DNA of 38,101 nt, from the NCBI GenBank assembly GCA_019931245.1, contig JAINDL010000043.1, positions 1-38,101 of the forward strand. The letters are read 5' to 3'. This document shows positions 1-38,101 of the stretch, piece by piece; within the stretch, counting starts at the first letter, position 1, and each line of letters opens with the position of its first letter. The stretch comes from Bryobacteraceae bacterium CoA2 C42. GTDB taxonomy: Bacteria > Acidobacteriota > Terriglobia > Bryobacterales > Bryobacteraceae. Under the pieces are notes generated by a model. It had not been told where the DNA came from. It worked only from the letters and a program-made list of their open reading frames with translations, and ran no database searches. Both the position numbers and the translations under genes were made by a program.

Positions 1-552
1 GAGGCCTATGCGCGGACGGTGCCGGTGCGGCGGTTGGAGGCCGAGGCGATTCGGGATGCGATGCTGCAGCTGTCGGGGCGGCTGAACCGGAAGCTGTACG
101 GGCCGAGCGTGATGCCGCACATCAGCGCTTATCAGGACGGGCGCGGGAAGCCGCCATCGGGACCGCTGGACGGGGACGGGCGGCGGAGCATTTACATTCA
201 GGTGCGGCGGAATTTCTTAACGCCGATGTTTTTGGCCTTCGATCATCCGCTGCCGATTTCAGCGATCGGGAACCGGACTTCGAGCGTGGTGCCGACGCAG
301 GCGCTGCTGCTGCTGAACAACGAGTTTGTGCTGGGGCAGGCGCGGGGTTGGGCGCAGCGGACGATGCGGGAGGGTTTGGGGCCGGAGGAGCTGGTGGGGG
401 CGCTTTACCGGGCGGCGTTTGCGCGGGAGCCGCGGACCGAGGAGCAGATTGCGGCGCTGGACTATCTGCGGCAGCACGGGGACAACCAAGAGTCGCGGGC
501 GGACCTGTGCCACGTTTTATTCAATACGGCGGAGTTCAGCTATGTTCACTAG
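1..552 (+). CDS. DUF1553 (PSD1) domain protein, C-terminal part
   Basis: This gene enters from the left edge already in frame, so only its last 183 codons are visible. It matches the C-terminal DUF1553 region of the large DUF1549/DUF1553 proteins of planctomycetes, verrucomicrobia and acidobacteria. Visible hallmarks are a LEAEAIRDAML stretch near the start, the VVPTQALLLLNNEFV segment, and the ending in which a LCHVLFNTAEF motif precedes the stop. The function of this family is unknown. Full-length members often carry an N-terminal c-type haem domain and a secretion signal, which cannot be checked here. The stop codon overlaps the start of the DUF1501 gene, the usual partner, so the two are almost certainly co-translated. 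A complete second copy of the pair lies at 32720-36378 on the other strand. Confidence 0.85.
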   Translation, partial: EAYARTVPVRRLEAEAIRDAMLQLSGRLNRKLYGPSVMPHISAYQDGRGKPPSGPLDGDGRRSIYIQVRRNFLTPMFLAFDHPLPISAIGNRTSSVVPTQALLLLNNEFVLGQARGWAQRTMREGLGPEELVGALYRAAFAREPRTEEQIAALDYLRQHGDNQESRADLCHVLFNTAEFSYVH

Positions 553-1861
553 GCGGCAGTTTCTGGCGATGGCGCTGGGGGCGCCGCACTTTGCGGCGAA
601 GGCGAAGTCGGTGATTTTTCTGTTCATGGACGGGGGACCGTCGCAGATGGACACCTTCGACCCGAAGCCGCGGCTGCGGGCCGAGGACGGCAAGCCGCTG
701 CCGTTCCGGCCGCCGACGACGGTGTTCAACATTTCGGATAAGATTCTGGGGTCGCCGTTTGCGTTCCGGCGCTACGGACAGGCGGGGACGCCGGTGAGCG
801 AGCTGTTTCCGGAGACGGCGCAGTGCGTTGATGACCTGTGCGTGATTCGGAGCATGGTGGCGGACCACTCCGAGCACACGGCGGCGAACTACTTCATCCA
901 CTCGGGCAGCGGATTTCAGGGGCGGCCGAGCATGGGGGCGTGGGTGAACTACGGCCTCGGGAGCGAGAGCAAGGATCTGCCGGGCTACGTGGTGCTCGAA
1001 GCCGGGCTGATTCCGCCGGGGGGGTTGGACTGTTTTGGCGCGGGATTTCTGCCGGCGAGTTACCAGGGGACGCTGTTCAAGCGCGGGGCGACGCCGATTG
1101 CGGATCTGGAGCCGCCGGCGGCCGAGCGGCCGAAGCAGAAAGACAAGCTGGCGCTGCTGGCGCAGTTGAACCGGGGCTACGGGGGGTCGAGCGAGGTGGA
1201 GGCGTTTATCCGGAACTACGAACTGGCATTCCGGATGCAGGCGGCGGTGCCGGAGCTGCTGGATTTAACGGGGGAGAGCGAGGCGACGCGGAAGCTGTAC
1301 GGGATGGACGAGGAGATTACGGCCGAGTTTGGGCGGGAGTGTCTGCTGGCGCGGCGGCTGGTGGAGAAGGGCGTGCGGTTTGTGGAGCTGCTGACGCCGG
1401 CGCGGCCGGGGCTGGACCGGTGGGATCAGCACAGCGGGATTGAGAACGGCCACCGGATCAACGCGCGGAGCGTGGATAAGCCGATTGCGGGGCTGCTGCG
1501 GGATTTGAAGGCGCGGGGGCTGTTGAAAGATACGCTGGTGATTTGGGGGGGCGAGTTCGGGCGGACGCCGTGCGCGCAGATGCCGGATAACGGGGACCGG
1601 AGCCGGGTGGGGCGGGATCATAATCCGTATGGGTTTACGATGTGGATGGCGGGGGGTGGGGTGAAGGGCGGGATGGTGTACGGGGCGACGGATGAGTATG
1701 GCTACTTTGCCGTGGAGAACAAGGTGCATGTGCATGATCTGCATGCGACGATGCTGCACCTGCTGGGGCTGGACCATAAACGGCTGACGTATCGCTACTC
1801 GGGGCGGGATATGCGCTTGACCGATGTACACGGGAACGTGGTGAAGGAGATTCTCGGGTAA
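542..1861 (+). CDS. DUF1501 family protein, TAT-exported
   Basis: A 439-residue DUF1501 protein. The ATG at 542 is chosen because it directly precedes a twin-arginine motif (TRRQFL, residues 3-8) and a short hydrophobic stretch, so folded export through the TAT system is likely. Family landmarks are the IFLFMDGGPSQMDTFDPKP segment, GRPSMGAWVNYGLGSESKDL, and the C-terminal GGEFGRTP and HDLHATMLHLLGLDH stretches typical of the sulfatase/alkaline phosphatase-like fold to which DUF1501 is related. The biochemical role is not established. It overlaps the 3' end of the DUF1553 gene by 11 bp. A longer reading starting upstream in the same frame is possible but would destroy the signal sequence. Confidence 0.9.
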   Translation: MFTRRQFLAMALGAPHFAAKAKSVIFLFMDGGPSQMDTFDPKPRLRAEDGKPLPFRPPTTVFNISDKILGSPFAFRRYGQAGTPVSELFPETAQCVDDLCVIRSMVADHSEHTAANYFIHSGSGFQGRPSMGAWVNYGLGSESKDLPGYVVLEAGLIPPGGLDCFGAGFLPASYQGTLFKRGATPIADLEPPAAERPKQKDKLALLAQLNRGYGGSSEVEAFIRNYELAFRMQAAVPELLDLTGESEATRKLYGMDEEITAEFGRECLLARRLVEKGVRFVELLTPARPGLDRWDQHSGIENGHRINARSVDKPIAGLLRDLKARGLLKDTLVIWGGEFGRTPCAQMPDNGDRSRVGRDHNPYGFTMWMAGGGVKGGMVYGATDEYGYFAVENKVHVHDLHATMLHLLGLDHKRLTYRYSGRDMRLTDVHGNVVKEILG

Positions 1862-1873
1862 ACTAAGAGGTTC

Positions 1874-2977
1874 ATGCTTTGTGCTGGAATTGTAGGTCTG
1901 CCGAACGTCGGCAAGAGTACCCTTTTTAACGCGTTGACCCAGAGCCGGAAGGCGATGGCGGCCAACTACCGCTTCTGTACGATTGAGCCGAATAACGGCA
2001 TCGTGACCGTGCCGGATGAGCGACTGGAGGTGCTGTCGAAGATCAGCGGCTCGCAGAAGATTGTGCCGAGCGTGTTTGAGTTTGTCGACATCGCGGGGCT
2101 CGTGAAGGGCGCGAGCCAGGGCGAGGGGCTGGGGAACCAGTTTCTGGGCCACATCCGCGAGGTGGACGCGATTGTGCAGGTGGTGCGGTGTTTTGAGAAC
2201 GCCGACATTGAGCACGTCATGGACACGGTAGACCCGGTGCGCGATATCGAAGTGATCGATACCGAGCTGATTCTGGCCGATCTGGAGAGCGTGCAGAAGC
2301 GGCGGCAGCGGAACGCGAAGGCGGCCAAGTCGGGAGACAAGAAAGCGGCGGCGGAGCTGGAGTTGCTGGACCGGTTGGAGCCGCATTTGAGTTCAGGGAA
2401 GCATGCGTTTTCGCTGGAGACGACGGCGGAGGAGAAGGCGCTGATGAAACCGCTGTTCCTGTTGACGTACAAGCCGACGCTTTTTGCGTGCAACGTGGCC
2501 GAGGGCGACCTGGCGAATCCGGACGCCAATCCGTGGGTGGGTAAGGTGCGGGAGCTGGCGGCGAAGCACCATGGGTGCGAGGTGGTGGTGGTGTCGGCCG
2601 AGATTGAGGCCGAGCTGATGAATCTGTCGGTCGAGGAGCGGGCGGAGTACCTGGAGAGCCTGGGGGTGAAGGAGGGCGGCGCGGGGAGTCTGATCCGGGC
2701 GGCGTACCATCTGCTGGGGCTGCGGACGTATCTGACGACGGGGGAGAAGGAGACGCGGGCGTGGACGATCCGCGCCGGGGATAAGGCTCCGCAGGCGGCC
2801 GGAGTGATTCACTCCGACTTTGAAAAGGCCTTTATTTCGGCCGAGACGATCGCCTACGACGATCTGGTGGCGCTGGGGAGTTTTGCCGCCGCCCGGGCCG
2901 TGGGTAAGCTCCGGACGGAAGGCAAGGAGTACGTCGTGCAGGACGGTGACGTGATGGAGTTCAAGACGTTCGTCTAA
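1874..2977 (+). CDS. ychF: Redox-regulated ATPase YchF (Obg/HflX-type GTPase family)
   Basis: A 367-residue YchF, close to the usual length of about 363. The P-loop GLPNVGKS is at residues 8-15, followed by the DIAG (G3) motif. The G4 position reads NVAE rather than NKxD, the substitution that makes this family prefer ATP over GTP. A coiled-coil insertion (LESVQKRRQRNAKAAK region) and a C-terminal TGS domain (LRTYLTTGEKETRAWTI onward to VMEFKTFV) complete the family layout. YchF binds ribosomes and acts in stress responses. AGAGG lies 3 bp before the ATG, and the gene follows the DUF1501 stop by 12 bp. Its TAA stop interlocks with the TAG stop of convergent mqnE (positions 2974-2977). Confidence 0.96.
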   Translation: MLCAGIVGLPNVGKSTLFNALTQSRKAMAANYRFCTIEPNNGIVTVPDERLEVLSKISGSQKIVPSVFEFVDIAGLVKGASQGEGLGNQFLGHIREVDAIVQVVRCFENADIEHVMDTVDPVRDIEVIDTELILADLESVQKRRQRNAKAAKSGDKKAAAELELLDRLEPHLSSGKHAFSLETTAEEKALMKPLFLLTYKPTLFACNVAEGDLANPDANPWVGKVRELAAKHHGCEVVVVSAEIEAELMNLSVEERAEYLESLGVKEGGAGSLIRAAYHLLGLRTYLTTGEKETRAWTIRAGDKAPQAAGVIHSDFEKAFISAETIAYDDLVALGSFAAARAVGKLRTEGKEYVVQDGDVMEFKTFV

Positions 2978-4092
2978 GTGAGAATGGTGAACGCGGTTTC
3001 GGTGCGGACAACGGGGCGGTAGAGCGTATCGCGTTCGAAGGGCTGGCGGCCGGCTTCGCGGATGAGGCGGAGGAGGTCGCCGCGACGGAGGTTCTGGCTG
3101 GTGGTGGCGCCGGCGTCGTGGTAGATCTTCTCTTCGACGACGGTGCCGTCGATGTCGTTGGCGCCGAAGCGTTGGGCGATTTGGGCGATGGCCTCGGACA
3201 TCATGACCCAGTAGGCTTTGATGTGGGGGATGTTGTCGAGCAGGAGGCGGGAGACGGCGATGTTGCGGATATCGTCGAAGCCGGTGGTGGTGGGCAGGTG
3301 GGCCATGGCGGTGTTGGCCGGGTGGAAGGCGAGGGGGATGAAGGTTTGGAAGCCGCCGGTATCGTCCTGTAACTCGCGGAGTTTGACGAGGTGGTCGACG
3401 CGATCGGCCTCGGTTTCGATGTGGCCGTAGAGCATGGTGCAGTTGGATTTGAGGCCGAGTTGGTGGGAGGTGCGGGCGATTTCGAGCCACTCGCCGCCGT
3501 CGATTTTGTGATCGCAGATGACGCGGCGGATGCGTTCGCTGAAGATTTCGGCGCCGCCGCCGGGCTGGGAGTCGATGCCGGCGGCGATGAGGCGTTCGAG
3601 GACCTCGCGGTTGGAGATTTTCATGCGCTTGGCGAAGTAGGAGACTTCGACCATGGTGAAGGCCTTGAGGTGCACCTGGGGATAGCGCTCTTTGAGGCCG
3701 CGGATCATCTGGCAGTACCAGTCGAGGGTGAGTTCGGGGTGGAGGCCGCCGACGATGTGGAACTCGCTGACGGCTTCCGAGTAGCCTTCGCCGGCGCGGT
3801 GCCAGACCTCTTCGAGCGACATGGTGTAGCCTTTGGGGTCCTTGGCTTTCTTGCCGAAGGCGCAGAGGCGGCAGGAGGCGGTGCAGACGTCGGTGGGGTT
3901 GATGTGGCGGTTGACGTTGAAATACGTCAGGTCGCCGTGGAGGCGTTCGCGGACGAGGTTGGCGAGGTAGCCGACGCCGAGCAGATCGGGGGTCTGGTAG
4001 AGGACGAGGCCGTCGGCGGGAGAGAGGCGCTGTTCGGTCTGCACCTTCTCGAGAATCGGCAGCAGGCGGGCATCTTCGAAGTGGGGAATCAT
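2974..4092 (-). CDS. mqnE: Aminodeoxyfutalosine synthase MqnE (radical SAM)
   Basis: A 372-residue radical SAM enzyme of the futalosine menaquinone pathway. It joins the enolpyruvyl-benzoate product of MqnA to SAM to give aminodeoxyfutalosine. The 4Fe-4S cysteines are C70, C74 and C77 in a CxxxCxxC arrangement. Other family marks are FHIVGGLHPEL, DSQPGGGAEIF and IPLAFHPANTAMAHL, which favour MqnE over MqnC or CofH. The start is the ATG at 4092, whose ATGA overlaps the stop of upstream mqnP, so translation is coupled. An in-frame opening upstream to 4443 is a shadow of mqnP. The 3' end shares four bases with ychF. MqnA, MqnB, MqnC and MqnD are not in this window. Confidence 0.93.
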   Translation of the reverse strand: MIPHFEDARLLPILEKVQTEQRLSPADGLVLYQTPDLLGVGYLANLVRERLHGDLTYFNVNRHINPTDVCTASCRLCAFGKKAKDPKGYTMSLEEVWHRAGEGYSEAVSEFHIVGGLHPELTLDWYCQMIRGLKERYPQVHLKAFTMVEVSYFAKRMKISNREVLERLIAAGIDSQPGGGAEIFSERIRRVICDHKIDGGEWLEIARTSHQLGLKSNCTMLYGHIETEADRVDHLVKLRELQDDTGGFQTFIPLAFHPANTAMAHLPTTTGFDDIRNIAVSRLLLDNIPHIKAYWVMMSEAIAQIAQRFGANDIDGTVVEEKIYHDAGATTSQNLRRGDLLRLIREAGRQPFERDTLYRPVVRTETAFTILT

Positions 4093-4970
4093 AGTTTGGT
4101 GCTCCAGTAGACGTCGGCGGCCCAAAAGGCGAAGAAGAGCACACTGACATAGCCGTTGACGGTGAAGAAAGCGGCGTTGACTTTGCTGAGGTCGTGGGGT
4201 TTGACGAGGGAGTGTTCGTAGACGAGCAGGGCGGCGACGGAGGCGACGCCGGCCCAGGCGAGGGGGCCGAGGCCGAAGGTGTCCACGAGCAGGGCGAGGC
4301 AGAGGAGCATGGCAGCGTGGAGGGCGCGGGCGAGCAAGAGGGCGCGGGCGATGCCGAGGCGCTGGGGTAGGCTGTAGAGGCCGGCCGAGCGGTCGAAGGC
4401 GACGTCCTGGCAGGCGTAGATGACGTCGAAGCCGGCGGTCCAAAAGGTGACGGCGGCGGTGAGCCAGAGGATGCGGGGGTCGAGCAAGCCGGTGACGGCG
4501 ATCCAGGCGGCGGCGGGGGCGATGCCGAGGGCGAAGCCGAGGACGAGGTGGGAGAAGCTCGTGAAGCGTTTGGTGAAGGAGTAGAAGAAGACGATGAGGA
4601 GGGCGGGCAGCGAGAGGTAGAAACAGAGGGGGCCGAGGGCGGCGGCGGCGAAGACGAAGGCGAAGGACATGACGAACAGGAAGCCCCAGGTGAAGCGCTT
4701 CGAAAGCTTGCCGGCGGGAATTTCGCGGGCTTTGGTGCGGGGGTTGGCGGCGTCGATTTCGGCGTCGAGGAGGCGGTTAAACGCCATGGCGGCGCTGCGG
4801 GCGGTGACCATGGCGAGGACGATCCAGACCAGTTTTTCGACAGCGCCCGCGCGGGGGAACCCCTGGGAGCGCCAGGCAAGGAGCGCGCCGGTGAGCGCAA
4901 AGGGCAGAGCGAACACGGAGTGTTCGAATTTGATCATTCCCAAGGTGAGGCGGAGCCGTTCCCAAAACAT
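4089..4970 (-). CDS. mqnP: UbiA-family prenyltransferase, likely menaquinone MqnP
   Basis: A 293-residue UbiA-superfamily membrane protein with about eight hydrophobic segments. The first prenyl-diphosphate site is NRLLDAEIDAANPRT (N and D pair near residues 64-72) and the second is DVIYACQDVAFDRS (near 183-196). The N-terminal FEHSVFALPFALTGALLAW is typical of the 4-hydroxybenzoate/menaquinone branch. Being translationally coupled to mqnE strongly suggests that it prenylates the futalosine-pathway aromatic intermediate (1,4-dihydroxy-6-naphthoate branch), and this is an inference from context. Start at 4970, 21 bp from the divergent DUF192 gene. Confidence 0.9.
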   Translation of the reverse strand: MFWERLRLTLGMIKFEHSVFALPFALTGALLAWRSQGFPRAGAVEKLVWIVLAMVTARSAAMAFNRLLDAEIDAANPRTKAREIPAGKLSKRFTWGFLFVMSFAFVFAAAALGPLCFYLSLPALLIVFFYSFTKRFTSFSHLVLGFALGIAPAAAWIAVTGLLDPRILWLTAAVTFWTAGFDVIYACQDVAFDRSAGLYSLPQRLGIARALLLARALHAAMLLCLALLVDTFGLGPLAWAGVASVAALLVYEHSLVKPHDLSKVNAAFFTVNGYVSVLFFAFWAADVYWSTKL

Positions 4971-4980
4971 TCTGCGTTAC

Positions 4981-4987
4981 CATTTTA
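4981..4987. promoter_or_regulatory. Putative shared -10 core, mqnP / DUF192 gene
   Basis: CATTTTA. On the minus strand it gives a -10 of TAAAAT (4987-4982) with a predicted +1 at 4975, 5 bp before the mqnP ATG. On the plus strand CATTTT keeps only the key A2 and T6 and predicts +1 at 4993, one base past the DUF192 start. This is the weakest member of the set. No convincing -35 was seen. Confidence 0.35.
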
Positions 4988-4991
4988 CTGG

Positions 4992-5453
4992 ATGCTCGCC
5001 CGATCATTTCTGCTTCTGTTTGTCGCCGGATTCCTTGGCTGCTCTTCGAGCCCCCGCAAGACCGCAACGGTGGAGGATTTTCACCTCCGCGAGTTGAAGC
5101 TGCCGAACGGGAAGGTTTTGAAGGTGGAGACGATGTCGAAGATGGCGGACGTCATGCGGGGCATGATGTTTCGGGATTCGCTGGCGCCGGACCGGGGGAT
5201 GCTGTTTATTCACGGGGAGCCGGGGCTGTATCCCTACTGGATGTATCAGGTACGGATTCCGCTCGATATTGTCTGGATCGACCGTTACAAGATTGTCACG
5301 GAGATCTCTCCTGAGACCCCGCCCTGCCCGAGTGAAAGCAGCTCCGCGTGTCCGAAGTTTGGCGGTTCGAGAACGTCCCTCTACGTTCTTGAGATGGCCG
5401 CCGGGGAAGCAGAGAAGAACAAGCTACAAGTTGGCGACAGGATCGATTTTTAA
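4992..5453 (+). CDS. DUF192 lipoprotein
   Basis: A 153-residue DUF192 protein. The ATG at 4992 opens a lipoprotein signal peptide with a lipobox ending FLGC around residue 17, so it should be anchored to a membrane facing the periplasm. The DUF192 core shows [19 protein letters not shown], then [18 protein letters not shown], a PETPPCP loop with a later Cys, and the C-terminal [15 protein letters not shown]. The function of DUF192 is unknown. It starts 21 bp from divergent mqnP, and its stop lies one base before the larB start, so the two form a probable operon. Confidence 0.88.
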
Positions 5454-5454
5454 T

Positions 5455-6201
5455 ATGGACCATAACTTACTGAGGGACCTGCTTGAGCAGGTTAAGGATG
5501 GACGGACGGATGTGGCGGCGGCGGCCGAACGGTTGCGGCATTTGCCGTTTGAAGATTTGGGATTTGCGAAGGTGGACCACCACCGGGCGCTGCGCCACGG
5601 GGTGCCGGAGGTGATCTTTGGCCTGGGCAAGGCGCCGGAGCACGTGGTGGATATCGCCCGGAAGTTGCAGGAGAAGGCGAGCAATCTGCTGATTACGCGA
5701 ACGACGAAGGAGTGCGCCGCGATGGTGATGGAAGCCATACCGGGGGCCGAGTATTTTCCGCTGTCCGGCTGCATCCGGGTATGGCGGGATAAGACGGTCT
5801 TTGGGCGCGGGAAAGTGGGAATTGTTTGCGCCGGTACGAGCGACATTCCGGTGGCCGAAGAGGCCAAGGTGACGGCCGAGGTGATGGGGAACGAGGTTTT
5901 CTCGATCTACGACGTCGGGGTGGCGGGGATCCACCGGTTGATGAGCAACCGGGAGCGGCTGATGGAGGCGAAGGTGCTGGTGGTATGCGCGGGCATGGAG
6001 GGGGCGCTGCCGTCCGCCGTGGGCGGGTTGGTGAGCGTGCCGGTGATTGCGGTGCCGACTTCGGTGGGCTACGGGGCGGCGTTCCAGGGTTTGGCGGCGA
6101 TGTTGGGCATGTTGACGAGCTGCGCGAGCAACGTCACCGTGGTGAATATCGACAACGGCTTTGGCGGTGCGTACGTAGCGAGTTTGATTAACCGGCCTTA
6201 G
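5455..6201 (+). CDS. larB: Nickel-pincer cofactor biosynthesis protein LarB
   Basis: A 248-residue LarB. It carboxylates and hydrolyses nicotinic acid adenine dinucleotide to pyridinium-3,5-biscarboxylate mononucleotide, the first step to the nickel-pincer cofactor of lactate racemase and relatives. The C-terminal half is PurE-like, with [17 protein letters not shown], the [17 protein letters not shown] loop, [16 protein letters not shown], and an ending in [13 protein letters not shown]. The ATG at 5455 sits one base after the DUF192 stop. LarC, LarE and LarA are not visible here, so the rest of the pathway must be elsewhere if it is active. The TAG stop interlocks with the TAA stop of the convergent gene (6198-6201). 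Confidence 0.93.
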
Positions 6202-6554
6202 GCGAGGGGCTCAAGGACCACGTAGAGTCCGAAGCGGGGTTCGAGCGAACCCCGCCCCCAGCGGTTGACGATCCAACGGGCGCGCAGGAAGCGGACCTCG
6301 GCCTCCGGCGGGAGGGTCAAGACGAGGGCCGAAGTGCCCACGTAGAACTTCTGGGGGAACGCGGCCAGCGGGGTGCCTGGCCACGCGGCGCCGTCCGGCG
6401 AGCCTTCGAGCAGTAGTTCGAGCGACTCCTGCTCGACGATGGAGGTGATGCCGAGCGTCAACTGGACGGTCATCCAGTGGGGGGGACGTTCGAGAATGGG
6501 GGAAGCGCCGTTGGCATGGACTACCGTCTCGGGAAGCAGGAAAACCGGAACCAT
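6198..6554 (-). CDS. Hypothetical protein downstream of rodZ
   Basis: A 118-residue protein that I do not recognise. There is no signal peptide or clear membrane segment; the predicted content is mostly beta-strand with alternating hydrophobic residues ([40 protein letters not shown]). A small beta-sandwich is a guess. It starts 9 bp after the rodZ stop on the same strand, so it is probably in the rodZ transcript. Its stop interlocks with that of convergent larB. The tight spacing on both sides supports it being a real gene. Confidence 0.6.
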
Positions 6555-6563
6555 GCCAGCGCG

Positions 6564-7445
6564 TTAGACTTCGCCGGCTGGCTTAGCCGGCGCGGGGCGG
6601 TTGGGTTCGAGAATCTCGACCTGGTCTTTGGTGAGATTTACGACGCGGACCTGGCCGCGGGGACCGATCGGCCCGATATCGCGGCCGGCCTTCTGGACGG
6701 TAATTCCGCCGGCGTTGCCGACCACCATCCGGGCCGACTCGCTCGTCCGCATGGACTGACTCTGGCCGGGTTCGAGCACCCCCATGAAGATACGCTTGCC
6801 ATCGGCGGTCACTTCGAGCCAGGTTTTCTCCGTGGCGGCGATGTTCAGCGAGATGACGCCTTCGACAAACGATTCGGCGCTGGTAGCGGCGGCCGTGGTA
6901 ACGGGGCTGACGGCAAGCTCGGCGGGGGGGGCGGCGGCGGGTTGGGCCGGGACGGCGGGTTGGAGCATGGGGCGGTCCGCGACGGCGGCGCGGGCGGTCT
7001 CGGCGCCGCGCAGATTATCCCAAAGCAGCGACACGAGACCGCCCCCGGCGATCAGAACGACAAGCGCGGCGACCGCGAGACCAGTGCGTCCGTCAAAAAA
7101 AGAAGTCGGTTTATCGGTGACGGGCGCCAGGGAAATCAACTTGCGCTCGGCCAGCAGGCGGGCGCGGGGATCTCTCGCGGCGCCGATGGCTTCCAGGTCC
7201 ACGCTGGCATGGCTCCCCAGAATGGAGTTGTATTGGTTCTCAAACTGCTGTCCGTTCAGACCCAGCGCCTGGGCGTACTGGCGGACGAAACTCCGGTTGA
7301 AGAACCCGCCGGGGAGCAGATCCCACTGCTCGGCCTCAATCGCTTCGAGGTACCTTGAACCGATCCGCAAATCATCGGCGATGGGGCCAATGGCCCTACC
7401 CTGCCGGAGGCGCTCATCCCGTAACTGCTGCCCTAAGCTTGCCAT
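6564..7445 (-). CDS. rodZ: RodZ-like cell-shape protein (HTH, TM, DUF4115)
   Basis: A 293-residue protein with the RodZ layout. The N-terminal helix-turn-helix (HTH_25) spans about residues 3-75 and includes LGQQLRDERLRQG and GGFFNRSFVRQYAQALGL. One transmembrane segment follows around residues 110-130 (LAVAALVVLIAGGGLVSLL), then an Ala/Pro-rich linker. The C-terminal DUF4115 domain runs from about residue 185 (EKTWLEVTADGKRIFMGVL, then MVVGNAGGITVQ). RodZ links cytoplasmic MreB to the wall-elongation machinery. It is a RodZ-type protein; a different role for the extracellular domain cannot be excluded. The ATG at 7445 is 36 bp from the divergent glycosyltransferase start. Confidence 0.85.
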   Translation of the reverse strand: MASLGQQLRDERLRQGRAIGPIADDLRIGSRYLEAIEAEQWDLLPGGFFNRSFVRQYAQALGLNGQQFENQYNSILGSHASVDLEAIGAARDPRARLLAERKLISLAPVTDKPTSFFDGRTGLAVAALVVLIAGGGLVSLLWDNLRGAETARAAVADRPMLQPAVPAQPAAAPPAELAVSPVTTAAATSAESFVEGVISLNIAATEKTWLEVTADGKRIFMGVLEPGQSQSMRTSESARMVVGNAGGITVQKAGRDIGPIGPRGQVRVVNLTKDQVEILEPNRPAPAKPAGEV

Positions 7446-7469
7446 AGCACCAGATTTTCCGATCCACAC

Positions 7470-7476
7470 TATAATA
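7470..7476. promoter_or_regulatory. Near-symmetric -10 core, rodZ / glycosyltransferase
   Basis: TATAATA. Plus strand: a perfect TATAAT at 7470-7475 puts +1 at 7482, exactly the TTG start of the glycosyltransferase. Minus strand: TATTAT at 7476-7471 puts +1 at 7464, 19 nt before the rodZ ATG. The two starts are 18 bp apart. No clear -35 on either strand. Confidence 0.6.
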
Positions 7477-7481
7477 TAACA

Positions 7482-8516
7482 TTGTCTAGCGAAGTCACAG
7501 TACCGCACGCGAGCGTGATCGTGGTCAACTGGAACCGGTGTGAGTTGCTGCGCGAGTGTCTTGTATCTATAGAAAAACAAGTGACATCGGCCGGTTCTCC
7601 CTTTCCCTCCGAGACGATCGTCGTCGATAATGGCTCCGAGGACGGATCCCCTGAATTGGTGATATCCGAGTTTCCGGCCGTGCGGCTGATCCGCAACCGG
7701 AGCAACCGGGGGTTCTGCGCCGCGAACAATCAGGGGATTGCCGCGGCGCGGGGGGAGCGAATTGCTCTGCTGAACAACGACGCGGTGGCCGACCCGCTCT
7801 GGCTGGCCGAACTGTGCGGGGCGCTCGACGGGGCGGAGACGGTAGGGATGGCCGCGAGCAAGATTGTGCAGTATGAGGCGCCGGACCGCATTGACAAGGC
7901 GGGCCATATTCTCTATCTTGACGGGCAGAACCGGGGACGCGGGACGGGGGAGGCCGACGAGGGCCAGTACGATGGTCCGCTTGAGGTGGGGTGGCCGGAT
8001 GGCTGCGCGGCCATGTATCGTAGAGCGATGCTCCAGCAGATCGGAGGCTTTGACGAGGACCTGTTTGCCTATGCCGACGATGCCGAACTGGGTTTGCGGG
8101 CGCGCATCGCCGGTTGGCGCTGCGCCTACGCGCCCGGGGCGGTGGTACGTCACCGGCGCGGGGCAACGCTCGGCCGGGGCAACCCCGAGCGGGTTTTTCT
8201 GATTGAACGGAACCGGATTCTGTTGGCGGCGAAGCTGTTCCCCTGGCGCCTGCTGGTGCTGAACCCCTACTATTTCGGGCGGCGTCTCTGGGCCGCGCCC
8301 CGGCAATCCGGCGATATGGCGGCGTTTCCGGGTTGGGGCGGGAAGTTGGCTCTGGCGGCGGCGGTGGTGCGGGCTGATCTGGCCGCGCTCTGGCTGCTGC
8401 CGAAGTTTTTGGCCAAGCGCCGCGAGGTCCGCCGCCTGGCCCGGCTGCGCGGGCGCGAACTGGCTGATCTTTTGCGGCGGGAAGCTCCCGCCCCGGCGCT
8501 GATGTACGGCCAATGA
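7482..8516 (+). CDS. Family 2 glycosyltransferase (rhamnosyltransferase-like)
   Basis: A 344-residue GT2 protein with a GT-A fold. ASVIVVNWN opens the first strand, followed by TIVVDNGSEDGS, the nucleotide-binding IRNRSNRGFCAANNQG and LLNNDA. The later GWPDGCAAMYRRAML and FDEDLFAYADDAELGLR segments are typical of the rhamnosyltransferase subgroup. A basic C-terminal region (about residues 280-335) may touch the membrane. It probably builds a cell-surface polysaccharide, and the acceptor is unknown. The predicted start is TTG at 7482 with no Shine-Dalgarno; it coincides with the +1 expected from the TATAAT at 7470. The next in-frame start is GTG 7515, which would cut into the first strand. The stop overlaps the next gene by 4 bp (ATGA). 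Confidence 0.9.
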   Translation: MSSEVTVPHASVIVVNWNRCELLRECLVSIEKQVTSAGSPFPSETIVVDNGSEDGSPELVISEFPAVRLIRNRSNRGFCAANNQGIAAARGERIALLNNDAVADPLWLAELCGALDGAETVGMAASKIVQYEAPDRIDKAGHILYLDGQNRGRGTGEADEGQYDGPLEVGWPDGCAAMYRRAMLQQIGGFDEDLFAYADDAELGLRARIAGWRCAYAPGAVVRHRRGATLGRGNPERVFLIERNRILLAAKLFPWRLLVLNPYYFGRRLWAAPRQSGDMAAFPGWGGKLALAAAVVRADLAALWLLPKFLAKRREVRRLARLRGRELADLLRREAPAPALMYGQ

Positions 8517-9472
8517 GCGAGCAGCGAGGTACCCATTGTCCGGCCTGCGGGCACGGCGACTACAAGTCGCTGTTCCATGGAACAGACCGGCTCTACGCCA
8601 CGACGACGCGGAGTTTCACCATCGTCGAGTGTACCCAATGCCGCCTGCTCCGGCTTTTTCCGCAGCCGGATCCGGCCGAACTGGGCCGCTACTACCCGGC
8701 CAACTACTGGTTCAACCCGGTGGCAAACCCGGCGGCGTCTCCGGAAGAGCGCTACCGCCGGTTTGTGCTCAACGACCATGTGCGTTTTGTCGAGCGGGCG
8801 ATTGAGGCGGCCGGAGAGCGCGGGCCGGTTCTGGACGTGGGCTGCGGCGGGGGGCTGTTTCTGCGCCTGCTGCGGGAGCGGGGACACCGGGTGGTGGGAC
8901 TGGACTTTTCGATCGATGCGGCGCGGGTGGCCTGGGAGCAGAACCGGGTACCGGCGCTGTGCGCGACGCTATCGCGCGCCCCGCTGGCTCCGCGCACGTT
9001 TTCGACGATCACGATGTTTCACGTCCTCGAGCATCTGTATGATCCGATTGGCTACTGCGATGCGGCGCGGGAGTTGCTGCGCGACGACGGGCGCCTGGTG
9101 ATTCAGGTACCCAACGCCGCCTGCTGGCAGTTCCTGCTGTTTGGCGAGCACTGGAACGGCATCGACATTCCCCGCCACCTGATCAACTTCAAAGAGAAAG
9201 ATCTGGTGAACCTGCTCGATGCCTGCGGCTTCGCGGTGGTGCGCCGCAAGCACTTTTCGCTGCGCGACAATCCGGCCGGGCTGGCGACGACGCTCGCCGT
9301 GGGCCTCGACCCGATGGCGCGCCGAATCCGCGAGCCGCACGAAGCGCCGCGGCTGCGGCTGTGGAAGGATGCGGCTTACTTTGGTCTGATGCTCGCGTGT
9401 CTGCTGCCCACGGCGGTGGAGGCCGCCTGCGGGGCGGGGTCAACCATCATGGTGGAAGCCCGCAAGAAATGA
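8513..9472 (+). CDS. Class I SAM-dependent methyltransferase with N-terminal zinc ribbon
   Basis: A 319-residue protein. The N-terminus carries two Cys pairs (CPAC near residue 8 and CTQC near residue 40) that look like a zinc ribbon, as in sugar C-methyltransferase-like proteins. The methyltransferase core has motif I VLDVGCGGGLFL (about residue 105), the acidic motif II GLDFS, and the post-core MFHVLEHLYDP. A hydrophobic segment lies near the C-terminus (FGLMLACLLPTAVEAACG). The substrate is unknown; a glycan or polyprenyl-linked sugar fits its place behind a glycosyltransferase. It overlaps both neighbours by 4 bp, so the block is one translationally coupled operon. Confidence 0.88.
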   Translation: MSEQRGTHCPACGHGDYKSLFHGTDRLYATTTRSFTIVECTQCRLLRLFPQPDPAELGRYYPANYWFNPVANPAASPEERYRRFVLNDHVRFVERAIEAAGERGPVLDVGCGGGLFLRLLRERGHRVVGLDFSIDAARVAWEQNRVPALCATLSRAPLAPRTFSTITMFHVLEHLYDPIGYCDAARELLRDDGRLVIQVPNAACWQFLLFGEHWNGIDIPRHLINFKEKDLVNLLDACGFAVVRRKHFSLRDNPAGLATTLAVGLDPMARRIREPHEAPRLRLWKDAAYFGLMLACLLPTAVEAACGAGSTIMVEARKK

Positions 9473-10155
9473 TAGGCTACATTCTGCACTTTGAGGCGGC
9501 GATTGCGGCCGCCGTGGCCGGCCTGGCGGGGGAACTGGCCCCGGGGAGCCGCGTGCTCGACGCGGGCGCGGGCGAGGGGCAGTACGCGTCCCGTTTCACC
9601 GGCCACCGGTACGTTGGGGTGGACCTGGGGGTGGGCGATGCGCGGTGGGACTATACCGGACTGCACGCTATCGCCGACCTGCGCGCGCTGCCCTTCCCGG
9701 ACGGCGTCTTTGCCGGAGTGTTGAACATCGTGACGCTCGAGCATGTGACCGATCCCCAGGTGGTGGTGCGGGAGATGGCGCGGGTGCTCGCGGTCGGCGG
9801 CCGTCTGCTGCTGATCGTTCCGCACGAGTGGGAGGTGCATCAGCATCCGCACGACTATTTCCGCTACACGCGCTTTGGCTGCCAACTCCTGCTCGAACGG
9901 GCCGGGCTGACGGTGGACTCTATCCGGCCCGTGGGCGGCTACTTCCGGCTGTTGAGCCGGCGGCTGCTATCCGGCTATAAGTTTTTCCCGGCGCCGCTCA
10001 GCTGGCTGTGGCTAGCGGCAGTGGCGGCTCCGGCGCTACTGCTGCCGTGGCTCGACGGACTCGACCGGCGGGCCGACTACACCCTGGGCTACATCTGCCA
10101 CGCGCACAAGGCGCCCCAATCGGGTTACGCTGATGGCTATGCCGAAACGCCGTGA
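9469..10155 (+). CDS. Class I SAM-dependent methyltransferase
   Basis: A 228-residue methyltransferase (Methyltransf_11-like). Motif I is VLDAGAGEGQYAS (about residue 27). YVGVDLGVGDARW gives motif II, and the VLNIVTLEHVTDP and RVLAVGGRLLLIVPHEWE stretches complete the core. Near the C-terminus there is a hydrophobic stretch (WLWLAAVAAPALLLPWL), so membrane association is possible. The ATG at 9469 overlaps the previous stop as ATGA; a longer upstream opening in the same frame is discarded. It probably acts with the preceding glycosyltransferase and methyltransferase on a surface glycan or lipid-linked precursor; this is inferred from context. Confidence 0.87.
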   Translation: MIGYILHFEAAIAAAVAGLAGELAPGSRVLDAGAGEGQYASRFTGHRYVGVDLGVGDARWDYTGLHAIADLRALPFPDGVFAGVLNIVTLEHVTDPQVVVREMARVLAVGGRLLLIVPHEWEVHQHPHDYFRYTRFGCQLLLERAGLTVDSIRPVGGYFRLLSRRLLSGYKFFPAPLSWLWLAAVAAPALLLPWLDGLDRRADYTLGYICHAHKAPQSGYADGYAETP

Positions 10156-10543
10156 TCTGATTGCTCTTGCCGCCCCGCTGGCGCTGTTTGCTGCCAAGCC
10201 CGGGGGGCTGCCCAATGTGACGCTCAACGCCAAGGACGTCAAGGTGCAAAAGAACCCCTTTGGCGAACTGCGCATTTACTTCGACGGCCCCACCGACCAA
10301 CTGCGGGCCATGACCGCCGGCAGCCTGCGGCTGAACGCCGGGGCGACGCCCCATCCGCCGCACACGCACCCGGAGGAAGAGTTCATGGTGGTAACCGAAG
10401 GCACTGGCGAGATGTTTTGCGATGGGAAGACCGTGGTAGTCGGGCCGGGGTCAATGATGTACTGCGCCGCCAATGTGTCGCACGGGATTGTGAATACAGG
10501 GAAGAAACCGCTGTTATTCTACTTTTATAAGTGGAAAGTTTAA
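10133..10543 (+). CDS. Secreted cupin-domain protein
   Basis: A 136-residue single-domain cupin. The N-terminus (PKRRDLIALAAPLALFAA) resembles a short TAT or Sec signal. The metal-site motif is HTHPEEEFMVVTEG, followed by the second cupin motif around PGSMMYCAANVSHGIVNTG. Such small cupins bind a metal and may act as isomerases, dioxygenases or sensors; nothing here settles which. The gene overlaps the 3' end of the methyltransferase by 23 bp. A second ATG six bases downstream (10139) is an equally good start. It is the last gene of the operon beginning at 7482. Confidence 0.82.
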   Translation: MAMPKRRDLIALAAPLALFAAKPGGLPNVTLNAKDVKVQKNPFGELRIYFDGPTDQLRAMTAGSLRLNAGATPHPPHTHPEEEFMVVTEGTGEMFCDGKTVVVGPGSMMYCAANVSHGIVNTGKKPLLFYFYKWKV

Positions 10544-10575
10544 TGCGGCTTTAACCATTCTTTGCAGACTTTTGG

Positions 10576-10604
10576 TTGTTTCCGGGTGTCTCAGGCTCTA
10601 GAGT
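10576..10604 (+). promoter_or_regulatory. Predicted housekeeping-type promoter of the ECF sigma gene
   Basis: TTGTTT at 10576-10581 and TAGAGT at 10599-10604 are separated by exactly 17 bp. The predicted +1 is 10611, one base before the ATG of the sigma gene, giving an essentially leaderless transcript. This is the only promoter in the window with a recognisable -35 at ideal spacing. Confidence 0.5.
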
Positions 10605-10611
10605 AGTTCGA

Positions 10612-11229
10612 ATGGAAGCAACTGACGCCGAGTTGATGTGTCGCTTTCAGCGGGGTGACCTGGTAGCCTACGAAGATCTCGTCGGCCGCTACACGATCCG
10701 CCTGCACCGGTTTCTGCAGCGGCTCGTGTTGAATGCCGCCGTGGCCGAGGAGTTAACGCAAGATACCTTCCTCCGCGTGTTTCTCGCCCGGGAGCGCTAT
10801 CAGGCATCCGCCACGTTTTCCACCTGGATCTACCGGATTGCCACCAACCTCGCCCTGAACTGGCTGCGCGACTCGCGCCACGTCCGGCAGGCGGCGAGCC
10901 TCGAAGCCCTGACGATATTCGGAACGCGAATGCAGATTCCCTGCCCGGTGCGAACGGCGGAGCAAGACCTGCTGGAGTTGGCCGAACGGGATCGGATCCG
11001 GCTGGCGATCACCGCGCTGCCCGAACGGCAGCGCCTCGCCGTGATCCTGCACAAGTACGAAGGCATGGACTACGAGAACATCGCGCGCACCCTGGGCTGT
11101 TCGGTGCCGGCGCTCAAGAGCCTGCTATGCCGGGCCTATGCGGTGCTGCGGGGCCGCCTGAGCGCGGCCCCGCAGCCGCAGAATCAGAACTCGTTGCCCT
11201 TGTACATGGCGGCCACGTACTGCTCGTAG
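10612..11229 (+). CDS. ECF-type RNA polymerase sigma factor
   Basis: A 205-residue sigma-70 family ECF factor. Region 2 spans about residues 10-80: DLVAYEDLVGRY, then ELTQDTFLRVF and the -10 recognition part FSTWIYRIATNLALNWLRD. Region 4 lies at about 125-180 and shows ITALPERQRLAVILHKYEGMDY followed by the helix-turn-helix IARTLGCSVPALKSLLCRA. The start at ATG 10612 is chosen over an upstream in-frame TTG (10576), because that TTG falls inside the predicted -35 box and residues before the ATG do not fit the family. No anti-sigma gene is adjacent. The last 46 bp run into the 3' end of convergent msrP, so the tail after region 4 may be accidental. Confidence 0.9.
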   Translation: MEATDAELMCRFQRGDLVAYEDLVGRYTIRLHRFLQRLVLNAAVAEELTQDTFLRVFLARERYQASATFSTWIYRIATNLALNWLRDSRHVRQAASLEALTIFGTRMQIPCPVRTAEQDLLELAERDRIRLAITALPERQRLAVILHKYEGMDYENIARTLGCSVPALKSLLCRAYAVLRGRLSAAPQPQNQNSLPLYMAATYCS

Positions 11230-12089
11230 CCGTTATAGAGCAGCGTGGGTTTGCGCTGCATGGACGGAATCAACTGCTCGACGGCCTGCGACCAGCGGGG
11301 ATGGGGCTTCTTGGGATCGATGTTTGAGTAGAAGCCATACTCCTGGGCGTTGAGTTTATTCCAGAATGTCGGGGGCTCGGAGGCGGTGAACTCAATCTTC
11401 ACGATGGACTTGATGGACTTATAGCCATACTTCCAGGGGACGACGAGACGCACCGGGGCGCCGTTCTGTTTGGGGAGCGGTTTGCCGTACATGCCGGTGG
11501 TGAGCAGGGTGAGTTCGTTCATGGCCTCGTCCATGCGGAGGCCTTCAAAGTACGGCCAGGGATAGGGGGCCTGCTTCATGCCCGGCATCTGGTTGGGGCG
11601 GTTGACGGTGACGAAGCGGAGGTATTTGGCGGAGGATTTGGGTTCGACGAGTTTGATGAGTTCACTGAGCGGGAAGCCGGACCAGGGGACCGCCATCGCC
11701 CAGCGTTCGACGCAGCGGAAGCGGTAGAGCCGTTCTTCGGTGGGGAATTTTTTGAGGAGGTCGTCGAGATCGAGGGTCTGGGGCTTGTTGATTTGCCCGG
11801 TGATTTCGATCTTCCAGGGCGAGATGACAAACTCGCTGGTGAGCGCGGCCAGACCCTCTTTGGCGTAAGGGTTGAACTCGTAATAGTTGTTATAGCCGGT
11901 GGCGGCCCACTCTTCGGTCACGGGGCGATCGAGCGTATACTTCTCATTCCGCTTGGGCGCCGCAGCCGCGACTCCCGGCAGCGCCAGCAGGCCGGAGGCC
12001 GTCAAAAGCTGGCGGCGATTGTAAAAAGCCGACTCCGGCGTCGCTTCCCGTTCGGGCATCTCCCAACCTTTTCGCATCCGTATCCACAT
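11184..12089 (-). CDS. msrP: Protein-methionine-sulfoxide reductase, catalytic subunit MsrP
   Basis: A 301-residue molybdoenzyme (formerly YedY) that repairs oxidised methionines in periplasmic proteins, normally with the haem membrane partner MsrQ. The molybdenum-ligand cysteine is C126 in YRFRCVERW. GYNNYYEF, PWSGFPLSEL, NGAPVRLVVPWKYGYKSIKSI and HPRWSQA are family signatures. The ATG at 12089 is chosen because MWIR, followed by EATPESAFYNRRQLL, aligns with the typical family N-terminus and keeps the twin-arginine signal (NRRQLL). TACAGT at 12101-12096 predicts +1 exactly at this ATG. An alternative start at 12059 has GGGAG touching the ATG, which is too close to work. No msrQ is adjacent. 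Confidence 0.93.
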   Translation of the reverse strand: MWIRMRKGWEMPEREATPESAFYNRRQLLTASGLLALPGVAAAAPKRNEKYTLDRPVTEEWAATGYNNYYEFNPYAKEGLAALTSEFVISPWKIEITGQINKPQTLDLDDLLKKFPTEERLYRFRCVERWAMAVPWSGFPLSELIKLVEPKSSAKYLRFVTVNRPNQMPGMKQAPYPWPYFEGLRMDEAMNELTLLTTGMYGKPLPKQNGAPVRLVVPWKYGYKSIKSIVKIEFTASEPPTFWNKLNAQEYGFYSNIDPKKPHPRWSQAVEQLIPSMQRKPTLLYNGYEQYVAAMYKGNEF

Positions 12090-12469
12090 GCTTCTACTGT
12101 ACAAATTTTGGAAGCCGGGAGGAGGTGGGATCCGCGCCGGAACAGACGCGGCCGGTGCGCTACGGAGATCGCGCCAGGCTGCGGCTCTCCTGTGCGCGCA
12201 GCCTGGCTCATCGTAAGCAGGCGGGGCGCCGTCTCTGACTTGCCCAAGTCGAGACAGCTCCGCTCTGTTCGCGGTGGGAGCGGCTGCACACAGATTCCGG
12301 CAGAAAGGTCCCTCAACCAATCGCCTCCATCCGGGGCACTCAACCACGCGACTTGCTTACACCCACACTGTCGCACACGGCGCAGGCCGCACCGGCTTCC
12401 CTCGCCTCTTATCTTTTTGATAACAAACAACAAAAAAACTTCAACCCTATGGGAACGGCGGTTTGGGGG
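12090..12469. other. 380-bp intergenic region with strong hairpins
   Basis: No convincing gene lies between ldcA and msrP. A perfect 11-bp inverted repeat (GCCAGGCTGCG, 12173-12183, with 12197-12207) has a 13-nt loop. A second hairpin pairs GTCTC/GAGAC and GACTT/AAGTC (12231-12255) with a GCCC loop and one bulge. A third weaker stem pairs GCTCC and GGAGC (12257-12281). The minus strand at 12401-12390 reads GGGAAGCCGGTG, resembling part of the cobalamin riboswitch core, but the rest of that core is missing. A structured RNA on either strand is possible. The predicted msrP promoter at 12101-12096 would leave this region outside its transcript. Confidence 0.45.
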
Positions 12470-12471
12470 TT
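12432..12471 (-). terminator. Weak candidate terminator after ldcA
   Basis: On the minus strand, AACCC (12471-12467) and GGGTT (12447-12443) form a 5-bp stem with a loop of about 19 nt. GAAG follows, then seven Ts (12438-12432). The T-run is clear but the stem is short. Confidence 0.35.
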
Positions 12472-13489
12472 ACACCGTGGCCGATTCGGTCACCGTTAGA
12501 GTACCCGCGTCGGCGTCCAGGGTGGCCGCCACGCCCATCGGCAAGGTCAATTGATCGGCCGTATGCCCGATCGTTAAGCCGGCCAGCACCGGAATCTTCA
12601 GCTTGCCCAGGATCTCGTCCACCACCTCGCCGAGTGAAAGATTGTTGTCAAAACCGGGTTTGTAATCCTTGGGCGTGCAGCGGGAGCACTCGCCGAAGAC
12701 GATGCCGGCGGCCTGCTCCAGTTTGCCCGCCAGCCGCATCTGCGTCAGCATCCGGTCCATGGCGTAGGGCTCTTCGCCGACGTCCTCGATGAAAAAGATC
12801 CGGCCGCGCGTGTCGACTTCGTACGGGGTGCCCATGGTGGTAGCCAGCAGGGTGAGGCACCCGCCGGTCAACGGGCCGCTCGCCCTGCCGCCGACCACCG
12901 TCCGCAGGGTGTGGTTCGGCCGCAGCGGATTCGCCTCGGCCGGATTGGTCAACGCGCCGAGCGGGCCGCTTTCAAACAGGGCCTTGCGGTAGTGCTTCTG
13001 CGTGTATTCGGTGAAGGCGGACAGCGGCACGGGACCATGAAAGGTCACCAGACCCGTCTTCTGATGGATCGCCAGATGCATGGCGGTGATGTCGCTGTAG
13101 CCGATGAAGATCTTCGGGTGCTTCGCAATCAGGTCGTAGTTGAGCGCGGGCAGAATCTGCGCGCTGCCGTAGCCGCCACGGATGGCGAAGACGGCATCGA
13201 CGCCCGGGTCGGCGAACATCGCGTTGACGTCGGCCGCCCGTTCCTCGATCGTGCCGCCCAGATAGCCGAGCTTCCTTTTGACAAACTGCCCCATTTTGAC
13301 CTTGCAACCGAAGTGCTCGATTGTCCGCACCGCCGTACGCAGTTCATCCGGATCGGAGACGTAGGTGGAAGGCGTCACCAGGCCGATGGTCATGCCGGGT
13401 TGCAGCCGCTTGGGCTTGATCAGCGGCGGAGGAGCGGCGGCGGCGGCGCCCGCGGCCGCGACGGTACCCAGGAAAGATCGGCGTCTCAT
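12470..13489 (-). CDS. ldcA: LD-carboxypeptidase (S66 family), TAT-exported
   Basis: A 339-residue serine peptidase of family S66, which removes the terminal D-alanine from murein tetrapeptides during wall recycling. The predicted triad is Ser in IGYSDITAMH, Glu in FFIEDVGEEPY, and His in LTIGHTADQLTLPMG. IRGGYGSAQILPALNYD is the conserved loop before the nucleophile. Most LdcA proteins are cytoplasmic, but this one starts MRRRSFLGTVAAAGAAAAAPPP, a twin-arginine signal, so it probably acts in the periplasm. ATG 13489 lies 11 bp after the stop of the upstream membrane methyltransferase. TAGACT at 13503-13498 could give it its own nearly leaderless promoter. Confidence 0.9.
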   Translation of the reverse strand: MRRRSFLGTVAAAGAAAAAPPPLIKPKRLQPGMTIGLVTPSTYVSDPDELRTAVRTIEHFGCKVKMGQFVKRKLGYLGGTIEERAADVNAMFADPGVDAVFAIRGGYGSAQILPALNYDLIAKHPKIFIGYSDITAMHLAIHQKTGLVTFHGPVPLSAFTEYTQKHYRKALFESGPLGALTNPAEANPLRPNHTLRTVVGGRASGPLTGGCLTLLATTMGTPYEVDTRGRIFFIEDVGEEPYAMDRMLTQMRLAGKLEQAAGIVFGECSRCTPKDYKPGFDNNLSLGEVVDEILGKLKIPVLAGLTIGHTADQLTLPMGVAATLDADAGTLTVTESATV

Positions 13490-13500
13490 ACCCGTTGAGT

Positions 13501-14004
13501 CTAAAGCAAAGGCCGCACACGCCGCTGATAGGCGCGGTAAACCTCGCCCAACTCCCGCGCAAGTTTCCGCTCTTCGCACTGCATCCCGATCAGCAGATAC
13601 ACCGTCAGCCCGGCCGCCAGCAGCAACCCGCCCTCCGTCATCACCGGCCGCAGCCACAGCAGGCCGAGCACGGCAACGTACAACGGATGACGCGAGAACC
13701 GGTAAAGGAAGGGCTCCCGGAAGACCGGCGGACCGGGTTCCCGCCAGCCCAGCAGTTCGCCCGCGCCGAGCGAGACCGCGGCCCACACGAGCAGGACCCC
13801 GCTGGCCGCCCACAGCGGCCACACCCATGGCGGCGTCCGCCACAACAGATCCGGCAGCGGGCGCCATAGCGTGGCCACCGCCGCCACCGCGGCGTAGGAG
13901 ACCAGCGCATAGGTCCGGCGCCGCAGGCCGCGCCACCGGGCCATGCCGCTGTGCTGGGCCGCAAAGAGCCCCAGCAGCAGCAGATTCCATGCGGCCGCCG
14001 TCAT
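13501..14004 (-). CDS. NnrU/MddA-like integral membrane methyltransferase
   Basis: A 167-residue protein with four or five membrane segments. It resembles the NnrU / isoprenylcysteine-methyltransferase-like superfamily that includes methanethiol S-methyltransferase (MddA). The AAQHSGMARW segment near residue 15 matches the QHSxMAR motif of that group. The SAM-side motif YRFSRHPLYVAVLG and the C-terminal MQCEERKLARELGEVYRAYQ are typical of the ICMT/PEMT fold. The substrate is not established; thiol or phospholipid methylation are both possible. Its start overlaps the glgB stop by 4 bp, so it is translated from the glgB transcript. Confidence 0.75.
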   Translation of the reverse strand: MTAAAWNLLLLGLFAAQHSGMARWRGLRRRTYALVSYAAVAAVATLWRPLPDLLWRTPPWVWPLWAASGVLLVWAAVSLGAGELLGWREPGPPVFREPFLYRFSRHPLYVAVLGLLWLRPVMTEGGLLLAAGLTVYLLIGMQCEERKLARELGEVYRAYQRRVRPLL

Positions 14005-16139
14005 ACGCGTTGAAACACCAGGACGCCGAGCGGCGGCAGTGTCAGCGAAACACTGTAGGGCCGGCCATGCTGCGGAGTCTCTCCGGCCAGCACCCAGCCA
14101 TGGTTTCCCACGTTCGAGCCCCCGAAGAAGTGCGAATCCGAATTGAGCAGTTCGATGTAAGTTCCGGGCTCGGGCACACCGATGCGGTAGCCGCGGCGTT
14201 CGAGCGGGGTGAAGTTACAAACCACGAGCAGCCAGTCCCGCGGATCCTTCGCCTTACGGCTGAAGGCGATCACGGAGGACTCCACGTCCCGGAAATCCAC
14301 CCACTCAAAGCCATCGGCTTGGTGATCCCGCTCATAGAGCGCCGGCAGGCGGCGGTAGAGCGCGTTCAACTCGGCCACATAGTGCTGCAACTGGCGGTGG
14401 AGCGGGTAGTCGAGCAGCGCCCAGTTACAACTGGCGTTCTCGTTCCACTCTTCGTACTGGCCGATCTCCTGCCCCATGAACAGCAGCTTTTTGCCGGGGT
14501 GCGTGTACATGTAACCGAGAAAGGCGCGGACGTTGGCAAACCGCTGCCACTCATCGCCCGGCATCTTGCCGAGCAGCGAGCTTTTGCCGTGCACGACCTC
14601 GTCATGGGAGACCGGCAGCAGAAAGTTCTCGCTGAAGGCGTAGAGGAGCGAAAAAGTGATCAGGTTCTGATTGAACTTGCGGAAGACGGGATCGTGCTCG
14701 AAGTAGCCGAACATGTCGTGCATCCAGCCCATGTTCCACTTCATGGTGAAGCCCAGGCCGCCCGCGTAGACCGGGCGCGAGACGCCGGCAAAGGAGGTGG
14801 ACTCTTCAGCGATGGTGACCGCGCCGGGGATTTTGTGCACCTCGGTGTTACAGCGGCGCAGGAACGCGATCGCCTCCAGGTTCTCTCGGCCGCCGTATTC
14901 GTTGGTGAGCCACTCGCCGGGTTCGCGGCAGTAGTCGAGATAGAGCATCGAGGCCACGGCGTCAACGCGTAACCCGTCGATGTGATAGTGCTCGAGCCAG
15001 AACAGCGCGTTCGAGATGAGAAAGCTGACGACCTCGCTGCGCCCGTAGTTGAAGACGAGCGTCCCCCAGCCTTTGTGTTCGCCTTTGCGCGGGTCGGCGT
15101 GCTCATAGAGCGCCGTGCCGTCAAAGAACGCAAGGCCGTGCGCATCCCGCGGATAGTGGCCCGGCACCCAATCGATCAGGACGCCGAGGCCGGCGGCGTG
15201 ACAGCGGTCGACAAAGTATTTGAAGTCATCGGGCGGGCCGAACCGCGCCGTGGGCGCGTAAAAGCCGGTAACCTGGTAGCCCCAGGAGCCGGAGAAGGGA
15301 TGCTCCATCACCGGGAGTAACTCGATGTGGGTATAGTTCAGCCGTTTGACGTACTCGACCAGGGTGACGGCCATTTCGCGATAGGAGAGCGGGCGGCCGT
15401 CCGGGTGGCGCATCCAGCTTTCGAGGTGGACCTCATAGACCGCCATCGGCTCCTCGAGGGCGTTCCGCCGGGCCCGGGCGTCAAGCCAGGCCTGATCGGT
15501 CCAGTTGTAGCTGCCGGGATCGGCGACGATGGAGGCGGTCCGGGGCGGAACTTCCGTGGCCAGGGCGTACGGATCAGACTTGAGCTGTTCGTAGCCGTTG
15601 TACTTACTCTTGACGAAGTACTTATAGCGGGCGCCGTAAGTCAGCCCGGGGAGAAACAGCTCCCACACCCCGCCATCGCGCATGCGCATCGGGTGGCGGC
15701 GCGTATCCCAGTCGTTCCAGTCGCCGGTGACGCTGACAGTCTGCGCGTTAGGGGCCCAGACGGCAAAGACCACGCCTTCGACGCTGTCCACTTCGAGGCG
15801 ATGCGCACCCAGGGTCTCCCAGGCGCGGTAGAGCGTGCCCTCGCCGTGCAGATGCAGATCGAACTCGCTGAGAACGGGCCAGAAGCGGTAGGGGTCATCC
15901 TGCAAGAGCGTCTCGCCGCCCGGCAAGGTGACGGCCAGCCGGTACGTTCCGGTCCACTCGCCCACCCAGAAGCCGCCCGGGTCGGTCTGCCGCATGGGCA
16001 CGCGCAATTCCCCGCGGACGAGGGTGACGGCAACCGCCTGCGGCAGAAAGGCGCGGACCTCTCCGTCGTGGGGACCCAGAATCCGGAACGGGTCGCCGTG
16101 GTAGCCGCCCAGGATCGCGTCAATCTCTTCGCGGAGCAT
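14001..16139 (-). CDS. glgB: 1,4-alpha-glucan branching enzyme GlgB
   Basis: A 712-residue GH13 branching enzyme, close to the usual 720-730. It makes alpha-1,6 branches in glycogen. An N-terminal region with a CBM48 module (about residues 100-190, VVFAVWAPNAQTVSVTGDWNDWD) precedes the catalytic barrel. Catalytic residues sit in GLRVDAVASMLY (nucleophile Asp), TIAEESTSF (acid/base Glu) and VSHDEVVHGK (third Asp). The protein ends with a beta-sandwich domain. No other glycogen gene is nearby. ATG 16139 is exactly the +1 predicted from CATAAT (16151-16146), and only 9 bp separate it from the divergent deaminase start, so a leaderless transcript is likely. Confidence 0.96.
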   Translation of the reverse strand: MLREEIDAILGGYHGDPFRILGPHDGEVRAFLPQAVAVTLVRGELRVPMRQTDPGGFWVGEWTGTYRLAVTLPGGETLLQDDPYRFWPVLSEFDLHLHGEGTLYRAWETLGAHRLEVDSVEGVVFAVWAPNAQTVSVTGDWNDWDTRRHPMRMRDGGVWELFLPGLTYGARYKYFVKSKYNGYEQLKSDPYALATEVPPRTASIVADPGSYNWTDQAWLDARARRNALEEPMAVYEVHLESWMRHPDGRPLSYREMAVTLVEYVKRLNYTHIELLPVMEHPFSGSWGYQVTGFYAPTARFGPPDDFKYFVDRCHAAGLGVLIDWVPGHYPRDAHGLAFFDGTALYEHADPRKGEHKGWGTLVFNYGRSEVVSFLISNALFWLEHYHIDGLRVDAVASMLYLDYCREPGEWLTNEYGGRENLEAIAFLRRCNTEVHKIPGAVTIAEESTSFAGVSRPVYAGGLGFTMKWNMGWMHDMFGYFEHDPVFRKFNQNLITFSLLYAFSENFLLPVSHDEVVHGKSSLLGKMPGDEWQRFANVRAFLGYMYTHPGKKLLFMGQEIGQYEEWNENASCNWALLDYPLHRQLQHYVAELNALYRRLPALYERDHQADGFEWVDFRDVESSVIAFSRKAKDPRDWLLVVCNFTPLERRGYRIGVPEPGTYIELLNSDSHFFGGSNVGNHGWVLAGETPQHGRPYSVSLTLPPLGVLVFQRV

Positions 16140-16144
16140 GCGAC

Positions 16145-16151
16145 TATTATG
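16145..16151. promoter_or_regulatory. Near-symmetric -10 core, glgB / deaminase
   Basis: TATTATG. Minus strand: CATAAT (16151-16146), +1 at 16139, exactly the glgB ATG. A TTTAGA lies 17 bp upstream (16174-16169). Plus strand: TATTAT (16145-16150), +1 at 16157, next to an in-frame GTG at 16158. The two starts are 18 bp apart. Confidence 0.55.
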
Positions 16152-17045
16152 GCAACAGTGCTTGATTTTCTAAAGACGCTTCCCAAAGCCGAACTTCACG
16201 TCCACCTTGAGGGATCCTTTACCCCGGACGTTCCCGACTCCGAGTTAGCCGCCAAATGGGACTGCTGCGACTTCGCCAGCTTCCTTGAATCGTTCAAATG
16301 GACGGTGAGTTTTCTCAAAAAACCGGAGGATTATGGCCGCGCCGCCCGCCAGTTGATCTCCGCGCTGCGGCGTCAGGGCGTTACCTATGCCGAGATCACG
16401 CTGTCGGCCGGGGTGGTGCGGTGGAAGAAGCTCGATCTCGAAGAGGTATACGCGGCGGTCAACCACGAGGCGCGGCGCGCTCCGTTTCCCGTTTATTGGA
16501 TTGTCGATTGCATCCGCCAGCACGGCGGCGGCGGGGCGATGCCGGTGGCCAGGTTTGCCGCCCGCCACGCAGCCGACGGCGTGGCCGCTTTCGGCATTGG
16601 CGGCGACGAGACGAGCGTGGCGGCCGAGGAGTTTCGCGGCGCCGTGGCGGCCGCGGGGGTGCCGTTTGTGCCGCACGCGGGCGAGATTTCGAACGCGGAG
16701 AATATCTGGGAGATGGTCCGGCTGGGGGCCCGCCGCATCGGCCACGGCATCCGCGCCGTCGAGGACCCGGCCCTGTGCGCCTATCTCAAAGAGCACGATA
16801 TCCCGCTTGAGATTTCGCTGACGAGCAACGTCCGCACGGGCGCCGTCCCCTCGCTGCCGGCGCACCCGCTGCGGCGGTTGTTCGACGCCGGGGTGCCGGT
16901 GGTCCTCGGCACGGACGACCCGGCGATCTTCGGCACAACGCTGGTGGACGAGTACCTGCTGGCCGCCGAACTGGGCTTCTCGCGGGCGGAGCTGACGCAA
17001 CTGGCCGAAAACAGCCTCCGCTACGGCTTCCAGCGGGCTAAGTAG
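16149..17045 (+). CDS. Adenosine deaminase-family hydrolase (possible aminodeoxyfutalosine deaminase)
   Basis: A 298-residue member of the adenosine deaminase family, shorter than the usual 330-350 because the region after the first metal motif is compact. All metal and catalytic motifs are present: HVHLEG, FVPHAGE, RRIGHGI, LTSNVRTG and GTDDPAIFGT. Some members deaminate 6-aminodeoxyfutalosine in menaquinone synthesis. Since mqnE and mqnP lie about 11 kb away, that role is plausible here, but adenosine or another purine is equally possible. The ATG at 16149 lies inside the predicted -10 element, so translation may instead begin at GTG 16158, giving 295 residues. It overlaps the convergent sialidase-like gene by 25 bp. 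Confidence 0.85.
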   Translation: MATVLDFLKTLPKAELHVHLEGSFTPDVPDSELAAKWDCCDFASFLESFKWTVSFLKKPEDYGRAARQLISALRRQGVTYAEITLSAGVVRWKKLDLEEVYAAVNHEARRAPFPVYWIVDCIRQHGGGGAMPVARFAARHAADGVAAFGIGGDETSVAAEEFRGAVAAAGVPFVPHAGEISNAENIWEMVRLGARRIGHGIRAVEDPALCAYLKEHDIPLEISLTSNVRTGAVPSLPAHPLRRLFDAGVPVVLGTDDPAIFGTTLVDEYLLAAELGFSRAELTQLAENSLRYGFQRAK

Positions 17046-17941
17046 ATCGCCGTTTTCTCTTCGTGCGAGCTGTAGTAACTGATCCACAGCTCGCCCTTTT
17101 CCCAAACCAAACCCGCATAGCTCGAATCGCCGTTCGAAGGCAGCTTCTCTAACTCAGTCAGCTTCCCCGTGGCCGGGTTGATTTCAACGATTGCGGTCCG
17201 CTGCTTGCCGTCATAGAGCCGGACGACGCCAATCACCCGGCCCCCGGGAATCTGCAGCATGTGCGGCCCGCCGATGCGAACGCCCATGTCCTGCCAGGTC
17301 CATTCTTTGTAGGGCGGCCGGCTCGTACCCCACTGCCCGGTCATCGTGCCGCGGTCCCGCCGCAGCAGCATCCGGGCGGTGCCGTCTTTTTCAAACAGCA
17401 GCGAGGTTTCGTTGGGGTAGCCTTCGGTGAACAGGCGGGGCACCCAGGGTTCGAAGGTCCGGCCATCGGCGCTGCGGTAGAGCCGGGCAAAGTCGGTGTC
17501 CCGGTTGGTGGTCCCGTAGCCGACACTGTAAGCGAGACCCTTGTGCCACTGTACGCGCCAGAGCCAGAAGTTCAGTTCGCCGGCCTTGACCGGCTCGTTC
17601 CACTGCCGGGCGTCGCGGGAAAACCAGACCATCGACTGGTGCGAGACGGGTTCTTTGGGCCGGTCGGCTGCCGCCGTCGTGAGCATCAGTTCGCCGCGCG
17701 GGGTGACGGTCAGTTTGGGGTCGCGCAGGTCGAGCGCGGGCAGGCTCAGCCGCGCGGCGGAGCTCCATTGTTTGCCGTCGCGGCTCGTGATGACCCGGAT
17801 GGCGCCGTCGGGGGAAACGTGGCGGCTGGCCTCGCGAAACGCGCAGACCCACTCCCCCCGGTAGCGGATCAGATCCGTAAAGGCGTTGTGCGGAGCCGCA
17901 TCCCAAATGCGCGCCACCATCAGCAGGCTGGCCAGTATCAT
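17021..17941 (-). CDS. Sialidase-like beta-propeller protein
   Basis: A 306-residue protein resembling the six-bladed exo-sialidase superfamily. Repeated blade-like segments include YRGEWVCAFREASRHVSPDG, DGKQWSSAARLSL, DLRDPKLTVTPRGELMLTT and a final GLVWEKGELWISYYSSHE. True sialidases use an Arg triad, a Glu and a Tyr; I can see candidate residues but cannot confirm the set, so the enzymatic activity is open. From ATG 17941 the N-terminus is a short hydrophobic stretch (MILASLLMVARIWDAA) that may be a signal peptide. A promoter-based reading favours ATG 17920, which would lose it. It starts 6 bp from the divergent Nudix gene. Confidence 0.72.
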   Translation of the reverse strand: MILASLLMVARIWDAAPHNAFTDLIRYRGEWVCAFREASRHVSPDGAIRVITSRDGKQWSSAARLSLPALDLRDPKLTVTPRGELMLTTAAADRPKEPVSHQSMVWFSRDARQWNEPVKAGELNFWLWRVQWHKGLAYSVGYGTTNRDTDFARLYRSADGRTFEPWVPRLFTEGYPNETSLLFEKDGTARMLLRRDRGTMTGQWGTSRPPYKEWTWQDMGVRIGGPHMLQIPGGRVIGVVRLYDGKQRTAIVEINPATGKLTELEKLPSNGDSSYAGLVWEKGELWISYYSSHEEKTAIYLARWKP

Positions 17942-17942
17942 A
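17936..17942. promoter_or_regulatory. Near-symmetric -10 core, sialidase-like / Nudix
   Basis: TATCATA. Plus strand: TATCAT (17936-17941), +1 at 17948, exactly the GTG start of the Nudix gene. Minus strand: TATGAT (17942-17937), +1 at 17930, 10 nt before an in-frame ATG at 17920 of the sialidase-like gene. The two starts are 18 bp apart. Confidence 0.55.
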
Positions 17943-17947
17943 GTCAG

Positions 17948-18481
17948 GTGTCCTGGAAACTCCTCAAGAGCCGCACCCTGATCGCCGATCGCTGGATTAC
18001 GGTGCGCAGCAACGACTATATCACCGGGAACGGGCGCCAGATCGACGGTTACTATCAGATCGAACGGAGCGATTTCGTGCTGGTAGTTGCCGAAAGCCGC
18101 GGCAGACTGGTGATGGTCCGCGAGTTCCGCGCCGGTACGGGTCGACAGTACCTCAGCCTGCCGGCGGGCCACATTGATCCGGGGGAGGACGCCGTGGCGG
18201 CTGGTCTCCGCGAGTTCCGGGAGGAGACCGGCTTTGCGGCTGCCAACGGGCGTCTGCTCGGCGTCCTCGACCCGCTTCCGGCCTTTTTCCGTGGCTGCGG
18301 CTCCGTGGTCGCCGTCGAGGCGAGCGATGATCCGGTGGACGAGGTCACCGACGGCGAGGTCGACGCGGTCGTGCTGCTCTCTTGGGAGGAGGCCCTCGCC
18401 AAGCTTCGCGACGGGGAGATCCGCGACATGCAGGCCGTCGCCGCGCTCTACCTCGCCCGCGACCTACTTCGTGAGGGTTGA
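17948..18481 (+). CDS. Nudix hydrolase (ADP-ribose pyrophosphatase-like)
   Basis: A 177-residue Nudix protein. The Nudix box is complete: GHIDPGE, then seven residues, then REFREETGF, about residues 77-99. The N-terminal [17 protein letters not shown] and VMVREFRAG segments are typical of the ADP-ribose pyrophosphatase (NudF/YffH) branch, which hydrolyses ADP-sugars. Substrate assignment from sequence alone is uncertain. The start is GTG at 17948, the only in-frame start before the conserved N-terminal strand. No Shine-Dalgarno precedes it, and it coincides with the +1 predicted from TATCAT. The stop overlaps convergent cysE by 18 bp. Confidence 0.88.
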
Positions 18482-19129
18482 CGACTCGGTCAGCGTTCGA
18501 ACCAACTGCTCCAGCTTCCCCACCCGGTCGCGCAGTTCCGCGATCGCCTGGCCCTCCGGGTCCGGTAGTTTGCCGTGTTCGAGATCATCGTCCGATTCCG
18601 CCCGGTCGGCTTCCGCGCGCCGCCGTACGACCTTGCCGGGAATGCCCACGACGGTGGAGCCAGGCGGCACCGGGTGCACCACCACGCTGCCCGCGCCGAT
18701 CCGCGAGCCATCGCCGATCACGATGTTGCCCAGAACCTTCGCCCCCGTCCCGATGACCACATGGTTGCCGACGGTCGGATGGCGCTTGCCGCACTCCTTG
18801 CCCGTGCCACCGAGCGTGACGCCCTGATAGAGCAGCACATCGTCGCCGATCTCGGTGGTCTCGCCGATCACCACGCCCATGCCGTGGTCGATGAAAAAGC
18901 GGCGGCCGATCGTCGCCCCCGGATGAATCTCAATCCCGGTGATCCACCGGCTGCCCTGCGAAATGAGCCGGGGCAGCAGCGGAATACCCCACCGGTAGAG
19001 CCGGTGCGAGAGGCGATGCAGCAGAATCGCGTGCAGACCCGGGTAGCACAGTAGAATTTCGAGCGTACTCCGGGCGGCCGGGTCCTCCCGGAAGACGGTT
19101 TCGATCTGTTCGCGGATCGTGCGCAGCAT
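18464..19129 (-). CDS. cysE: Serine O-acetyltransferase CysE (short SAT form)
   Basis: A 221-residue serine acetyltransferase making O-acetylserine for cysteine synthesis. The N-terminal helix region reads [20 protein letters not shown]. The left-handed beta-helix follows, with [23 protein letters not shown] carrying the catalytic His-Asp pair, then [28 protein letters not shown] and the [12 protein letters not shown] end. A charged coiled-coil-like tail (about 45 residues) follows. The start at ATG 19129 is preferred over ATG 19141, because GGAG lies 6 bp upstream of it and the family usually begins just before TIRE. It is divergent from nuoA, with 65 bp between starts. Confidence 0.94.
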
Positions 19130-19182
19130 GGCTTGCTCCATTATGATGCCAACCGGGGCGCGAAGGGTGCGGGGCGATACGC

Positions 19183-19189
19183 TATATTA
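19183..19189. promoter_or_regulatory. Near-symmetric -10 core, cysE / nuoA
   Basis: TATATTA. Plus strand: TATATT (19183-19188), +1 at 19195, exactly the first ATG of nuoA. Minus strand: TAATAT (19189-19184), +1 at 19177, which would give cysE a 48-nt leader containing GGAG before ATG 19129. A separate CATAAT at 19145-19140 is a second candidate for cysE. Confidence 0.5.
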
Positions 19190-19194
19190 GGGGT

Positions 19195-19551
19195 ATGATG
19201 GAAGGCTATCTCCCGCTGTTCGTCTTTCTCGGGTTGTCCATCGCCTTCCCCATTGCCGCTTTGTTTGTGGGCAAAGCGCTTCGCCCGTCCGTCTTTGCCC
19301 CGGCCAAGCTCGAATCGTACGAGTGCGGTATCCAGGCCGAGGGTGGCGCCCGGGGCCGTTACAGCGTCCGCTTCTACCTGGTCGCTATTCTGTTCGTGAT
19401 TTTTGACGTCGAAACCGTCTTTCTGTTCCCCTGGGCCGTCCGCTACCACCAGCTTGGCTGGTTCGGCGTGGCCGAAGCACTGGCTTTTCTCGCCATCCTG
19501 GTGGTGGGTTACCTTTGGGCGTACAAGAAAGGTGCGCTCGAATGGGTCTGA
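19195..19551 (+). CDS. nuoA: NADH-quinone oxidoreductase subunit A
   Basis: A 118-residue NuoA, the small three-helix membrane subunit of complex I next to the quinone channel. The signature YECGIQAEGGARGRYSVRFYLVAILFVIFDVETVFLFPW is split here for reading: YECGIQ, then RYSVRFYLVAILFVIFDVE, then FLFPW. Membrane segments lie near residues 5-25, 60-80 and 88-108. Two consecutive ATGs (19195 and 19198) are possible starts. GGGG precedes the second, while the first matches the predicted +1. The gene stands alone: nuoB does not follow, and a secreted TIGR03437 protein comes next, 73 bp downstream. The rest of complex I must be encoded elsewhere. Confidence 0.95.
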   Translation: MMEGYLPLFVFLGLSIAFPIAALFVGKALRPSVFAPAKLESYECGIQAEGGARGRYSVRFYLVAILFVIFDVETVFLFPWAVRYHQLGWFGVAEALAFLAILVVGYLWAYKKGALEWV

Positions 19552-19624
19552 TCCCCTCCCTGCCCGCCCCGTATCCGCTCGCCTCGCGTCCAAAACAAAA
19601 TCTAGTAACATTGTGAGGATTCCC

Positions 19625-21385
19625 ATGAACGCTCTCCTTTCGTACCGCATCGCGCGTCGTGTGCCTCTGGCGCTGTTGGCCCTCTGCTGCCTTGGGGTGG
19701 CTCTAGCGCAGCCGCGCCTCCGTCTGGCCGAAACCACCATCGGCCCGGTCTCGGTCGCCGCCGGCGCCAACGGCCCCACCCGCACCATCGACGCAACCAA
19801 CGCCGGCAGCGGTAGCCTCAGCCTTTCCGCATCCGCCTCGGTGCCCTGGATCGCCGCTACCATCGGCGCGTCCCGCACCTGCTCGGTCCTCGGCGGCTCC
19901 AGTTGCTTTCCCGTCCAGATCGCGCTCAACACCGCCTCGCTCACGCGCGGCACCTACACCGGCATTGTCTCCGTCTCAGACCCGAACGCCATCGACGCGC
20001 CCCAAACCATTACCGTCACCGTTCAGGTGGGCGGCGGCGTTCCCGATTCGGCCACGCTCTACGTCCCCACCCGCCCCGGCGCCACGGCCACCACACGGTT
20101 CTTCACCAACAGCACCGTGCAGGGCACGCCCACTACCACGAGCGGCGGCAGTTGGCTCGCGCTCGCCTTCGACGGCGCCAGCAGCTTCGCCTTCACCCTC
20201 CCCTACGTCATCCGCGCCACCAACCCCGGCCTGGCCGAAGGAACCTATAACGGCGCCGTCAACATCACCGGATCCTCCTTCGCGGCCGACAACAAGAGCG
20301 TGCCGGTTACCCTCAACGTCACCTCCCGCCCCATCCTCGCCCTCTCGGAATCCCGACTGCGCCTGCGCATCGCCCAAACGGCCGCCACCCAGTCCACTTA
20401 CATCAACTGCACCAACGCCGGCCTCGGCACCCTCACCCTGGCCGATAATCCCGCCTCCGTCTCCTCCGGCGCGCCCTGGCTCGGCGCCAGCCGCTTCCCC
20501 GGCACCAATTTCATTCAGATCGACGTTAATCCGGCCAACCTCGCGCCCGGCAACTACTCCGCCACGGTCACCATCAACAGCAACGCCGCCAACGGTCCGC
20601 AAACCGTGCCGGTGGATGTGCAGGTGGTCCCCTCCGCCGCCCCGCTCGTCTCCGCCGGCGGCGTCGTCGATAACGCCACCTTCGCCGGCAACGACGAACT
20701 CGCCCGGGGTACCATCGCCGCGGTTTTCGGCGAGCAGTTCCTCATGACGGCCCCCACCGCGGCCACGAGCCTGCCACTCCAAACCACTCTCGGCGGCGTC
20801 CGCGTGCTGGTCAACAACCAGCCGGCGCCGGTCTATTACGTCTCCTACGGCCAGATCAACTTCCAGATCCCCTTTGACGCCCCCACCGGTCTCACCACGG
20901 TTGCCGTCGAACGCGACGGTGCGCGGTCCAACCTCACCACCGTGCGCATCGCCAACCGCTCGCCGCGCCTGCTGACGTTTGGCAACTTCCCCGGCTACGG
21001 CATCATCGTCAACCAGGACGGCACCTACCCGCTGCCCGCCAGCGCCGGCCTCGGCGCCGCCGCCCGCCCGGCCCGGTCCGGCGACACGCTCGTCGTCTAC
21101 GCGCTTGGCCTCGGCCCCACGGTGCCTGCCGTCGCCAGCGGCATCGGTGCCCCGGTCAGTCCGCTCGCCGTCATCAGTCCCCCGCCGGGCGTGGTGATCG
21201 GCAACAACTCCATCGCCCAGGTGGACTCCATCACGCCGGACTTCGTCGGGCTCACGCCCAATTTCGTCGGGCTCTACCAGATCAACGTCCGGGTCCCCGC
21301 CCAGGTCGAACGCGGCAACGCCGTCCCGCTCTATCTTAACTTCGGCGCCCAGGTGAGTAACCGCGTCAACCTGGCCATCCAATAG
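19625..21385 (+). CDS. Secreted BACON-like repeat protein with TIGR03437 C-terminal domain
   Basis: A 586-residue exported protein. A Sec signal peptide covers about residues 1-29, ending GVALAQ. Three beta-sandwich repeats of roughly 100 residues follow (about 30-135, 136-235, 236-338). Each has a PWIAA- or PWLGA-like core and a GTYTGIVSVSD- or GNYSATVTINSN-like end, resembling BACON/Ig-like domains. The last 245 residues match TIGR03437: ARGTIAAVFGEQF, PVYYVSYGQINFQIPFD, GDTLVVYALGLGPT and GLYQINVRVP. TIGR03437 is a C-terminal module of large families in Solibacter and relatives, of unknown function. TGAGGA precedes the ATG by 5 bp, so this gene, unlike many neighbours, has a normal ribosome site. 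Confidence 0.9.
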   Translation: MNALLSYRIARRVPLALLALCCLGVALAQPRLRLAETTIGPVSVAAGANGPTRTIDATNAGSGSLSLSASASVPWIAATIGASRTCSVLGGSSCFPVQIALNTASLTRGTYTGIVSVSDPNAIDAPQTITVTVQVGGGVPDSATLYVPTRPGATATTRFFTNSTVQGTPTTTSGGSWLALAFDGASSFAFTLPYVIRATNPGLAEGTYNGAVNITGSSFAADNKSVPVTLNVTSRPILALSESRLRLRIAQTAATQSTYINCTNAGLGTLTLADNPASVSSGAPWLGASRFPGTNFIQIDVNPANLAPGNYSATVTINSNAANGPQTVPVDVQVVPSAAPLVSAGGVVDNATFAGNDELARGTIAAVFGEQFLMTAPTAATSLPLQTTLGGVRVLVNNQPAPVYYVSYGQINFQIPFDAPTGLTTVAVERDGARSNLTTVRIANRSPRLLTFGNFPGYGIIVNQDGTYPLPASAGLGAAARPARSGDTLVVYALGLGPTVPAVASGIGAPVSPLAVISPPPGVVIGNNSIAQVDSITPDFVGLTPNFVGLYQINVRVPAQVERGNAVPLYLNFGAQVSNRVNLAIQ

Positions 21386-21390
21386 CCGCT

Positions 21391-22464
21391 ATGCGCCTGT
21401 ACTACGACAACGCCTACGCCGCGTCGTTTCAGGCGCGCGTCACCGCCACGGCGGAAGAGGGCCGCCGGGTCTACCTGGACCAGACGGCCTTCTATCCCAC
21501 CTCCGGCGGCCAACTCCACGACCTCGGCACCCTCAACGGCATCCCGGTCGACGATGTGATCGACGAGGAGGACGGGCGCATCGCCCATCTGCTCCGCGCT
21601 CCCCTCGCCGCCGTATCGGTCCACGGCGAAATCGACTGGCCCCGCCGTTTTGACTTCATGCAGCAGCACTCGGGGCAGCATCTGCTTTCGTCCGTGATCC
21701 CGCAGCCCACCGTCAGCGTCCACCTCGGCCTCGAAACCTCGACGATCGACGTGGCCGCCGACCAACTCGATCTGCCCGCTCTCGAAGACCGCGCCAACGC
21801 CGCCGTCTTCGCCAACCTTCCCGTCCGCATCTGCTACGAGGACGCCGCCACCGCTACCGGCCTCCGCAAAGCCACCGGCCGCACCGGCATCCTCCGCATC
21901 ATCACCATCGAAGGCCTCGACCGCTCCGCCTGCGGCGGCACCCACGTCCGCGCCACCGGCGAAATCGGCCCGATTCTCCTGCTCAAAACCGAGAAGATGC
22001 GCGGCAACCTCCGTCTGCACTTTCTGTGCGGCCAGCGCGCGCTCCGCGGCCTTCGGGCCGACCAGGCCCAGCGGCAGGCCGCCCTCGCCCAACTCACCGA
22101 AGAGGCCCGGGAGGCGGGCAAACGGGCCGCGAAACTCGCTCTCGACCTCGCCGCCTACCGCGGCCGCGAACTCTACGCGCAGTCTCCCGCGCTGCGCCTG
22201 GCGGCTCCCGTGGACGACCACGCCCGGGCCCTCGCCAACGCCTTTCTGGCCGCCGGCCCCGGCACCATCCTGTTCACGAGCCCACAGGCCGTGTTGTTCG
22301 CCTCGAACCAGCGCCACTGCGGCAACGAACTGAAGGCTCTGCTCAGCGCCCACGGCGGCCGCGGGGGAGGCAGCGCCAACCTAGCCCAGGGCTCGCTGCC
22401 CGATGCCGCCGCGGTCGAAGCCGTGGCCGTCGCCCTCGGCTTCCCCGCCGTCACCGCCGCCTAA
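21391..22464 (+). CDS. alaX: AlaX-type alanyl-tRNA editing protein with DHHA1-like C-terminus
   Basis: A 357-residue trans-editing protein that hydrolyses mischarged Ser- or Gly-tRNA(Ala), similar to the C-terminal half of AlaRS without its synthetase core. The zinc ligands are HSGQH (about residue 93) and CGGTH (about residue 180), both intact. The N-terminal FYPTSGGQLHDLG marks the AlaRS second additional domain. A coiled-coil (residues about 215-265) leads to a DHHA1-like end with AHGGRGGGSANLAQGS. The long form with DHHA1 corresponds to the larger AlaX class. It starts 5 bp after the TIGR03437 gene on the same strand. It converges on pdeM with a 12-bp gap. Confidence 0.88.
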   Translation: MRLYYDNAYAASFQARVTATAEEGRRVYLDQTAFYPTSGGQLHDLGTLNGIPVDDVIDEEDGRIAHLLRAPLAAVSVHGEIDWPRRFDFMQQHSGQHLLSSVIPQPTVSVHLGLETSTIDVAADQLDLPALEDRANAAVFANLPVRICYEDAATATGLRKATGRTGILRIITIEGLDRSACGGTHVRATGEIGPILLLKTEKMRGNLRLHFLCGQRALRGLRADQAQRQAALAQLTEEAREAGKRAAKLALDLAAYRGRELYAQSPALRLAAPVDDHARALANAFLAAGPGTILFTSPQAVLFASNQRHCGNELKALLSAHGGRGGGSANLAQGSLPDAAAVEAVAVALGFPAVTAA

Positions 22465-22476
22465 CCCCAACGTCGG

Positions 22477-23190
22477 TTACCCCCGCCGCGCCCGCACCCA
22501 CGGCGGCACCTCCGGACCCCGCCGCCCCTTTGCCCGCCCAATCTTCACCGGCAGCAGCCGCGTCCCGTCGGTCACCACCGCCCGCACCTCGCTCTCCCCA
22601 AACCAGCTCCGCAACTCGGCCGGCATCTCCCGCCGCATATCGCAGCCGGCTGAAAACGCCGAAAACGCGGGCAGCACCACCAGCCCCCTGCCCTCGACAA
22701 ACGCCGTCATCCGCTGGCTCGCCCCCGAGGCCGTCCGCACCCGCACCACCGGATGAAAATGCCCGACCACCGTCACCACCCCCTCCTCCGGCCCCGCCGG
22801 CAGCACGTCGCCGTGAACCACCCGCACCCCCGCCGTCCGCCACTCCCGGGCCGCCGGAAACTGCGGAAACTCCTCGCCAAACGCCCGGTCATGGTTCCCT
22901 AACACACAGACCAGCTCCGCCCGCCCGGCCAGCGTTCCCAGCGTCAGTTCAATCACCCGCCGCTCCTCCGCCGCCGGCCGCGGCGCATGGACAATGTCGC
23001 CCGCCAGCACCAGCCGCTCCGGCCGCCCCGCCTCGAGCAAGCCCAACAGCCGCTCCCGCGCGTCTCCCTCCACTAACGGTCCCAGTTCCCCCCGCCGCCG
23101 CTGCGCCCACCCGTAGCCCAGATGCAGGTCGGCCACCACCAGCGTCCGCCCCCCGTCCACCCACAGCCCCCCCGCGGCGTCAAACCGCAC
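22477..23190 (-). CDS. pdeM: Ligase-associated DNA-damage-response endonuclease PdeM
   Basis: A 237-residue calcineurin-like metallophosphoesterase. Metal motifs are VADLHLGY (about residue 19), LAGDIVHA (about 62), LGNHDRA (about 95) and VVGHFHPVVR (about 140). This is the PdeM family found next to an ATP-dependent DNA ligase, an exonuclease and a Lhr-type helicase in the so-called ligase-associated repair cluster. Its start lies 11 bp inside the end of the helicase gene on the same strand, the classic arrangement. The ligase and exonuclease partners are not in this window. Its activity on DNA is inferred from family and neighbour. Confidence 0.9.
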   Translation of the reverse strand: MRFDAAGGLWVDGGRTLVVADLHLGYGWAQRRRGELGPLVEGDARERLLGLLEAGRPERLVLAGDIVHAPRPAAEERRVIELTLGTLAGRAELVCVLGNHDRAFGEEFPQFPAAREWRTAGVRVVHGDVLPAGPEEGVVTVVGHFHPVVRVRTASGASQRMTAFVEGRGLVVLPAFSAFSAGCDMRREMPAELRSWFGESEVRAVVTDGTRLLPVKIGRAKGRRGPEVPPWVRARRG

Positions 23191-25669
23191 GCGCCGGCCC
23201 CCACTCGGCGTACACCGCCGCCGTCATCTCGTCAAAGGCCCGGTGCAGGTCCCCGGCCAGCAGCACGTCCCGGTTGAAGGCCGCAAACAGCGGCAGCGCA
23301 AACGGCGACGGCCGCGGATGCTCAAACCACTCCCACGGCGCGGCGTGCAGCCGCCGGGCCTCGGCCACGGCCCGCGGGGCATCGAGCAGATCCTCGAAGA
23401 TCTCCCGTACCGTCTCCCGCACCAGCACGTGGTCCGGCTCGTACGTCATCAGGGTCTGATACAACAGGCTGCCGTTCCAGCTGGAAAACTTCTTGTTCGC
23501 CGGCCCCTTATAGGAGCGCTTGGGAATCAACTGCCCGGTCTCGGCCACGTTGCGAAACTTCCGGCCCAGCGTGTCGGTCCCGCGCAGTACGGTCTCGAGA
23601 TCGTTGAGAAAGCCGCCGGGCGCCAGCGCCCCCCGCAGCCGCGCCTCGTCGACGGCCACCTGCGCGCCCAACGAAAGCAGAAACCCGTGGTCGTTCGAGT
23701 TTGAAACCACGCTCTCACCCCGCGCCAGACGCCACGCCGTCACCCACGCCAGGCTCTGGTTCACCGCGCGCCCCGCCACGCAGTGCACGAGGATCACCTG
23801 CTGCCGCCCGCGGCGCACCCGCTCCACCTGCACCGGCGAATCCACCGGCACCGGCGCTGCCTCGTTCTGCCGCTCCACAAATCCGGCCGCCAGCGCCGCC
23901 ACCGGCTCCGGCACCCGGAATACCTCGCGCAGCAGCTCCTCGCACGCCGCCCGCCCCCCGGCCGCAAACGTCTCCCGCAGCGTCCGCCGCAAGCGCAACT
24001 CCTCCTCGGCCATGCGCGAACTCAGCGGCATTTTCCCACCCATCCACCGCGGGGTCTGCACCCGTTCGCTCGCCGATGGCTTCACAATCGCCACCCCCGG
24101 CTCGAGCCGCTCAATCTCCACCACCTTGCCGGCCATCAGAAACGCTTCGCCCGGCCGCAGCGATGCAACGAAGCCCTCCTCCACATCGCCCAGCCGCCGG
24201 TTGTTTTTCGTCACCACCTTTACCCGGAAATCCTCGGAGATTGTGCCGATGCCATGGAAATACTCCCGCGCAATCTTCGGGCTGGCCACCGTGAAGTGCC
24301 CGTCCTCGACGGCGATCTTGCCGTAGCGCGCCAGCACCTGCCCGCCCCCGGCAAGATAGGTCAGCACCTCGCGGAACTCCTGCTCGGGCAGTTCGAGATA
24401 GGGTCCCGCCCGCCGCACCAGCGCGAGCGCTTCGCCAATCTCCCACCGCCGCTCCACCGCCATGCCCAGCAGCACCTGCGCCAGCACATCGAGCGGCGCC
24501 TGCGGCACCCGCAGCTCCTCGAGCGCCCCGGCCCGCACCGCCTCCCGCATCGCAATCGCCTCCAGCAGGTCCGGCAGGCTCAGCGGCAGCAGCCGGCCGT
24601 AGGCCATCTGGCCGCTCCGGTGGCCGCTCCGCCCCAGCCGCTGCAACGCCCGCGACACCCCCCGCGGCGTCCCCACCAGCAGCACCTGATCAACGCCCGC
24701 GTAGTCGACGCCCAACTCGAGCGAGGTCGAACAGACCACGCACGTCATCTCCCCCCGCGCCAGCCGCTCCTCGAGTTGCTCCCGCTGGCCCCGCTCAATG
24801 GACGAGTGGTGCACCCCGATCCGCTCCTCCTCCTCCGGCAACAGGTACCCCAGCGCCGCGCCCAATCGCTCCGCCGCCGACCGCGTCGAGCAGAACGCCA
24901 ACGTCGACTGCGCCTGCTCGAGCGCCGACACGGCCGCCAGCGCCACGCGCCCCGGGTCGTAGCCCGCCGCCGGCAGCGTCTCGGGCACGTGCAGGTCAAT
25001 CCGGTGCGTCCGGCGCACCGAATCCTGCACCACCGCGCACTGCCGGTGGCCGCACAGCAGTTCGGCGATCGCCGAAGCCGGCGACGCCGTGGCCGACAGG
25101 CCAATCCGCTGCAGGCTCCCGTGCCCCCGCCCGGCCAGCCGTTCCATCGTCAGCGCCAGCAGCGCCCCGCGCTTGTTCTCGGCAAAGGCGTGGATCTCAT
25201 CGACAATCACCACCTGCGGAACGAACCCATCGAGCCACGCTTTCTGCGAGAGCAGCGAACTCAGGCTCTCCGGGGTGGTGAGCAGCAGATGCGGCCGCTG
25301 CCGGGCCATCCGCGAGCGGTCCTTCATCGCCGTGTCGCCCGTGCGAATCTCCATGCGCACCCGCTGCCGGGCCGGCAGCGCCGCGTTCAGCGCGCCGAGC
25401 GGCTCTTCGAGGTTGCGCTGAATATCGCGCCCCAGCGCCCGCAGCGGGGTCACATAGACGGCCACCGTTGCGTTCGGCAGCGCACCGCGGGCCGCCTCGG
25501 CGCCCAGCCGCGCCAGCACGGAAAAGAAGGCCGCCAGCGTCTTGCCGCTGCCCGTTGGAGCCAGGATCAGCGTATTGTCACCCCGCAGCGTGCGCCGCCA
25601 GGCGATCTCCTGCACGTTGGTCGGGGCGGCGTAGCGGCTGGCGAACCAATCGGTCAACGCCCTCGGCAT
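23180..25669 (-). CDS. Ligase-associated DEXH-box helicase (Lhr family)
   Basis: An 829-residue superfamily 2 helicase. Motif I is APTGSGKT (about residue 39-46), motif II VDEIHAF (about 152), motif III LSATA, and motif VI QRLGRSGHR. The region after the RecA domains carries the Lhr-core winged helix and beta-bundle (DGHFTVASPKIAREYFHGI, GEAFLMAGKVVEIERL). The length matches the ligase-associated subfamily rather than the 1500-residue Lhr. It unwinds DNA during repair, presumably with PdeM. ATG 25669 fits the family N-terminus; an upstream in-frame opening to 25867 crosses a tandem repeat and is rejected. A TTGCCG and TACACT pair 15 bp apart (25726-25700) could be its promoter. Confidence 0.92.
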   Translation of the reverse strand: MPRALTDWFASRYAAPTNVQEIAWRRTLRGDNTLILAPTGSGKTLAAFFSVLARLGAEAARGALPNATVAVYVTPLRALGRDIQRNLEEPLGALNAALPARQRVRMEIRTGDTAMKDRSRMARQRPHLLLTTPESLSSLLSQKAWLDGFVPQVVIVDEIHAFAENKRGALLALTMERLAGRGHGSLQRIGLSATASPASAIAELLCGHRQCAVVQDSVRRTHRIDLHVPETLPAAGYDPGRVALAAVSALEQAQSTLAFCSTRSAAERLGAALGYLLPEEEERIGVHHSSIERGQREQLEERLARGEMTCVVCSTSLELGVDYAGVDQVLLVGTPRGVSRALQRLGRSGHRSGQMAYGRLLPLSLPDLLEAIAMREAVRAGALEELRVPQAPLDVLAQVLLGMAVERRWEIGEALALVRRAGPYLELPEQEFREVLTYLAGGGQVLARYGKIAVEDGHFTVASPKIAREYFHGIGTISEDFRVKVVTKNNRRLGDVEEGFVASLRPGEAFLMAGKVVEIERLEPGVAIVKPSASERVQTPRWMGGKMPLSSRMAEEELRLRRTLRETFAAGGRAACEELLREVFRVPEPVAALAAGFVERQNEAAPVPVDSPVQVERVRRGRQQVILVHCVAGRAVNQSLAWVTAWRLARGESVVSNSNDHGFLLSLGAQVAVDEARLRGALAPGGFLNDLETVLRGTDTLGRKFRNVAETGQLIPKRSYKGPANKKFSSWNGSLLYQTLMTYEPDHVLVRETVREIFEDLLDAPRAVAEARRLHAAPWEWFEHPRPSPFALPLFAAFNRDVLLAGDLHRAFDEMTAAVYAEWGPARAV

Positions 25670-25732
25670 CCACTCTGGCCACTCCCTGCGCAACCGACCA
25701 GTGTAGCAACACGGCTCCCGCGGCAAGGGGTC

Positions 25733-25774
25733 GCCGGAATGAGTGAGCCGGAATGAGTGAGCCGGAATGAGTGA
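25733..25774. repeat. Three perfect tandem copies of a 14-bp unit
   Basis: GCCGGAATGAGTGA is repeated three times without mismatch at 25733-25746, 25747-25760 and 25761-25774, followed by a partial GAATG. It lies in the 166-bp gap between the divergent helicase and nth genes, the only divergent gap in this window without the 7-bp -10 core. The remainder of the gap shows no gene. Confidence 0.95.
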
Positions 25775-25835
25775 GAATGTTGAGTTGGGCCGGCCTTCTC
25801 GCCGCCGCCTCCACCGGACACGAACCGATCCTCCC

Positions 25836-26498
25836 ATGAAAAAGCCCAAATCCGCGGCCGAACGCAAAGCCCGCTACGCCGCCATCCTCGCCACCCTCGA
25901 CGAACTCTACCCCAACGTCACCTGCGCCCTCGACCACCGCAACGCCTGGGAGCTCCTCGTCGCCACCATCCTCTCGGCCCAGTGCACCGACGAACGCGTC
26001 AATAAGGTCACCCCGGGCCTGTTCGCGAAATACCCCACCATCACCGACCTCGCCCACGCCCCCGTCGCCGAAGTCGCCGCCCTCGTCCACTCCACCGGCT
26101 TTTTCAATAACAAAGCCAAAAACATCATCGGCGCCGCCCAGCGTATCCTGAACGACTTCCACGGCGAAGTCCCCCGGAACATCGACGACCTGCTCACCGT
26201 CCCCGGCGCCGCGCGCAAGACGGCCAACGTTGTCCTCGGCACCTGCTTCGGCATCGCCAGCGGCGTGGTCGTCGATACGCACGTCTCGCGCATCTCCCAG
26301 CGGCTCGACTTCACGCGTCAGACCACCCCCGAAAAAATCGAAAAGGACCTCGTCAAGCTCCTCCCGCAGTCCCGCTGGATCCAGTTTTCGCACCAGCTGA
26401 TCCACTTCGGCCGCCAAACCTGCGTGGCCCGCAAACCCAGATGCGGCGAATGCCGCCTCGCCGAACTCTGCTATGCCAAGGACAAGACGGCGGCATGA
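25836..26498 (+). CDS. nth: Endonuclease III (DNA glycosylase/AP lyase)
   Basis: A 220-residue endonuclease III, which excises oxidised pyrimidines. The helix-hairpin-helix reads VPGAARKTANVVLG with the catalytic Lys. The catalytic Asp is in VDTHVSRI. The 4Fe-4S cluster Cys pattern is complete near the C-terminus: C-x6-C-x2-C-x5-C (CVARKPRCGECRLAELC). LLVATILSAQCTDERVN marks the N-terminal domain. Compared with the usual LPGVGRKTAN hairpin, the GVG is GAA, an unusual substitution. ATG 25836 heads a run of six same-strand genes. It is divergent from the helicase, so repair genes sit on both sides of the gap. Confidence 0.95.
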   Translation: MKKPKSAAERKARYAAILATLDELYPNVTCALDHRNAWELLVATILSAQCTDERVNKVTPGLFAKYPTITDLAHAPVAEVAALVHSTGFFNNKAKNIIGAAQRILNDFHGEVPRNIDDLLTVPGAARKTANVVLGTCFGIASGVVVDTHVSRISQRLDFTRQTTPEKIEKDLVKLLPQSRWIQFSHQLIHFGRQTCVARKPRCGECRLAELCYAKDKTAA

Positions 26499-27022
26499 AA
26501 CCGCTGGCCCTCCTGCTGCTCGCCCTCAGCGTCAGCTGCACCCCCGTGCCCCAGTGGTATCCGGTTCCCTACCAGCGCGTCCTCACCGCCGGCGCCGACC
26601 CGGCCGGCCTCGGCGAGTTCTTCAGCTTCAGCCAGCGGGCGGCGCAGGAGTACGTCGTGGCCGATATCCTCGAAGGCTCCCCGAACGACGTCTGGCGCTG
26701 GACCAATCAGTATCCTACCCTCCGCTTCTTCCTTCTCGAACCGCACGACTGGACGTTTCAGGTGAACTTCGTGCTGGCCGAATCGACCTTTCAGATCACC
26801 GGGCCCGTGGCGCTGCGCGTGCTTCTCAACGGCCGGGAGTTGGGCCGGGCCAACGCGCTCGGCCAGGGGCGTCATGAAAAAAGTTGGGCCGTGCCGCCGG
26901 CACTCATCAAACCCAAGGCCGAAAACATCGTCCGGCTCGAACTGGATAAAGTATTCGTCGCGCCGGGCGACGGAGCCAGACTCGGTATGATTCTCGAAGC
27001 CGCCGGGTTCAAAAAACAATGA
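26495..27022 (+). CDS. Hypothetical lipoprotein with beta-sandwich-like domain
   Basis: A 175-residue lipoprotein. The signal peptide LLLLALSVSC gives a lipobox Cys at about residue 18. The mature part is predicted mostly beta: DWTFQVNFVLAESTF, GPVALRVLLNGRELGR, then AVPPALIKPKAENIVRLELD. The pattern of a LNG loop followed by a VPxxLxxxxNxxxLxL stretch is seen in galactose-binding-like beta-sandwich domains of carbohydrate-active proteins, so glycan binding is a guess. I do not recognise the family. ATGA overlaps join it to nth upstream and to the GT-C protein downstream, suggesting that it works with the latter. Confidence 0.75.
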   Translation: MKPLALLLLALSVSCTPVPQWYPVPYQRVLTAGADPAGLGEFFSFSQRAAQEYVVADILEGSPNDVWRWTNQYPTLRFFLLEPHDWTFQVNFVLAESTFQITGPVALRVLLNGRELGRANALGQGRHEKSWAVPPALIKPKAENIVRLELDKVFVAPGDGARLGMILEAAGFKKQ

Positions 27023-29220
27023 GCGAAGTGATCTATCTCCTGCTCGGCTGGGCCGCCACCGTGGGCGGATGTTACGCCCTCGGACGCATCCTGTGGACCC
27101 GCCTCGCCGCACCCCTGCTGCGCGAAGAAGAGATCGCCTTCTCGTTCCTGCTCGGCGCGGCCGCCTACGCCATGGTGCTCTTCGCTCTCGGGTTCGCGCA
27201 CGGCTACTACCGCGGCGTCTTCATCGCCCTCCCCTTGGTCCTTGGCCTGGCGGCGTGGCGCCTCGGCGCTCTCACCCTGCCGGCGGACCGCCTCGCGCCG
27301 CTCGAACCGGCCCTGCGGCGGCTGCTCTGGCTCCTCGGCGGACCCTTTGCCGTGCTCTATCTGAGCAACGCCATGGCGCCGGAGATCAGCCCGGACGGCT
27401 CGACCTACCACCTCGGCCTCGTCGCCCGCTACGCCCGCGAACACGCTCTGATTCCCGTCTACACCAGCATCTATTCGGCGCTGAGCCAGGGCATGGAGAT
27501 GCTCTTCCTGCCCGCCTTCTCGATCGGGCGCCATTCGGCGGCCGGCATGGTCCACGCCACGTTCCTGTTCCTGCTGCCGTGGATGATGCTCAACTGGGCC
27601 CGCCGCCGGGGCCACGCCGCCGCCGGCGCGGCCGCCGCCCTGATCGTCTTCCTCACCCCCGTCGTCGGCGTCGACGGCATCAGCGCCTACAACGACCTCG
27701 CCGGGGCGGCCGCCGTGTTCGCCGTCTTCGCCCTGCTCGACCGCTGGGACGAATCCCGCGCCCCCGGCCTCCTGTACGCCATCGGCCTGCTGGCCGGCTT
27801 CTGCTACGGCATCAAATACACTCTCGCGCTGGCGGTGCCTCTGGCGCTGGCCTGGGTCGGGTGGCGCGAACGCCGCTGGCGGCCCGTGCTCACCGTCGCC
27901 GCCTGCGCCGCCGTCATGATCCTCCCCTGGATGGCCCGCAACGCCGTCTGGTGGCACAACCCGGTGGCGCCGCTCTTCAACGCCTGGTTCCCGAATCCCT
28001 ACGTTCACCAGTGGTTTGAACGCGAGTACACGCTGTCGATGAAGACCTACAACCTGCCTTCGCGCTGGATGATCCCTTTCGAGGTCACGCTCCAGGGGCA
28101 GACCCTCGGCGGCCGCCTCGGTCCCGTCTACCTGCTGGCCCCGCTCGCGCTCGGGAGCCTCCGGACCGCCCTCGGACGCCGTCTCCTGCTCCTCTGGGCC
28201 GTCTTCACCGCCACCTACTCTTCGAACGTCGGCACGCGGTTTCTCATCCCCGGCCTGCCGTTTCTCACCCTGGCGCTCGCCCTTCTGCCCTGGCCGCGTC
28301 TACTGCTCCCGGGCGTTCTGCTCGCGCACGGCATCCTCTCCTGGCCCGATGCCATGAAGTGGTACGGCGAACGGCAGGGCTGGCGCCTCGAAAAGGTGGT
28401 CTGGCGCGAAGCGCTGCGCATCAAGCCGGCCGAGGATTTCCTCCGGAACCATCTCCCCAGCTATCCCATCGTGCGCCTCGTCGATGCCACCGTCCCCCCG
28501 GGACGGCGCGTGTTCTCCTTTCAACAGATCGCCGAAGCCTACTGCCACGCCGAAATCCTCGTCGGCTTTCAGTCGGCCCAGGGCGAGGTCTTCCGTGATG
28601 CCGTCAACAACGCTCTGCGCGAAGAGCGCAAACCGGCGCTGCAGGTGCGCTACCAGTTCCCTGCCCGGCCGCTTTCGCAGGTGCGCGCCATCGTCAGCCG
28701 CGACTGGCCCGAAGCCCGCTGGAGCGTCCACGAAATGCGCGTCCTTCACGCCCGCAAAGAGATTCCCCGCTCCCCGCACTGGCGCGCCACCGCCAGTTCC
28801 GCCCCCGAAACCGCCCCTCTGGCCTTCGACAACTCCCCCGTCACCCGCTGGAGCGCCGATGTCCCCTGGCGCCGCAACCACGGCCTGGCGCTCGATCTCG
28901 GGCGCCCGCAAACGGTCGACGAGGTCGTGCTCGAAATGAGCCCGGACCAGCCGTGGGAAGGCATCGTGCTCGACGGCATCCCCGAAGCCAGAGTCTCGGC
29001 CCGCCACGTGCCGCCGCCCACCGGTCTCCGGCGCATTGTCATGGAGGAACTCCTTGCCCGCAACGTCCACTACATCGTCGCGGCCGCCGACGAGTATTGG
29101 TACCGCGATCTGCGCACCCGCATGGATTACTGGGGCATCGAAGAGCTCGGCACCCGCGGCAACCATACGCTTTATCGCATCCTGCTGCCGGGGGAAAACC
29201 CGACGATAATGGTCAGGTAG
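27019..29220 (+). CDS. GT-C type membrane glycosyltransferase-like protein with discoidin-like C-terminal domain
   Basis: A 733-residue polytopic membrane protein, with about ten hydrophobic segments over residues 1-455. An acidic loop after the third segment (MAPEISPDGSTYHLGLV) matches the GT-C position where ArnT/PMT-type enzymes carry a catalytic Asp. The soluble C-terminal part (about 460-733) contains a stretch like an F5/8 type C (discoidin) domain: ATASSAPETAPLAFDNSPVTRWS, then LALDLGRPQTVDEVVLEM. It probably moves a sugar from a polyprenyl carrier to an extracytoplasmic acceptor. Donor and acceptor are unknown. It overlaps the preceding lipoprotein by 4 bp. Confidence 0.78.
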   Translation: MSEVIYLLLGWAATVGGCYALGRILWTRLAAPLLREEEIAFSFLLGAAAYAMVLFALGFAHGYYRGVFIALPLVLGLAAWRLGALTLPADRLAPLEPALRRLLWLLGGPFAVLYLSNAMAPEISPDGSTYHLGLVARYAREHALIPVYTSIYSALSQGMEMLFLPAFSIGRHSAAGMVHATFLFLLPWMMLNWARRRGHAAAGAAAALIVFLTPVVGVDGISAYNDLAGAAAVFAVFALLDRWDESRAPGLLYAIGLLAGFCYGIKYTLALAVPLALAWVGWRERRWRPVLTVAACAAVMILPWMARNAVWWHNPVAPLFNAWFPNPYVHQWFEREYTLSMKTYNLPSRWMIPFEVTLQGQTLGGRLGPVYLLAPLALGSLRTALGRRLLLLWAVFTATYSSNVGTRFLIPGLPFLTLALALLPWPRLLLPGVLLAHGILSWPDAMKWYGERQGWRLEKVVWREALRIKPAEDFLRNHLPSYPIVRLVDATVPPGRRVFSFQQIAEAYCHAEILVGFQSAQGEVFRDAVNNALREERKPALQVRYQFPARPLSQVRAIVSRDWPEARWSVHEMRVLHARKEIPRSPHWRATASSAPETAPLAFDNSPVTRWSADVPWRRNHGLALDLGRPQTVDEVVLEMSPDQPWEGIVLDGIPEARVSARHVPPPTGLRRIVMEELLARNVHYIVAAADEYWYRDLRTRMDYWGIEELGTRGNHTLYRILLPGENPTIMVR

Positions 29221-29231
29221 GAAAGGGAACT

Positions 29232-30185
29232 TTGGAACTCTATTTGGGCGTCGACGGCGGACAGTCGAGCACGACAGCGCTGATTGGCAATGCACACGGC
29301 GAAGTTTTGGGCCGGGGCACCGATGGCCCCTGCAATCACGTCAAATCGGCGGCCGAAGGCCGCGACAAGTTTGTCCGCGTCATCGGCGGCTGCCTCGCCG
29401 ATGCCTGCCGTCAGGCCGGCGTCGATGCCGCCGCCGTCCGCTTTGGCGCCGCCTGCCTGGGCTTTAGCGGTGGGCCGGCCGACAAAGAGGCCATCCTGCG
29501 CGAGATCCTGCCGGCGGACCGGCTGCGGGTCACCACCGACGCCATGATCGCCCTCACCGGCGCCGCCGCCGGCGGACCCGGCATCATCGTCATCGGCGGC
29601 ACCGGCTCAATCGCCTTCGGCCGCGACGCCGCCGGCCGCATCGCCCGCGCCGGCGGTTGGGGCTACATCTTCGGCGACGAGGGCGGCGCCTTCGACATCG
29701 CCCGCCAGGCCCTGCGCGCCTCGCTGCGCCACCACGAGGGCTGGGGCGCCAAGACGCTGCTCCACGATCGCCTGCTCGCCGCCACCGGCGCCCGCGACAT
29801 GAACGAACTGCTGCATCTCTGGTACACCGAAGAGTACCCGCGCTCCCGCGTCGCCACCTTCGCGCCCCTGGTCGATCAGGCCGCCCGTGAGGGCGACCGC
29901 GTCGCTGCCGACATCCTCTCCCGCATGGCCCGCCAGCTCACCCTGCTCGGCATGGCCGTCCGCAATCAGCTGTTCAAAGAGGGCGACGAAGTCCATATCG
30001 CCCCCATCGGCGGCGTCTGGCAAAGCGATCTTCTGCTGCAGCACTTCACCAACTTTATCCACGTCGTCGAAGGCAACCGCGTTGCGCCCCCCCGCTACGC
30101 CCCCGCCGTCGGCGCCCTGCTCGAAGCCTATCAACTTGCCGGCGTCACCCCGCGCCTGGCGAACGTTCCGGAGACCCACAAATGA
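29232..30185 (+). CDS. BadF/BadG-family kinase, likely N-acetylglucosamine kinase-like
   Basis: A 317-residue member of the actin-like ATPase BadF/BadG/BcrA/BcrD family. The phosphate-1 motif is LGVDGGQSSTTALIG, the phosphate-2 region is IIVIGGTGSIAFGRD, and the adenosine motif is near IAPIGGVWQSDLL. GWGYIFGDEGGAFDIARQAL is typical of the GlcNAc kinase branch, so an amino-sugar kinase in wall recycling is the best guess. The start is TTG at 29232: no ATG or GTG is available before the nucleotide motif, and AGGAAAGGG lies 4 to 6 bp upstream. It follows the GT-C gene by 11 bp and overlaps the M20 peptidase by 4 bp. Confidence 0.85.
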   Translation: MELYLGVDGGQSSTTALIGNAHGEVLGRGTDGPCNHVKSAAEGRDKFVRVIGGCLADACRQAGVDAAAVRFGAACLGFSGGPADKEAILREILPADRLRVTTDAMIALTGAAAGGPGIIVIGGTGSIAFGRDAAGRIARAGGWGYIFGDEGGAFDIARQALRASLRHHEGWGAKTLLHDRLLAATGARDMNELLHLWYTEEYPRSRVATFAPLVDQAAREGDRVAADILSRMARQLTLLGMAVRNQLFKEGDEVHIAPIGGVWQSDLLLQHFTNFIHVVEGNRVAPPRYAPAVGALLEAYQLAGVTPRLANVPETHK

Positions 30186-31506
30186 AACTGCTCCTCCCGT
30201 TGCTGGCCCTCGCTCTGCCTCTCGCCGCCGCCGAACCCGACTGGGCGACCCTCGAACCCTACGCGCTCAGCCTCCTGCAGCGCTACATCCAGATCCCCAG
30301 CATCAACCCCCCGGCCGACACCAAGACCGCCGCCGAGTTCCTCAAACGCGAACTCGAAGCCGTCGGCATCGCGGTTAAGCTCTACGACACCGGCGATGGC
30401 AAGCTCATCAATCTCGTCGCCCGCGTCCCGGGACGAAACAAGGCGAAGAAGCCGCTCCTGCTGCTCAACCATCTCGATGTCGTCCCCGTCGACCGCAAAG
30501 CCTGGGGCCGCGTCGATCCCTTCTCGGGCGAAGTCAAAGACGGCTTCATCTGGGGCCGCGGCACCCTCGACATGAAGGGCATCGGGATCATGCACCTGAT
30601 GGCGCTCATCACGCTCAAAAAGGCCGGCCTGACCCCCGAGCGCGATATCGTCCTGCTGGCGAGCTGCGACGAGGAAACGGGCGGCGACAAGGGCGTCCGC
30701 TGGATGCTCGCCAACCATCCGGCCGACATCGACGCCGAATTCGTCCTCGACGAAGGCGGCCTCGGCACCCGCGATATCTTCCGGCAGGGTAAGCTCGTCT
30801 ACGGCATCTCGGTCGCCGAAAAGCAGCCGCTCTGGATCCGCCTGCGCGCCACCGGCACCGCCGCCCATGGCTCCCAGCCCATTCCCGAAAACGCCAACAT
30901 GATCCTCTACGCCGCCCTCGCCCGCGCCCTCGCCCTGCCCGAAGGCGGCAAGGCCAACGACGTCGTCGAGTCCATGCGGAAAGCCAGCGGCGGTGAGTTC
31001 GCCGCCGGCAAGTTCACCGCCGCCATCCAGAAAAACACGATGACCCTCACCACTCTCCGCAGCGGCGTCGGCGACCCGCCCAAAGTCAACGTCATCCCCT
31101 CCACCGCCGAAGCCACCATCGACTGCCGCCTGCTGCCCGGTACCAACGCCGACGAGTTCGTCAGCGAACTCAAGGCCCGCATCAACGACCAGCGCATCGC
31201 CGTCGAACTCACCAATACCCCGCCCGGCGACCCCGGCACCTCCAACTACGAAACCGGCCTGTTCCGCGTCCTCCGCCAAGTCATTCTCAAGTACCACCCC
31301 GACGCCGAAGTCACCCCGATGCTCGTGCCCTACTCCACCGACTCGACCAAGTTCCGCCACAAAGGCCTCCCCGCCTACGGCTTCACCCCGCTCGTCCTCC
31401 CCGGCCAGATCCTCGCCACCATGCACTCGGACGCCGAGCGGATTCCGCTCGATCAGTTCTACACCGGGGTGCGGATGATGTTCGACGTGGTACGCTCGGA
31501 ATTCTA

Positions 31507-31507
<1 letters not shown>
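30182..31507 (+). CDS. Secreted M20-family metallopeptidase
   Basis: A 441-residue zinc peptidase of family M20 (ArgE/DapE/CPG2). A signal peptide ([17 protein letters not shown]) covers about residues 1-17. Metal and catalytic residues are visible in [12 protein letters not shown] (His, Asp), GRGTLDMKG (bridging Asp), SCDEETGG (general base Glu) and VLDEGG. The dimerisation lid domain lies at about 205-330, and a C-terminal His is in ATMHSDAE. It likely cleaves peptides or N-acyl amino acids in the periplasm, with unknown specificity. The start overlaps the kinase stop as ATGA, and its TAA overlaps the pgk ATG by one base (TAATG). Confidence 0.9.
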
Positions 31508-32676
<1,169 letters not shown>

Positions 32677-32681
32677 CCGCG

Positions 32682-32718
32682 CCGGTCGGGGGGGACCGCG
32701 CCGGTCCCCCCCGGCCGG
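32682..32718. terminator. Strong 16-bp hairpin between convergent pgk and DUF1501
   Basis: Positions 32682-32697 pair with 32703-32718: 16 bp with one G-U pair, including seven consecutive G-C pairs, around a GCGCC loop. No T-run follows on either strand. It fills the 43-bp gap and touches the DUF1501 stop, so it could stop transcription from both sides or protect both 3' ends. Confidence 0.75.
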
Positions 32719-32719
32719 G

Positions 32720-34132
32720 CTAACTCACAATCGGCTTAATGACGTGCCCCGCCACGTCCGTCAGCCGGAAGTCCCGGCCCTGCGAACGGAACGTCAGCTT
32801 CGTATGGTCAAGGCCCAACTGGTTCAGAATCGTTGCGTGGATGTCGTGGATCTCGATCTTGGCCTCCACCGGCGAGAACCCAAACTCGTCGCTTCCCCCG
32901 TAACGTACGCCCGGCTTGAGCCCGCCGCCCGCCATGAACATGCTGAAGCTGTCGATGTGATGGTTCCGTCCGATCTTGCCCTTCTCCCGCACCTCGCCCA
33001 TCGGCGTCCGCCCGAACTCGCCGCTCCAAACCACCAGCGTCCGCTCGAGCAGACCCCGCTGTTTGAGATCCTTGATCAGCGCAGCCGAAGCCCGGTCCAC
33101 CTCTTTGGCCACCTGGTCGAGCGGCTTGGTGATGTCGTCGTGGTGATCCCAGTCGGTATGATACAGCTGCACAAACCGCACGCCGCGCTCGACTAACCGC
33201 CGCGCCAGCAGGCAGTTATTGGCATAACTCCGCTTGCCCGGCTCGGCGCCGTACATCTCGAGCGTCTCCTTGGACTCCTTCGAGAAATCAATCAACTCCG
33301 GGCCCGAGGTCTGCATCTGATAGGCCATCTCGTACTGCGTGATGCGGGTGGCGATCTCGGCGTCTCCGGTCTCGTCGAGCTCCATCTGATTCAGGTCCTT
33401 GAGCACTTCAATCGTCTGCCGCTGCTGCTCCGGCGTTACCCCCTGCGGCGTCGACAGATTCAGAATCGGGTCGCCGACGCTGCGGAACGGAATGCCCTGA
33501 AACGAGGTCGGCAGAAAGCCGCTCGACCACAGCGCCGCCCCGCTGCGCGGACCGCGCGGACCGCTCTGCAGCACCACGAAGCCGGGCAAATCCTTCGACT
33601 CGCTCCCGATGCCGTAAGTCACCCACGCGCCCATCGAAGGGCGCCCGGCGCGGATGCTGCCGGTGTTGGCGAACATCTTCGCCGGTCCGTGGTTGAAGTT
33701 CTCGGTCGATACCCCGTGCAGCACCGTCAGGTCATCGGCAATGGAGCCCACGTGGGGCAGCAGGTCGCTGAAATAGTGGCCCGAGTTACCGTAGCGCTGA
33801 AAGGTGCGGCGCGTGCCGAGCAGCTTCGGCGTCTCCTTCGAAAAGGTGTCCATGAAGGCGAATCGCTTGCCTTTGAGGAAGGAGTCCGGCGTCGGCTTGC
33901 CGTCCCACTGCACCAACTGCGGCTTGTAGTCGAGTAACTCGAGGTGGCTGGGGCCGCCGGCCATGAACAGGAAGATGACGCGGTCGGCCTTGGCCGGAAA
34001 ATGCCCCTGGCCGGCGCCCGACAGTCCGTCGGCCAGCAGTGAAGCCAGGCCGAGTTTCCCGATACCGAAGCCGCAATTACGAAACAACTGCCGGCGTGTC
34101 TGAAAGCGTGTCAGTCTGTTTTCTAGATCCAT
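32720..34132 (-). CDS. DUF1501 family protein, TAT-exported (second copy)
   Basis: A 470-residue DUF1501 protein paralogous to the one at 542-1861. A twin-arginine motif TRRQLF lies at residues 12-17, followed by a hydrophobic stretch (GFGIGKLGLASLLADGL). IFLFMAGGPSHLELLDYKP, GRPSMGAWVTYGIGSESKDL, WSGEFGRTPMGEV and HDIHATILNQLGLDH correspond closely to the same places in the first copy. It follows the DUF1549/DUF1553 gene by 5 bp, as in the other module. The family relates to the alkaline phosphatase/sulfatase fold, but its substrate is unknown. Confidence 0.92.
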   Translation of the reverse strand: MDLENRLTRFQTRRQLFRNCGFGIGKLGLASLLADGLSGAGQGHFPAKADRVIFLFMAGGPSHLELLDYKPQLVQWDGKPTPDSFLKGKRFAFMDTFSKETPKLLGTRRTFQRYGNSGHYFSDLLPHVGSIADDLTVLHGVSTENFNHGPAKMFANTGSIRAGRPSMGAWVTYGIGSESKDLPGFVVLQSGPRGPRSGAALWSSGFLPTSFQGIPFRSVGDPILNLSTPQGVTPEQQRQTIEVLKDLNQMELDETGDAEIATRITQYEMAYQMQTSGPELIDFSKESKETLEMYGAEPGKRSYANNCLLARRLVERGVRFVQLYHTDWDHHDDITKPLDQVAKEVDRASAALIKDLKQRGLLERTLVVWSGEFGRTPMGEVREKGKIGRNHHIDSFSMFMAGGGLKPGVRYGGSDEFGFSPVEAKIEIHDIHATILNQLGLDHTKLTFRSQGRDFRLTDVAGHVIKPIVS

Positions 34133-34137
34133 GGTAG

Positions 34138-36378
34138 TTACTCTCGGGTCATGAACTCGTCAAGGTTGAGCAGGACGCGGGAGACCGCCGTCCACAGCGT
34201 CGTTTCACTCGCCCCGGGCGCCGAGTCCCGCTGCTGGCGGACAAACCGGAGTAGGCGCTCGGTCTCGCGCGGTCGCGGCGTCCGCTGCACGGCCAACTCG
34301 AACCCGTGCCGGAGCCGGGCGGCCTCCCCGGCCGGTGCCTCTTTGAGAATGCGCTGCGCCAGCGCGCCCGCAAACTCGAAGTTAGCCTCATCGTTCAACA
34401 GCGTCAACGCCTGCAGCGGCGAGTTCGACCGGATGCGCCGCGTGCACGAGGTGATCCCGTCGGCGGCATCAAACACAGTCAGGCTCGGGTGCACGGCGCT
34501 GCGCTGGAAGAAGGTGTACATGCCGCGCCGGTAGCGCTCCGGGCCCGTCGCCGTCTTCCACTCGCGCACCACCTGCGTCACGTTCAGCGCCCCGGCGGGA
34601 ATCGGCGGGTAGAAGCTCGGGCCGCCCAGCTTTTCGGTCAGCAAACCGCTACTGACCAGAGCCGAATCGCGGATAATCTCCGCGTCCAGCCGCAGCCGGT
34701 TCTGCCGGGCCAACAGTTTATTCTCCGGGTCCACCATCGCGGCGTCCGGCCGCGGCAGCGAAGCCTGCTGGTAAGTCGCGCTGGTAACAATCAACTGATG
34801 CAGCGCCTTCTGGCTCCACCCGCTCTCGATGAACGAGGCGGCCAGATAGTCGAGCAGTTCCGGGTGCGTCGGCCGGTCGCCCACCACCCCGAAATCGCTC
34901 TCGGTATCCACAATGCCGCGCCCGAAATACTTCTGCCAGACCCGGTTCACCGTCACCCGCGGCGTCAGCGGATTGTCCTTCGCCACCAGCCATTTCGCGA
35001 AATCAAGGCGCGTGGCGTTGGCCGGCATCGGCGGCAGGAACGAAATGCCGCGCGGTTCAACCGGGCTGCCCTTGCGCGTGAAGTCCCCGCCCAGATGGAT
35101 GTAGGACGGGCGCGGCGTCGGGCGCTCTTTCATGATCAGCGTGCGGATCAGGTTCGGTTTCTGCTTGCGGATCTCGGCCAGTTCGTTGCGCAGGGCAATC
35201 AGCTTCGGATCCTTGTCCGCGTTCTCGGTAAGCGTCTCCTGATGCTTGCGGATCTTGAACTCCCACTCCTGCACATCGGCATCCCATTTGGCCTGCCGCG
35301 CTTTCTCCTCTTCGCTGCCGATTTCGAGGAACGGACGGTTGAAATACTTCCGGTCGGCCTCTTTATCGATTTCGTCCACCCCGTTCCAGAACGCGAAAAT
35401 CTGATAAAACTCCCGCTGCGTCACCGGGTCATATTTATGATCGTGGCAGCGCGCGCAAGCCAAGGTCAGCCCGAGAAAAGCCGAACCCGTCGTGGCGACC
35501 CGGTCGGCCACCGCCTCGACGCGGTACTGCTCAAAGTCAATGCCGCCCTCGTAGTTGGACGGGGTGTTCCGGTGGAAGCCCGTGGCGATCAACTGCTCGG
35601 TCGTCGCATTCGGGAGTAAGTCGCCGGCAATCTGTTCAATTACGAACTGATCGAACGGCATGTCTTTGGTCAGCGCCTGCAGCACCCAGTCGCGGTACGG
35701 CCAGATATCGCGCGGCGCGTCAATGGTATAGCCGTCCGTATCCGAGTAGCGGGCCACGTCGAGCCAGTGCCGGCCCCAGCGCTCGCCGTAAGCCGGCGAA
35801 GCCAGCAGCCGGTCCACCACCTTAGCGTATGCCGCCGGCGAATCATCTTTCAGAAACGCTTCGAGTTCGGCCGGAGTCGGCGGCAACCCGGTCAGGTCCA
35901 GGTGTACCCGGCGCAGCAGCGTCCGCTTATCGGCCCGCGGAGATAGCCCCAGCCCCTTCTCCTGCAGCTTGGCCAGAATAAAGGTGTCGATCGTCGCCCC
36001 GGCTGGCTTCGGACGCACCGGCTGAAACGCCCAGTGTTTACTGGTCCGGCGCTTGGCCTGCAGGAACGAGGCGGGAGCCGGCATGCCGTCCTGCACCCAT
36101 TTCTCAAGCACGGCAATGTCGGCGTCCGACAACTTCTTACCGCCCTTGGGCATCTTCAGGTCGCCCGTGTGCTTGACGGCCGCCACCAGAATCGGGGCCG
36201 CCGGTCCGCGATTCCCGCCCTTCAAAATGGCCTCCTTGGAATCGAGCGCCAATCCGCCGTTCACCGAATTGACGTTGTGGCAGCCCGCGCAATTCTTCTT
36301 GAGAACCGCCAGGGCCTCGGCTCCGTCCTGCGCCACCAGCGGCAGCGCTGCAAGGAAGATGAAACTGATTCGAAGCAT
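34138..36378 (-). CDS. Cytochrome c-type DUF1549/DUF1553 protein
   Basis: A 746-residue secreted protein. A signal peptide is at about residues 1-16 (FIFLAALPLVA). A PSCyt1 haem domain with CAGCH (about residues 30-34) follows. DUF1549 (about 125-330) shows RRVHLDLTGLPPTPAELEAFL, RWGRHWLDVARYSDTDGY and TLACARCHDHKYDPV, which adds a second CxxCH. DUF1553 occupies about 455-735, with NPLTPRVTVNRVWQKYFGRG and SPLQALTLLNDEANFEFA. The function is unknown; electron transfer tied to an extracellular oxidation, with the DUF1501 partner, is a common suggestion. A predicted TAAGAT -10 puts +1 one base before the ATG. Confidence 0.93.
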   Translation of the reverse strand: MLRISFIFLAALPLVAQDGAEALAVLKKNCAGCHNVNSVNGGLALDSKEAILKGGNRGPAAPILVAAVKHTGDLKMPKGGKKLSDADIAVLEKWVQDGMPAPASFLQAKRRTSKHWAFQPVRPKPAGATIDTFILAKLQEKGLGLSPRADKRTLLRRVHLDLTGLPPTPAELEAFLKDDSPAAYAKVVDRLLASPAYGERWGRHWLDVARYSDTDGYTIDAPRDIWPYRDWVLQALTKDMPFDQFVIEQIAGDLLPNATTEQLIATGFHRNTPSNYEGGIDFEQYRVEAVADRVATTGSAFLGLTLACARCHDHKYDPVTQREFYQIFAFWNGVDEIDKEADRKYFNRPFLEIGSEEEKARQAKWDADVQEWEFKIRKHQETLTENADKDPKLIALRNELAEIRKQKPNLIRTLIMKERPTPRPSYIHLGGDFTRKGSPVEPRGISFLPPMPANATRLDFAKWLVAKDNPLTPRVTVNRVWQKYFGRGIVDTESDFGVVGDRPTHPELLDYLAASFIESGWSQKALHQLIVTSATYQQASLPRPDAAMVDPENKLLARQNRLRLDAEIIRDSALVSSGLLTEKLGGPSFYPPIPAGALNVTQVVREWKTATGPERYRRGMYTFFQRSAVHPSLTVFDAADGITSCTRRIRSNSPLQALTLLNDEANFEFAGALAQRILKEAPAGEAARLRHGFELAVQRTPRPRETERLLRFVRQQRDSAPGASETTLWTAVSRVLLNLDEFMTRE

Positions 36379-36384
36379 TGTGGG

Positions 36385-36391
36385 TATCTTA
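36385..36391. promoter_or_regulatory. Near-symmetric -10 core, DUF1549/1553 / haem-copper protein
   Basis: TATCTTA. Plus strand: TATCTT (36385-36390), +1 at 36397, 2 nt before ATG 36399. Minus strand: TAAGAT (36391-36386), +1 at 36379, 1 nt before the ATG at 36378. The two starts are 18 bp apart. Confidence 0.5.
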
Positions 36392-36398
36392 TCAAGAG

Positions 36399-37517
36399 AT
36401 GCTCAGCTTTGCGGCATTGTTGGCCGTGACCTTCTACGCCGATGTTTTGCCGATTCTCGAACGGCGCTGCCTCGGCTGCCACCAGGCCGGCGAGGCGGCG
36501 CCCATGCCCCTCGGATCGTTCGCCGAGGCGCGTCCGTTCGCCAAAGCCATCCGCGACGCGGTGCTGCAAGCAACCATGCCGCCCGGCGGCGGCCTGCCCG
36601 CGGCCGAGGCCGCCGTCCTCCGCCAGTGGGCCGCCCGCCCCGCCCCCGGCCCCGGAGCCCGTCCCGCCGTGCTCCCCGTCCGGCCCTCCGTGCGGGACGA
36701 TCTTACCCTCCGCATGCCCACCCCCTTTCCGGTCCCCCCCGGCGCCACCGTCGACTATCAGCACTTCGTCCTCCCCACCGGCCAGACCACGCCGCGCTGG
36801 GTTCAGGCCATCGAAATCCGCCCCGGCAACCGCCGCGTCGTGCACCACGCCGTCGCCTTCGTCCGCACGGCGCGCAGCGAGTTTCTGCGCGGCGGCCGGC
36901 TCTCGGTGGAAGACGAGGTCCTCGGCACCTACCTGCCCGGCGAAGGGCTGCTCCGCTGGCCCGCCGGCCAGGCGAAGCTGCTTCCCGCCGGCGCCGAGAT
37001 CGTTCTCCAGATGCACTACACCGCCACCGGGAAGCCCGAAGAGGATCAGACCGCGCTCCGCCTCGAATTCGGTCCCCCGCCGCGCGAGCGCGTCTATACC
37101 CTCTCCATCGCCCAGTGGGATTTCGCCATCCCGCCCTTTGCCCCGGCCCATCCGGTCACCGTCGCCTTCCCGGTGCAGACCGGAGTCCGCGTGCTGGCCG
37201 TCACCCCCCACATGCACCTCCGCGGCCGCAGCATGCGGGTCACCGCCGGCGATGCCGTCGTCCTCGACCTCCCGCGCTACCGCTTCGACTGGCAACTGCG
37301 CCGGGTCCTGCCCCGGCCCGTCGAGTTAGCGGCCGGCGAGGTGATCCGCGTCGAGGCGACTTTTGACAACTCGCCCAACAACCCCCGCAACCCCGACCCC
37401 GCCGCCACCGTGCGCTGGGGCGAACAAAGCTGGCAGGAGATGATGGTGGCCTTCGTCGACGTCGCCATTCCGGCCGCCTGGCCTCCCGCGGCGATCTACC
37501 GCCCGAAGCGCTTTTAG
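36399..37517 (+). CDS. Haem-binding protein with copper type II monooxygenase-like domains
   Basis: A 372-residue exported protein. A short hydrophobic N-terminus (MLSFAALLAVTFYA) precedes a cytochrome-like haem site CLGCH (about residues 24-28). The rest resembles the two jelly-roll halves of copper type II ascorbate-dependent monooxygenases (PHM family). Candidate copper ligands are VVHHAVAF, ILQ-like VLQMHYTATG and TPHMHLRGRSM. Proteins of this layout are common in planctomycetes and acidobacteria; the substrate is unknown. The ATG at 36399 is preferred over an in-frame TTG at 36378 that lies upstream of the -10 core. The start is 20 bp from the divergent DUF1549/DUF1553 gene. Confidence 0.82.
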   Translation: MLSFAALLAVTFYADVLPILERRCLGCHQAGEAAPMPLGSFAEARPFAKAIRDAVLQATMPPGGGLPAAEAAVLRQWAARPAPGPGARPAVLPVRPSVRDDLTLRMPTPFPVPPGATVDYQHFVLPTGQTTPRWVQAIEIRPGNRRVVHHAVAFVRTARSEFLRGGRLSVEDEVLGTYLPGEGLLRWPAGQAKLLPAGAEIVLQMHYTATGKPEEDQTALRLEFGPPPRERVYTLSIAQWDFAIPPFAPAHPVTVAFPVQTGVRVLAVTPHMHLRGRSMRVTAGDAVVLDLPRYRFDWQLRRVLPRPVELAAGEVIRVEATFDNSPNNPRNPDPAATVRWGEQSWQEMMVAFVDVAIPAAWPPAAIYRPKRF

Positions 37518-37636
37518 ACCAACAGAATCGAACTGCCCCCCGCCCCATCAGACCCCGTCGCCCCCATCAACTCCCGGTACGCCCTCAGCACCACCCACAA
37601 CCAGGGGCCGGTCCACCCCTCCCTCGAACCGCCGCC
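37518..37636. other. Most decayed copy of the lactonase 3'-end repeat
   Basis: No gene. From about 37550 short blocks match the better repeats to the right: a CCCCGTCGCCCCC block and a CCAGGGGCCGG block in the same order, with the sequence between altered. It is read as the oldest copy of the tandem array; the first 30 bases after the haem-copper gene show nothing recognisable. Confidence 0.5.
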
Positions 37637-37803
37637 CCTTCCCGCCCCAGAAACGATCCACACACACCCACCGGCGTCAACTTCCCCGTCGCCCCCTCAA
37701 TCCGGACACCATCAACGAATCGGAGTCCTGATGCGCCGCCACCAGGGGCCGGCCCCCCTCCCTCGCGTCGCTGCCCCCTACCCGCCTCACCCAAAACCAG
37801 CCC
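37637..37803 (-). pseudogene. Degenerate copy of lactonase 3' end
   Basis: On the minus strand this copy retains the HQDSDSLMV coding stretch but has a one-base deletion near 37705 that shifts the frame. It has also lost the segment encoding the last residues and the stop codon (replaced around 37640-37670). It is about 186 bp from the equivalent point in the next copy. Confidence 0.75.
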
Positions 37804-37990
37804 CTATGCCATCGCCAGAAACTTCACACACACCGGCACCGGCACCGGCCTGCCCACCGGCGTCAACTTCCCCGTCGCCCCCTCAATCCGGAACACCATC
37901 AACGAATCGGAGTCCTGATGCGCCGCCACCAGGGGCCGGCCCCCCTCCCCCGCGTCGCCGCCCCCTACCCGCCTCACCCAAAACCAGCCT
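37804..37990 (-). pseudogene. Near-intact duplicate of lactonase 3' end, without a gene body
   Basis: On the minus strand this encodes RPLVAAHQDSDSLMVFRI and then the same residues as the true gene end, through VCVKFLAMA and a TAG at 37806-37804. No start or gene body precedes it, since the true gene's stop lies just upstream. It is separated by 194 bp from the equivalent point in the terminal gene copy, a spacing not divisible by three, so it is not a readthrough domain. Confidence 0.8.
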
Positions 37991-38101
37991 CTATGCCATC
38001 GCCAGAAACTTCACACACACCGGTACCGGCGCCGGCACCGGCCTGCCCACCGGCGTCAACTTCCCCGTCGCCCCCTCAATCCGGAACACCATCAACGAAT
38101 C
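37991..38101 (-). CDS. Lactonase-like beta-propeller protein, C-terminal end (partial)
   Basis: The last 36 codons of a gene that enters from the right edge. It ends at a TAG (37993-37991). The sequence DSLMVFRIEGATGKLTPVG followed by VCVKFLAMA resembles the final blade of seven-bladed lactonase (6-phosphogluconolactonase-like, PF10282) proteins, where a QDSDSI-VVFRID-type strand and a PVCVKF ending are standard. The RP-VPAPVPV stretch before it is slightly expanded relative to the duplicate copies. The function of this particular member cannot be judged from 36 residues. Confidence 0.75.
   Translation of the reverse strand, partial: DSLMVFRIEGATGKLTPVGRPVPAPVPVCVKFLAMA

What the first reader, a model, noticed from the sequence alone, without database searches (positions are those of the whole stretch)
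4971..36398. A shared near-symmetric -10 core sits in six of seven divergent gene gaps
The gaps at 4971-4991, 7446-7481, 16140-16148, 17942-17947, 19130-19194 and 36379-36398 each contain or border one 7-mer: CATTTTA, TATAATA, TATTATG, TATCATA, TATATTA, TATCTTA. Read on both strands, every one gives a -10-like hexamer offset by one base, so the predicted starts are always 18 bp apart. This is the geometry described for bidirectional bacterial promoters with overlapping -10 elements. Such AT-rich 7-mers should be rare in DNA this GC-rich. The seventh gap (25670-25835) lacks it and is much longer. One symmetric element driving each divergent pair could be a general promoter design in this lineage.
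Basis: partly seen in the sequence, partly recalled or inferred. Interest (0 to 1): 0.75.

Follow-up and report, generated by a model that had tools for sequence, protein, structure and literature searches.

The report
Ordinary promoters touching start codons
The repeated AT-rich motif between back-to-back genes is real, but it is mostly the ordinary promoter "-10 box" of genes whose messages begin at, or within a few bases of, the start codon; a few very tight gaps probably serve both genes, while a special symmetric design used throughout the genome is not supported.

Summary
The six 7-mers are present, the seventh gap lacks the motif, and the clustering is far beyond chance: 6 of 7 gaps against a mean of 0.43 in random segments; 0 of 5000 trials reach 6. 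The "18 bp apart" is arithmetic built into the reading, not an observation. What the sites share is distance to a start codon: each is a -10-like hexamer 5-8 nt before the plus gene's start, as in leaderless genes (one start must move to GTG 16158). In this acidobacterial genus, TANNNT 5-8 nt before the start is common in divergent gaps up to 100 bp (56 of 174 starts) and rarer before codirectional genes (22 of 306 with gaps of 40 bp or more). Symmetry adds nothing measurable: base 7 = A is not enriched (24/82 vs 21/68), and one -10 alone predicts 4.8 "shared" readings where 5 were seen. Gaps 16140, 36379, 4971, and 17942 in relatives, plausibly serve both genes; three of these were measured and are strongly conserved. 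At 7446 and 19130 the element follows one gene. Leaderless genes in Acidobacteria and bidirectional -10s are both published. Real signal, ordinary basis, a few interesting compact promoters.

The parts
4971..4991 (.). 21-bp gap between ubiA-family gene (minus, ATG 4970) and DUF192 gene (plus, ATG 4992); 6 of 21 columns vary in 12 genus members
4978..4983 (+). best plus -10, TACCAT, 8 nt before ATG 4992
4982..4987 (-). best minus -10, TAAAAT, 11 nt before ATG 4970
7470..7475 (+). -10 TATAAT, 6 nt before TTG 7482 (glycosyltransferase gene); TATANT-6-TTG in 11 of 11 displayed genomes. The RodZ-like minus partner is present in all 11, at 36-38 bp in ten and at 78 bp in G007
   Evidence: the reverse reading lies 25 nt from the minus start 7445
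16145..16151 (.). TATTATG: plus -10 TATTAT 7 nt before GTG 16158 (adenosine deaminase); minus -10 CATAAT 6 nt before ATG 16139 (GlgB-like)
   Evidence: CTATTATGGC in 10 of 11 displayed genomes; the name GlgB is recalled, not searched
16158..16160 (+). proposed true GTG start of the adenosine deaminase gene; GTG at this place in the 6 close relatives aligned
17936..17942 (.). TATCATA: plus -10 TATCAT 6 nt before GTG 17948 (NUDIX gene); minus reading TATGAT overlaps the called minus ATG 17941
   Evidence: TANNNT 6-7 nt before this GTG in 11 of 11 displayed genomes; minus gene not found in the G006 locus, element kept
19183..19188 (+). -10 TATATT, 6 nt before ATG 19195 (NADH-quinone oxidoreductase chain 3); TATA(T/G)T-6-ATG in 5 of 5 loci with the gene; 7th base A in 3 (G000, G012, G006), G in 2 (G010, G009)
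19140..19145 (-). separate minus -10 CATAAT, 10 nt before ATG 19129 of the serine acetyltransferase-like gene
   Evidence: exact in 8 of 16 displayed genomes; gene name recalled, not searched
36385..36391 (.). TATCTTA: plus -10 TATCTT 8 nt before ATG 36399; minus -10 TAAGAT (with upstream TG) 7 nt before ATG 36378
   Evidence: 20-bp gap varies at 1 column in 8 genomes
25670..25835 (.). seventh divergent gap, without the motif

Best explanation
The AT-rich 7-mers are housekeeping -10 elements placed 5-8 nt before start codons, so that transcription starts at or within 2 nt of the start codon and the mRNA is leaderless. This holds for the plus gene in all six gaps if one start is moved to GTG 16158. 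The gaps are very short because a leaderless gene needs only about 12-14 bp of intergenic DNA; the -35 region, if any, would lie inside the neighbouring gene. A -10 hexamer is nearly its own reverse complement, so in a gap of about 17-22 bp it also falls near the right distance from the other gene's start. In 3-4 of the six gaps RNA polymerase probably uses the same or an overlapping -10 in both directions. Shown: positions, clustering, spacing to starts, conservation. Inferred: transcription, start sites, leaderless translation and bidirectional firing.
For: Spacing read from the sequence: the plus start site predicted at -10 + 7 lies within 2 nt of the plus start codon in 6 of 6 gaps (4993/4992, 7482/7482, 16157/16158, 17948/17948, 19195/19195, 36397/36399). 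On the minus side it lies within 1 nt in 2 of 6 (16139, 36378) and 5 nt away in one more (4970). TANNNT 5-8 nt before called starts of divergent genes: G000 38 of 180 (0.211) against a background of 0.054; G017 30 of 162 (0.185) against 0.039. By gap class: divergent up to 30 bp 20/62, 31-100 bp 36/112, over 100 bp 26/218, codirectional at least 40 bp 22/306, under 40 bp 46/519; all divergent against codirectional at least 40 bp p=3e-7. The element follows its gene when the partner changes: 17942 in G006 (no minus gene in the fetched locus), 16140 in G007 (no adenosine deaminase in the fetched locus, minus CATAAT kept), nuoA in G012 and G006 (about 1 kb from the serine acetyltransferase-like gene, TATAGT-6-ATG kept), 7446 in G007 (gap 78 bp instead of 36-38). 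Gap columns vary less than third codon positions of the minus gene: 1/20 vs 17/25, 6/21 vs 23/25, 3/18 vs 13/25. Leaderless genes were predicted in 3 of 3 Acidobacteria genomes, mean 13.3% (PMC3160421, passages).
Against: No start site is mapped in any of these genomes. Gene starts come from my own simple gene finder and from ORFs; some are wrong (at the 16140 gap it called 15995 and 16068). A sister family (G028) shows a weaker version of the same spacing signal (0.114 vs 0.038, 70 starts), so the signal is not special to the genus. The minus partners at 7446 and 19130 are 25 nt or more from the reverse reading. G009 and G016 share orthologous genes with G000, so starts are not all independent.
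Confidence: 0.75

Rival explanations
1. One reading: one symmetric -10 drives each divergent pair from starts 18 bp apart, as a general promoter design of the lineage.
For: 16140 fits both ways (starts 19 bp apart). Distal relatives at 17942 have, by eye, two GTG starts with a 17-18 bp gap around TATTCTA. 36379 and 4971 are strongly conserved across the genus. The pattern CAT-N5-7-TANNNTA-N5-7-ATG is in excess in the 19 genomes of the genus (293 vs reversed control 110), also in 2 genomes of family f2 (15 vs 3), not in 14 genomes of family f3 (54 vs 60); 6 genomes of other genera of the same family give 26 vs 20. In-frame scan with TANNNTA: 0.12 per cell at leaderless spacing vs 0.045 elsewhere, but only 3 of 171 pairs.
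Against: Base 7 = A not significantly enriched. Shared readings 5 vs 4.8 expected when one hexamer is kept, p=0.6. Leaving out G014, one-sided excesses predict about 256 close/close matches and 262 were seen, so no two-sided excess is needed. In-frame scan with YANNNTR: 4 of 171 pairs, 0.16 per cell vs 0.147 elsewhere. Both ATGs at called divergent starts in 5 of 27 close matches against 2 of 13 far ones. Symmetric base absent at 19130 in 2 of 5; two separate -10s at 36379 in G007 and G014 (by eye).
Confidence: 0.15
2. Operator sites: the conserved 20-bp gaps are near-palindromic binding sites of regulators rather than promoters.
For: At 36379, 19 of 20 columns are invariant in 8 genomes, more than a -10 alone would need.
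Against: The six cores have no common sequence beyond the -10 pattern; their shared feature is distance to a start codon. Relatives swap the minus hexamer for other -10-like ones (TAAGAT, TATGAT, TAGAAT, by eye).
Confidence: 0.07
3. Chance AT-rich spots plus start-codon letters: CAT and ATG at gap edges help make YATNNTR.
For: Two of six 7-mers contain the called start codon itself (sequence).
Against: 0 of 5000 random draws reach 6 of 7 (start-codon letters not controlled there); conservation over the genus.
Confidence: 0.03

Closest known systems
Bidirectional bacterial promoters with shared -10 (Warman/Grainger; PMC12825309 introduction and passages seen, PMC10268837 passages seen; the 2021 paper is not held)
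   Same: Near-symmetric -10, A-11 and T-7 reciprocal, opposite starts most often 18 bp apart (also 10 and 23)
   Different: Here start sites are predicted, not mapped; start codons sit at the predicted start sites; symmetry is not enriched over other -10s of the genomes sampled
Leaderless genes with TANNNT about 12 bp before the start codon (Zheng 2011, PMC3160421, passages seen)
   Same: Same motif and distance; Acidobacteria listed with 13.3% leaderless genes on average
   Different: The passages I saw do not treat divergent pairs; a word-start search of its main text for 'divergent' and 'bidirectional' gave 0, although the library listing counts one 'divergent' in the full text
-10 next to ORFs in Deinococcus-Thermus (PMC12340547, listing and term search only)
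   Same: -10 directly before ORFs, leaderless mRNA
   Different: Other phylum; the term search found no bidirectional, divergent or head-to-head there

Membership tests
Bidirectional promoter with shared -10 | -10 hexamer legible on both strands with A2 and T6 coinciding | tested here: met
   Met by construction for the six 7-mers; a -10 alone gives this reading
Bidirectional promoter with shared -10 | Two mapped opposite start sites about 18 bp apart | not testable with these tools
   No RNA data; distances here are predictions
Bidirectional promoter with shared -10 | Symmetric base enriched over directional promoters of the same genomes | tested here: not met
   24/82 vs 21/68, p=0.86; gaps up to 30 bp 9/20 vs 36/130, p=0.12. 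Bidirectional use of single gaps is not excluded by this
Leaderless gene | -10-like TANNNT 5-8 nt before the start codon | tested here: met
   Plus hexamer of the named 7-mer is TANNNT in 5 of 6; the sixth (4971) has TACCAT at 8 nt. Genome-scale peak
Leaderless gene | mRNA 5' end at the start codon | not testable with these tools
   No transcript data
Leaderless gene | Signal conserved with the gene in relatives | tested here: met
   7446 11 of 11 displayed, 17942 11 of 11 displayed, nuoA 5 of 5 loci with the gene

The most novel reading that the evidence does not exclude
In this acidobacterial genus some head-to-head gene pairs have become one promoter of 17-21 bp: both start codons are transcription starts, the initiating A of each ATG supplies the other promoter's upstream T, and the -35 region of each gene is written inside the first codons of its neighbour. 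The 36379 pair would show the step: two separate -10s in a wider gap in G007 and G014, one shared core in a 20-bp gap in eight other genomes.
Probability: 0.3. Interest if true: 0.5.

Novelty: new member of a known kind. Interest (0 to 1): 0.3.

Why it matters
It turns a striking pattern into a simple rule: in organisms with leaderless genes a divergent gap can shrink to about 20 bp, and the self-symmetry of the -10 then makes sharing likely. It also shows that gene starts in such gaps can be called inside the promoter, which affects annotation. The genus offers conserved natural examples for testing whether polymerase really fires both ways from two start codons.

Tried and rejected
Symmetric 7-mer as a general design: rejected on the base-7 test, the kept-hexamer null and the pattern arithmetic. 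The in-frame cassette scan gave too few cases to decide. A peak of gap lengths at 20-24 bp in G000 (8 of 90 pairs) was not seen in G017 (0 of 81), so I do not rely on it. Fetched pattern matches: all 27 close ones of G001 and G003 and 13 far ones; three further far places of G003 were left out and one overlapping pair was counted once; the classes did not differ. Other genomes' matches were not fetched. A dif-like site as an explanation of the skew switch: best 16 of 28, no better than shuffles.

The genomes displayed are a subset of those matched: 14 of 20 (4971), 11 of 21 (7446), 11 of 17 (16140), 16 of 20 (19130), 11 of 19 (17942), 15 of 40 (36379). Most of the rest are other families, fragments or paralogs, but same-genus G005 and G018 were left out at 36379 without a reason; one search shows them: G005 keeps ATCATATCAA, G018 shows no such element. 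By eye I had first taken the partner as missing in G007 (7446) and in G007 and G014 (36379); one search finds it in all of these, and the report is mended accordingly. The conservation counts use 8, 12 and 6 genomes chosen because they align without gaps, which favours conservation; plus-gene columns there are not corrected for insertions, so I quote the minus gene.
Full report
The window is a whole contig of an unnamed 6.07-Mb genome. A search of named genomes with one window protein gives acidobacterial metagenome genomes as the nearest relatives: 99% JADCJL010000017.1 "Acidobacteriaceae", 92% JAPKZB010000081.1 "Acidobacteria", 89% CAMDCN010000001.1 "Candidatus Sulfopaludibacter" (80 of 91 loci listed). 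The relatives searched include 18 further genomes of the genus.

Observation. All six 7-mers are there and the seventh gap lacks the motif. The clustering is real: 6 of 7 gaps against 0.43 of 7 in random segments, 0 of 5000 trials as high. Around called starts in the window, YATNNTR on either strand lies within -30..+6 of 9 of 14 divergent starts and 4 of 20 codirectional ones. The constant 18 bp is not an observation: one 7-mer read on both strands with a fixed 7-nt distance always gives 18.

What the elements have in common. Reading the plus hexamer and adding 7 nt puts the predicted start at 4993, 7482, 16157, 17948, 19195 and 36397; the plus start codons are 4992, 7482, 16158 (GTG instead of the called ATG 16149), 17948, 19195 and 36399. 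So 6 of 6 fit leaderless mRNAs, one of them after moving its start. On the minus strand 2 of 6 fit within 1 nt (16139, 36378) and one is 5 nt away (4970); the others are 10 (if the inner ATG 17920 is used), 19 (7445) and 48 nt (19129) away. Pfam names UbiA, DUF192, RodZ-like, glycosyltransferase, adenosine deaminase, NUDIX, NADH oxidoreductase chain 3 and DUF1549/DUF1553 proteins among the ten submitted; two of ten had no match (17021-17941 and 36399-37517).

Genome scale. With my own gene finder on 867 kb of G000, 714 kb of G017 and 400 kb of G028 (another family of the same order), TANNNT 5-8 nt before the start is found in 0.211 of divergent starts in G000 (background 0.054), 0.185 in G017 (0.039) and 0.114 in G028 (0.038). 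By gap class in G000, G017, G016 and G009: 20/62, 36/112 and 26/218 for divergent gaps up to 30, 31-100 and over 100 bp; 22/306 and 46/519 for codirectional gaps of at least 40 and under 40 bp. In the first, smaller sample, genes under 20 bp behind a codirectional neighbour showed a Shine-Dalgarno-like peak (GGAG, GAGG or AGGA) at 7-10 nt.

Symmetry. A TANNNT hexamer read backwards and shifted by one base already has the A and T that matter most; only base 7 is free. Base 7 is A in 24/82 divergent and 21/68 codirectional leaderless -10s (p=0.86), and in 9/20 for gaps up to 30 bp against 36/130 elsewhere (p=0.12). In 14 independent gaps of 14-26 bp, 9 have a -10 for both genes: 5 shared (4.8 expected when the better hexamer is kept and the rest shuffled, p=0.6) and 4 with two distinct hexamers (1.1 expected, p=0.015). 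So double service of short gaps is somewhat above expectation (p=0.018, one of five overlapping length or genome classes tested), but through packed distinct -10s rather than symmetric ones. Against unrestricted shuffles of 23 gaps of 14-40 bp, 5 shared readings far exceed 0.88, which shows that -10s are there, not that they are symmetric.

Pattern counts over whole genomes (41 genomes per call). In 19 genus genomes CAT-N5-7-TANNNTA-N5-7-ATG gives 293 against 110 for the reversed control; with 10-12 on both sides 131 against 104; mixed, both orientations, 401 against 208. Family f3 (14 genomes) gives 54/60, 35/41 and 83/82. For the first pattern the other 8 genomes give 26/20 (6 of the same family, other genera) and 15/3 (2 of family f2), so the excess is not confined to the genus. 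At least 14 of the 31 matches of G014 are one repeated element, so I also leave that genome out: 262/103, 123/96, 379/199. One-sided excess is then about 66 per orientation, predicting 123 + 133 = 256 two-sided matches against 262 seen (arithmetic by hand). The excess is thus explained by one-sided leaderless promoters. Relatives share orthologous sites, so these counts are not independent.

Gap by gap. 16140: CTATTATGGC is kept in 10 of 11 displayed genomes; 3 of 18 columns vary in 6 genomes against 13 of 25 minus-gene third positions; both readings fit leaderless starts 19 bp apart. No adenosine deaminase was found in the G007 and G005 loci (the G005 locus ends within about 60 bases of the gap); in G007 the minus hexamer CATAAT stays. 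36379: 1 of 20 columns varies in 8 genomes against 17 of 25. In G007 and G014 the same pair stands with a wider gap (42 bp by eye) and two separate hexamers, TAGAAT for the minus gene and TAGATT 6 nt before the plus ATG (read by eye). In G002, G003 and G015 a plus-gene relative lies some hundreds of bases away; none was found in the G004, G005 and G021 loci. 4971: 6 of 21 columns vary in 12 genomes against 23 of 25; best hexamers are TACCAT (plus) and TAAAAT (minus), not the proposed 7-mer; the DUF192 partner is found in these 12 and not in the two displayed f3 genomes. 17942: the plus element is kept in 11 of 11 displayed genomes, including G006, whose locus lacks the minus gene; five distal members (G003, G004, G005, G008, G011) have CACCACGCTATTCTAA before the GTG, by eye two GTG starts with a gap of 17-18 bp. 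7446: TATANT-6-TTG in 11 of 11 displayed; the RodZ-like partner is present in all 11, at 36-38 bp in ten and 78 bp in G007. 19130: nuoA relative in 5 of 16 displayed loci, next to the serine acetyltransferase-like gene in 3 and about 1 kb off in 2; TATA(T/G)T-6-ATG in 5 of 5, base 7 A in 3 of 5; the minus gene has its own CATAAT, exact in 8 of 16.

Mechanism. Published work says that -11A and -7T are reciprocal when starts are 18 bp apart, and that the initiating A gives a favourable T at -18 of the opposite promoter (PMC10268837, passages). In a head-to-head leaderless pair the A of ATG could play that part. This is inference.

Known or new. Leaderless TANNNT genes in Acidobacteria are published (PMC3160421, passages) and so are bidirectional -10s (PMC12825309, introduction). 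In three searches combining the two ideas (20, 20 and 15 papers listed of 136, 52 and 31) I saw no title or abstract start about head-to-head leaderless pairs sharing a -10; most subscription journals are not held.

Noticed in passing
window 1-38101: GC skew at third codon positions does not follow gene strand and goes from +0.37 to +0.67 in the first five genes to -0.22 to -0.65 in the genes between 19.2 and 32.7 kb; the fetched part of the orthologous G010 contig changes sign too. No dif-like site found; G017 shows several sign changes, so a replication terminus is not shown.
   Followed up: partly
window 25733-25774: Three head-to-tail copies of a 14-base unit (GCCGGAATGAGTGA) in the seventh divergent gap.
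   Followed up: no
G014, many contig starts: At least 14 copies of one 27-base sequence, many within 60 bases of a contig start: probably a repeated mobile element that breaks the assembly.
   Followed up: no
window 16149-16158 and 17920-17941: Start codons called inside -10 elements: likely mis-called starts of the adenosine deaminase gene and of the minus gene beside the NUDIX gene.
   Followed up: partly
window 10612-11229: ORF that looks like a sigma-70-family factor (recalled from its sequence, not searched); my gene finder missed it.
   Followed up: no
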